Shown here piece by piece: positions 1 through 64,000 of a stretch of 64,000 bases of DNA. The position numbers and the translations under genes are program-made. Source of the stretch: Crambe crambe (taxonomy: Eukaryota; Porifera; Demospongiae; Poecilosclerida; Crambeidae); NCBI GenBank assembly GCA_963924555.1, contig OZ004591.1, forward strand, positions 1,798,001 through 1,862,000, in the 5' to 3' direction. How positions within the stretch are numbered: the stretch's first letter is position 1; the number at the start of each line of letters is the position of its first letter. Under the pieces are notes generated by a model. That model did no database searches, had not been told where the DNA came from, and saw only the letters and a program-made list of their open reading frames with translations.

Positions 1-2827
1 AAGTGTAAAGACCAGCATCGGACAACCGAGATGTTAGAATCCTGACAAAAGACATTCCAGGAGAACTGGTGATTGCTATTCTCTCAGAATCCCTGATAAC
101 AGTGCCATTGAAACGCCAAGTGATCAATGGGATAGGTTCCCCCTTCAACCTTACACAGCAGTGTGACCATTTCACCTTCTACTGGGACTGCCCCAGTTCT
201 ATTCGGATTGGTGATTCTGGGCATGGCTGCCACACAAGTAAAAAAAGATAATAGCATAAAGATTCAGAACTCACTGCAAAAGACTTGACTAATATGGGCC
301 CTATTTACACAAGAGTAATCCCCTGCATCAATTCTCATTACATTTGCTATGTGGATCTATTGAAATAATTGGAGTAATTTCTACTGTGCCACCAATTCTT
401 AACAGCAGACCTGGTCGAAGTTTAGGAAGGTGAATCTCTCAAATCCTGGCGCACCAGGGACAATGGTGTCCGTTATTTGTACAAAAGTGACATTAGGTCG
501 AGGGAAACCCGAAAGTTCACAAGTCACAGTGACATTGCTACCAGATAGCACGCAAGAAGGGTTCATAGGTCCATCAGTTTGACGAGTCAGATTTATCACC
601 TGAACACAAACTGTGCGAGAAAACTTAATATTATTACATATGTACGTATTTTATTATAATAGACTCAAACCCAGACCCTTCAAAAATTAATAGGACTGAT
701 TATTTACATACCGTAATCGTATAAATTTTCGATGGGGTTTTATTTTCGTTTTTTTCGTAGTCGATCAGAATCCTCGAAAATAATAAACGAAGTCTTAGTA
801 CTATGACGTCATATATGACGACGATGCGCATGCGTGTGCGATGCGATATCGATAGCAGCTGGAAAAAAACCTGGAGCAGATAGTCCGTGAGACGAAAGTA
901 TCATGCTTCATTACCGGGATCATGGCCGTTACCTGTCTCTCTTCTACAACGAAGCGTCTCGCCTTCCGTAGCAGTCTAGATTTTAGTCTGGCGTCGCCAG
1001 CCTAGCCTTCTTTTGGGGGGACTATCTAGATTTTTCTGTAGTAGCCACGAATATAGCCATCATCACTCGGCCCCAGCAGCAGGCAATGATATAGCTATTA
1101 TGCGCATGCATTATTTTCCATGTGCTTGCTACGAAAATTAGACCTGCGGAAATTTTTTATTATAGGAACAGCTCCGGAAATCACGAAATTTTAAACCTCC
1201 GAAAATTTATACGATTACTACATATTAACTTTTTACTTACCTGGAACAGTAACAGAAAGTTGTGGGAGATTAACAGAGCCAGCCAAGTTATTGAATGTGG
1301 CAAAGTAGTTTCCAGAGGTGGCAGAAGTAAGGTTTGCAATAGTGAGGGTGAAATTGAAAGGTGGAAGTGCACTGGAGTCGGCACATGGATTTGAGACAGA
1401 GAAGGTTGTGTCGTTTGCTATGTTTGTTCCATTGAGATACCATTGCACTGAGGGACAGGGGTCAGAGTCTAATGTAGCTCTGATCACCTTGTTGACTGGG
1501 ACTAACGATGAGGGTACCCACAAATTGGTCGTTACTAGTTGAAGGGTTGGATTGGCTGAGTGGCCGGACAGTAGGAGCATGCAGCTAGATGGAATAGCAG
1601 TAGCATGTATAGCATGCAGAGTTTTAAGATTGAGTAGTCAATTACTCACATGGCTACCTGACTTCCAAGATCCATGCCCTTGAATCCATTCCTTTATTAT
1701 TTATTGAAAAACACTGGTATATACCAGTGTGGGTTGTCTGCGGGGCTGAGATAGTCAACTGGTTCCCCATTGCACTGGCTCCACTGGGCAATGTAACTCG
1801 TCCATTGTAGTACCAGGTCACTGAAGGGGGAGGGATGCCCTCCACAACACAGGTATAGCTCACACTCCCTCCACCCACAAGTCGATCCCGATCATTTATA
1901 ACAGCATCAGTAGGAGATGTAATACGTGCTGGCTCTGTATGTGATTTCACAATGTACAAGTCCATCGATACTTTATGGCTAGAAATAATTTATACTACTT
2001 ACGAATGACAAGGAGTGTTCCACTTCTCCTTAGTGATTCAGAAACCCCATTCACATTACAGTCGATGGTGAACATTGTGTCACTTCCTGTTGGTGCAGGC
2101 ACACTGTCTTTAATACCCACTAAACGATTTGTGATACTAACAGTCAATGAAGGTTTAGCTGGAAGTCTACAATCCAGTGATAATGTAGCAAACGTGGAAA
2201 TAGCCTCATGGAAACTTGCAGCATATACGAAAGAAATACGAGCACAGTTATATCTCCAATCTGCTTATACTCAATAAGACCATTTGGTGATGGAAGAGTT
2301 GCATTAAGTATGTACGTTGTAGGGGCTACCACTGGATCAGTTTGGCCACTAACCATTGCTTCACAATGATACTCTCCCATCAACTGAGCTGCTGTTAGTT
2401 CACGTATGAACAAATAGCGACCTCTTTCCAAATATAAAATTGCATTTTGTGCTTCCACTGGATCAATCCTACTTCTAGTATTACTGAACTATCTTATTGT
2501 GGGGGGAAGGATGCTGGGCAGAAAGTCACACTCCAGTGCCACTGATTGATTCACGAATGCAGGCACTGGTACCGTCCGTGACACTGTGTTGTGAAATATA
2601 AGCAATGCTTACGTGGCCATCCTCAACATAACATCAGGCCACACAATATGCTTGTATCACAAGATTGCTAGATGATAATGAACTTTGCACTATGACCTCC
2701 CATTTCACTCTTGGACACAACTAACCAGTGTAAAGGCTTATCAATGGAGGCCTAGATGTACTGTCATGAAGTTCATAGTTTGAATTGATCGGTGTAGCTA
2801 TTCAGCTAGTTTCTAATCAGCACTCAC

Positions 2828-5001
2828 ATGAATAAAATACACTGACATTCCTGCTCCTGATAGTGGCAGTTGAGTTATCAGTTCAGAAGATATTGGTGGC
2901 TTCACAGTGAAAGGGGACACCTGTCCGAAAAGCCGTTTCATTGGTCACGTTAGCCACCAAGGTTCCATCAGCAGTCACAGCAAAATTATCAGTCAGTTCG
3001 GTCTCTTCTCTGAACCATTTTACAGTGGGGGTAGGAGTCCCAGTTACTCCACATGGAAGGACCAAGTTGCCCATCACGCCACCAGAACTCTCAAGTGCAG
3101 CAGTAACTACCGTTCTATTTTCCGATGGTTCCATTGTAAAACTAGGAGGTGTCCCAATAACTGTTGCAAATAGAAAGGAAAACATGAGAATATGCAGCCA
3201 CCCTTTGTGGCGATAAGTAAGTCAAGAGAACAAAACTTCCAGGCTAAAATGGAGGGATACTGGAGGGAAAACTGGAAAAAAAGGAGGGATATTGTAATAA
3301 TGGATATTGGGAAGGCACTGGAGTGAACCAGCCATTTTTTGTTTACTTGTAACAAATTTTTGTGGCATACCTACCCATTATTCTAATGATATAGTAAACA
3401 GTTGTCTGGCAGATGACTTAATATTAACACCTGGTATTACTTTCATAATGAATGTGAATGTGATGATCCTGCAGTAAGGTACTAGCTATTTTCATATGGG
3501 GTGTAGCATAATTACTATTGATTAGTATAACAACTCTCTTTTGTAATTTTGAAAAAAAAAAAAAATTATTATAGTCTTCCAATGCTTCACTATTAAAAGA
3601 GCTACTCTAAAAATTCTCTCTACAACAGCTGAAGAAGGCTTTACTTTTTGTATGCTGCTACGGTCTACCCAGCTTTCTCTTTTCGCATACACATGATCAT
3701 TCCAGTGCCATGTGCCTTGTGTTGATGTGCATGTTGTTTTTGAGCATAATTTAATCATTTACGTTACAGAATTTAAAGTGGAACAGAGAAACATTGCTGG
3801 AATAGAAGACCCTATGACTCAAACAGCCAGTGATCCATGGAATTATACAGTAACCAGCTTTCTGATGTCAATGATTTTTTAATAGTAAGAGGACAATCTC
3901 TCTCACCAATGGTTATTTACTCTATTCCCTATAGAAAATAGTATGTAGCTTCAGAGCAGCAAGCAGACAACCAACAAACATAAAAACTTATTTCATATAT
4001 GCTTCCTCTATTAGTACCTACTTTCAATAGAATCTTAAATTCTTAATTACAATCTAGGAACTTATGCTTCCAAAAAAAACTCGCAAATAAATTTGGAAAA
4101 GTTCCATCTTTGAGGTCATCCCCATTCAAAACAGGTATTTCAAAAAAAAAGTGTTGAACTCAGCTGAAACCACAGTAATAATTTAACCCTCAGCACATGT
4201 GCAAAGGTTATGTAGTAATCCTTTTCACTTTGCACATGCAGTCATGTATAATTGTCTCCTACAATGACATAAATAGTTGAATGAAATCTGGGGGTAGTCT
4301 CAGGCTGGCTCGCGAGACTAATCTGGGGGAGCCAAAACCATAAGTCTAAAAATCTGGGGGGCCCCCTGTTCCCTCCACCTATGGACAGACAGATAAACAT
4401 TTTCAACTCTATTTTGACTCTTGTTTTTTAATTAAAATTGTCGGGTATGCATGGTGCATTGGGGGTTTGGGGTTGGCCCCCCCCCCCCCTCTCCCAGGTA
4501 AATTTATGCAAAATAATTGCCTTTTAATTTTGCATGCATGTCTAGCCTGCATGAGACTGGTGAAGCCACGCCTATCCCCAATGCGCATGCTCACTCGTTT
4601 ACACACCCACTCTCACTGATTTTTGCATATCGAGCAGTCTAAGCATATCGCCCACGCTCATTACAGTGATTGCAGGTTGCTTGACACTAGTACGTCAGCC
4701 ACCGAGGTCACATGGACCAATCAGATTTGCAGGCAATGATGTCAGCATGAATCTGATTGGTCCATGTGACCTTGCTGACTGAAGTACTAGTGTCAAGCAA
4801 CCTGCAATCCACTGTAAACATCACGCTGCTTGTGACGTCACTCACGTGACTTAGATGATAAATCACATGCGTATTAAGAATAATTCTTTTGGGACACTCA
4901 CATTCAGTGCTGTGGAGCTCTATAAACTGAAATACGATGTCCGATTATAGGTGGTGTCTTTATTGGCAACCCGATAGCTACTAGCTAGCAGTGAACTCAC
5001 T
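2828..5001 (-). other. First intron and Ig1 exon region of the pseudogene
   Basis: Noncoding except for Ig1 (3160-2828). The intron carries a 151-base TA-flanked MITE (4664-4814), a C-run near 4480 and a small TAGTCTC / GAGACTA hairpin near 4287-4312. The inverted counterpart is 48396-50652. Confidence 0.6.
4664..4814. mobile_element. TA-flanked foldback MITE, Tc1/mariner-like
   Basis: 151 bases, almost a perfect inverted repeat, with ends CAGTG(G)ATTGCAGGTTGC and a TA duplication on each side. The paralogous sequence at 36205-36262 has the same flanks with a single TA and no element, a clean empty site. TA target and CAGT ends fit the Tc1/mariner group; it has no coding capacity. Confidence 0.75.
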
Positions 5002-5421
5002 CTCGTGTCCAGCGAAGGATGGTTCTGGTCCTAATAATAGTAAGGACATTAGAAGTACTGCAAAGATACTGCCCATGGTAAAAAATACCTCCTGCTTAAA
5101 GTTATCTTTGGAGAAGCACTTAGTGTGCAGCACTAAGAATGAACTACCGGTATATGACGTTATCAATAGCGAATTAATTTTGCACGCATGTATATATATA
5201 TTGACACACCATTCCATAACTCACAAAAAAAAAACACTCCATCATTCCATATCAGCCCAAAATGTTTTATTAAATCAGGCTCAAGTTAGAGTAGTACAAC
5301 TACAACAAAAATAACAAATATTACTATACTTTGGAGTATGCTATAATACTTGTCTCATTGTGCTGCCTATGCAAAATGTGCATGTATGATAGTGCAGACA
5401 AAAGAAATAGGGCTACAGCTA

Positions 5422-6066
5422 TTAGTTACACTGAGAATAAGTATAGTCACCATGTGATGAATCAGACTGCTGATCACTAGCAGGTGCAGGTCTTTGTTTG
5501 TAGGCAGAGTTTTGAGAGAGAATGCAATCACCATGTGATGAATCAACTTCTTGACCACTAGCAGGTCCACCACCAGATGGCACTGTCTCGTATAAATCAA
5601 GACTTTCAGCTCTGAAAAAAGTAGCAAAATTAAATGCACTCTTTTATTCTTTAATTCATTTATCAAATGCAGTTCTCTGACTAACTATAGAGAGCAATCA
5701 GTAGCAATTTCCTAAATGTAAGATAGGTAACACTATATACCATTATATGCATGCGCATGCATGCACACTGCCTCTATAGCTATAGTCAGACACCTCAACC
5801 AAAGAAATACCATGGTTTTAATCTTCACTGTGCTCAGACTCTAAGGCCTATGAAGGTATTAGATTCCTAGGCTTCAGTGTCTAGAAGAGTGACTCACTTT
5901 TCTGATACTCTTGATGCGATGTTTCTCCTGTAGAGTACTGCTAGGACTACAATTACAAAGAATTGCACTATGATCACCACTGACATGGCCACTGTGATTC
6001 CAGTGACAGCTCCAACAGTAAACATTCTGCCACTTGTTCCTATACATATCATAATCAAATCCATAG
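5422..6066 (-). CDS. Membrane-helix exon and cytoplasmic tail exon of an Ig receptor
   Basis: Exon 6066-5898 encodes a short stalk (GTSGRMFTV), one hydrophobic helix (VTGITVAMSVVIIVQFFVIV then VLAVLY) and a basic stop-transfer RRN. Exon 5611-5422 encodes about 62 tail residues containing LDLYETV, NSAYKQ and DYTYSQCN, then TAA. The tail holds an internal duplication (two copies of SSHGD, each after a PAS-rich stretch). YETV fits a YxxV phosphotyrosine-type motif, but residue -2 is Asp, so it is not a canonical ITIM. The AG used by the copy at 53379 is lost here; the next AG upstream (ATTATTATTAG) adds seven codons in frame. The exon pair lies just past the 3' side of an 18.7 kb insertion and fits the Ig block at 24795-27447 by strand and phase. 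It could alternatively be all that remains of a separate gene. Confidence 0.68.
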
Positions 6067-9000
6067 CTAATAATAATGACAGCAAGAAATTTCAGGAGAC
6101 ATGGTGAGACTCCTTGTGCAATTGCTTACATGGTATAGCCATATACCCATAGCTGAACTCTATACCTTAAGACTATAGCTAGCTTTTATTGCACATAGCT
6201 AGGCATTTTTTTTTTGTTTTTTTTTTGTTTTTTTCCAAGACTCGACCGCATACTAAGTAGAAAAAAAACAGGCAATAAGTCTTTAATGTTGTTCACATTC
6301 TCTGGACCAGATAAACCATACACATGTTAACAACTCCCCGCACATGAGGGGAGTGTAGCTGTGGAGGGTGTACAGGATCCTGGCCATAACTAAATCACTA
6401 TTGAGGCCTATGATAGCACTTTGCACCCCTTGTAAGACACACCCCCACAACCGTGCCCCCAATCAAAATCTCTGGAGGTATAGCTAATTGCCCCTGAGCA
6501 CCATCACATTTTTCAGGGTACCATGTTACTTGGAGGAAGTGTCACAGGAAGGAACCAGGCAACTAGCCTGTACCTTCCCTCCAAGGACGTAGGATAATAG
6601 GTAACTTTAATACAAAACCAAATAGGATATTATACAAAAAGATATAATAAGTGACAAGACTGAGTAAGTACAACATAGAGGTGACATAATTCTTACTGGG
6701 CTGACTGGGAGACCAACATTTTTGAGAACTTTGCCAACTGAGCCTCACGTACAACTGATAAGCCTCACTCTTCCAGCGACCCAACATTTTAATGTGGACA
6801 TCAGAGATCCCAGCATCCTTTGCTGATGTGGCCATACCTATCCTAAAACTATGAGTAGAATACCCTCTGCTATCGATCTTAGCTTGCTGCAAACATTCAG
6901 CCACCATACGTAGCTGCAAATCAAGTACGAGTAAGGAATGATCCTCCCTCAAGGATAAAAAGAGGCCCTTGGTTGCGCCCCCCTGATCATTAGGTAAGAC
7001 ACCATGGCTGCAACTGGGCATATTTCTTCACCTGTTTTACCCAAATAGATATGAACACCCTGCCTGAATGGGTCTGTCTTGGATTGTTTGATGTGGATTG
7101 AATAACTGAGGGATTCACCTTATCATCTATCAATGTCCTCCAATGACAAGTGATGGGTGCTCGAGTCAAATTCTCTTTGAGATGGCACTATGAATTCACC
7201 ACACCTCAAAAACCCGAAGAAAGCTAAACAGCAGGCCGCCCAAAGTAAGGTGTTGTTATACTCTCCAGAATGGCCCTTCACAATTTCATGGATCCTGGCC
7301 AAAATATCTACTGTTATAGGTAGCCTTGTCCGCTTATTATTTTTTGCTGCATCCTCTTTTTTGATACCCCTTAGGACTTGATCCACCCTAGGCGTAAGCT
7401 GTTCAGAGAAAAACTTATGAAAACCTGCAGAAATGTGCAAATTGCGCACTGCTGATAGGTAAACTTTGATTGATGCATATGATACTCCGTCCTGGGCTAA
7501 ATAACTAATAAATGTGAGTAAGATATCTTCCGTAGTTGGGGAGTGCTTGTTGATTTGTGGAATTGCAAAATGTTAAATACCGTTTCTGCCCTGCTTGATA
7601 AGATTTTTGGGTTGAGGGAGCAAGACCCTGTTGATAGCTAATAGTGCTGAACAGCTGAGTGAAGGCTGGAGATGTCCAGTCTGGGCCTGTCATCGATACT
7701 ATCTCCAACAATTCGACTGGCAAGGGGGTTGGCAGTAGATCCACCTGCGGATTACAATGGAAAAAATGAGACATCTGATTCCTAGAAAGCTGGTCAGCTG
7801 TACTATTAAGCGACCCTGGGAGATGTTCAGCCTTCACTGTGATGTCAAAGCGTGCCACAAAAAACCACAAGGAACGGAGCAGATGCATGACCAGTGACTC
7901 CTTTGCTGACCCTTTTTGTATAGCTGCTACTACACTAGAGTTGTCACATTGGAAAAGAACTCTCTTGCGTGACATGCAAGGACCCCATACCGCACAGCTC
8001 AATACAATAGGACCTAGCTCCTTGGCCATTATGGCAATTAGACTCCATTCGCTGGGCCATTTCCATTGAAACCATCTGCCCTCAAAGAATGCAGCACATC
8101 CCCATGAGCCAGAAGCATCAGTTTGTATCACCAAATCAGCCCCTTCCCCTGCTGACACCACTTGAATAAAACTAATGCCATTCCATGACAAAAGAAAAGT
8201 ATGCCACCACAATAAGTCAGACCGAAATTCTTTGTTCAACCTTGTGAAATGGTCCAACTCCTTCACTTTTGCCACTGTCATGAACATTCTTCGAACAAAC
8301 GACCTCCCTGGGCGAACTACTTTGGCAGCATGTTGCAACAAACCGACCAAGGAAAGAATCTCACGTTTGGTGGCATTTTTCTTAGAAAGCCAACTCGCCA
8401 CCAACTCCTGAACCTTTATCAGCTTGACAGGAGGCAAACGGGCCTCCATCTGCCTTGAATCCAACTGAATACCCAGGAATACTAATGATGTTGTTGGGCC
8501 TTCTACTTTCTCCACTGCCAAAGGAATACCCAGCACCTTACAGACCTGCATGGATCAAGATATCCAAGTTGTGACCACAGACGAATGAATCAGGTGGGCC
8601 TAACATGAAGAAATCATCCAAATAGTGCAAAAGGTTAGTGACCCCCTGATCCTTAGCCACCCACTCAAGAAGATCAGCCAAAATATTGAATAGCTTGGGT
8701 GCTGAAGGCAGCCTGAAGGGTAGACAAGAATCCACAAAAACTTGACCCTTCCATTGCATGGCTAGCAAAATTAATGCCTATCTGCGGTATTAGCCTAAAG
8801 GCATTCCTGATATCAATTTTTGCCATTAAAGAACCCGGACCCGAAGCCACTAGCTGATTAATTGCGTCATCAACCCTGACATAAGTCATAGAGTAGAGTG
8901 CCTTTGGTATATCATCATTCACACTTCTCTGCTGCGGATGTGACAAATCAATTATAAGTCTCCATTTGTTAGGCTTGCCAGACTTTGGGATGACTCCAAA

Positions 9001-12000
9001 ACGACTGACATGGACCGGTGGAGATATCTCAAGTGGGAATGGACCAAGTACTCGACCATCCCTCCTCTCCTTAGCCAAATATTCCTCCACCACTTCTGGA
9101 TGTGCCAAAGCTGAACACATATTTTGCCTTGCTGTTGACAAATGTGTCGATAATGTCCTGTAGCCAACCCTAAACCCTTGTGCCATTCCCTGTAAGAAAA
9201 AGTTCGCTAGTGATCCGTCAGGATAACTCAATAACACCTGCCGCCACACAGAGAGGTTAAGAGGGGTCACGATTGGACAAGCCTTTAATGGCACCCGAAT
9301 TCTAGCTGGTTCAGACTGCACCCACCGAGTCCACTGGTCCAGCCAACACTGTATAAGTAGGCAAGGGAACTGAAATCCCATCATCATTAGGCAACATCTC
9401 CTCAATAGGCATTTGCACATCCACCCCCAATGAAGACTCTATACCTGCATGCGCACAAGTACAACAAGCAGTAAACACTTAAATAAGATCAGCATGATTT
9501 TCCCTACCATTAATATCAGAGAGCGCAGTAGCGCTCTCTATGTAGGGATGACCTATGACCCTCCATAAGACTAATACATAATGAAGTTGGATTTTCTCAA
9601 AAAGCAGTAAGTTGTAGCTGCTATGACTGCTTACCTTGCATTTTATACATATTCTTATCATGCAGGAGAATTTTGAAGGCTGAAACACTCAACACGGAAG
9701 AGCAATAAAAGCATGCATATTCATGATTTCTTATTCTTCATGTTCTTAATCATCATATTCTTCATAATAATGGCACGATCTGGAGAAAAATTGGGCCACG
9801 TTATGGGTATGTTCTATATATGAATATGTAGCATTTTACCAGTGTGGCATCGGTTGAGCCTCTAGTTCACTCAGAAAAAAAGCCGTTCTCTTAATACAGG
9901 GACAATACAACAAAGAAATTAAACATAACGCGCATGCGTAACAAACGATTTGTTGCCATTGCTTTCGTTTCTAAATAATGCACAATAATTATTGTCAACT
10001 CATTGGCAGCTTATGAGCACCAGTACCATTCACGCTGTTCTTACAGCTCTAGCTAATAGCTAGCTAGGATAACTTATCTCAGAGCTAGCTGCATTATTCT
10101 GTTCTATCTATGTATGCTTTTTGCTTCGATGAGGGCTGATCGCAGCTCAGCTAGTTAAATCGCCCAGCATTGCAACATAAGAGCTATGAATTTCATGAAA
10201 CAAGAATAGCTAGTTACCTAGTTGCCTCCTTCCCCCTACCACTCTATGAACTATCAGCATAATAAATAAGGAAAAAACAAACTATGTTAACTACTTCCTA
10301 TAAGAAATCAAAAAATCATAATCATAGATGCAGCACTAATGAATGACCTCCTGCAAAAGAATTTGATTTAAAAAAATTAAAAGAAATAAGTAAAGAAAAA
10401 AATATTAATGAAGGTCATGTAGGGATGACCATTTAACTGGTCAAAAAAGAGTTGGAACAAGAGCTGAATAGAGCAAGGATGAAGTCAAATCCGGGTGCAG
10501 TCACTCTTCATTATTAGGATAAATGTTTTTTTCTTTACTTGTTATATTACAAGTGAATGCAAAAATTTCTTAGAAATAAAAATGTGAAGTAGGGATGGCC
10601 CCAAATTTAGTACATAGCTATTACAACTGCAGCTTCATTATGAAACCAAGTTATATGCCCCAAAAATCTAGCTACACTGATGGGAGTGAAGTAGGAATAG
10701 TATCTCGTACTTGGTGATGGGTAAGGGATTACTTCACTAAGTTCACTCTCTTGCATGCAGTTATAGTACATATTCCAGCTAGATTTTGGGGCCATAGCTA
10801 CTGCTTTGATGTTGCAGTGCAGCTAGATTTTTGGGGCATATAACTTGGTTTCATAATGAAGCTGCAGTTGTAATAGCTATGTACTAAATTTGGGGCCATC
10901 CCTACTTCACATTTTTATTTCTAAGAAATTTTTGCATTCACTTGTTTCCATTCTTTTTCTTTGTGATTATGAAAATTGATAGATATTTAAGGTATAATGC
11001 TCCCTTGAACCAAATAGCTATATATTGATTTAATGATCAAATTTTGTAGTATTTCATTCTGCACCTTGAAGGATGATCATCTGCAGTGTAATGGAGTACC
11101 GAAAGGAGTGAACATTTTTAAGTGCAACAGCATTAGCTAATTATTACGTATGTGATCACTGAAATAATTATTGAGATGGTACGTATGTCTTGCTTGAGGG
11201 AGGAGAGTATGTGGGATGAGTTTATGCAGTGGCTGTGCATATTTGGTGTAGTGATTATAATTATAGTGGATGCCATCAAATGGCCACACCCCTGTGCAGG
11301 TGTATCATGAGGAGAAATGTGCTAATTTTTAGTGGCCCCGCCCCTTTTATGAGGTAATATCGCGATGTTTATTGCAATAATAAATTTAATCAGTCAGTTC
11401 TGCAAATGTATAAAGCAATTGGTATAATGAACTGAAATACTGAAATGCCAGGTTTACGCTTGCCTGGCGCCTTGAGATATTTTTCTGTTTCATGGGATAA
11501 TTGAGATGAAAGAGTAATGAGTTTTTGTAATGTTGCTGTTTGACTTACCTGCATCCACTTTCTAAGTATGGTAGTGGAAGTGCACTGGAAAAGAGAAGTA
11601 GCTGAGCTATGTATATGTAGGTGGAATAAGTGATTGTAATAATTATTTTGACTTACACGATCCACGCCAATAATTCAATTCTGCAATTTCATAAAGTGAT
11701 GAAATACGTAGTTAGTATCATAGGTATTCCATACTCACGAGGGAAGGGCATGAATCGTTGCCTCCTCCTCCCCCTCCTACCCCCTCAGTAGGGGGGGGGG
11801 GGGGGGGGGGGGGGAAGGGATATGGCAAAGGCACTGGATTGAGTAGAGTAACAGTGTTACATTTGGTGATGTGTGCAGATACCTGCATTACCAGTGGAAG
11901 GGGGAGGGTTTGTTATGTGCTCTTCAGAAATTCAAGTAAGAATAATTTGAGTATGTAATACAGTATTACCGCTCCAAGTTGGGGGAGGGGGGGGCAGGTG

Positions 12001-15000
12001 GTGGCACTGGATTTTTTCAATAAGAATGTTACATTTGTGATGTGTATCAGTATTACCAGTTGGGATACTTTGACGAGAGGTGGGAGGGGGAGCGGGATAT
12101 GGCAATGGCACTGGATTGCAGAAATTTAAGTAAGAATGTTACATTAATTTGAGTATGCAATACAGTATTATCGGTCCCTGTTGAGGGGGGGGGGGGGGGG
12201 GGGGGGGGGGGCAGGTGGTGGCACAACATAACCTATTTATTATCTTCCTCTTATGTAGGTACGTATAGTGCTGATGATCAACAATTAAAGAAATTAGTGT
12301 ATTATCCAATATCAAACTTTACAACAACAGCAATGTAGCTAATGACCTGTGTGCATGGCAGACTCCTAAAGTATTTTTACTTAAATCTGTCTAAAAGTAG
12401 CTACTCAAGAAATTTAACTTATACATTTCACATTATAGCATTAAGTAACTAAATCGCTAGAATTCTAGGCGCCTGAAATCAAAGTTCGTAGGCTCCAACT
12501 TTTCTAAAAATGCTTTAAGGACACAAACCATATCCATTAATAATTCAATCACCACCCCCTAATTAACATAACCACGCCCCAACCACACCTATATTAATGG
12601 AATGAATTGTGTGTTATAATTTTATACATGTCAATTTGCAAGCAGTCATGGCCAGAGGCACTGCTACAGCTGGTATGGCCATGGCCGTACCACCATTCAG
12701 CATGTGTGTATGCAATTTGAATAATAACAATGACTTTATAAGTTAGTATGTGGCATTGCCTAGATCATACCAGATATATAGAAATCGAATCAATTAAATT
12801 TTTTACTGGAGGGCTTCCCCCAGATGCATGGCCATACCAGTACAAATGAATGAGCTTGCTCTGGCTCTGGCAGTGCATGCACAACACTGACCTCACAGCT
12901 ATAAATAGAGCAGCTGACCTTGCACAGCAGAGCCTGAATTGCATATTGCTGTAACTACAACTTCAAGCTTACAGTTTTGAGTTTTCATATGTAGACAACT
13001 TTAAAGACAAACAATAGGGCAGTAGCAAGCCATTGAAGGACGAAGGACAAAGTCAAAAAATTAAGGACTGTCCTTCAGATTTGAAGCCTATGAAAGTTAA
13101 CACTGACAGGTTGGAGGCACTGGTATGATGAAGTGAGCAAACTGCACAGAGCTAAGTACTGATTATGTGTAGGATGAGAATCTGTACTGAGGAATGACTG
13201 AAACACAAGAAATAGCTAGCTGAAGTATAGATATCAAAGCTGAACAGCTCTAGCTAGTGCGCACCTATGTGGCCCCGCCCTTAAAATGGCGAAGAAAGAT
13301 TCCATAATCACTGAATTGTGAAATGGAACTGTAGTGAAAACTAATAGCAAAAGATCAGCCTCTAGGTGCCACTCTAACAGATGGCCCGAACAGAATTCTG
13401 ATGACTATAGCCAGTTAGTCAGTACGTCGATCTTATTATTACAGGTGAATGCAAAAAATTTCTTCGAAATAAAAATGTGAAGTAGGGATGCTATTATAAC
13501 TGCAGCTTCATTATGAAAACCAAGTACTGCAGCATCGAAGCAGTATGGCCCAAAAATCTAGCTGGAATATGTATTATAACTGCATGCAAGAGAGTGAACT
13601 TAGTGAAGTGACCCTTACCCATCATCAAGTACGAGATACTATTCCTACTTCACTCCCTTGGCCCTTGATCATGGGAGTGAAGTAGGAATAGTATCTTGTA
13701 CTTGATGATGGGTAAGGGTAACTTCACTAAGTTCACTCTCTTGCATGCAGTTATAATACATATTCCAGCTAGATTTTTGGGCCATACTGCTTCGATGCTG
13801 CAGTACTTGGTTTTCATAATGAAGCTGCAGTTATAATAGCATCCCTACTTCACATTTTTATTTCGAAGAAATTTTTTGCATTCACTTGTTTGCATTCTTT
13901 TTCTTTGTGATTATGAAAATTGATAGACACTAAAGGCTTCCTTGATTGAACTAAATTTTTCATTCTGTTCAGGGAGGAGAGTTTGAAGGATGATCATCTG
14001 CAGTGTAATGGAGTACTGAAAGGAGTGAACATTTTAAAAAGTGAACAGCATTAGCTAATTGTTACATATGTGATCACTGAAATAATTATTGAGATGGTAC
14101 GTATGTCTTGCTTGAGGGAGGAGTATGGGGAGTTTATGCATTTGGTGTAGTGATCATAATAGTGGATGCCATCAAATGGCCACATCCTGTGCAGGTGTTA
14201 TATGAGGAGAACTGCTATTAATTGCCCCACCCCTTTTATGAGGTAATATCGCGAAGATTTTTTTCATACAAGGCTGCAGCACATTATAGATAGCCCAGCT
14301 AGATTTTAGGCTATCCCTACTTAAACTTTTTATTTGAAGAAATTTTTTACGCTCACTTGTTTCTATCCTTTTTCTTAGTGCTTGAAGTTGAATGAGGGAG
14401 GCTACAGTACAGTAATATACAAAGCCAGCTCTACATAAACCTCTTTTGTAGGTACATACAGTGTCTCTGGTTGAAGAATTTGTTTAGCTATTTAAGTTTT
14501 GTTGATATAAAACTTTACAGCAACAGCAATGTAAATGACATGTACACGGCATGGTGAAGTGAGCTGACTACACTACAGTACTGGCTATAATGCTACTATA
14601 GGATGAGCATCTGTACTGTAATTCAGCAAGGAGTGACTGGAACATCATCAGATAATGAATGAAGACCTTGGCTATAGCTAAACTTAAGCTTACGTGGCTC
14701 CGCCCATAAGCCCCGCCCCCTTCAAAATGGCGTAGAAAGATTAGCAGCTGTGTTCCGAGTGCTATCGAATAGTGAAGTAGAGCCTTAGTCAAAACTAATA
14801 GCAAAAGATCAGCCTCTAGGTGCCGCTCTAACAGATGGCCAAAGCAGAATTTTGATGACTATAGCCAGTAAGTCGGTACGTCGATCTTATTATTATTATT
14901 ATCCTTATTATTATTATATTATTATTATTATAAGTGCAAAAAATTTCTTCTAAATAAAAAGGTTAAGTAGGGATAGCTTAAAATCTAGCTGGGCTATATA

Positions 15001-18000
15001 ATGTACTGGAGTCGTATGAAAACAATCCCTACATTTACATCCAATATACCTATAGCTAGCTATGGCAGTTGTAAAAGTAGGGATTGTTTTCATACGACTC
15101 CAGTACATTATATAGCCCAGCTAGATTTTAAGCTATCCCTACTTAACCTTTTTATTTAGAAGAAATTTTTTGCACTTACTTGTTTCTATCCTTTTTTCTT
15201 AGTGCTTGAAGTTTAATATAAGTTTGTGTATGTGGCAGTATTTACTGTCACTTCAACTGAGAGTATATGCATGCAGTGATTATTAATTTGACATGAGTAT
15301 CTTTTTCTTTTGTAGGTAGCAGTCTCTGGTTGAAGAATTTGTTTAGCTATTTAAGTTTTGTCTATTATTTAATATAAAACTTTACAGCAACAGCAATGTA
15401 ACAGCAATGTAGCTAAATGACATGTGAGCTGACTACACTACAGCAAAGTACTGGCTATAATACTACTATAAGATGAGCATCTGTACTGTAATTCAGCAAG
15501 GAGTGACTGGAACATCATCAGATAAGACGATTAAGCTAAGCTAAACTCAAGAAGCTTACGTGGCTCCGCCCATAAGCCCCGCCCCCTAACGACGTGCGCT
15601 TCAAAATGGCGTCGAAAGATTAGCTAGTGTTCCGAGTGCTCGAATAGTGAAGTAGAGCCTTAGTCAAAACTAATAGCAAAAGATCAGCCTCTAGGTGCCG
15701 CTCTAACAGATGGCCAAAGCAGAATTTTGATGACTATAGCCAGTAAGTCGGTACGTCGATCTTATTATCCTTATTATTATTATTATTATTATGAATGCAA
15801 AAAATTTCTTCGAAATAAAAATGTGAAGTAGGGATGCTATTATAACTGCAGCTTCATTATGAAAATCAAGTACTGCAGCATCGAAGCAGTATGGCCCAAA
15901 AATCTAGCTGGAATATGTATTATAACTGCATGCAAGAGAGTGAACTTAGTGAAGTGACCCTTACCCATCATCAAGTACAAGATACTATTCCTACTTCACT
16001 CCCATGATCAAGGGCCAAGGGAGTGAAGTAGGAATAGTATCTCGTACTTGATGATGGGTAAGGGTCACTTCACTAAGTTCACTCTCTTGCATGCAGTTAT
16101 AATACATATTCCAGCTAGATTTTTGGGCCATACTGCTTCGATGCTGCAGTACTTGATTTTCATAATGAAGCTGCAGTTATAATAGCATCCCTACTTCACA
16201 TTTTTATTTCGAAGAAATTTTTTGCATTCACTTGTTTGCATTCTTTTTCTTTGTGATTATGAAAATTGATAGACACTAAAGGCTTCCTTGATTGAACTAA
16301 ATTTATTTAATGATCAGTATTTCATTCTGTTCAGGGAGGAGAGTTTGAAGGATGATCATCTGCAGTGTAATGGAGTACTGAAAGGATTGAACATTTTAAA
16401 AAGTGAACAGCATTAGCTAATTGTTACATATGTGATCACTGAAATAATTATTGAGATGGTACGTATGTCTTGCTTGAGGGAGGAGTATGGGGAGTTTATG
16501 CATTTGGTGTAGTGATCATAATAGTGGATGCCATCAAATGGCCACATCCTGTGCAGGTGTTATATGAGGAGAACTGCTATTAATTGCCCCACCCCTTTTA
16601 TGAGGTAATATCGCGAAGATTTTTTTCATACGAGGCTGCAGCACATTATAGATAGCCCAGCTAGATTTTAGGCTATCCCTACTTAACCTTTTTATTTGAA
16701 GAAATTTTTTACGCTCACTTGTTTCTATCCTTTTTTTCTTAGTGCTTGAAGTTGAATGAGGGAGGCTACAGTACAGTAGTATACAAAGCCAGCTGTACAT
16801 AAACCTCTTTTGTAGGTACATACAGTGTCTCTGGTTGAAGAATTTGTTTAGCTATTTAAGTTTTGTTGATATAAAACTTTACAGCAACAGCAATGTAAAT
16901 GACATGTACACGGCATGGTGAAGTGAGCTGACTACACTACAGCCAAGTACTGGCTATAATGCTACTATAGGATGAGCATCTGTACTGTAATTCAGCAAGG
17001 AGTGACTGGAACATCATCAGATAATGAATGAAGACCTTGGCTATAGCTAAACTTAAGCTTACGTGGCTCCGCCCATAAGCCCCGCCCCCTTCAAAATGGC
17101 GTAGAAAGATTAGCAGCTGTGTTCCGAGTGCTATCGAATAGTGAAGTAGAGCCTTAGTCAAAACTAATAGCAAAAGATCAGCCTCTAGGTGCCGCTCTAA
17201 CAGATGGCCAAAGCAGAATTTTGATGACTATAGCCAGTAAGTCGGTACGTCGATCTTATTATTATTATTATCCTTATTATTATAAAGAAAAAGAACGAAA
17301 AGTCAATTTTAGAACTCGTTTTTTTCTTATGTTGGCGAATGAATTTTTGGCTTTTGAACATTCTCCTCTCTTCTTTGTAGATATAATAATTCACTGTAGC
17401 CTTCTGAGAACCTGTAGAGTAAGGGTAGAAGAGAAAGAGGAGTTTTTAGTTTATACTGTCCTATGGACTTTGACCTGCCATCCCTACTTAGAGAGTGCTA
17501 CCGCACTCTCTGATTATTATAAAGAAATTGAACAAAAGTCAATTTTAGACATCGTTTTTTTCTTATGTTAGCGAATGAATTTTCGGTTTTTGAACATTCT
17601 CCTCTCTTCTTGGTAGATGCAATAATTCACTATAGCCTTCTGAGAACCTGTAGAGTAGCTAAGGGTAGAAGAGAAAGAAGAGTTTTTAGTTTATACAGTC
17701 TTATGACCTTTGACCCGCCATCCCTACTTAGAGAGTGCTAGCGCACTCTCTGATTATTATGCCATCCCTACTTAGAGAGTGCTACCGCACTCTCTGATAA
17801 AGAAAAAGAACGAAAAGTCAATTTTAGAACTCGTTTTTTTCTTATGTTGGCGAATGAATTTTTGGCTTTTGAACGTTCTCCTCTCTTCTTTGTAGATATA
17901 ATAATTCACTGTAGCCTTCTGAGAACCTGTAGAGTAAGGGTAGAAGAGAAAGAAGAGTTTTTAGTTTATACTGTCCTAAGGATGATCATCTGCAGTGTAA

Positions 18001-21000
18001 TGGAGTACTGAAAGGAGTGAACATTTAGAAAGTGAACGGCATTAGCTAATTGTTATGTATGTGATCACTGAAATAATTATTGAGATGGTACGTATGTCTT
18101 GCTTGAGGGAGGAGTATGGGGAGTTTATGCAGTGGCTGTGCATATTTGGTGTAGTGATCATAATAGTGGATGCCATCAAATGGCCACATCCTGTGCAGGT
18201 GTTATATGAGGAGAACTGCTATTAATTGCCCCACCCCTTTTATGAGGTAATATCCCAAAGATTATTTTCATACGAGGCCCAGTTAGATTTTAGGCTATCC
18301 CTACTTAACCTTTAGAAATTTTTTACGCTCACTTGTTTCTATCTTAGTGCTTGAAGTTGAATGAAGGAGGCTGCAGTACAGTACTATACAAAGCCAGCTC
18401 TACATAAACCTTCTTTTGTAGGTCCATACAGTGTCTCTGGTTGAAGAATTTGTTTAGCTATTTAAGTTTGGTTGATATGAAACTTTACAGCAACAGCAAT
18501 GTAAATGACATGTGCATGGCATGGTGAAGTGAGCTGACTACACTACAGCCAAGTACTGGCTATAATGCTATGCTACTATAGGATGCGAGCATCTGTACTG
18601 TAATTCAGCAAGGAGTGACTGGAACATCATCAGATAATAAATGAAAACCTTGGCTAGCTAAACTTACTTAAGCCTACGTGGCTCCGCCTATAAGCCCCGC
18701 CCCCTTCAAAATGGCGTAGAAAGATTAGCAGTGTTCCGAGTGATATAGAATAGTGAAGTAGAGCCTTAGTCAAAACTAATAGCAAAAGATCAGCCTCTAG
18801 GTGCCGCTCTAACAGATGGCCAAAGCAGAATTTTGATGACTATAGCCAGTAAGTCGGTATGTCGATCTGATTATTATTATCCTTATTATTACAAGGGAAA
18901 AAGCATTTCGTGAAATGAAAAAAAGATGTAGGGATGACCACTGCTCAAAAAAGTAAGGAAACAAGAAGGATGGAAATGGGATCAATCTTTGTTCTGTATA
19001 TCCAGCCAACAATCCCTACATATACACACATTACTACACTATAATCTGAAGTTACCTGACGTATATGTAGGGATTGTTGGCTGGATATACAGAACAAAGA
19101 TTGATCCCATTTCCATCCTTCTTGTTTCCTTACTTTTTTGAGCAGTGGTCATCCCTACATCTTTTTTTCATTTCACGAAATGCTTTTTCCCTTACTTGTT
19201 CCTGGTCTTTTTTCCTCTCTTTTATGGTTTTAGCTATGATTAGAGTTCATTCTTCTATGTGTATGCAGGGACAGATGAAAGAAGTTCTCCAATAGCATAC
19301 CAGCCCAATCATTTATCGAGTCAAGGTGTTGTGTTGTTGAGCCATACTTGGAGGTCGAAGATGCTGAAATAGAGTCTACCGTGGTGAATCTAAATCCCCG
19401 AATCGATACAGTAGTCTATCATCAGCTAGAGCTAGCTAGCTAGCTAGCTAGAGACAGCTGAGTAATATTATGATTTCGAATAATTGGATATTCAAATACA
19501 TGCGCATGCGTATTATAGAAAAGATGGCTTCCTAATTGAATTAGTCGAGTGCTGTGCTCCTTAGTGTCTCCTTTTTCATCGACTCTTTCGAGGATCAACC
19601 AGTAGAAAAGATCGTAGTTGGTAGAATTTGGAGTGGATTTGTCCAGAAATCATAGCTGTAGCTTGAGTGGTTCGAGAGATATGGTTGTCTAAGAAGAATA
19701 ATAAGAAGAAGAATAATAATAATAATAATAATAGAGAAGAAGAAGAATATAGCGATTTACCTGCTTGCCGTATTTCTGAAACGGTAAGCTCCCTGGTCCT
19801 GAAACTTGGTCTGCACATTGTAGTAGGCTCTAGTAGGCTGGATAATCATTCACAGTAGCTTTTGTTAGGTCTAAGTGGGGGAACTGGAATTTCACTTTTG
19901 TATTAGTCTATAGGCGGCGCGCGCGGCCGTCCGAGTCATCCCTACATAGAGAGTGCTACCGCACTCTCTGATAATAGAGAAGAAGAAGAATATAGCGATT
20001 TACCTGCTTGCCGTATTTCTGAAACGGTAAGCTCCCTGGTCCTGAAACTTGGTCTGCACATTGTAGTAGGCTGGATAATCATTCACAGTAGCTTTTGTTA
20101 GGTCTAAGTGGGAGAACTAGAATTTCACTTTAGTATTAGTCTATAGGTAGTGATACCGGGCTATTTTAAAAAATACTATGAAACTATAAATTCATTTCTT
20201 AAAAATATTAAGCTCTCTTTCCTCAGCCAGATAAACTTTATCCGATAGAAATCCATCCAGTAGAAGCAGAGATACGTAACATTTTACAATTGAAGTTGTA
20301 CAGGAAAATTTTACTTTCTTTTAATTAAAAAAAACGGCACCTTTCCAAAGTAGGTTAAACATAATGGCTAATAGTACTGCAATCTTTTGCTCGTATCTTA
20401 GGATCTACTGGATGGATTTTCTTCAAACAAAGTTCATATGGAAGAGTAAGAAAGTGAGTATAGAACTAAGGGTAAATTAAAAAAAAATAGGCCATGTAGT
20501 CTGGACTACACCAGACTAGTAGGAACTGTTGTACAATCGTTGTTAATTTGTCCTAGAGTCTGTCCCTGTTCTGAATGTACACAACATTGACAAAGTTAGG
20601 AACTTTAGTAGGCCTACCCTCCCCATCTAAAACGTATTTTTGGTTGCTCATTTCAAATTTACTGTATTACGGCTTTGCTATATTTTAGAATTTGTGGCAT
20701 TAAACCTGCAATTTCTGCTTCCAAGCTTTGCAGTGGACAGTGATTGATGTTCAAAGTCATGTACAGGATCTGAGCGCTTTGCTGTTATTAAGGAATTCCA
20801 GACTGCAGCATTAATCAACTATGACTCCACAGCCAGAACTGATTTATGTTGTTCAGAGATTGATTCAGAATTCAAACCTTTTTCACAACTTTTATTTTAC
20901 ATTGAAATGTGTACTATGGGGGTGAGGGGGGTTAGGCTATTCACCTGAGGCAGCACAGATTCAAATTTAGCGGGAAAGGGTTGAGGTCGTGAACTTTGAC

Positions 21001-24000
21001 CTATCAGTTATATAAGTTGACTTCTTGCGTGCCTTCTTTTCCGCTTGATACAAGAAGTTATCCAAGGTACCAGAATCAGTTTTTGATGCAGTTTCCAAAA
21101 AATATGGTTTCATGACCTATTCAAGTGTTATATCATAAGAAAATCGATATTTAAATATGTTTTTGAACATCAAATCTAATTTTAGCACTATATCTAAAAG
21201 AAACTGTCACAGTTAGATTCTCTAGAATATTAGGATTCTGTTGATATGCTTTTTTTCTGGATTTCTTTGGATCTGGACCTTCGCAGCCAGGTTATATCTT
21301 GGTCACTTTTGGTGCCGTCCTGCAGTATTATCTGGACGTATAAAAAATTGACCCCGCCTACCTTAGCATCCGGTATCACTACTATAGGCGGCGCGCGCGG
21401 CCGTCCGAGTCATCCCTACATAGAGAGTGCTACCGCACTCTCTGATAAAGAAATAGAACAAAAGTCAATTTTAGAACTCGTTTTTTTCTTATGTTAGCGA
21501 ATGAATTTTTGGCTTTTGAACATTCTCCTCTCTTCTTTGTAGATATAATAATTCACTGTAGCCTTCTGAGAACCTATAGGGTAAGGGTAGAGAGAAAGAA
21601 GAGTTTTTAGTTTATACAGTCCTATGACCTTTGACCCGCCATCCCTACTTAGAGAGTGCTAGCGCACTCTCTGATTATTATGTTGAAAACTAGAACAAAA
21701 GTCAATTTTTGAAATCGTTTTTTGTTAATGTTATAGAATGAATTTTAGATTATTATACATTGTCCTGTCTTCTGTGTAGATGTAGGGATAGGGCCATGAC
21801 TTGTGAGAACCTGTAGAGTAAGGGTAGAAGAGAAAGAAGAGTTTTTAGTTTATACAGTCTTAATGACCTTTGACCTGCCATCCCTACTTAGAGAGTGCTA
21901 CCGCACTCTCTGATAATTAACATTAATATTTATTTTATATAAAAGCACACCAGATCTGCCAAATGAATAATGATGCGCGCAGCACAGATGAAACCTTGTA
22001 ACGTAGGATGTTAACTCCATAATGCATAAATACACATACCAATGAACAGATAACTATGATGGACATAATTTACCAAGGAAGTGAATAATGGTCTAACATG
22101 GACATGATAGTGGCATGATAAAGAAATGAATAATAGTCGACTCAGTATGCTAGCAATGTTATGACAACTTTCTTCTGCACTTGACTAACATTAGTATGGG
22201 CGATAACAGGTTGGAGCTACCTGAGGGTGATAGGCCAGAGGCTGGGAAGAGGCAACAGGTTGAACATTCCCTCCTGACCGTGGATGCTGAGGACGACACT
22301 TGCAGTGTATAGCCTTGTGATACTTATCACTCACTTCAGGATCCCTAGCGCAGTGCAGACAGATGTGCAAATATTTGCAGCCAGGAAACAAGCAGTTTGC
22401 CTCCAGACTATGATTCCATGAGTAGCAAATCTTAACTGACTGCTGGGGCAGTATGGGCTAAAATAGATCCTACATTGTGGAACATGGCTTTTACGGGTCA
22501 TGCAAAAGCCAAGCACTGCAAGTTTTGCTTCTCCCTGTCTCATCAGTCTGCAGAGTGTGATTTGGCCCCAGCCACGACACCTCAACGAGGATCTCCCTCT
22601 GCCATTGGGTTGAGGTCAGGCCAGAAGGGGAAGCTGCCACCGACTGACGAAAACTCCTATCATAGCCCATCCATGTACCTCCCTCATACTCCATATGGGC
22701 TTCCAAAAGGAGTACCTGATAGCCTAACAGGTCTTTGACCCTCTCTGGGGATTTTTATCCAATCACCACAATGTATATACTGAAACACTGCACCCACTCC
22801 AAAATACTCATCACTTGACGTCTCCTTTGCTTCAAACCCTTCTTCTCATCACTTGACCCATCCTGTTCCTTACTTATATTCACCCTCAACCTATCCGGAA
22901 GCAACTCCGCCATTTCCACAAATTCCCCAGCCTGTATTTTGTTTACTAACTTCTGAGGCACAGGTGGCAAGCCCGCTCCAATTGCCAACAATGTTGGTGC
23001 CTCTTTATCAATCACCCCCGACGCCGTATCAGTAATAGCCTTCACATGATCCAAAGGGCCCTTGCCGATTGTGGCTTTACCTTTACCTATAGCACAAGAT
23101 TAAGTGCGCCTAATAACTAACAGCATAACAATAGCAACAATAGCAACCACTATTATTGATACAACATCTATTATTACCCACTACATAATTATTACTCTCC
23201 CCTTCCACCAATTGATGCGCACATCACCCTAGCAACGGTACAAACACCCGTCCATAGCACAACTAAAGTCTCGCTCGAGACAGCTCTTGCCCGCCAAACC
23301 AATTTTAAAAATATATATTTTACTTTATTTGCCCAACGAAAAAAAAAAGCGCCCCAGAAAAAAAAACCAAAAAAAAACAAAACCCAGCACAACAGCCTTG
23401 CTTGATAACAAGTTAGCACGCCAAACCAACCACTCATTATGCTACAAAGCGCGCCCCCCAGCAACTTCTCCTTTTCCTAAATACAAAGCTAGCTAAATAG
23501 CTCCACCCACCTTTCCCAACCGACATCGTAGAAGAGTCGCCTCCACTGATGCTAGGGAGAGCAGCCAACACTTGCCTTGACCACTTCCGGCAAGTCAGCC
23601 TTTGTAAGTGGCCTCTCATCCCTCCCAGTAACCGCTTCCAACTCAGTAGGCTGAGTAGTCATTAAACAGAAAATTGCACTACAAGAATTTCCCAGCTTTG
23701 TGATTTGTGACTTTATGGCAGAGTAACCATGGATAACATGTGCGCATGCTCACTCAATCGCCCCAAAGCAAAGTAACTGCGCATGGGCATCAGATTACTT
23801 ACACACGCGCCTGAATGTTCCAACATTAACTTGGTTTAACTGAAGTAAAACCTTATTATTCATATTTACAATGTATGCTTTTTTTACATTACAGATGTGT
23901 CACTGAGAGAAGCTGTCAAGGCAATAATTATTGTGATCATTAAAAAAATATCATTTTGTAGCAAGTTAATAGGTGAAAGGTCAGGAAGCACAACTCTACT

Positions 24001-24627
24001 CTCTCACTACTGTCCCAAGTCAGATTATTGAAGCTGGAAGGCCACAACCTGATAAAAGACAGGAAATATTTCCATAATACAAGCAGTTGATTATGACCTA
24101 ACTGCTTTTTATCAGCTATTAATACAGATGATAGTTAAAGCTGACTAGATACTCACCTGAACCACATAATGCCTATATATGAGTCTCATCTCTGTCTGCA
24201 ATCAAGGCTTGCCGCTACAGGAGAAAGCTAATGAACTCTGCTTGCATGTGTTCTTAGATTGCATGGTAAAGATCGTCAGCATGGAGACAGTAGTACAATT
24301 AACGATGATAGTAAAGCTGACTAGATACTCACCTGAACCACATAATGCCTGTACACGCTGCTGCTTAGCAGAGTCTCATCTCTGTCTGCAATCAAGGCTT
24401 GCCACTACTAGTCTACAGGAGAAAGCTAAAGAACTCTGCTTCCACGCGTTTGTTCTTAGATTGTATGGTAAAGATTGTCAACATGGAGACGGTAGTACAA
24501 TTTCGGACCTGATGCGCAGTCCAAAACGAAGTAGAGTTAGGCGCTCTAAGTTAATAGCATGGAGAAGGACGAAGTTGCTTTAGAGATCCGTGATGGCAGC
24601 GAAGTACTGGGGAAGGATCGCGCTTTG

Positions 24628-24663
<36 letters not shown>

Positions 24664-27600
24664 GATTACATTACGTATTTCTTTTTCTTTTTTTTTTTCT
24701 ACTTAGTATGTTTTTTTTTTGTTGTTTTTTTTGGAACACATGCAAACCTAGAATGTTTTCGAAACTTTGGTGATTGAAATAATGGTACACTCACCCTGTA
24801 TCTCCAGCCGGATTGTTGAGTTGACTGTAGCAGCATCATTTGTAGCAAAACAAGTGTAAAGACCAGCATCAGGCAACCGAGATGTTAGAATCCTGACACA
24901 AGACATTCCAGGAGAGCTGGCAATTGCTATTCTCTCAGAATCCCTGATAACAGTGCCATTGAAACGCCAAGTGACCAATGGGGTAGGATCCCCTTCAATC
25001 TCACACAGCAGTGTGACCATTCGACCCTCTACTGGGACTGCTCCTCCAGTTCTGTTTAAATTAGTGATTCTGGGCATGGCTGTCACAAAAGTTGTTTTTT
25101 TTTTAAAGATGGTAGCACAGAAGATTCATTAAGAGTAAGAACTCACTGCAAAAGACTTGATTAATACGGGCCCTATTATTTACATCTGTTACACAAGAGT
25201 AATCCCCTGCATCACTTCTCATTACATTTGTTATGTGGATCTAATGAAATAATTAGAGTAATTTCTACTGTGCCACCAATTCTTTACAGCAGACCTGATC
25301 AAAGTTTAGGGAGGTGAATCTTTCAAATCCTGGCGCACCAGGGACAATGGTGTCTGTTATTCGTACAAAAGTGACATTAGGTCGAGGGAAGCCCGAAAGT
25401 TCACAAGTCAGGGTGACATTGCTACCAGATAGCAAGCAAGAAGGGGTCAAAGGTCCATCAGTTTGACGAGTCAGATTTATCACCTCGACAGGGACTGTGT
25501 GAGAAAACTTAATTATACATACATATTTTATTGTATTAGACTCCCTTCAAAGACCTGGTTTGAAGGTGATTTACATAAGTAGCTATATATTACTTACCTG
25601 GAACAGTAACAAAGAGTTGTGGAAGACTGACAGAGCCAGCCAAGTTATTGAATGTGGCAAAGTAGTTTCCAGAGGTGGCAGAAGTGAAGTTTGCAATAGT
25701 GAGGGTGAAATTGAAAGGGGGAAGTGCACTAGAGTCGCCACATGGATTTGAGACAGAGAAGGTTGTGTCGTTTGCTATGTTTGTTCCATTGAGAGACCAC
25801 TGCACTGAGGGGCAGGGGTCAGAGTCCAATGTAGCTCTGATCATCTGGCTGACTGTTCCAAAGGGGCTAACGATGAGGGTGCCCACTAGTCGGTCGTTAC
25901 TAGTTGAAGGGTTGGATTGGCTGAGTGGCCGGACAGTGGGAGCAGCTACATGGAATAGCAGTAGCGTGTATAGCATGCAGAGTTCTAAGATTGAGTAGTC
26001 AATTACTCACATGGCTGCCTGACTTCCAAGATCCACGCCCTTGAATCCATTCCATTATTATTGCTGGCAAAACATTGGTATATCCCAGAATGGGTGATCT
26101 GTGGAGCTGAGATGGTCAACTGGTTCCCCGTTGCACTGGCTCCACTGGGCAATGTAACTCGTCCATTGTAGTACCAGGTCACTGAAGGGGGAGGGATGCC
26201 CTCCACAGCACAGGTATAGCTCACACTCCCTCCACCGTCAAGTCGATCCCGATCATTTGTAACAGCATCAGTAGGAGATGTAATACGTGCTGGCTCTGTA
26301 TGTGATTTCACAATGCAAAAGTCAATCAATACTTTATGGCTAGAGATAATTTATACTACTTACGAATGATAAAGAGTGTTCCACTTGTTCTTCGTGAAGC
26401 CCCTAGCACATTACAGTCGATGGTGAACATTGTGTCACTTCCTGTTGGCGCAGGCACACTATTTATAGTACCCACTACACGATTTGCGATACCAACAGTC
26501 ACTGAAGTTTTAGCTGGAAATCTACAATCCAGTGATAATGTAGCTAACATGGAACTAGCACGGAAACTTGCAGCATATACGAAAGAAATACGAGCACCTA
26601 TTGCAGCAGTTATATTTCCAATCTGCTTATGCTCAATAAGAGTATTTGGTGGTGGAAGAGTTGCATTAAGTATGTACGTTGTAGGGGCTACCACTGGATC
26701 AGTTTGGCCACTAACCATTGCTTCACAATGGTACTCTCCCATCAACTGAGCTGCTGTTAGTTCACGTATGAATAAATAGCGACCTCCTTCCAAATATAAA
26801 ATTGCATTCTGTGCTTCCACTGGATCAATCCTACTTCTAGTAACAAACCATCTTATTGTGGGGGGAGGGATGCTGGGTAGAAAGTCACACTCCAGTGCCA
26901 CTGATTGACCCTCGAATGCAGACACTGGTACTGTCCGTGACACTGTGTTGCGGAACCCACCAAAAACTAATAAATATAAGCAATGCTGTTCTTATGTGGC
27001 CATCCTCCAAACACAACATCATCACAAGATTGCTAATTAATAATGAACTTTGCACTATGACCTCCCATTTCAACTAACCAGTGTAGGCCTAGATCTACTG
27101 TCATCAGCACTCACATGAATAAAATACACTGACATTCCTGCTCCTGATAGTGGCAGTCGAGTTATCAGCTCCGAAGATGTTGGTGGCTTCACAGTGAAAG
27201 GAGACACCTGTCCGAAAAGCCATTTCATTGGTCACGTTAGCCACCAAGGTTCCATCAGCAGTCACAGCAAAGTTATCAGTCAGTTCAGTCTCTTCTCTGA
27301 ACCATTTTACAGTGGGGGTAGGAGTCCCAGTCACTCCACATGGAAGGATCAAGTTGCCCATCATGCCACCAGAACTCTCAAGTGCAGCAGTAACTATCAT
27401 CCTATTTTCCGGTGGTTCCATTGTAAAGCTAGGAGGTGTCCCAACAACTGTTGCAAATAGAAAGGAAAACATGAGAATATGCAGCCAAGTATAAACAGCT
27501 TTAAACCAAATTAACTCTGCCGATAATAACTTGCTGCCAAAAGGAGCAAGGAACCCTTTGTGGTGATAAGTAAGTCAAGTCATGTACTTCTATTGATAAC

Positions 27601-30600
27601 AACATGCACAGGTGAGTCCTAGCTAGCCTATAAACCACATTTACATGTTCTGCAGATAATTTGAGAGTCAGTGCAGTGCAACTCCAGGGTACATCCACAA
27701 AAAAATTTTATCTTTCACCTAACACTACAATATTCATGGCATGAACTATTATAGGCAAGATTTAGTTAGTGTTGGTTCTTGCAATTCTGATACTATGTAT
27801 TTCGAGAGCAGTTCGATTAAATGTCATCATTTTGAAGCCAGCAGTATATCGAGTTCATCCATTAAAAGTTGTATCTAGTGATAACTTGTCCTGAGTTTGC
27901 TGTTATGAACTGGTGGCATGCTTTCTTCCAGGCAAAGAACCAAAACATCCCATATCTGGTGGCTAAGGGTATTTGGAGGCAGTGTAAAGAGAAAGACCTT
28001 TGCTGCTAAGTGAATTATAATGTGAGAGTGGCCATCAAGTAGAATAAAACCAAGTGAGGATTTTCTATTTCTTCTTTCTCAATTACAAAATTAAACTGTG
28101 GTGAGTTTTCTTTTCCAACTTGTGGACAAATTCACTTCCAAGAAGTGATGGACTACAGGACAACAATTCATGCTTTTGAAGAAACTTAACATGTACTTTA
28201 AAAAAAGAGAACAAAACTTCCAGGCTAAAATGGCCAAAAAAGGAGGGATACTGGAGGGATATCTATGAAATACTGTTAACTATCTATGTATTGACAATCA
28301 TTATTACTCTGTATTGTATGGTTAATTCTGTACTGTCTGGTTAATTTCTGTGTGTGGTTAAATCATCTGCTTGTGGTTTTTCTTAAACGTATTTATTTGT
28401 GCATTTACTCCCGGTCAATTGAGTCTCTCATTTCATATTAGTCTCTTAGTCTCTGTCTTTTGACTCATGTTAGTCTCTTGATTTTGTCTCAGTTAAATAA
28501 ACTATTACAGTTATTACTCGCTACGTTACAATATCATAATAATGGATATTGGGAAGGCACTGGAGTGAACCAGCCATTTTTTGTTTACTTGTAACAAGCA
28601 TACCTACCCACATTGTTCTAATGATTATAGTAAACAGTTGTCTGGCAATTCTGAATTTGATGTTGTGCATGCAGTAATTAATATAATATGACTTATAATA
28701 ATTCTCTTTTGTAATATTGAATATATTATAGTCTTCCAATGCTTCACCTATTAAAAGAGCTACTCTAACAATTCTCTCTACAACAGCTGAAGAAGGCTTT
28801 ACTTTTTGTATGCTGCTACGGTCTACCCAGCTTTCTCTTTTCGCATACACATAATCATGCCATGTGCCTTGTGTTTGGTTTGTGGTTGTTTTTGATAATT
28901 TATGTTACAGAATTTAAAGTGGAACAGAGAAACATTGCTGGAATAGAAGACCCTATGACTCAAACAGCTGAAATTATATAGTAACCAGCTTTCTGATGTC
29001 AATGCTTTTTTAATAGAGCACTGAGCAGACAACCAACGAGAATAATAATTGAAATTTAATAATTTGGCCTATGCACGTGCACGCACTCTCTATGTAGGGT
29101 TAGTACGGAATGGGCGTGGCTTCTCTCATTAGAACAATACAAACTAGACTCTCTGTATCTCTTCTATTCTTGCTACAGACTCAACTAAACTTCTTACATC
29201 TGGAAAACAATGCAGAAGATGATATGACCGCTCAAACTCCTCCAGAACAGCGTCAACGATCGGCACCAGCCGCCGCCTAAATCTAAAATTTTTATGATTC
29301 GTTCATCATCATCATCATCATCATCATCAGATTCATCTTCTTTGACGGCTGTAACTCCATCACATACCACAATAAAATTCATATCAACTTGTGCAGTTAT
29401 AACCACACAATGTGCTTTTACCATTGTTATATCCACAGTTTTCCTTCAAAACAATCACTCATATCGAACAACTTTTCATTATAACTATGTCAGCCATTTA
29501 AAAATGACATCATTTGTCATGCGCGCGCGTCTGTCACTATCACGTGCACGTATGCATGTGCCAACCAGCAATAAGGTCATACAAAAAGTAAACAAACAAG
29601 TGAAAGGAAAAAAATTTATGCTAAATAAAAAGGCCATGTAGGGTTAGTCTGTACTTTAACAGTTTCTGTCAACAAAAATCAAAATTATGCTGCCTTCAAT
29701 AATAATCCCTACATCACTGCCTAAACCAAGCAGAACACTTTTATACTGACATGAACAATTAAAGCAGGCAGTGATGTAGGGATTATTATTGAAGGCAGCA
29801 TAATTTTGATTTTTGTTGACAGAAACTGTTAAAGTACAGACTAACCCTACATGGCCTTTTTATTTAGCATAATTTTTTTCCTTTCACTTGTAATAATTAT
29901 AAGGGGAAAAGCATTTCGTGAAATAAAAAAAGATGTAGGAATGACCACTGCTCAAAAAAGTAAGGAAACAAGAAGGATGGAGATGGGATCAATCTTTGTT
30001 CTGTATATCCAGCCAACAATCCCTACATATACGTCGGGTAGCTTCAGATTATAGTGTAGTAATGTACGTATATGTAGGGATTGTTGGCTGGATATACAGA
30101 ACAAAGATTGATCCCATTTCCATCCTTCTTGTTTCCTTACTTTTTTGAGCAGTGGTCATCCCTACATCTATTTTCATTTCACGAAATGCTTTTTCCCTTA
30201 CTTGTTCCTGGTCTTTTTTCCTCTATTTTATGGTTTTAGCTATGTATAGAGCTATGTGTATGCAGGGACAGATGAAAGAAGAATAGTTCTCCAATAGTTC
30301 TCCAGCATACCAGTCCAATCATTATCAACGAGTCAAGGTGTTGTTATTGTTGAGCTATACTTGGAGGTCGAAGGAAGATGCTGAAATAGAGTCTACCGTC
30401 GTGAATCTAAATCCCCGAGTCGATACAGTAGTCTATCATCATTATCTAGGAGCTAGCTAGCTAGCTAGCTAGACAGCTGAGTAATATTATAATTTCGAAT
30501 AATTGGATATCAAATACATGCGAATGCGTATTATAGAAAAGATGGCTTCCTAATTGAATTAGTCGAGTGCTGTGCTCCGTAGTGTCTCCTTTTTCATCGA

Positions 30601-30710
30601 CTCTTTCGAGGATCAACGAGTAGAAAAGATCGTAGTTGGTAGAATTTGGAGTGGATTTATCCAGAAATCATAGCTGTAGCTTGAGTGGTTCGAGAGATAT
30701 GGTTGTCTAA

Positions 30711-30743
<33 letters not shown>

Positions 30744-33700
30744 GGGAAAAAGCATTTCGTGAAATGAAAAAAAGATGTAGGGATGACCACTGCTCAAAAA
30801 AGTAAGGAAACAAGAAGGATGGAAATGGGATCAATCTTTGTTCTGTATATCCAGCCAACAATCCCTACATATACACACATTACTACACTATAATCTGAAG
30901 TTACCTGACGTATATGTAGGGATTGTTGACAGAACAAAGATTGATCCCATTTCCATCCTTCTTGTTTCCTTACTTTTTTGAGCAGTGGTCATCCTAGCCT
31001 CGTCCCCAGGCCCCTCCCACGAAGAAGGGAGAGGGCCTGGTACAGACTGTTTGCGCATGCTCTATTTTCCCAGAAAATCTGGGAATCCGTATATTTTTGT
31101 AAAGCACTCAGCATATCTAAGCTGTAAACTTCTAATGTCGCGAACGTCAAACGGATAAGCTTAACCTTTGACCTTTCTTTGCCACTTGATTTGACATGCG
31201 GTTTCCCAGCTATCACGCGGCAAGCCGTATTTGTGGTCCGTAATATTTCTCAGTTTTGAATCCATGTAGATTAAACAATGTGCGGAGAAATTTACTGAAA
31301 TATCGACGGAAAAGTTAGCGCATGCGCAAACAGTCAGTACCAGGCCCTCTCCCTTCTTTGTGGGAGGGGCCTGGGGACGAGGCTATGGTCATCCCTACAT
31401 CTTTTTTTCATTTCACGAAATGCTTTTTCCCTTACTTGTTCCTGGTCTTTTTTCCTCTCTTTTATGGTTTTAGCTATGATTAGAGTTCATTCTTCTATGT
31501 GTATGCAGGGACAGATGAAAGAAGTTCTCCAATAGTTCTCCAATAGCATACCAGCCCAATCATTATCGAGTCAAGGTGTTGTGTTGTTGAGCCATACTTG
31601 GAGGTCGAAGATGCTGAAATAGAGTCTACCGTGGTGAATCTAAATCCCCGAATCGATACAGTAGTCTATCATCATCATTATCCAGAGCTAGAGCTAGCTA
31701 GCTAGCTAGAGACAGCTGAGTAATATTATGATTTCGAATAATTGGATAGTCAAATACATGCGCATGCGTATTATAGAAAAGATGGCTTCCTAATTGAATT
31801 AGTCGAGTGCTGTGCTCCGTAGTGTCTCTTTTTTCATCGACTCTTTCGAGGATCAACGAGTAGAAAAGATCGTAGTTGGTAGAATTTGGAGTGGATTTGT
31901 CCAGAAATCATGGCTGTAGCTTGAGTGGTTCGAGAGATATGGTTGTCTAAGAAGAAGAATAATAATAATCAGAGAGTGCGGTAGCACTCTCTATGTAGGG
32001 ATGACTCGGACAGCCGCGCGCGCCGCCTATAGACTAATACTAAAGTGAAATTCTAGTTCTCCCACTTAGACCTAACAAAAGCTACTGTGAATGATTATCC
32101 AGCCTACTAGAGCCTACTACAATGTGCAGACCAAGTTTCAGGACCAGGGAGCTTACCGTTTCAGAAATACGGCAAGCAGGTAAATCGCTATATTCTTCTT
32201 CTTCTCTATTATTATTATCCTTCTTCCTCTTCTTCTTAGACAACCATATCTCTCGAACCACTCAAGCTACAGCCATGATTTCTGGACAAATCCACTCCAA
32301 ATTCTACCAACTACGATCTTTTCTACTCGTTGATCCTCGAAAGAGTCGATGAAAAAGGAGACACTATGGAGCACAGCACTCGACTAATCAGAGAGTGCGG
32401 TAGCACTCTCTAAGTAGGGATGGCAGGTCAAAGTCCATAGGACAGTATAAACTAAAAACTCTTCTTTCTCTTCTACCCTTACTCTACAGGTTCTCAGAAG
32501 GCTACAGTGAATTATTATATCTACAAAGAAGAGAGGAGAATGTTCAAAAGCCAAAAATTCATTCGCCAACATAAGAAAAAAACGAGTTCTAAAATTGACT
32601 TTTCGTTCTTTTTCTTTAATAATAATGTAGCTATAAGATCGACGTACCGACTTACTGGCTATAGTCATCAAAATTCTGCTTTGGCCATCTGTTAGAGCGG
32701 CACCTAGAGGCTGATCTTTTGCTATTAGTTTTGACTAAGGCTCTACTTCACTATTCGATAGCACTCGGAACACAGCTGCTAATCTTTCTACGCCATTTTG
32801 AAGGGGGCGGGGCTTATGGGCGGAGCCACGTAAGCTTAAGTTTAGCTATAGCCAAGGTCTTCATTCATTATCTGATGATGTTCCAGTCACTCCTTGCTGA
32901 ATTACAGTACAGATGCTCATCCTATAGTAGCATTATAGCCAGTACTTGGCTGTAGTGTAGTCAGCTCACTTCACCATGCCGTGTACATGTCATTTACATT
33001 GCTGTTGCTGTAAAGTTTTATATCAACAAAACTTAAATAGCTAAACAAATTCTTCAACCAGAGACACTGTATGTACCTACAAAAGAGGTTTATGTAGAGC
33101 TGGCTTTGTATAGTACTGTACTGTAGCCTCCCTCATTCAACTTCAAGCACTAAGAAAAAAGGATAGAAACAAGTGAGCGTAAAAAATTTCTTCAAATAAA
33201 AAGGTTAAGTAGGGATAGCCTAAAATCTAGCTGGGCTATCTATAATGTGCTGCAGCCTCGTATGAAAAAAATCTTCGCGATATTACCTCATAAAAGGGGT
33301 GGGGCAATTAATAGCAGTTCTCCTCATATAACACCTGCACAGGATGTGGCCATTTGATGGCATCCACTATTATGATCACTACACCAAATGCATAAACTCC
33401 CCATACTCCTCCCTCAAGCAAGACATACGTACCATCTCAATAATTATTTCAGTTATCACATAATTATGTAACAATTAGCTAATGCTGTTCACTTTTTAAA
33501 ATGTTCACTCCTTTCAGTACTCCATTACACTGCAGATGATCATCCTTCAAACTCTCCTCCCTGAACAGAATGAAATACTGATCATTAAATAAATTTAGTT
33601 CAATCAAGGAAGCCTTTAGTGTCTATCAATTTTCATAATCACAAAGAAAAAGAATGCAAACAAGTGAATGCAAAAAATTTCTTCGAAATAAAAATGTGAA

Positions 33701-36700
33701 GTAGGGATGCTATTATAACTGCAGCTTCATTATGAAAACCAAGTACTGCAGCATCGAAGCAGTATGGCCCAAAATCTAGCTGGAATATGTATTATAACTG
33801 CATGCAAGAGAGTGAACTTAGTGAAATGACCCTTACCCATCATCAAGTACAAGATACTATTCCTACTTCACTCCCATGATCAAGGGCCAAGGGAGTGAAG
33901 TAGGAATAGTATCTCGTACTTGATGATGGGTAAGGGTCACTTCACTAAGTTCACTCTCTTGCATGCAGTTATAATACATATTCCAGCTAGATTTTGGGCC
34001 ATACTGCTTCGATGCTGCAGTACTTGGTTTTCATAATGAAGCTGCAGTTATAATAGCATCCCTACTTCACATTTTTATTTCGAAGAAATTTTTTGCATTC
34101 ACTTGTTCAATTAGGAAGCCATCTTTTCTATAATACGCATGCGCATGTATTTGAATATCCAATTATTCGAAATCATAATATTACTCAGCTGTCTCTAGCT
34201 AGCTAGCTAGCTCTAGCTGATGATAGACTACTGTATCGATTCGGGGATTTAGATTCACCACGGTAGACTCTATTTCAGCATCTTCGACCTCCAAGTATGG
34301 CTCAACAACACAACACCTTGACTCGATAAATGATTGGGCTGGTATGCTATTGGAGAACTTCTTTCATCTGTCCCTGCATACACATAGAAGAATGAACTCT
34401 AATCATAGCTAAAACCATAAAAGAGAGGAAAAAAGACCAGGAACAAGTAAGGGAAAAAGCATTTCGTGAAATGAAAAAAAGATGTAGGGATGACCACTGC
34501 TCAAAAAAGTAAGGAAACAAGAAGGATGGAAATGGGATCAATCTTTGTTCTGTATATCCAGCCAACAATCCCTACATATACGTCAGGTAACTTCAGATTA
34601 TAGTGTAGTAATGTGTGTATATGTAGGGATTGTTGGCTGGATATACAGAACAAAGATTGATACCATTTCCATCCTTCTTGTTTCCTTACTTTTTTGAGCA
34701 GTGGTCATCCCTACATCTTTTTTTTCATTTCACGAAATGCTTTTTCCCTTATAATAATAATAATAATAGAGAAGAAGAAGAATATAGCGATTTACCTGCT
34801 TGCCGTATTTCTGAAACGGTAAGTTCCCTGGTCCTGAAACTTGGTCTGCACATTGTAGTAGGCTCTAGTAGGCTGGATAATCATTCACAGTAGCTTTTGT
34901 TAGGTCTAAGTGGGGGAACTAGAATTTCACTTTAGTATTAGTCTATAGGCAGCGCGCGCGGCCGTCCGAGTCATCCCTACATAGAGAGTGCTACCACACT
35001 CTCTGATAAGGCCACTATTTATAGAATCCTAGTTTCCTGTCCAAGAAAATATCCACAAGTGCTGCGGGCGGGCGGTTATTATAATTATTCTATTACTGCT
35101 TCGTTGTTTGTCTCAAGGGTCCTGTCTTCATCATTCACTAGTCTCGCGGCCCACGAGACTAGTCATTCACCACGGGCTTTCCCAAAAAGAGCTGCATGTG
35201 AAGCCAAATGTGCGCACTCTACTGCGCGCATGAGCAATGGCAGGCGCTATAGGCAGTAATAATTTTTGATGCGGTGACATTTTCAATACGCGGGCAGTGG
35301 ACAGGAAACAATCATTCTATTAATAGTGGCCTAATAGAGAATCCAGCGATTTACCTGCTTGCTGTATTTCTGAAACGGTAAGCTCCCTTGTCCTGAAACT
35401 TGGTCTGCACATTGTAGTAGGCTCTAGTAGGCTGGATAATCATTCACAGTAGCTTTTGTTAGGTCAAAGTGGGGGAACTAGAATTTCACTTTTGTATTAG
35501 TCTATAGGCGGCGCGTGCAGCCGTCCGAGTCAGACTGGAAAAATAGAGAAGAGTACGGGATAAGGTACCATGGGCTGGAGAATCCCACTCAAAACGGGGT
35601 TGTTGGACAGTCTGAAAGTGCTCTCGAGGACTACATTCGAACCTCTGTTATGTTACAGTATAACCATCTTAATCATTGAAAGCATTATGGGTAGTGTGTG
35701 AGAGCATTAGAGAAAGGAATTATAGGCTCAAAAAAAAAAGAATTATTTATTTGGGCCTGCTGACTGGGCCTTACCATTTTTTGTGCAAGACAACAAGTGT
35801 CAATCAGAGGTATGAAAGATGATATGCACTAATTACTAGTGTAGAGAGTAGAGCTACTGAATTACTAATTAGTGCTTTGATGTAAACTTCTATAGTCTCA
35901 CATGTACCAGGCCAGTATTTTTAAGTGGCAATAATGTATAAGTTTAAGGTGTCCAGTAGTCCATTCCAGTCCAGCAGTGAATTCAGACAACAATGAAGAT
36001 CAGGAGTAAACCAAGAGTATTGGAGCTAGAGTTAGCTACGTAACAAAAAAGCTAGCTAGCTACATAGACTGTGTATCTTAAATCTTGAATCAGCTATTTC
36101 ATTATCATAGTGAAGTCTACTCCATCTAAGTCGCTTCAGTCCTTCCAGGGTAAAGTGCTGACTTGATTGCATGGGCACTTGTTTTGAGTTACCGTGGTGA
36201 GGTAAGCATATCACCCACGCTCATTAAATATCACGCTGTTTGTGACGTCACTCATGTGATAAGTTTTACTTATTTTTCTTCTTCTTCTTCAATTTGGTAC
36301 TTTACTAATGAGAGTAGTCTGGTGCACGCGACCCCCCGGAAGAAATCGGGAGGGTCTGATGACCCATATATACATGTTTGGTGATCCTGGAATGTAATTA
36401 CTACCACTTACCACGGTCTGGTTAGTTTATATTCCAGTACTAATTAGCAAATAAAACTTTGCGCAGTGGAATGTTTGCACAATTGCTAGCATACAGTGGG
36501 CACTAGCTACTCTTCTAGTTTAGCTATTATAGGCTACAGGTTACCCTCGAGGCTAGGTCAGTTCCAGGTTTGAAAGCAGTCATCCATGAAGTAGCCTCTT
36601 CTCTAAAAAGTTGCAGCAAGAAGAAAGCATACGTACTTCACTTTGCAAGAGGGAACGATGTGCTTGTTTCCCCCACAGCCTCAGGGTTTGGTAAATCTGT

Positions 36701-37395
36701 CCTATAATTATAGCTATCCTGATCGTCTTCGTGGGATTCGCACTGCACATTGCGCTAACATTTATCAGTGCCCATGCAATTAATGAAAAACCACAGTCAT
36801 TTCATAGGCAGTACATAATTTATATGCTTACCTATGAATCATGGGTAAGGTCACCAAACAGGTCACCAGACCCTCTTGATTTTTTTTTTTTTTTTTTTTT
36901 GGGGGGGGGGGGGGGGGGTCGCACACGCCAGACTATGAGAGAGGAAGACCTGGGAATGAGGCTAATTGTTGTGTATTTGTGTCTTAATATTGCTTGGCAC
37001 ATGGCTATGTTTTAGCCAAGTTTATCTATGAACCTGGACTGAGGATTTGCAATTGTAGTGCTTTTCATTAGCAATGTAAACACCACTTAAATGTCACCTG
37101 TCAGTGACAGGTACACACAATGGTTATATTAAAGGAATAAATTGTTTCCTGTCCACTGCCCACATACTGAAAATGTCACTGCCATGTTTGGAAAATACCG
37201 GCTTCACACAAACAGCTCTTTTGGGAAAGCCCATGGTGAATGATGAAGACAGGACCTTTGAGACAAAACAATGAAGCAATAAGAAAATAACCTCCCGCCA
37301 GCAGCTGCTAGTATTGGAACCCTATCTAGCTATGCACTATCTGATTCTTCAGTATACAGGGCAGGGATTGATGCAGGATTTTTTTTTTGCTTGGT

Positions 37396-37429
<34 letters not shown>

Positions 37430-40400
37430 ATTGTATGGAAGACATGTATGCTGAATGTCAGATCTGTGTTAGGAGCTTATTATCTATACTGTAATTTTGT
37501 GCTTGCCATCCTACATTTGTCTGAATTCTTATTGTTATCAAGACATGCATATTAAACTTTCCTGCTGAGTGACTCAGTCTCCTATAGCTATGTTGTTCCC
37601 ACCAGTTGCTAAGCTTTAACAAACTGCACTGCTTACAGTGCTCAGTGCCCAGTGCTGATCAGGGATGTGGTTATTGAAATGGGTAAGGCTATATTTTCAA
37701 TGGGAATAGTATCAATATATTGTAGTGGGGGGGGACACTCTAGGTTTGGAGCAGGTTTTCATGACCTCTGTATTAGCAGGGGAAAATATTGAAACTCAGT
37801 GCAGTTTGAGGTTGGAGACTCTGCAATGGACCTTGCTAGACTACTATAGATCTAAATCACAAAATGCACAGCAGCGTATGCGTATTAATTGCAGAGAGTG
37901 AGCTGACTCTCACGTCATGACTCATTGAAAATTTTGAAATATATCTATGTCTATCTACAGTCCAAAATGCCCCAGGCGTATGTATGTGTCGTGCAATAGT
38001 AGCGCCCTGCGTGTGCATTTATGGCATGTTCCAATTGTAATTGCTTGATCGATTTCTACATCGCTTTGTTTATAGCATGGTGGATAGTAGGGTTAGGCTT
38101 ATCTAAGTGGATTGTAGGCATTAGACATATCTAAGTGCTTTGTGGTAAGTACTTGCTTTCTATGCATGCAGCTGCCTGCCACTTACATAACTCAACAGCA
38201 AAGCATAAATCAACTATCAGCTCAACATTTCTACAGCCTTTTCTGGCGTGCGCAGCCAGCCCCAGGCACTTCCGGAACTCCAGCATAAGGGTCTGGTAAC
38301 ACACAATACTTCGACTTGTTCCCGGCCTAAATTTTTTAGTTACGTAATATGACGTTTTAGTGTCGTAAAATTACGTTGACCAGTTTAATTGTCATAGCAA
38401 CACATCTCGTGCGCCTAATGATCCCGTAATAATTATGGTTGTTATAGCTACCACGAGTCATTAAACGTCATAATGCATCAGTTAATCATATTCATCGTTT
38501 TAGCAGGATTTCTGCTAAACGGGAACAAGTCGAAGTATTGTGTGTTACTAGCCTTGCGCCAGGCTCTCAGGAAGGGGAAGGGGGAAGGAAAAAGAGAGCC
38601 TGGTTGCCACTGTCTGCGCATGCGCTGATTTTTTAAGCCACGAATCACCACACGCGTGCTATGTTAGTCATAAAACGTCATTTAAACATGGTTTCGACCA
38701 CGAGGGTTTGTCGTTTGTAGTGAACAGCAATAAAAGTGTCCTCATCTTGGGTAACACTACTGCAATGAAGAAGCAGTGGGTGACAATCCTTGTTTCGAGG
38801 GCGAAAAGGACAACTGAGCAGTAGTAGACATTTTGAGCAACAATGTACTTTGACCTATAACGTTTAGTGTTGCGGACATGTACAGGCAAGTATCCGGATT
38901 CCACAAAATCGCGGAAAAATCAGCGCATGCGCAGACAGTGGCAACCAGGATCTCTTTTCCTTCCCCCTCCCCCTTCCTGAGAGCCTGGCACGAGGCTATG
39001 TGTGTTACCAGACCCTTGCGCTGGAAGTGCCTGGGGCTGGCTATGCCAGACTAAACACTAGGCTTATCTAAGTACTGTGAGGTAAGCACAGGGGCGGATC
39101 CAGGATTTTGAATGGGAAAATTTTGGCCTAGCCACGCCCACTTTTCTTAACCACGCCCTTTTGCGCCCACTTGATGTTTGAACAAGAGAGTCTTTATCAA
39201 CAATTCTCATTATTGCTAATGCAGACAATCTTGTGGCATGCTGTTAGATATACCAGCTAATACAAACCATTGTGGGTGGCATGCTGTTGAATAGGGTATA
39301 CAAACATGCACTAAGTAATAGATAAAGCATGTGCGTGAGGTTTCTGGTTGATTTAGTGCACCGTAGCCCGAGGGCTGCAGGCCCGAGGGATGGTGCACTA
39401 AATCAACCAGAAACCGAGTGCACATGTTTTATCTATTTTAGGGCCGTCCCAATTATTCTATTTTTTTAACCTATTATTCTATTCAGAATTTCCCTCTAAA
39501 TGCTCCTATTATTCCCAATGATTCCCCCATTATTCTCAATCAAAATTATAAAATTAGTGCATGGGTACAAAAACCAGTTGGGACTCGAGAGTCAGCGATT
39601 AGCTATACTGTAACATCAATGAGGTCTCTATAGTCTTCGAGTGAAGAAGATTGTCTCTGAGTGAAGCAATTCTGTAAAAGAGAAAATACTCGTTCAGCAG
39701 CAGCAGAGCTCGGTCATGAGTATCAATGGAAGCTGCTGCTGGTTTCAGCCATGAGAGTCATGACCCACCATGTGTCATGTGAGCAGATAATTGGCTTTAA
39801 TTATTTGAAAGGCCCATTAGGCTGGAATAATTCTGTTATTCTTGCAAGCACCAAAATTATTCTGGAATAATTGGGACAGCCCTAATCTATTTTAGATCCC
39901 ATTGCGCATGCGCGTAGCTACTGTAGTCCATAGTTACAAACATCAGTACTGTTTGGTTTGCTATAGCTAGCTAATTGCTGTCTCCACTTCTTTCTTGAGT
40001 TGTGAAATAGTTTAGTATTGTGCCTGAGGGCCAACAGGGCCAACGCTGCAATAACAAAGTCTAGACAACCAGCTAGTAGGTAGGGATGCGTCGATTATGC
40101 TAGCACAAATTCAGGAATAACAGGACAGCAAAAGAATCCAGAATAAGTCAGGAATAATTAGAGAGAAATATTGAATAAATCATGTGATGTCGACACATGG
40201 CTATAAATGATGTTGCTATGAAAACATTGAAAGTGATGTTTTAGACATAGGATGTTTTTCCCACACAATTAACAATGTTGGGGAGCATTTTAGAGTGCCA
40301 TTGGTTGCAGAATTCTTCACTTCATGGATGGCTCTCTTCTCACATAGTTCAAAAGCCAAGTTCCTGTGGAAAGAGCTAACAGGAAAAGCAATGGCCTCAT

Positions 40401-41789
40401 ACAGTGCTACAAGATGGTGGTCGAAGTGGGAGATTTTTAATCAGCTTTTGGTCCAGTTTGGGGATATTGAGCCCTTCTTACGTATTAATAGCGATCTTGG
40501 ACCTGTGTCTCGACAAAAGTTGGTGAAAACCTTTGAAGATGCACAGAAACTCCCTCTCCTCAAGCTGGAACTTGCTTCTATTGTTGACTGGGGGAAAGTT
40601 TTTGTGGAAGCTACTTACATACTAGAGGGAGATGGTCCCTTAGCATTTACTTGCTATGAAATTATGCAGACCATAGTCTCAGCTATTCAAGTGGCGAATA
40701 CATTCAATGTTGATGCCATCGTAAAGAGTATCTCTCCACTCCCAACTGTTCAGCAACAACTTAAATCATATTCCAGGAGTTGCATACAACCAGGTTTGGA
40801 CTATTTCAACAATCACCTTCACAGTAGTTTAAAAACACCACTAGCAGCTTTTAAAGCTGCCCTACTCTTATGCCCACACAAAGTCAACTCTCTGAAGCCA
40901 ACTTCATCTGATGTGGATTCTCTAGAAATCTTTCCTTTTATTTCACCCACCAGTCATATACCTGCCTTAAAGGAGGAACTTGCTACCTATCTGTCTAAAG
41001 CAGATGGAGTGGATATAACTGTCGATACCCTTCAGTGGTGGAAGCAGTACGAGTCATCTATACCTGCTTGGGCTGCTTCAGCAAAGAAAGTCCTCACAGT
41101 ACAACTTTCATCAGCAGCTGCCGAATGTGTTTTTTCTATTTTAAATTCTTTTAATGATCAACAGGACAACAGTTTACAGGATTATATAGAAGCCTCTGTT
41201 ATGTTGAGATTTAACCGGTCAGCTAGCTAGCTATACTGCATGATATTCGGAGCATAATTCTGGGAATAATTCGTAATTTTTAAATGGAATAATTATAATT
41301 TTTTAAAGAATTGCCAGAAAGAATATTGGGTAAAAATTTGAGCATAATAGACTCATCCCTACTAGTAGGGGTAGTTCGTTCGAATACAATGAGTATTCCC
41401 TAGATCTGCCACTGAAGCATTACAGTTTTCTATGTATGCAGCTGCCTGCCAACTTACATATAAAACTCACATCAAAGTCTTCTAGCTAAGGAGAACAGCT
41501 ATCAGCAAGCCTATAGGAATACTTAATTGCTTGCTCGCTTGCTGTGACTCAAATGTTGTACATTGCCCTAGTAATAATTCTTTTGGGAAGGTTCTTAGAC
41601 ACTCATATTCAGTGCTGTGGAGCTCTATATTAAAACTGAAATACGGCGTCCGATTATAGGTAGTTTCTGATTATTGGCAACCCGATTACTAGCTAGCATA
41701 GCAGTGAACTCACTCTCGTGTCCGGCGAAGGATGGTTCTGGTCCTAATAATAGTAAGGACATTAGAAGTACTGCAAAGATACTGCCCAT
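5422..41789 (-). CDS. Ig-superfamily transmembrane receptor, proposed 36 kb gene with ten dispersed exons
   Basis: Proposed exons, in transcript order: 41789-41714 (signal peptide), 27447-27115 (Ig1), 26966-26364 (Ig2 plus a third two-cysteine region), 26295-26011 (Ig4), 25945-25598 (Ig5), 25494-25295 and 25240-25147 (Ig6, split), 25079-24795 (Ig7), 6066-5898 (membrane helix), 5611-5422 (tail, stop TAA). Lengths sum to 2583 bases, 860 residues plus stop; every junction keeps phase and each exon is bounded by AG/GT. The same order occurs compactly in the copies at 1-5076 and 48321-53526. Likely role: type I cell-surface adhesion or recognition receptor. Intron 1 (14.3 kb) and intron 8 (18.7 kb) are filled with mobile elements. 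Exon joining over these distances is inferred from order, strand, phase and intactness; the three exon clusters could instead be remnants of different copies. Confidence 0.5.
6180..6560. other. Intergenic/intronic stretch, T-rich
   Basis: Contains T runs (6210-6235) and no ORF or repeat that I recognise. Homology to the last Ig intron ends near 6150. Confidence 0.4.
6563..7449 (-). CDS. Tyrosine recombinase portion of the YR retroelement (fossil)
   Basis: Shows the phage-integrase fold signature: an Arg within FFGFLRCGEF, a HSFRIG box and the nucleophile Tyr in GRWKSEAYQLYVR. In this group the enzyme circularises and inserts the cDNA. Fossil; not intact. Confidence 0.72.
7505..9420 (-). CDS. 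Reverse transcriptase/RNase H portion of the YR retroelement (fossil)
   Basis: Runs from fingers/palm motifs (SRFGVIPKSGKPNKWRLIID) through the YLDD motif to RNase H (DLVIQTDASGSWG) and the linker toward the recombinase. The sequence style (LPPVKL, KREILSLVGLLQHAAKV) is typical of DIRS-like elements. Fossil; not intact. Confidence 0.78.
9510..9690 (-). mobile_element. Diverged 'E' terminal unit with hairpin end
   Basis: Begins with the hairpin AGAGCGC-AGTA-GCGCTCT and TGTAGGGATG, the same terminal design as the units at 17280-17975, in reverse orientation. Confidence 0.5.
9720..10548. other. AT-rich intronic stretch, nothing recognised
   Basis: No convincing ORF, RNA gene or terminal repeat; some AGCTAGCT tracts near 10040-10080. 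Confidence 0.35.
10549..10945. mobile_element. Foldback element, F family
   Basis: Ends ACAAGTGAATGCAAAAA / TTTTTGCATTCACTTGT, followed inward by a small ATTTC...AAAT hairpin and GTAGGGATG. About 397 bases with imperfect inner arms. Confidence 0.65.
10946..13440 (+). repeat. Diverged 'U-body1' repeat copy with long G runs
   Basis: Holds the U segment (TGATCATCTGCAGTGTAATG at about 11073) and a body1 end (GGCCCCGCCCTTAAAATGGCG near 13270). Between them are three G-rich blocks: uninterrupted G runs of about 26-30 bases near 11790-11815 and 12186-12211, and a shorter one at 11980. No gene seen. Confidence 0.5.
13441..13889. mobile_element. Foldback element, F family
   Basis: 449-base near-perfect palindrome; outer ends GTGAATGCAAAAAATTTC, then a TTC hairpin and AGTAGGGATGC; the centre has TTCCTACTTCACTCCC on each arm. 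It follows an ATT microsatellite. Confidence 0.75.
13890..14931 (+). repeat. U segment, half H-foldback and body1
   Basis: U segment 13980-14260; right half of an H-family foldback 14262-14375 (AGCTAGATTTTAGGCTATCC); body1 14376-14931 with GC boxes and AAAATGGCG at 14696-14735, ending in an ATT microsatellite. Confidence 0.6.
14932..15183. mobile_element. Foldback element, H family
   Basis: 252-base palindrome: AAGTGCAAAAAATTTC, small hairpin, AAGTAGGGATAGC, arm, AACAATCCCTAC, loop, then the mirror image. The variant GTAGGGATAGC is constant on both arms. Confidence 0.75.
15184..15792 (+). repeat. Body1 repeat
   Basis: Starts after ACTTGT with a pyrimidine tract ending in TTCTTAG. GC boxes and AAAATGGCG lie at 15559-15620. 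Ends GTCGATCTTATTATCC plus an ATT tract. Confidence 0.6.
15793..16235. mobile_element. Foldback element, F family
   Basis: 443-base near-perfect palindrome, inverted relative to the copy at 33660-34106 and part of the same larger inverted duplication. Confidence 0.75.
16236..17280 (+). repeat. U segment, half H-foldback and body1
   Basis: Second copy of 13890-14931; promoter-like GC boxes and AAAATGGCG at 17063-17110; ends in ATT tract. Confidence 0.6.
17280..17975 (+). repeat. Head-to-tail array of 'E' units
   Basis: Three units of about 240 bases start AAAGAAAAAGAACGAAAAGT. The first two end CATCCCTACTTAGAGAGTGC-TAC/TAG-GCACTCTCTGATTATTAT. An extra terminal hairpin alone (17760-17798) precedes the third unit, which is cut short. 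The ATT tail sits directly after each hairpin. Confidence 0.7.
17976..18890 (+). repeat. U segment and body1
   Basis: U from 17976, remnant of the H-foldback near 18255-18335, then body1 with GC boxes and AAAATGGCG at 18677-18720, ending in an ATT tract beside the next foldback. Confidence 0.55.
18891..19199. mobile_element. Foldback element, A family
   Basis: 309-base palindrome: ACAAGGGAAAAAGCATTTCG, TGAAATG (small hairpin CATTTC-GT-GAAATG), GATGTAGGGATGACC, arm of about 90 bases, AACAATCCCTACATATAC, loop of about 45 bases, mirror image. Arms appear identical except for terminal trimming. Confidence 0.8.
19200..19735 (+). repeat. Body2 repeat
   Basis: Always follows an A-family foldback. 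It starts TCCTGGTCTTTTTTCC and includes a GCTA repeat, an NRF1-like TGCGCATGCG and AAGATGGCTTCC at 19500-19530, then ends in an AAT microsatellite. Other copies: 30206-30720, 31440-31965 and, reversed, 34107-34442. Confidence 0.6.
19736..19975 (+). repeat. 'D' terminal unit
   Basis: Starts GAAGAAGAAGAATATAGCG, has a GC-rich GGCGGCGCGCGCGGCCG tract and ends GTCATCCCTACATAGAGAGTGC-TACC-GCACTCTCTGATAA. Confidence 0.65.
19976..21435 (+). repeat. Second 'D' unit, split by a 1236-base insertion
   Basis: D sequence before 20147 and after 21382; joined directly to the next E unit at GCACTCTCTGATAAAGAAA. Confidence 0.65.
20147..21382. mobile_element. Unclassified 1236-base DNA transposon with 5-base target duplication
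   Basis: Ends GTAGTGATACCGG / CCGGTATCACTAC, flanked by TATAG on both sides. Other D copies show the uninterrupted target CTATAGGCGG. An inner inverted repeat (CCATCCAGTAGA near 20250; TCTACTGGATGG near 20403) is present. No ORF above 83 codons, so non-autonomous; superfamily not assigned. Confidence 0.75.
21436..21915 (+). repeat. Two 'E' units in tandem
   Basis: Both end with the AGAGAGTGC...GCACTCTCT hairpin preceded by CATCCCTACT. Confidence 0.65.
21920..22190. other. Unassigned AT-rich stretch
   Basis: No feature recognised. Confidence 0.3.
22191..23060 (-). mobile_element. Fossil ORF1 (gag-like) of a YR retroelement
   Basis: Minus-strand protein pieces include GAGLPPVPQKLVNKIQAGEF, VEMAELLPDRLRV and a Cys/His cluster (FPGCKYLHICLHC). 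This pattern is typical of ORF1 in DIRS-like elements. It is broken. It may belong to the same family as 6560-9480 but is separated from it by 12.7 kb of repeats. Confidence 0.6.
23061..24126. other. Unassigned stretch
   Basis: Contains A-rich (23338-23384) tracts and scattered CpG sites; no supported gene. Confidence 0.3.
24127..24500. repeat. Tandem duplication of about 180 bases
   Basis: Two copies of a segment with TAAAGCTGACTAGATACTCA (24136 and 24312) and TCTCATCTCTGTCTGCAATC. On the minus strand each copy carries CAGGTGAGTA, a perfect donor-like site, suggesting a duplicated leader exon of an unknown gene. Confidence 0.5.
24559..24640 (+). other. Possible start of an unrecognised coding exon
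   Basis: A CpG-bearing stretch leads to ATG and MEKDEVALEIRDGSEVLGKD, then runs into an ATTT microsatellite (24628-24662). The amino acid composition looks coding, but there is no homology I know and no continuation. It could be a truncated first exon. Confidence 0.2.
24628..24735. repeat. ATTT microsatellite and T-rich tract
   Basis: Nine ATTT repeats followed by T-rich sequence; marks the edge where homology to the other Ig loci ends. Confidence 0.7.
24795..27447 (-). CDS. Seven-domain Ig ectodomain exon block, open in all exons
   Basis: Seven exons encode about 716 residues of extracellular Ig-like domains. Conserved Cys/Trp cores are visible: Ig1 LPCGV, VKWF and FHCEA; Ig2 ALECDF, IRWF and YHCEA; third region LDCRF and TIDCN; Ig4 YTCAV, VTWYY and YQCFA; Ig5 SVQWSLNG with NYFATF in place of the usual second cysteine; Ig6 LTCEL and YSCV; Ig7 LLCEI, VTWRF and YTCFA. 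Many NxS/T glycosylation sites are present. Ig6 is interrupted by a 54-base phase 0 intron (25241-25294). Unlike the copies at 1-5076 and 48321-53526, no exon here carries a frameshift or stop. Homology to those copies ends in the intron after Ig7 (about 24775) and, on the other side, near 29040, so the signal peptide and membrane exons are not adjacent. Confidence 0.82.
27448..29040 (-). other. Intron 1 of the Ig gene, part shared with the other copies
   Basis: Matches introns at 3161-3990 and 49500-50319, with two extra blocks (27585-28200 and 28265-28530) absent there. Homology stops near 29040 at the start of the repeat array. Confidence 0.55.
29085..29595 (-). repeat. Body3 repeat
   Basis: Carries CACTCTCTATGTAGGGTTAG at its outer end and an ATC microsatellite (29306-29328). 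On the minus strand it follows the G-family foldback and shares that foldback's variant GTAGGGTTAG. Confidence 0.5.
29596..29891. mobile_element. Foldback element, G family
   Basis: 296-base palindrome: ACAAGTGAAAGGAAAAAAAT, small hairpin ATTTA-TGC-TAAAT, GTAGGGTTAGTC, arm, AATAATCCCTAC, loop, mirror image. Confidence 0.8.
29901..30205. mobile_element. Foldback element, A family
   Basis: Same design as 18891-19199, adjoining the G-family element with only a nine-base ATAATTAT-type gap. Confidence 0.75.
30206..30720 (+). repeat. Body2 repeat
   Basis: Copy of 19200-19735, with AAGATGGCTTCC near 30540; ends in AAT microsatellite. Confidence 0.6.
30742..31439. mobile_element. Foldback element, A family, split by a MITE
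   Basis: Arms at 30742-30994 and 31386-31439; the inserted element is 30995-31385. Confidence 0.75.
30995..31385. mobile_element. MULE-type MITE, 391 bases
   Basis: Inverted ends of about 65 bases starting TAGCCTCGTCCCCAGGCCCC, with a nine-base duplication TGGTCATCC on both sides. Uninterrupted A-family foldbacks give the empty site. The long inverted ends and nine-base duplication fit Mutator-like elements. Confidence 0.8.
31440..31965 (+). repeat. Body2 repeat
   Basis: NRF1-like TGCGCATGCG and AAGATGGCTTCC at 31757-31790. Confidence 0.6.
31966..32386 (-). repeat. D unit and partial body2, reversed
   Basis: D hairpin end at 31968-31990, D body to about 32218, then the tail of body2 to 32386. 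The adjoining body2 copies point towards each other. Confidence 0.6.
32387..33655 (-). repeat. E unit, body1, half H-foldback and U segment, reversed
   Basis: E 32387-32625, body1 to about 33165 (GC boxes and CGCCATTTT at 32787-32830), half H-foldback 33170-33285, U to 33655. Confidence 0.6.
33660..34106. mobile_element. Foldback element, F family
   Basis: 447-base palindrome; inverted partner of 15793-16235. Confidence 0.75.
34107..34442 (-). repeat. Body2 repeat, reversed
   Basis: Begins at GCCATCTTTTC with CGCATGCGCATG next to it; abuts the F foldback rather than a D unit, a junction not seen elsewhere in the window. Confidence 0.55.
34443..34750. mobile_element. Foldback element, A family
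   Basis: Near-perfect palindrome with ACAAGTAAGGG end; right end abuts an AAT tract. Confidence 0.75.
34765..35530 (+). repeat. D units flanking a Harbinger-type MITE
   Basis: Complete D unit to 35009; a second D unit 35335-35530 lacks the terminal hairpin. Confidence 0.6.
35010..35331. mobile_element. PIF/Harbinger-type MITE, 322 bases
   Basis: Ends GGCCACTATT / AATAGTGGCC with TAA on both sides, as expected for Harbinger (three-base TWA target). Related sequence lies at 37130-37310 and 63790-63990. A 27-base hairpin ACTAGTCTCG/CGAGACTAGT sits inside. Confidence 0.7.
35535..36204. other. Unassigned intronic stretch
   Basis: No ORF or repeat recognised; some GCTAGCTAGC tracts near 36050. 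Confidence 0.3.
36205..36262 (-). other. Relic of Ig receptor intron 1, empty site for the TA MITE
   Basis: Reads CCCACGCTCATTAAATATCA then CGCTGTTTGTGACGTCACTC, matching 4650-4663 joined to 4815-4860 with a single TA. It is in the same orientation and order as expected for intron 1 of the 36 kb gene. Confidence 0.65.
36263..37089. other. Unassigned stretch with T20-G18 run
   Basis: Poly-T followed by poly-G at 36880-36918; otherwise nothing recognised. Confidence 0.35.
37395..37428. repeat. Long poly-G run
   Basis: More than 30 consecutive G; the inverted partner is the C run at 63665-63687, shorter there. Confidence 0.8.
38242..39050. mobile_element. Outer foldback MITE holding a nested MITE
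   Basis: Ends TCTGGCGTGCGCAGCCAGCC / GGCTGGCTATGCCAGA with long inverted arms (CCAGGCACTTCCGGAACTCC). It is split by the element at 38549-38998. Confidence 0.6.
38549..38998. mobile_element. MULE-type MITE, 450 bases, nested
   Basis: Ends TAGCCTTGCGCCAGGCTCTC / GAGAGCCTGGCACGAGGCTA, duplication TGTGTGTTAC on both sides. Same group as 30995-31385. The copy at 62168-62617 is the same insertion carried by the inverted arm. Confidence 0.75.
39340..39420. repeat. Perfect hairpin
   Basis: Stem GGTTTCTGGTTGATTTAGTG CACC with loop GTAGCCCGAGGGCTGCAGG; absent from the other arm. Confidence 0.55.
39439..39884. mobile_element. hAT-type MITE, 446 bases
   Basis: Ends TAGGGCCGTCCCAATTATT / AATAATTGGGACAGCCCTA with the 8-base duplication ATCTATTT, exact on both sides. 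Confidence 0.75.
40081..41361 (+). mobile_element. hAT transposon, internally shortened, 1281 bases
   Basis: Inverted ends TAGGGATGCGTCGATTATGC / GCATAATAGACTCATCCCTA (18 of 20 matching) with an exact 8-base duplication CTAGTAGG. The inverted arm near 61735-61742 has one CTAGTAGG and no element. It carries only the C-terminal half of a transposase, so it depends on another copy for movement. Confidence 0.85.
40295..41230 (+). CDS. hAT transposase, C-terminal part
   Basis: 311 residues. The N-terminal part matches the ribonuclease-H-like region after the catalytic core (SYSATRWWSKWEIFNQLL). The C-terminal part is the hAT dimerisation domain: LQWWKQYESSIPAWAASAKK, VQLSSAAAECVFSILN and MLRFN. 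The BED zinc finger and first catalytic Asp are missing, since full hAT transposases exceed 600 residues. The frame is open, so the loss is by deletion rather than slow decay. ATG choice is arbitrary. Confidence 0.8.
   Translation: MPLVAEFFTSWMALFSHSSKAKFLWKELTGKAMASYSATRWWSKWEIFNQLLVQFGDIEPFLRINSDLGPVSRQKLVKTFEDAQKLPLLKLELASIVDWGKVFVEATYILEGDGPLAFTCYEIMQTIVSAIQVANTFNVDAIVKSISPLPTVQQQLKSYSRSCIQPGLDYFNNHLHSSLKTPLAAFKAALLLCPHKVNSLKPTSSDVDSLEIFPFISPTSHIPALKEELATYLSKADGVDITVDTLQWWKQYESSIPAWAASAKKVLTVQLSSAAAECVFSILNSFNDQQDNSLQDYIEASVMLRFNRSAS
41714..41789 (-). CDS. Signal peptide exon of an Ig receptor (proposed exon 1 of the 36 kb gene)
   Basis: The exon opens with ATGGGCAGTATC and encodes MGSIFAVLLMSLLLLGPEPS followed by FAGHE, a clear signal peptide with a hydrophobic core and small residues before the cleavage region. 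It is 76 bases long (phase 1) and ends at a GTGAGT donor. It is the same length and nearly identical in sequence to the exons at 5076-5001 (minus), 48321-48396 and 61320-61395 (plus). The next exon downstream on this strand with matching phase is Ig1 at 27447. Just upstream of the ATG the flank carries a CRE-like TAACGTCA before the MULE insertion at 41889. It could also be an orphan exon left by the inverted duplication. Confidence 0.6.
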
Positions 41790-41888
41790 GGCAAAAAAAA
41801 TACCTCCTGCTTAGAGTCTTTGGAGAAGCACTTAGTGTGCAGCACTATTTTTAACTATGTGACGTTACGGTTATCAATAGCCCTCCGG

Positions 41889-44800
41889 GCGAATTTTTTT
41901 TTTGGGACCACTTTAGACTCAGAAAATCCACTTGCACAGAGTTCAAAGTTTAATAAGTAGGAGTGGTCTTACCTTGCCAGCCGGCCGCCTGCTGAGAGAT
42001 TGAAGATGGACGAAATCAGCAGGTTCCGAGAGGGTCACTGGATATCTGACTGTGTAAGACTACCTACATGGCTAGAATAGCTTCTCCTAGCTTCCCCTCC
42101 CTCCTCTCTCTCTAGGGAATTGGTTCGTATCTCTCCTTGTTGGTAGCAGAAGCTCATAAGGTATAGAGTAGAGCATCATTATTAATTTACTTGATATTTC
42201 GACTGCTATAGAGACATGGTATTACTGTTGTAATATTATCAAGTCAGCTAATGAAATTATTGGAGAGCAAAAGAAGTTGTGAGGAAGCAACACAGCTAAA
42301 TGTTTGATAGCCCCTATAAATTACATACAGCAATTAGCAACAGCCTATACTTACAGTGAAGTACATTGTTCCCTTACACTTACATGTATATATATATGTG
42401 CCAACTGTCTCACAGTATATTTTCAGCAAACTATAATAATGTAACTTTTAATTATGTAGTAACTCTATTCATGCTCACATGTATAGGATCATATGCCTTT
42501 ACTTCGTAATATCATCGCTACTGAGCTTGAAAATGGTCATATTCAAGATCGAAACTTTTTCTTCTCATCTCAAAAAGAAAATTTGTCTATAATGGCAAAT
42601 CAACCCTCCAGTGTTTGTATATTTGGTGATGATATAAAAAAAAGTCTCAAAATTAGCTTCAAATGCTGTCGAATCTGTTAATGAAGTATGTGAATGGAAG
42701 AAACTTAACCCAGCATTACAAAATCTTCTACCACCTGATAAGAACTTTAGTTATATTATCACTGAATTCACCACTCTTTCTACTGAATGCTTTCCTGGAG
42801 CCCCTATGTATGCTTACAAAACTACTATACGAATTAATATTACCAATGAAGACTCGGCTAAAAGTTGGATGCAGAAAATGATGAGCCATTGTTGTTGCAC
42901 ATATCGGCATACTAAAGGAAGACAATTGGGTTTGAAAAGAGTTATCTATAAAGCTATGATGCATTGCCAGCACAAAAAAAAGACCCCTTCTTTGAAACAG
43001 CGACATAAGAGTGCTGAAGCTAAATCAAAAAATTCCAGGAAAGTTTTAGCACATGATAACAGGCAAAAGAAAACGGAGTGTCCTTCAAAAATGACAGTAA
43101 CCGTGAATATTCCAACAAAGAAAGATAAGATGCAATCAAGAGATAAGTCTTTTCTCTTAACTCACCCTACTGTAGTCCAAATCACTTTCAATCATAACCA
43201 TCCAATTGGTTCAGCCCATGCCCTGTCTTTTCGTCCAATTGCTCCAGAAACTAAAGAAGAATTCTATGAGCTTTTCTGTAAGGGGCACACAGCTTCTTCT
43301 GCTTATCATTGGCATGAGACTAAGCTTTTTCTTGACGGTGGTGAAGACCAGGTCTTGCTGGCAGACAGGGCTCATAATCCTACAAAGACTAACATAAGTC
43401 GGCTGTTTATTGAGTGGCACAAGAAGGAACTAGGAAATGATAATGGAAAGTCAATGTTTGATAGGCTGCAATCAGAAATTGAAGCATATAACAATGCTAG
43501 TAGCAAGCTTGGAGGTAAAGCAGACTTTCAGTTTTTTCAGAATTATGAAGATGTATCAGATAGTGAGGATTCTGACTTTTCGGATTCTGATAATCCTCCT
43601 AGGAAGAAAAGAAAAAAACAAAAGAAAGAAGAGAGAGAAACCAATGATAATTGCAATATGTACCCCTTTGATGTCTCGAGTTCACAAGTGTATTAAGCAA
43701 GCTGAAGAAGTAGTATTTTGTGATTCCACTTCAACTTTAGACAGGTTTAACACATCCTTATTCATCCTCTCCACTAGTCATCCCACCGGTGGAATGCCTT
43801 TAGCTGTAATGATTACATCAGATGAACAAGAAGAAACTTTGTTACATGGACTGAGCATGCTAAAGGGAGTCTTACCAAAGGAAGCATTTCATGGTCGTGG
43901 AGTCCAGCAGGGACCTATGGTAGTAATGACCGATGATTCACTTGCAGAAAGGAATGCACTTCATTCAGTGTGGCCTGCCACACGTCGTCTTCTCTGTGTA
44001 TTTCATTTCTTACAAGCAAAATGGACATGGCTACATGATGGCCAAAATCAAATTGCTAATGAGGATCGTTCTATCCTCCTTAATAAAACAAAAATGATGG
44101 TATATGCTGACACAGAAGATCAACTATTTCGCTTTTATAATGAATTCCAGCAAAGTGATGTCGGGAAGAAATATCCTCACTATTCTGAGTATATCAAATC
44201 TCAGTGGGATCGTCGAAAAGAATGGGCTTTATGTTATCGAAAAAAGCTTCTTGTAAGAGGAAATCACACAAATAACTATGCTGAGGCAGGTATTAGAATC
44301 CTAAAGGATCTGGTATTCAGTCGAGTGAAGGCATATAACCTGGTTCAAATGTTCAGTTTTGTTACAGAGTGTCTAGAATTGTACTACACCAGGAAGATAC
44401 TTAGTGTAGCACACAACAGATTTGATCGACACATTTCGCTCAAGTTTCAGGGCTTAAAATGCTTGGGTATTTCACTAGCTCAAGTGCAAAAGCTAGATGA
44501 ATCAAACCTAACTTATCTTGTCAGCAGTCAAAGTGAGCGTGGAGTGTCTTACCTTGTTGATATGAAGCTGGGAGTATGTAGCTGCATTGCCGGTCAAGAT
44601 GGTTCCCCATGTTCTCATCAAGCCGCCATAATAAATCTTTTCAAAATTCCAAGTGTTAACTGCATACCATCACAATCACCAGAAACACGAAGAATTTTAG
44701 CAGAAATTGCAATCGGTCCTAAAGCCATTCAGGATCCTACGTTCTATTCTTCTCTTCACGAAAAGCAAAAGTGTGATGATTATGCTATTGCTGAGAATGG

Positions 44801-45596
44801 TGTTGGCCAACCTGACTTGTCGGATTTCTCAGGAACTGCATGGAATCTAGTGCGGTCTGAAGCTGATAACAGTGATACCCCTGACTCTGACTTGATTGAC
44901 TTCAAGGACCCCACAAACAGCAGAAAAATTGATGTTGATGCTATTGTGAAACAAATTCAGGAGTTTGCTGATGACATCACAACAAGAGTCAAAGAAAATG
45001 CTGTGGTAGCACAAGGGATGCAGACTTTTCTGAGAAGATATCAAAATTTAACTCAGAATGGAACATTTCAGAATGCAAGGCTATCCAGTGCTCTCCATCG
45101 TTTTGGATGGGTGTTCGGAGGAACTATTAGATCCTCTCAAGGTGGATATATGCGCCGTGGCAGAAGAATTCCAGTTAATGCCAAAGCAGCTGGCCGTAGA
45201 CGCAAATTTGTGTCAAGAGGCAAAGCAAAACTACCTTCAGGGCGTCCCAAAGGGATGAAAATTGCCCAATACCAAACTTCAAGATACCAATTTCCATGTT
45301 GCAAGCAACCTCCTGGGAAAAGATTGCATTCTTTACAAGCAAATATATTATCTGGAACTCAAAATGCTGGCAAATGGTAGTTTGTAGCTAGCTAGTCAAT
45401 GAGATTTTTTCCTTCAGTCTATTTCATTTATTTTGGTTGCCTTGAAGCATCTGGCACACCATCATGTACACCCACGTAATGCAATAGCTACATTGCATGC
45501 GCATGCACGTGAATGAGCAAACTTTATTATATGACCTTTGACCTTACAGGATAGTAAATTTTTCTAAGTCGAAAATGGTCCCAAAAAAAAATTCGC
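41889..45596 (+). mobile_element. MULE (Mutator-like) DNA transposon, 3708 bases
   Basis: Inverted ends GCGAATTTTTTTTTTGGGAC / GTCCCAAAAAAAAATTCGC and about 15 further matching bases. Target duplication of nine bases: GCCCTCCGG (41880-41888) and GCCCTCCAG (45597-45605). The inverted arm near 61218-61226 has a single copy and no element. Nine bases is the usual MULE duplication length. It encodes a transposase with SWIM finger. Confidence 0.88.
42493..45380 (+). CDS. MULE transposase with SWIM zinc finger, two frame changes
   Basis: N-terminal piece from 42493, a DNA-binding middle part (42806-43696) rich in Cys/His and Lys with an acidic DSEDSDFSDSD patch and basic PRKKRKKQKK, then the catalytic domain (about 43665-44520): FCDSTSTLD, VVMTDDSLAERNAL and GNHTNNYAEAGIRILKD as the likely DDE set. 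A SWIM finger follows (CSCIAGQDGSPCSHQAAI, about 44577-44635). Reading frame changes once in an A run near 42637-42645 and once near 43676, so this copy is probably inactive, although the damage is small. The C-terminal tail is basic with RGRRIP. It cuts and pastes the element in the nucleus. Confidence 0.82.
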
Positions 45597-45639
45597 GCCC
45601 TCCAGCTCCCTTACAAATTAATTGCCTTTTAATTTTGCG

Positions 45640-47220
45640 TGTGAGCCCTTTTTCTTTTTTTTTCGGGGGAGGGGGAAAAAATTAATAGGGCCAATCAATC
45701 AAATCAATCAATCAATCTTAGCAATGTAAAGCCCAAAGGGCATATGCAAAAATAAAACGGGAAAAAAATGACAGGTGACTGAGGGAGGCTACTCATAAAA
45801 ATGATTTATAACAAGTGTCCAGTCGGGTTCTGGTTGATGGTCACCGTCAGAGCATGGAGGATCCTGTCCACATTCACGACAGAGGAGTGAGTTGCGATAT
45901 AGTGCTCAAAGTGCGAATTGCCCTCCAAATCTGACACATCACATCGAGGGCAAGGGCTGGAACCATACGAGGGCCTGGTCGGCTCCTTATACAGGTTCTG
46001 TAAGGCAGTGGTGCTGGCTGTGCCTCTATCCAGGGCTGCGTCCCAGAGTTTTGGTACTTGTGTGCTCTACACAGGATGAGTTCAATGTCTCTATTAGTCA
46101 CTTCACTCTTCATGGTATACACTGCTTGCGCATGCGCCAGATTTTCACGGAATTCCGTGAAAATAGGATACATTCACATTCCGTTGGAATAAACATTGTG
46201 TATTGCGGTTGGCATATGTTACGATATCAATGATGGAAACTGGTCAGTAAACATCCTCTCTTCTCACTGTAAGGGCAGCAGTGTGCTTGTGTGTTGAAAT
46301 AATCAATGAATACCATTATGGAATCTCTCTCATGGGTCACGGAAAGATTATTAGATTCAAACGGAACGTGTATACCATCCATGTTACAGTGTCAAGTAAA
46401 AATGGGGACCCCCACAAAATTAGGGCCCCCATCCCCATTTTTGGGGACCCCATGCCCAAATTTTCATAAATATGGGGAACCCCCTAATTATGGACCCTCA
46501 TCCCCATTTTTAAGTTATTTTGGGGACCCCCCCATGCCCAAATTAATTATAAATATGGAGATCCCTCAAGAATTTTGGGGACCCCCTGATATGGACATGA
46601 TATTAATGATTTTTTATCTGTATAGCTACTTAGCACACATAGCTATTACAATACCAATCCATTTTTTGTTCTTCCAGAGTTCTGCATGGTTGTACATGGA
46701 CACATCCCTCATGAAGGTTATCATATAATGTTGACAGTCCGAAGAGAACTATCACCAGCTATAGCTATCCAGTGAGAGCCATAAACATTCAGGCGCAACA
46801 TTCAGGCGCTCCCTTCTCTGAATGAATGCACTGCTAGTGAAGTGGGCTGTAATCGTATCCTTTCACATTTGGAAACTGTTCTTAATACCAGAAGCCACTT
46901 GGCCTGTAGTAAGGCAGTTTTGTCCTCATCAAATAACATTAAATCCTTCTTCCAATATTGAACAGGTTTATAAACAAGTGTCAAAACATCTACAATAAAA
47001 TTATGCATGAGTTTACGTTGACATGAGGAAAATTTTTATACAAATGAATTGCTTAGCTACATGATAGCTATTATACAGAGGTTGAAATAACCAGGCCAAT
47101 AATATTTTTTACAAACTAGATCATTGGTTCGGTGGATACCAAACCAAAGTGGCTATCATCATGAATAGTTGCATCCTTCCTCACTTTTCAGCATCTTCAA
47201 CCTGCCACAAGCTTGGATTT
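45640..47220. other. Duplicated noncoding stretch
   Basis: Contains AATC repeats (45690-45718), a two-fold repeat of GGGGACCCC/CATGCCCAAATT (46396-46600) and a 68-codon open frame (47008-46802, minus) whose identical twin is at 59826-60032. No supported gene. Confidence 0.4.
46802..47008 (-). other. Small ORF conserved between inverted arms
   Basis: 68 codons (MHNFIVDVLTLVYKPVQYWK...), identical to 59826-60032. Identity reflects recent duplication of the arms, so coding status is not shown. Confidence 0.2.
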
Positions 47221-47222
47221 AC

Positions 47223-47293
47223 TCAAGAATTTGCCTTACTGTACCTATACTCATATAATCGCCTATAGACATAAAACCCCTGCACATGGCTAT

Positions 47294-47340
<47 letters not shown>

Positions 47341-47502
47341 TTCATGAAATGAAAAAAAAAATGTAGGGATGACCACTGCTCAAAAAAGTAAGGAAACAAG
47401 AAGGATGGAAATGGGATCAATCTTTGTTCTGTATATCCAGCCAACAATCCCTACATATACGTACATTACTACACTATAATCTGAAGCTACCCGACGTATA
47501 TG
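47223..47502. mobile_element. TC microsatellite and truncated A-family foldback
   Basis: About 19 TC repeats (47298-47336) then one arm and loop of an A-family element, cut at 47502. Confidence 0.65.
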
Positions 47503-48276
47503 TCGTCAAAGCCTCAAACAAGAACCATAAGGAAGATATTTCCTTCCTCTTTAACGTCATATAAATCATTTCTCCCACAATTGGATAGAAATTTTGTAAC
47601 ACTGGATCTACTACATCAACTAAAGAATCAATAATCGTCCACCATTATCTATCTTCGACCACCCGTTGAAAATCTAATATCAATAAATTGTCCACCCCAG
47701 TCTTTCTTTTAAAGTTTTGCTCCACTACATGTCAGGGCCTCAAAGGAACTTAAAAGATACTTTTATACTATTTTATGCGATAAAATACATCATTATAACA
47801 AATTTTATAAAAAATGAACAAAGCTTTTCTATCATAAACGGCTTCACAATTTCAGTCGAATTTGCTCTTTGTCATAGCGAGGGCTGTATGGATGGATATG
47901 ACTAGATTCTGTAAGAATATGAAACACACCAATGGAGACTATTTCTGAGCATTATTATCTGAATCAATCCAACAAAAAGGAGAGCTTCTGCAGCAGTTAC
48001 CATTCTACCATAAGTCGATAGTTTTCCTAGCTTTTGAGCAATCTTCTGGAGCCATGGGGATGGGTAACGTGAGCTAGCAACTTACTTTCATACTACAGCT
48101 GATAAATACTTCTCTTGAAGTCCTGTTTTCTCTCCATAGCTTGTAAATTTTTCCCATACATTTTCCAATGCAGCCATTTTTTTTTGACTCCGTTTACGTT
48201 TGTTTACTACCGTAGACTTTCCGTGTCATTAAAACGGTCGAGTTAAGATGCGGTCGAAATTGGATGCCTTACGCTA
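47503..48276 (-). other. Unique stretch with possible minus-strand exons of an unrecognised gene
   Basis: From ATG at 48177 the minus strand reads MAALENVWEKFTSYGEKTGL then QEKYLSAV before a GTATGA donor. After an AG at 48046 an open frame from 48045 reads KIAQKLGKLSTYGRMVTAAE then ALLFVGLIQIIMLRN, which resembles an amphipathic segment followed by a membrane helix. A third piece near 47870 reads SPRYDKEQIRLKL and stops. Phases of the first two pieces agree. I do not recognise the family; splicing is inferred and the region might be a pseudogene. Confidence 0.3.
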
Positions 48277-51200
48277 AGTGCTTCTCCAAAGATAACTCTA
48301 AGCAGGAGGTATTTTTTACCATGGGCAGTATCTTTGCAGTACTTCTAATGTCCTTACTATTATTAGGACCAGAACCATCCTTCGCTGGACATGAGAGTGA
48401 GTTCACTGCTAGCTAGTAGCTATCGGGTTGCCAATAAAGACACCACCTATAATTGGACATCGTATTTCAGTTTATAGAGCTCCACAGCACTGAATGTGAG
48501 TGTCTAAGAACCATCCTAAAAGAATTATTCATAATACGCATGCGCATGCATTTGCTGCATGCGCGTGCGATATACATATGCTGTGCACGCATGTGATTTA
48601 TCATCTAAGTCACGTGAGTGACGTCACAAGCAGCGTGATGTTTACAGTGGATTGCAGGTTGCTTGACACTAGTACTTCAGCCAGCAAGGTCACATGGACC
48701 AATCAGATTCATGCTGACATCATTGCCTGCAAATCTGATTGGTCCATGTGACCTCGGTGGCTGACGTACTAGTGTCAAGCAACCTGCAATCCACTGTAAT
48801 GAGCGTGGGCGATATGCTTAGACTGCTCGATATGCAAAAATCAGTGAGAGTGGGTGTGTAAACGAGTGAGCATGCGCATTGGGGATAGGCGTGGCTTCAC
48901 CAGTCTCATGCGGGCTAGACATGCACGCAAAATTAAAAGGCAATTATTTTGCATAAATTTACCTGGGGGGGGGGGGGGGGGGGCCCAACCCCAAACCCCC
49001 AATGCACCATGCATACCCGACAATTTTAATTAAAAAACAAGAGTCAAAATAGAGTTGAAAATGTTTATCTGTCTGTCCATAGGTGGAGGGACCAGGGGGG
49101 CCCCCAGATTTTTAGACTTATGGTTTTGGCTCCCCCAGATTAGTCTCGCGAGCCAGCCTGAGTATTCTGGCTTGCGAGACTACCCCCAGATTTCATTCAA
49201 CTATTTATGTCATTGTAGGAGACAATTATACATGACTGCATGTGCAAAGTGAAAAGGATTACTACATAACCTTTGCACATGTGCTGAGGGTTAATTATTA
49301 CTGTGGTTTCAGCTGAGTTCAACACTTCTTTTTTTTTTGGAAATACCTGTTTTGAATGGGGATGACCTCAAAGATAGAACTTTTCCAAATTTATTTTCGA
49401 GTTTTTTTTGGAAGCATAAATTCCTAGATTGTAATTAAGAATTTAAGATTCTATTGAAAGTAGGTACTAATAGAGGAAGCATAATACGAAATAAGTTTTT
49501 ATGTTTGTTGGTTGTCTGCTCGCTGCTCTGAAGCTACATACTATTTTCTATAGGGAATAGAGTAAATAACCATTGGTGAGAGAGATTGTCCTCTTACTAT
49601 TAAAAAATCATTGACATCAGAAAGCTGGTTACTGTATAATTCCATGGATCACTGGCTGTTTGAGTCATAGGGTCTTCTATTCCAGCAATGTTTCTCTGTT
49701 CCACTTTAAATTCTGTAACGTAAATGATTAAATTATGCTCAAAAACAACATGCACATCAACACAAGGCACATGGCACTGGCATGATTATGTGTATGCGAA
49801 AAGAGAAAGCTGGGTAGACCGTAGCAGCATACAAAGAGTAAAGCCTTCTTCAGCTGTTGTAGAGAGAATTTTTAGAGTAGCTCTTTTAATAGTGAAGCAT
49901 TGGAAGACTATAATAATAAATTTTTTTTTCAAAATTACAAAAGAGAGTTGTTATACTAATCAATAGTAATTATGCTACACCCCATATGAAAATAGCTAGT
50001 ACCTTACTGCAGGATCATCACATTCACATTCATTATGAAAGTAATACCAGGTGTTAATATTAAGTCATCCGCCAGACAACTGTTTACTATATCATTAGAA
50101 TAATGGGTAGGTATGCCACAAAAATTTGTTACAAGTAAACAAAAAATGGCTGGTTCACTCCAGTGCCTTCCCAATATCCATTATTACAATATCCCTCCTT
50201 TTTTCCAGTTTTCCCTCCAGTATCCCTCCATTTTAGCCTGGAAGCTTTGTTCTCTTGACTTACTTATTGCCACAAAGGGTGGCTTCATATTCTCATGTTT
50301 TCCTTTCTATTTGCAACAGTTATTGGGACACCTCCTAGTTTTACAATGGAACCATTGGAAAACAGAACGGTAGTTACTGCTGCACTTGAGAGTTCTGGTG
50401 GCGTGATGGGCAACTTGGTCCTTCCATGTGGAGTAACTGGGACTCCTACCCCCACTGTAAAATGGTTCAGAGAAGAGACCGAACTGACTGATAACTTTGC
50501 TGTGACTGCTGATGGAACCTTGGTGGCTAACGTGACCAATGAAATGGCTTTTCGGACAGGTGTCCCCTTTCACTGTGAAGCCACCAATATCTTCGGAACT
50601 GATAACTCAACTGCCACTATCAGGAGCAGGAATGTCAGTGTATTTTATTCATGTGAGTGCTGATTAGAAACTAGCTGAATAGCTACACCGATCAATTCAA
50701 ACTATGAACTTCATGACAGTACATCTAGGCCTCCATTGATAAGCCTTTACACTGGTTAGTTGTGTCCAAGAGTGAAATGGGAGGTCATAGTGCAAAGTTC
50801 ATTATCATCTAGCAATCTTGTGATACAAGCATATTGTGTGGCCTGATGTTATGTTGAGGATGGCCACGTAAGCATTGCTTATATTTATTAATTTTTTTAG
50901 TCTTTAGTGGGTTCCACAACACAGTGTCACGGAAGGTACCAGTGCCTGCATTCGTGAATCAATCAGTGGCACTGGAGTGTGACTTTCTGCCCAGCATCCT
51001 TCCCCCCACAATAAGATGGTTCAGTAATACTAGAAGTAGGATTGATCCAGTGGAAGCACAAAATGCAATTTTATATTTGGAAGGAGGTCGCTATTTGTTC
51101 ATACGTGAACTAACAGCAACTCAGTTGATGGGAGAGTACCATTGTGAAGCAATGGTTAGTGGCCAAACTGATCCAGTGGTAGCCCCTACAACGTACATAC

Positions 51201-53060
51201 TTAATGCAACTCTTCCATCACCAAATGGTCTTACTGAGTATAAGCAGATGGGAGATATAACTGTGCTCGTATTTCTTTCGTATATGCTGCAAGTTTCCAT
51301 GAGGCTATTTCCACGTTTGCTACATTATCACTGGATTGTAGACTTCCAGCTAAACCTTCATTGACTGTTAGTATCACAAATCGTTTAGTGGGTATTAAAG
51401 ACAGTGTGCCTGCACCAACAGGAAGTGACACAATATTCACCATCGACTGTAATGTGAATGGGGTTTCTGAATCACTAAGGAGAAGTGGAACACTCCTTGT
51501 CATTCGTAAGTAGTATAAATTATTTCTAGCCATAAAGTATCGATGAACTTGTACATTGTGAAATCACATACAGAGCCAGCACGTATTACATCTCCTACTG
51601 ATGCTGTTATAAATGATCGGGATCGACTTGTGGGTGGAGGGAGTGTGAGCTATACTTGTGCATCCCTCCCCCTTCAGTGACCTGGTACTACAATGGACGA
51701 GTTACATTGCCCAGTGGAGCCAGTGCAATGGGGAACCAGTTGACTATCTCAGCCCCGCAGACAACCCACACTGGGATTGGGATATACCAGTGTTTTTCAA
51801 TAAATAATAAAGGAATGGATTCAAGGGCATGGATCTTGGAAGTCAGGTAGCCATGTGAGTAATTGACTACTCAATCTTAAAACTCTGCATGCTATACATG
51901 CTACTGCTATTCCATCTAGCTGCATGCTCCTACTGTCCGGCCACTCAGCCAATCCAACCCTTCAACTAGTAACAACCAATTTGTCGGTACCCTCATCGTT
52001 AATCCAGTCAACAAGGTGATCAGAGCTACATTAGACTCTGACCCCTGTCCCTCAGTGCAATGGTATCTCAATGGAACAAACATAGCAAACGACACAACCT
52101 TCTCTGTCTCAAATCCATGTGCCGACTCCAGTGCACTTCCACCTTTCAATTTCACCCTCACTATTGCAAACCTTACTTCTGCCACCTCTGGAAACTACTT
52201 TGCCACATTCAATAACTTGGCTGGCTCTGTTAATCTCCCACAACTTTCTGTTACTGTTCCAGGTAAGTAAAAAATTAATATGTAGCTACGTATGTAAATA
52301 ATCAGTCCTATTAATTTTTGAAGGGTCTGGGTTTGAGTCTATTATAATAAAATACGTACATATGTAATAATATTAAGTTTTCTCACACAGTCCCTGTAGA
52401 GGTGATAAATCTGACTCGTCAAACTGATGGACCTATGAACCCTTCTTGCTTGCTATCTGGTAGCAATGTCACTCTGACTTGTGAACTTTCGGGTTTCCCT
52501 CGACCTAATGTCACTTTTGTACAAATAACGGACACCATTGTCCCTGGTGCGCCAGGATTTGAGAGATTCACCTTCCTAAACTTTGACCAGGTCTGCTGTT
52601 AAGAATTGGTGGCACAGTAGAAATTACTCCAATTATTTCAATAGATCCACATAGCAAATGTAATGAGAAGTGATGCAGGGGATTACTCTTGTGTAAATAG
52701 GGCCCATATTAGTCAAGTCTTTTGCAGTGAGTTCTGAATCTTTATGCTATTATCTTTTTTTACTTGTGTGGCAGCCATGCCCAGAATCACCAATCTGAAT
52801 AGAACTGGGGCAGTCCCAGTAGAAGGTGAAATGGTCACACTGCTGTGTAAGGTTGAAGGGGGAACCTATCCCATTGACCACTTGGCGTTTCAATGGCACT
52901 GTTATCAAGGATTCTGAGAGAATAGCAATCACCAGTTCTCCTGGAATGTCTCGTGTCAGGATTCTAACATCTCGGTTGTCCGATGCTGGTCTTTACACTT
53001 GTTTTGCTACGAATGATGCTGCTACAGTCAACTCAACATTCCAGGGTGAGTGTACCATTA
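48276..53060. repeat. Inverted duplication A, right arm
   Basis: Partner of 1-5170. The left edge is abrupt at about 48276, where the 5' flank of the signal peptide exon gives way to unrelated sequence holding possible minus-strand exons. Confidence 0.85.
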
Positions 53061-53526
53061 TTTCCTTTGAAACCATGTGTTTATATAACATCTAAGAAAT
53101 ATTGAGCTGAAATGCACACATGTAGGAAACTAGCCACCATGAGCTGGACATTGGACATTTTCATTTCAGGCAAGGGGAAGGCCGGGTTACTCAATTTCGA
53201 AGGTATTAGCATGGTTAATGCTAACACTGGTGTAGGAATGCCACCCTGCCCCCCAAAAAGATAAAAATAATTTTTGGAAAGTGTTATACCAGCATATTTA
53301 GGTATGGCTACCATACAGGCAATTGCACACCATGTCTCCTAGAAATTTCTTTGTCATTAATAAATTTGACTAAGACAGGTATAGGAACAAGTGGCAGAAT
53401 GTTTACTGTTGGAACAGTCACTGGAATCACAGTGGCCATGTTAGTGATGATCATAGTGCAATTCTTTGTAATTGTAGTCCTAGCAGTACTCTACAGGAGA
53501 AGTATCACATCACAAGTATCAGAAAA
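48321..53526 (+). pseudogene. Inverted Ig receptor pseudogene with signal peptide, seven Ig domains and membrane exon
   Basis: Compact copy that defines the exon layout: signal peptide 48321-48396, Ig1 50320-50652, Ig2/3 50901-51505, Ig4 51574-51854, Ig5 51920-52262, Ig6 52391-52590 and 52645-52726, Ig7 52775-53045, membrane helix 53379-53526. Splice sites are mostly intact and Ig1 is open. It shares with the copy at 1-5076 the 10-base deletion in Ig2/3, TAG at the end of Ig4, the Ig5 indels, the extra base in Ig7 and a 12-base in-frame loss in Ig6. Private damage: a 10-base deletion in Ig4 (near 51660) and loss of the last Ig7 codons. No tail exon follows; homology to the intact tail region fades near 53760. 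The membrane exon reads GTSGRMFTVGTVTGITVAM and ends at a GTGAGT donor. Likely non-functional, although a short secreted Ig1 product is conceivable. Confidence 0.75.
48645..48796. mobile_element. TA-flanked foldback MITE, inverted copy
   Basis: Same insertion as 4664-4814, carried by the inverted duplication; same TA flanks and ends. Confidence 0.75.
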
Positions 53527-53800
53527 GTGAGTCACTCTTCTAGACACTGCAACCTAGGAATCTAAAACCTTAGGCCTTAGGCTGAGCACAGTGAAGATTA
53601 ATTATACGTTAGATGCCGAGACCAAGGGATCTACGGTATTTAGAAATCTGAGGGCCCAGCCCAAGCACAGTGAGGGCGCTACTAAGGGCCCCGAGGGTTT
53701 CTAAATACCGTAGATCCCGTTGGTCGAGGTGTCTACTTATTTAGACTATAGCAACCATTGCTATAACGCCTCAAGCAATTCGTAAACAAGCCACTCGTAG
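53527..53800. repeat. Intron remnant and hairpin after the membrane exon
   Basis: Up to about 53605 and again after 53735 this matches the intron between membrane and tail exons at 5612-5897. Between them is a foldback of some 125 bases with stem GGGATCTACGGTATTTAGAA. Confidence 0.5.
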
Positions 53801-53801
53801 A

Positions 53802-54056
53802 ATGGATGAACTTGAAGCTGACTTTCTCCCGTTCTCGTTCTTTTGTGATGAGATAACAAACTGGCTTTCGGATATAGGCCAAAGTGAAGCTGAGCTAGCA
53901 CCGAAAATACAAGATGTGCGTACTACGAGACCCACCCTTCCAACTAACGAGCTTTTTGCTTCAGCTATGAGCAATGAGGAAATTTCTGCAGTGAGAAAAA
54001 AATCCGTCCCCAAGAAGACTCTGGAAGATAGTACCAGGTATTGTGTTAGGCTGTAG
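53802..54056 (+). CDS. Fragment resembling the N-terminus of DUF3504/Crypton-type proteins
   Basis: 84 residues including ELFASAMSNEEISAVRKKSV and PKKTLEDSTRYCVRL. The (S)VPKKT...TRYC pattern recalls the start of Crypton-derived tyrosine-recombinase-like domains in animal ZMYM/QRICH1-type proteins. It stops before any catalytic part. Assignment is from memory of the family and is weak. Confidence 0.3.
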   Translation: MDELEADFLPFSFFCDEITNWLSDIGQSEAELAPKIQDVRTTRPTLPTNELFASAMSNEEISAVRKKSVPKKTLEDSTRYCVRL

Positions 54057-54480
54057 ATCAGTGGGCAGAATATCGTAGTATTACTACAAATGTGGAAATT
54101 TAGCTTCAGGAACTTACTGATGCCGACTTGCAGTATATTGGATGATCAGATTTATTTTGGAAGTGAGAAAAAAAGATGGAAATGAATATCCAGCAAATAC
54201 ACTAGTATCTACCCCAGTACCTGCTGGATCATCTCCTTTCCTACTACCTACCAGATCAGCTATAGCTAATGCATCAAGAAAATTCTATAGCTGTCCAGCA
54301 GACCCAAAATAGTTTACCAGGGTTTGATTTTCTTCTATACACATTAGCATCGATAACTAAAAAACAAAACAAAAAAACAAACAAAAAAAACTCTTGTTAT
54401 CAATAATAGCCTAAGGGGTGGATTCTATTATGCCCATGAGGGTGGATTCTATATGTAGGGACTCTAAGTGATTTAGAATC
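54057..54480. other. Unassigned stretch
   Basis: Contains an AAAAC/CAAAA-rich tract near 54360-54390 and a short duplicated TGGATTCTAT; no gene. Confidence 0.3.
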
Positions 54481-54496
54481 CTCACACTCTCCATTA

Positions 54497-54700
54497 TCAG
54501 AGAGTGCGGTAGCACTCTCTATGTACGTAGGGATGACTCGGACGGCCGCGCGCGCCGCCTGTAGACTAATACGAAAGTGAAATTCTAGTTCCCCCACTTA
54601 GCCTACTAGAGCCTACTACAATGTGCAGACCAAGTTTTTGGACCAGGGAGCTTACCGTTTCAGAAATACGGCAAGCAGGTAAATCGCTGGATTCTTCTTA
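54497..54700 (-). repeat. D unit, reversed
   Basis: Hairpin AGAGAGTGCGGTAGCACTCTCT, then GTAGGGATGACTCGG and the GC-rich tract; abuts the foldback at 54703. Confidence 0.6.
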
Positions 54701-54753
54701 TTACAAGTAAGGGAAAAATCATTTCCTGAAATGAAAAAAAGATGTAGGGATGA

Positions 54754-55060
54754 TGTCAGGATACACCCCTGACATGTAATCTGAACTGTGGATTAACACT
54801 TATGTTTGTGTTTAATTGTTACTTCTGTGTGTCATGTGAATTTTATGTTGTGCTAATGTGTGGACTCTTTGATGTGTGTCTAGAACTTTCTGTGTGTGTG
54901 GATTATTGGATTCGGGAAGGAGAGAGATAGCTAGCTGATCTAGGAGAGATCAGGGTAGTTCTATTTGTTTTTGTAAGAGATTTAACATTTACTATAATAA
55001 CATTTTAAAAGCTGCATCTGCTCACTACTTGTAGTGCATTGTTGACGAGAGTTCCTGATA
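54754..55060 (+). repeat. 5' LTR (307 bases)
   Basis: Followed at once by TTTGGTGGCAGCGGTG, the likely primer binding site region. Confidence 0.85.
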
Positions 55061-55090
55061 TTTGGTGGCAGCGGTGTTGACATCGAAAAG

Positions 55091-56137
55091 ATGACCGAAG
55101 AACCCAGACGGACACGGAAAGCTGCGGCTCAGCATGAGTCAACAGAGATGATGGCAATGTTTATGGAGATGTTGAAAGTCCAGGATGAAAGACGACTTTT
55201 GGAAGAAGAAAAACGCCGAGAGGAAGAGGCTCGACGCTTGGAGCAAGAAGAAGAACGTCGACATTCAGAAGCAGAAAAACGCCAAGAGGAAGAGGCTCGA
55301 CGCTTAGAGCAAGAAGAAGAACGTCGACGTTCGGAAGCAGAAAAACGCCGAGAGGAAGAGGCTCGACGCTTGGAGCAAGAAGAAGAACGTCAAGCAGAAA
55401 AACGCCATGAGGAAGAGGCTAGACGACTGGAACAAGAAGAAGAAAGACGCCACGAATGGGAGCAAGAGATGCAACAAAGACAGGAGAAGCTGATGGAATT
55501 GTTTTTGAGAAGAACAGAGGAACCAAAGGACCCAACTATGCCTCGTGCAAAGTTGCACAAATTTGTTGAGGAAAGCGATGATATTGAGGCATTCCTTGAG
55601 GGTTTTGAGGCAACTGCGACATCAGGAAAATGGCCCAAGGAGAGATGGACAAGTCAGCTTGTAACTGTGCTGTCAGGAAAGGGATTGTTAGCCTATTCTA
55701 AGCTGGATGCCGAAGCGAAACAAATGTACGAAACAGTGAAGACACAGGTGCTTGAGGCCTACAGCGTGTCTGCAGATGTGTACAGATTGCGATTCCTGGA
55801 CAATACTTATGATCGAAAGAATCCAAAGCAATGGGGTCGTTGGGTGAAACTCCAGTTCGATTGCTGGTTACAAGCAAGAGATATGGATGCTTACACCTTG
55901 ATATTGCTGGAGAGGTTACTGCAACGACTGCCCACAAGACTACAAGTTAGGATGAGGGAGCTTCAACACAAGACATTTGACGACCTAATGAAGTCCATCT
56001 GTGCCCATGAAAGTGCTTGGATAGCTGATGAAAGAAGTGGCAGAACCAAGTGGCAAGGAAGAAGCAAGCATCCAGATGATAAGGGAAAGGAAGCAAATCT
56101 CAAATCTGAACTAAGTTCCAAGAGAAGGAGAAATTGA
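55091..56137 (+). CDS. gag-like part of the LTR fossil
   Basis: 348 codons. Residues about 30-145 form a highly charged coiled coil built of near-repeats of EEEARRLEQEEERR. The remainder resembles a retrotransposon gag capsid region (FLDNTYDRKNPKQWGRWVKL). It begins 31 bases after the LTR. Fossil element. Confidence 0.7.
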   Translation: MTEEPRRTRKAAAQHESTEMMAMFMEMLKVQDERRLLEEEKRREEEARRLEQEEERRHSEAEKRQEEEARRLEQEEERRRSEAEKRREEEARRLEQEEERQAEKRHEEEARRLEQEEERRHEWEQEMQQRQEKLMELFLRRTEEPKDPTMPRAKLHKFVEESDDIEAFLEGFEATATSGKWPKERWTSQLVTVLSGKGLLAYSKLDAEAKQMYETVKTQVLEAYSVSADVYRLRFLDNTYDRKNPKQWGRWVKLQFDCWLQARDMDAYTLILLERLLQRLPTRLQVRMRELQHKTFDDLMKSICAHESAWIADERSGRTKWQGRSKHPDDKGKEANLKSELSSKRRRN

Positions 56138-56649
56138 AGAAGTCAAAAGATGGAGAGAGCAGCGGAGAAAAGAAATGGGACCGTGAGCGAGGGCCCAAGT
56201 GTTTCAACTGTCAGAAGTGGGGTCACATCAAGGCACGGTGTCCAGAAGCAGCTGAGACTATCAACTATGGAGGACAAGACCAAGAGAATGGGGACCAAAC
56301 TCGATGGCAGATGGAGGGCAAGGTGAATGGAAAGCCTTCTAAGAAGCTACTGCTTGATAGTGGAGCTACCCGTACATTTGTCCACCCAAGGATGTTGACA
56401 GATAAGGATATGTTGGGCTGGAAGAGGTTGTTCAAGACAGCGAGTGACAACCTGGTCCAATTACCAATGGCAAGAGCCAGGATTGAAGTGGAGGGAAAGC
56501 AGTACGATTTGACGGTTGCAGTGTCAGACTCAATTGAACTTGATGCACTTTTGGGGAATGATATTCCAGACTTCCCAAAACTTCTAATGATGGCAGCCAG
56601 GAATTATGACAGTGCTTTGGTGGTAACGAGAGCACAGACCCGAAAATAA
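56134..56649 (+). CDS. Zinc knuckle and protease part of the LTR fossil
   Basis: CCHC knuckle CFNCQKWGHIKARC, then an aspartic protease site LLLDSGATRTFV. The first codon overlaps the end of the preceding frame, as is common for gag-pol boundaries. Fossil element. Confidence 0.7.
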   Translation: MKKSKDGESSGEKKWDRERGPKCFNCQKWGHIKARCPEAAETINYGGQDQENGDQTRWQMEGKVNGKPSKKLLLDSGATRTFVHPRMLTDKDMLGWKRLFKTASDNLVQLPMARARIEVEGKQYDLTVAVSDSIELDALLGNDIPDFPKLLMMAARNYDSALVVTRAQTRK

Positions 56650-57019
56650 GAACAAGAAGACATAGAAGCCAGGCAGAGAGAAGCAGAAGATGAAGTAGCT
56701 ACACCCAGAACCATTGCTAGAAGATGACACCATGGAGAGATATGAACTCTCAGAGTCGGACCTCAGAAATTTGGGTGCTGCTAGGGTGAAGGAGACTACT
56801 AAGCAGTGACCTGAGACCATTGACAAAGACAAGCTAGCTGCCTTGCAGAGAGAGGATCCTACTTTGAAAGATGCTTGGAGACAGGCAGACGATGGCAAAG
56901 GACTCTACTGCTGGAAAGATGGCCTGCTTATCTGACACAAAGAGGACCCTGACTCAGATGTTCACTCACTTAACCCACTTCTTGTTCTTCCACAGGTATG
57001 TCGTGAGGAAGTCCTCAAG

Positions 57020-57902
57020 ATGGCTCATTCTACTCCAATTGCTGGACACTTTGGAAGGAAGAGAACACTGAGCCGACTGAACACCAGATTCAACTGGCCA
57101 GGAATCAGGAAGGACGTCGCCCAGGTGTGCAAATCTTGTCCAAAATGCCAGAAAGCAAACCCAGTGAAGAGTAAGAGGGCACCACTCCAGCCACTGCCAG
57201 TGATTGATGTACCTTTCCGAAGAATAGCCATGGATGTTTTTGGCCCTCTAAAAAGGACAAAGAGAGGAAATAAGTACGTATTAGTCATCATGGATTACGC
57301 AACCAAATGGCCTGAAGCATTTCCATTAAAGATGGTTGACAGTGAGACAGTTGCAAGAACTCTCATTGAAGTATTTGCCAGAGTAGGAATTCCAGATGAA
57401 ATCTTAACTGACAACGGCTCCAATTTCACCCTGATGGAAAAATTTCACGCTCTGACAGGAGTCAAACACATCAGGACTAGTGCGTACCACCCTGAGACGG
57501 ATGGCATGGTCGAAAGATTTAATGCTACGTTGAAGAAGACCCTAAGGAAGTTGGTTGACAAATCGACAGAAGATTGGGATACCTGATGTGGGCCTTGCAG
57601 AACGTTGGAAAGAAGATACTACAGATCCAGTACCAGTCGTGGAACGAATGAGACGAAGAGAAAGAATGGAACGAGTGCGAGAGTCAATGAGAGAGAATGA
57701 ACAGAAAGCCAAAACTCAACACAAGAAGTACCATGACAGGAAAACAACCACCCGAGACTTCAAAGAGGGAGATATTGTGCTAGTCTTCCTCCCCAGGAAA
57801 CAGAACAAGTTGCTGACAGAGTGGCTAGGGCCGTACCCTATCCTACAGAAGAAGTCAGTAATCAACTTTCCACCAACCAGCAGAGAGATCTCAAGGAGCT
57901 AA
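57020..57902 (+). CDS. Integrase part of the LTR fossil
   Basis: H2C2 finger (GHFGRKR...CKSCPKC), catalytic core with MDVFGPL, TDNGSNF and YHPETDGMVERFN, and a GPY-like C-terminal module ending EWLGPYPI. It lies upstream of the reverse transcriptase. Fossil element. Confidence 0.75.
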
Positions 57903-58420
57903 AAAAGGAGTTTGCAGATGTTATTAGTGACATACCGGGAAGAACAGATGTTGTTGAGCATAGTGTGGACACGGGAGAGGCAAGCCCAGTCAGGCTGCCG
58001 CCTTACAGGATTCCCCAAGCACTAAGAGACACCTTGAGAGAAGAAATCAAAGAAATGTTGACACAAGGAATCATCGTGCCATCAACTAGCTGCACCAATC
58101 ATCCTAGTACCCAAAAAGGATGGCTGTGTGTTGACTTCAGAAGGTTGAACCACGTACGTTACCAAAGCCGATCCATACCCCATACCCAGAGTAGAGGAAC
58201 TGATCGACCATCTGGGAAATGCCAAATACATCACCGCACTGGACCTCACAAAAGGTTATTGGCAAGTACCAGTTGAGAAGGAAAGTCAAAAGAAGACGGC
58301 TTTCATCACCCCATTTGGGAAGTATGAGTTCACAACGATGCCTTTTGGATTAATGGGAGCACCCTCAACCTTCCAGCGTCTGATGGACAAAGTTCTGGAA
58401 GATGTTCACCAATTTGCACG
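57821..58420 (+). CDS. Reverse transcriptase part of the LTR fossil
   Basis: Recognisable RT segments: VRLPPYRIPQALRD, LCVDFRRLN and MPFGLMGAPSTFQRLMD. Fossil element; incomplete. Confidence 0.65.
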
Positions 58421-58960
58421 CAGCACCTCTATCTGACCTGACGAAGGCCTCGGCTTCAAACAAAGTTGAATGGAAAGAGGAGCAAAACAAAGCATTTGTA
58501 GAGCTGAAGAAACGACTGACAGCTGAACCGATACTGAGGAACCCAGATTTCTCCATACCATTCGTATTACAAACCGATGCGTCAGACCTGGGAATCAGAT
58601 CAGTGTTAACACAAGTGGACGATCAAGGAGAGGAGCATCCAGTGGCATTTGCATCACGAAAACTACTACCAAGGGAGAGACGATACGCTGCTGTCGAGAA
58701 GGAGTGTCTTGTAGTTGTGGAAGGTATACGAACCTTCCGAGTTTACTTAGAAGGGAGACATTTCCAAGTACAAACTGATCACAGATCATTGGAATACTTA
58801 CACAAGATGAGAGACAGTAACGGGCGACTGTCAAGGTGGAGCCTTTACCTCCAGCCATTCGATTTCTCCATCAATCACCGACCAGGAAGACAAAATGGAA
58901 ATGCGGATGGATTCTCTCGAGAAAATTCTGCCCCCAATATTGCCGACTTGAAGGAGGGGG
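58402..58960 (+). CDS. RNase H part of the LTR fossil
   Basis: LQTDASDLGIRSVL, EKECLVVVEGIR and TDHRSLEYL mark a gypsy RNase H domain; the end lies next to the purine tract. Fossil element. Confidence 0.72.
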
Positions 58961-58963
58961 AGA

Positions 58964-59251
58964 TGTCAGGATACACCCCTGACATGTATAAATCTGAACT
59001 GTGGATTAACACTTATGTTTGTGTTTAATTGTTACTTCTGTGTGTCATGTGAATTTTATGTTGTGCTAATGTGTGGACTCTTTGATGTGTGTCTAGAACT
59101 TTCTGTGTGTGTAGAAGGAGAGAGATAGCTAGCTGATCTAGGAGAGATCAGGGTAGTTTTATTTGTTTTTGTAAGAGATTTAACATTTACTATAATAACA
59201 TTTTAAAAGCTGCATCTGCTCGCTACTTGTTGTTGACGAGAGTTCCTGACA
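58964..59251 (+). repeat. 3' LTR (288 bases)
   Basis: Preceded by the purine tract at 58951-58963; length difference from the 5' LTR is due to short indels. Confidence 0.85.
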
Positions 59252-59501
59252 GATGACCACTGCTCAAAAAAGTAAGGAAACAAGAAGGATGGAAATGGAA
59301 TCAATCTTTGTTCTGTATATCCAGCCAACAATCCCTACATATACGTACATTACTACACTATAATCTGAAGCTACCCGACGTATATGTAGGGATTGTTGGC
59401 TGGATATACAGAACAAAGATTGATCCCATTTCCATCCTTCTTGTTTCCTTACTTTTTTGAGCAGTGGTCATCCCTACATCTTTTTTTTTTCATTTCATGA
59501 A

Positions 59502-59504
<3 letters not shown>

Positions 59505-59537
<33 letters not shown>
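59505..59537. repeat. GA microsatellite
   Basis: Counterpart of the TC tract at 47298-47336. Confidence 0.75.
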
Positions 59538-59540
<3 letters not shown>

Positions 59541-61319
59541 ATAGCCATGTGCAGGGGTTTTATGTCTATAGGCGATTATATGAGTATAGGTACAGTAAGG
59601 CAAATTCTTGAGTAAATCCAAGCTTGTGGCAGGTTGAAGATGCTGAAAAGTGAGGAAGGATGCAACTATTCATGATGATAGCCACTTTGGTTTGGTATCC
59701 ACCGAACCAATGATCTAGTTTGTAAAAAATATTATTGGCCTGGTTATTTCAACCTCTGTATAATAGCTATCATGTAGCTAAGCAATTCATTTGTATAAAA
59801 ATTTTCCCCATGTCAACGTAAACTCATGCATAATTTTATTGTAGATGTTTTGACACTTGTTTATAAACCTGTTCAATATTGGAAGAAGGATTTAATGTTA
59901 TTTGATGAGGACAAAACTGCCTTACTACAGGCCAAGTGGCTTCTGGTATTAAGAACAGTTTCCAAATGTGAAAGGATACGATTACAGCCCACTTCACTAG
60001 CAGTGCATTCATTCAGAGAAGGGAGCGCCTGAATGTTGCGCCTGAATGTTTATGGCTCTCACTGGATAGCTATAGCTGGTGATAGTTCTCTTCGGACTGT
60101 CAACATTATATGATAACCTTCATGAGGGATGTGTCCATGTACAACCATGCAGAACTCTGGAAGAACAAAAAATGGATTGGTATTGTAATAGCTATGTGTG
60201 CTAAGTAGCTATACAGATAAAAAATCATTAATATCATGTCCATATCAGGGGGTCCCCAAAATTCTTGAGGGATCTCCATATTTATAATTAATTTGGGCAT
60301 GGGGGGGGGGTCCCCAAAATAACTTAAAAATGGGGATGAGGGTCCATAATTAGGGGGTTCCCCATATTTATGAAAATTTGGGCATGGGGTCCCCAAAAAT
60401 GGGGATGGGGGCCCTAATTTTGTGGGGGTCCCCATTTTTACTTGACACTGTAACATGGATGGTATACACGTTCCGTTTGAATCTAATAATCTTTCCGTGA
60501 CCCATGAGAGAGATTCCATAATGGTATTCATTGATTATTTCAACGTACAAGCACACTGCTGCCCTTACAGTGAGAAGAGAGGATGATTACTGACCAGTTT
60601 CCATCTTGATATTGTAACATATGCCAACCGCAATACACAATGTTTATTCCAACGGAATGTGAATGTATCCTATTTTCACGGAATTCCGTGAAAATCTGGC
60701 GCATGCGCAAGCAGTGTATACCATGAAGAGTGAAGTGACTAATAGAGACATAGAACTCATCCTGTGTAGAGCACACAAGTACCAAAACTCTGGGACGCAG
60801 CCCTGGATAGAGGCACAGCCAGCACCACTGCCTTACAGAACTTGTATAGGGAGCCGACCAGGCCCTCGTATGGTTCCAGCCCTTGCCCTCGATGTGATGT
60901 GTCAGATTTGGAGGGCAATTCGCACTTTGAGCACTATATCGCAACTCACTCCTCTGTCATGGATCCTCCATGCTCTGACGGTGACCATCACCAGAACCCG
61001 ACTGGACACTTGTTATAAATCATTTTTATGAGTAGCCTCCCTCAGTCACCTGTCATTTTTTCCCCCTGTTTTATTTTTGCATATGCCCTTTGGGCTTTAC
61101 ATTGCTAAGATTGATTGATTGATTTGATTGATTGGCCCTATTAATTTTTTCCCCCTCCCCCGAAAAAAAAAAAAAGGGGGCTCACACGCAAAATTAAAAG
61201 GCAATTAATTCGTAAGGGAGCCGGAGGGCTATTGATAACCGTAACGTCACGTAGTTAGTTCTTAGTGCTGCACACTAAGTGCTTCTCCAAAGACTCTAAG
61301 CAGGAGGTATTTTTTTGCC
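59538..61319. other. Right-arm copy of the duplicated noncoding stretch
   Basis: Reverse complement of 45597-47297; no supported gene. The 68-codon frame is at 59826-60032. Confidence 0.45.
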
Positions 61320-61395
61320 ATGGGCAGTATCTTTGCAGTACTTCTAATGTCCTTACTATTATTAGGACCAGAACCATCCTTCGCCGGACACGAGA
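61320..61395 (+). CDS. Fourth signal peptide exon of the Ig receptor family
   Basis: Intact 76-base exon encoding MGSIFAVLLMSLLLLGPEPS, with a GTGAGT donor, phase 1. It is the inverted partner of 41714-41789. No Ig1 exon appears within 2.6 kb downstream, where the pseudogenes have theirs at 1.9 kb; either this is an orphan exon or, as on the other arm, intron 1 is expanded beyond the window edge. Confidence 0.55.
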
Positions 61396-61687
61396 GTGAG
61401 TTCACTGCTATGCTAGCTAGTAATCGGGTTGCCAATAATCAGACACTACCTATAATCAGACGCCGTATTTCAGTTTTAATATAGAGCTCCACAGCACTGA
61501 ATATGAGTGTCTAAGAACCTTCCCAAAAGAATTATTACTAGGGCAATGTACAACATTTGAGTCACAGCAAGCGAGCAAGCAAGTATTCCTATAGGCTTGC
61601 TGATAGCTGTTCTCCTTAGCTAGAAGATTTTGATGTGAGTTTTATATGTAAGTTGGCAGGCAGCTGCATACATAGAAAACTGTAATG

Positions 61688-62073
61688 CTTCAGTGGCGGA
61701 TCTAGGGAATACTCATTGTATTCGAACGAACTACCCCTACTAGCTGGTTGTCTAGACTTTGTTATTGCAGCGTTGGCCCTGTTGGCCCTCAGGCACAATA
61801 CTAAACTACATGTACCGCCAGTAGCGTTGCACACTCAATAGTATTAGTGCATGTTTGTATACCCTATTCAACAGCATGCCACCCACAATGGTTTGTATTA
61901 GCTGGTATATCTAACAGCATGCCACAAGATTGTCTGCATTAGCAATAATGAGAATTGCTGATAAAGACTCTCTTGTTCAAACATCAAGTGGGCGCAAAAG
62001 GGCTTGGTTAAGAAAAGTGGGCGTGGCTAGGCCAAATTTTTCCCATTCAAAATCCTGGATCCGCCCCTGTGCT
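61688..62073. mobile_element. CAG-ended element without hAT insertions
   Basis: Ends CAGTGGCGGATCTAGG and CCTGGATCCGCCCCTG; pre-insertion form of 39088-41425. Confidence 0.55.
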
Positions 62074-62167
62074 TACCTCACAGTACTTAGATAAGCCTAG
62101 TGTTTAGTCTGGCATAGCCAGCCCCAGGCACTTCCGGAACTCCAGCGCAAGGGTCTGGTAACACACA

Positions 62168-62617
62168 TAGCCTCGCGCCAGGCTCTCAGGAAGGGGGAGG
62201 GGGAAGGAAAAGAGAGCCTGGTTGCCACTGTCTGCGCATGCGCTGATTTTTCCGCGATTTTGCGGAATCCGGATACTTGCCTGTACATGTCCGCAACACT
62301 AAACGTCATAGGTCAAAGTACATTGTTGCTCAAAATGTCTACTACTGCTCAGTTGTCCTTTTCGCCCTCGAAACAAGGATTGTCACCCACTGCTTCTTCA
62401 TTGCAGTAGTGTTACCCAAGATGAGGACACTTCTATTGCTGTTCACTACAAACGACAAACCCTCGTGGTCGAAACCATGTTTAAATGACGTTTTATGACT
62501 AACATAGCACGCGCGTGGTGATTCGTGGCTTAAAAAATCAGCGCATGCGCAGACAGTGGCAACCAGGCTCTCTTTTTCCTTCCCCCTCCCCCTTCCTGAG
62601 AGCCTGGCGCAAGGCTA
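62168..62617. mobile_element. MULE-type MITE, inverted-arm copy
   Basis: 450 bases, duplication GTAACACACA on both sides; partner of 38549-38998. Confidence 0.75.
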
Positions 62618-63080
62618 GTAACACACAATACTTCGACTTGTTCCCGTTTAGCAGAAATCCTGCTAAAACGATGAATATCATTAACTGATGCATTATGACG
62701 TTTAATGACTCGTGGTAGCTATAACAACCATAATTATTACAGGATCATTAGGCGCGCGAGATGTGTTGCTATGACAATTAAACTGGTCAACGTAATTTTA
62801 CGACACTAAAATGTCATATTACGTCACTAAAAAATTTAGGCCGGGAACAAGTCAAAGTATTGTGTGTTACCAGACCCTTACGCTGGAGTTCCGGAAGTGC
62901 CTGGGGCTGGCTGCGCACGCCAGAAAAGGCTGTAGAAATGTTGAGCTGATAGTTGATTTATGCTTTGCTGTTGAGTTATGTAAGTGGCAGGCAGCTGCAT
63001 GCATAGAAAGCAAGTACTTACCACAAAGCACTTAGATATGTCTAGTGCCTACAATCCACTTAGATAAGCCTAGCCCTACT

Positions 63081-63308
63081 CAGAGCCGCCGGAAGCAATT
63101 CTGAGGTGGTCAGGCTAAATATGCGCGCGTAAAATTTTTACTGACCACGCCCACTTCATAACCACACCCACCTATATTAACGGTTAACACGTGGGGAATT
63201 TTTTAATGTTGACGACCATTACCAATGTTGTTGACCATTACCAATGTTGTTTGATCGATAAGTGATCCGGTTTTTGCCTGACCAGCCGGAGCGGTTCCGG
63301 CTGCCCTG
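63081..63308. mobile_element. CAG-ended MITE, 228 bases, only in the right arm
   Basis: Ends CAGAGCCGCCGGAA / TTCCGGCTGCCCTG with the 5-base duplication CTACT. The left arm near 38085-38095 has the single target CCCTACTATCC. An internal repeat of GTTGACCATTACCAAT is visible. Confidence 0.75.
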
Positions 63309-64000
63309 CTACTATCCACCATGCTATAAACAAAGCGATGTAGAAATCGATCAAGCAATTACAATTGGAGCATGCCATAAATGCACACGCAGGGCGCTAC
63401 TATTGCACGACACATACATACGCCTGGGGCATTTTGGACCGTAGATAGACATAGATATATTTCAAAATTTTCAATGAGTCATGACCTGAGAGTCAGCTCA
63501 CTCTCTGCAATTAATACGCATACGCTGCTGTGCATTTTGTGATTTAGATCTATAGTAGTCTAGCAAGGTCCATTGCAGAGTCTCCAACCTAGCACAAAAT
63601 TACAGTATAGATAATAAGCTCCTAACACAGATCTGACATTCAGCATACATGTCTTCCATACAATTCCCCCCCCCCCCCCCCCCCCCCACCAAGCAAAAAA
63701 AAAATCCTGTATCAATCCCTGCCCTGTATACTGAAGAATCAGATAGTGCATAGCTAGATAGGGTTCCAATACTAGCAGCTGCTGGCGGGAGGTTATTTTC
63801 TTATTGCTTCATTGTTTTGTCTCAAAGGTCCTGTCTTCATCATTCACCATGGGCTTTCCCAAAAGAGCTGTTTGTGTGAAGCCGGTATTTTCCAAACATG
63901 CATGCTCTGAATATTTTTGATGCAGTGACATTTCAGTACGTGGGCAGTGGACAGGAAACAATTTATTCCTTTAATATAACCATTGTGCGTACCTGTCACT

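Follow-up and report, generated by a model that had tools for sequence, protein, structure and literature searches.

In the window, by which we mean the whole 64,000-nucleotide stretch of Crambe crambe DNA that was analysed, copies of an immunoglobulin (Ig) superfamily receptor gene are present, which are called A, B, C and D here. The model of copy B consists of ten exons on the minus strand, which lie in three clusters (41789-41714, 27447-24795 and 6066-5422).

41714-41789, minus strand: exon 1 of B, start codon and predicted signal peptide, 76 nt; homologous exons at 5001-5076 (A), 48321-48396 (C) and 61320-61395 (D)
27115-27447, minus strand: exon 2, Ig domain 1, 333 nt (Pfam I-set, 4.7e-08)
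26364-26966, minus strand: exon 3, Ig domain 2 and a third segment without a Pfam Ig match, 603 nt
26011-26295, minus strand: exon 4, Ig domain 4, 285 nt (Ig_3, 1.4e-14)
25598-25945, minus strand: exon 5, Ig domain 5, 348 nt (I-set, 3.7e-05, 24.1 bits against a cut-off of 23.7)
25295-25494, minus strand: exon 6, first part of Ig domain 6, 200 nt
25147-25240, minus strand: exon 7, second part of Ig domain 6, 94 nt (exons 6 and 7 joined: Ig_3, 4.3e-10)
24795-25079, minus strand: exon 8, Ig domain 7, 285 nt (I-set, 4.1e-15)
5898-6066, minus strand: exon 9, transmembrane segment, 169 nt (Kyte-Doolittle value of window 767-785, 3.04)
5422-5611, minus strand: exon 10, cytoplasmic tail and stop, 190 nt

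All nine introns of this model have GT-AG borders, and the spliced product of 2583 nt comprises 860 codons and a single stop, which is terminal. The strand, order, openness and exact phase of the three clusters, as described in the first-pass annotation, were reproduced. An exon 9 acceptor at 6040 instead of 6066 was rejected, as it would make the exon 26 nt shorter and break the frame. Phase 1, the usual intron border of Ig modules, was found in seven of the nine introns. We cut the ectodomain at exon or mid-exon borders into seven candidate segments, six of which gave an Ig profile match with E < 1e-4; in the second half of exon 3 the Pfam profile search found no Ig match. Hydropathy windows of 19 residues with a Kyte-Doolittle value above 1.6 begin only at residues 1, 3, 4 and 755-774, and by these windows the protein has a predicted N-terminal signal peptide and one transmembrane helix. 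The tail extends about 73 residues past the helix and contains four tyrosines (805, 835, 854 and 856). We also noticed an internal repeat of about 57 nt in the tail exon (5422-5611), 79% identical, which results in two similar tail stretches.

Among the solved structures closest by sequence (best 60 of 202), titin, Robo2, DCC (two) and DSCAM were in the top five, followed by contactins. B has tandem I-set-like Ig domains, as do adhesion-type Ig receptors (Robo, DCC, DSCAM, contactin-like); it differs from them in its short tail and in that no non-Ig domain was found above the Pfam cut-off, and the matches are at the level of domains only. A role in adhesion or recognition would be suggested by the domain type alone. 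When the B protein was compared with viral and genome contig sets, there were 7 and 20 pattern matches, respectively, none of which was confirmed by tblastn.

The other copies lie on both sides of B.

1-5170, minus strand: compact copy A, damaged, its 3' end beyond the window
48271-53601, plus strand: compact copy C, damaged
59337-64000, plus strand: inverted duplicate of blocks of the 5' region of B (within 37103-47503); the duplication as a whole (37103-47503 and 59252-64000) flanks copy C
61320-61395, plus strand: exon 1 of copy D, identical to exon 1 of B at 76 of 76 positions; the rest of D would fall beyond 64000

Read in the frame of B, copies A and C have three lesions in common: exon 3 has lost 10 nt, exon 4 carries a TAG close to its end, and exon 8 has gained 1 nt. 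In addition, exons 2 and 3 of A contain further stops and its exon 5 has an 8-nt gap, and exon 4 of C shows a deletion of 10 nt and an insertion of 6 nt. At 53358, C apparently has no AG at the position of the exon 9 acceptor of B, which is possibly another lesion. No exon 10 of C was found in the window, nor did the sequence search reveal any second copy of exon 10 there, and this exon, having no partner, entered none of the comparisons. Copy C is followed by an open stretch of 103 codons (53745-54056), in the place that an exon 10 could be expected to occupy, but this stretch did not match exon 10.

Over the same seven noncoding regions, A and C differ at 11 of 1223 positions (0.9%) and B and C at 91 of 1033 (8.8%, exon-1 flanks included); intron 5 was left out of these regions, as A has extra bases there. 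These lie at 729-1153, between exons 5 and 6, where A is about 420 bases longer than C, and about 80 bases of C are matched on both sides. The exons of A and C differ at 41 of 2135 positions, a count inflated by the first bases of exons 3 and 6 of A, which align poorly. It follows from the three common lesions and the low divergence that the shared lesions predate the duplication that gave rise to A and C. That the other copies in the window are damaged, as had been stated, is correct for A and C, but the fourth copy, D, had been overlooked. B and D differ by 65 substitutions in 4457 alignment columns in six blocks (1.5%), counted without a 136-bp terminal-repeat row and an internal row of 65% identity. 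The A-C and B-D divergences are similar; a single event may have produced both pairs, or they may reflect unmerged haplotypes. Between C and D there is also an LTR-type element (54747-59249) with an integrase domain, whose terminal repeats, each about 0.3 kb long, are 90.8% identical; its coding region shows up as several separate ORFs.

Neutral decay was simulated starting from the coding sequence of B, with 2000 runs per setting and with indel rates and a frame-breaking share of 75% that were assumed, not estimated. The dS between B and A is 0.12, half of which is 0.06. With branches of 0.03-0.06 substitutions per site, the whole coding sequence stayed free of lesions in at most 0.95% of runs, ranging from 0.95% (branch 0.03, 0.05 indels per substitution) down to none of 2000 (branch 0.06); at a branch of 0.02 the values were 0.5% and 4.25%. 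An intact frame in B is thus improbable under neutrality. Exons 2-8 alone were lesion-free in 0.15% of runs and in none of 2000, whereas exons 9-10 alone were open in 31% (branch 0.03) and 9% (branch 0.06). Since exons 9-10 are often open by chance, an open third cluster says little on its own, and the argument rests mainly on exons 2-8.

The pairwise dN/dS ratios were 0.51 for B-A, 0.53 for B-C and 0.73 for A-C, the last from few changes. Between B and C the ratio exceeds 1 in exon 3 (1.74) and exon 9 (1.68), so that constraint is uneven; exon 7 gave no value because of a zero divisor. Because the comparisons are with pseudogenes (A and C) and lack an outgroup, these ratios are not assignable to the B branch. 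For exon 3, where 39.5 nonsynonymous and 7.5 synonymous changes separate B and C, positive selection is not claimed, because C is a pseudogene.

The first two clusters of B are separated by an intron in which pieces of the compact intron can be recognised.

27448-41713, minus strand: enlarged intron 1 of B, 14,266 bp
41573-41713, minus strand: intron-1 relic, 5' end of the ancestral intron, E 2e-35 with C
36203-36259, minus strand: intron-1 relic with the empty MITE site, two abutting matches with C, E 3.6e-06 and 0.004
28531-29016, minus strand: intron-1 relic, 43 of 482 positions substituted relative to C
40081-41361, plus strand: hAT element in intron 1, perfect 8-bp target-site duplication (TSD) CTAGTAGG at both ends, terminal inverted repeat (TIR) TAGGGATG; the site is unoccupied in D

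Introns 1 and 8 measure 14,266 and 18,728 bp in B and 1,923 and 318 bp in C (borders as delimited in this analysis), which agrees with the enlargement noted before. When intron 1 of C was compared with that of B, seven matches at E ≤ 0.001 were obtained; six of them are on one strand and in the correct order (41713-41573, 36259-36225, 29016-28531, 28264-28205, 27579-27548 and 27487-27448), and the seventh, which crosses a G run, has the opposite orientation. Similarly, all six matches of the A intron are in order. It is clear that the ordered relics reported in the first-pass annotation are real. Many G-run matches and a 24-nt repeat (E 0.004, at several places in both introns) exceeded the cut-off and were not counted; an exception was made for the E 0.004 match abutting the relic at 36.2 kb, which was checked by eye.

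A palindromic, TA-flanked MITE is present in A and C, and B runs straight across its site at 36.2 kb. This relic is therefore best understood as genuine ancestral intron sequence that predates the insertion of the MITE. The hAT element has a Dimer_Tnp_hAT domain (Pfam, 1.1e-10, 41.6 bits against a cut-off of 21.4), and a TSD of 8 bp is expected for hAT elements. Unoccupied sites could in principle represent precise excisions, and insertion was adopted as the simpler reading. Copy D has blocks in common with intron 1 of B, four between 37103 and 40080 and a stretch beside exon 1; part of the enlargement is therefore older than the B-D duplication. The noncoding flanks of exon 1 of B differ from D at 2 of 185 positions, from A at 9 of 164 and from C at 11 of 175. 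They are of the B/D type, and on this ground a stray exon 1 of A or C at 41.7 kb was rejected. The descent of exons 1 and 2 of B from one compact gene is well supported by the relics, the empty MITE site, the hAT target-site duplication and the divergence.

The second and third clusters are separated by an even longer intron.

6067-24794, minus strand: enlarged intron 8 of B, 18,728 bp, of which the ends alone match the compact intron
6563-9438, minus strand: retroelement pieces in intron 8, one ORF being RNase H-like and another possibly encoding a tyrosine recombinase

The first 19 nt (weakly, E 0.011) and the last 73 nt or so (E 1.4e-06) of intron 8 match those of C in place; no internal relic of the compact intron was found within it, the scattered weak matches having E ≥ 0.2. 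The transmembrane exon with its flanks (5818-6143, about half coding) differs from C at 32 of 299 positions, which resembles B elsewhere (8.8%, noncoding) and is unlike A (0.9%, noncoding). The transmembrane and tail exons lie directly upstream of exon 1 of A, which is the expected place of the 3' end of B in a tandem array. By this position and by its divergence from C (32/299 as against 11/1223 noncoding and 41/2135 exonic differences between A and C), the transmembrane exon was rejected as part of copy A. The link between exons 8 and 9 is moderately supported by strand, order, phase, intact splice sites, divergence and the intron ends, a thinner support than that for exons 1 and 2. The earlier proposal of one gene split by transposons is therefore upheld with good support at intron 1 and with moderate support at intron 8.

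It is at intron 8 that the main rival to a single gene has to be weighed. The clusters could come from one ancestral gene and now end separately: transcripts would end behind exon 8, yielding a secreted ectodomain and leaving the transmembrane and tail exons (6.0-5.4 kb) stranded. Read-through past exon 8 adds 15 residues before it meets a stop, and some 130 nt beyond that exon, at 24629-24663, lies an (AATA)n run containing 7 overlapping AATAAA motifs. However, this run is a simple repeat, AATAAA occurs 27 times on the minus strand between 5300 and 41800, and exons 9-10 are open, with GT-AG borders and matching phases. There is also a precedent for misjoining: in the available portion of PMC3691228, Botryllus fuhc is described first as one spliced gene model and later as two neighbouring genes, one secreted and one membrane-bound, which serves as a warning for the gene model of B. 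The fuhc locus, a chordate one that is likened to B here by its partial description, has extracellular Ig domains in one of the neighbouring genes and a splicing pattern that was at first misjudged. Altogether, we regard the separate ending of the clusters as unlikely.

A further possibility was considered, in which B is not one gene and exon 1 or the transmembrane exons would come from other, lost copies of the array or would have been joined by mis-assembly of diverged haplotypes. The locus is a repeat-rich array with inverted duplicates, and A-C (0.9%) and B-D (1.5%) are close enough for haplotypes to be conceivable. Nevertheless, the window contains no N, the collinear relics and the empty MITE site tie exon 1 to exon 2, the divergence of the transmembrane exon fits B, and no exon 9 or 10 other than those of B was found on the minus strand of the window. 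That B is not one gene is, in our judgement, highly improbable.

Upstream of exon 1 another transposon is found.

41889-45596, plus strand: Mutator-like element (MULE), 3,708 bp, with TIRs and a 9-bp TSD (8 of 9 matching); the site is unoccupied in D

It matches the Pfam MULE profile (3.6e-07, 31 bits against a cut-off of 27.6), a TSD of about 9 bp is expected for MULEs, and it terminates 99 bp upstream of the ATG of B. The suggestion that B may be the functional copy is plausible, given the unbroken frame of B and the damage in A and C. D, however, has an equal claim, and the MULE lies just before the start codon of B; B would be a candidate functional gene, though not the sole one. B could even be a freshly dying copy, the main working gene being D or a copy beyond the window, which we consider rather unlikely. 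D has an identical exon 1 and contains neither the hAT nor the MULE insertion, and the 3.7-kb MULE parts the ATG of B from its former upstream DNA, whereas the 2583 nt of B are free of frame and splice lesions and the body of D is outside the window. A dying gene may still be spliced whole, so this possibility overlaps both with a single spliced gene and with separately ending clusters, and their probabilities are not exclusive.

Among the retroelement pieces at 6.5-9.4 kb, which by motif may be DIRS-like, RVT_3 was above the Pfam cut-off (4.8e-05) and the recombinase N-terminal domain below it (0.014); Pfam searches of 8677-9438 and 6566-7027 gave no match. Repeat coverage, defined as sequence with another match of at least 100 bp inside the window, was 60% for intron 1, 49% for intron 8 and 60% for the whole window. 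As the values for the introns do not exceed that of the window, they are not singled out, and coverage adds no support.

Repeats of at least 150 bp shared by introns 8 and 1 form 15 inverted rows, covering 7,960 bases of intron 8, and 11 direct rows, covering 2,441 (the rows overlap). In the longest inverted pair, 15792-17516 matches 34101-32385 over 1.7 kb at 97.7%. The repeat mosaics at 13441-17516 and 32385-34106, in opposite orientation, were seen to be 97-98% identical over 1.5 and 1.7 kb. The block of exons 2-8 enclosed by these introns is 2148 nt long, a length divisible by three, and its two ends have the same phase. Circular RNA formation is facilitated by reverse-complementary repeats, according to the accessible part of PMC8516420. 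Conceivably, pairing of the repeats in the pre-mRNA could lead to back-splicing of exons 2-8 and so to a circular RNA whose frame is nowhere interrupted, or recombination between them could invert the ectodomain block and make a switchable receptor, but we look upon this as a long shot.

The reading that we prefer, and hold to be fairly probable, is that the ten exons of copy B make up one gene, which codes for a type I membrane receptor of the Ig superfamily, has introns 1 and 8 enlarged by transposons, and is probably transcribed and spliced whole. In descent from a compact ancestor similar to A and C, repeated insertion of transposons would have lengthened intron 1 from about 1.9 to 14.3 kb and intron 8 from about 0.3 to 18.7 kb. 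B would be transcribed from about 41.8 kb as one pre-mRNA of 36 kb, from which introns 1 and 8 would be spliced out. Insertions that spare splice sites are tolerated, and for this reason B is probably still transcribed and spliced. The product may be displayed on the membrane as an Ig-string receptor with a short tyrosine-containing tail, where it could bind a ligand.

The Hydractinia Alr complex consists of clustered single-pass Ig-superfamily genes, many of them likely pseudogenes, as far as the available text of PMC11067881 goes. The B locus is alike in its clustered Ig-superfamily single-pass layout and its damaged copies, a likeness drawn from that partial description on the one side and from one sequence on the other. 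Allorecognition receptors of the Alr/fuhc type are marked by high allelic polymorphism, on which fusion or rejection depends. No published work naming the B gene was found, as judged by titles and abstract openings, and the main text of a sponge grafting paper (PMC5450542) contains neither 'immunoglobulin' nor 'Ig domain' nor 'receptor'.

Transposon-enlarged introns grow by insertion with the splice sites left intact. B is similar to genes of this type, with nothing qualitatively different; transposon-enlarged introns beside dead tandem copies are an already known kind of arrangement, and the enlargement is an ordinary event. If B is transcribed whole, annotation pipelines that expect short introns could break it into fragments or overlook it, and in its place annotate the compact copies that are damaged. 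The insertions can be placed in ordered steps, with the MITE entering the ancestor of A and C, part of intron 1 enlarged before the B-D duplication, and the hAT element and the MULE inserted in B only. With its steps ordered in this way, the locus is a small readable case of intron growth.
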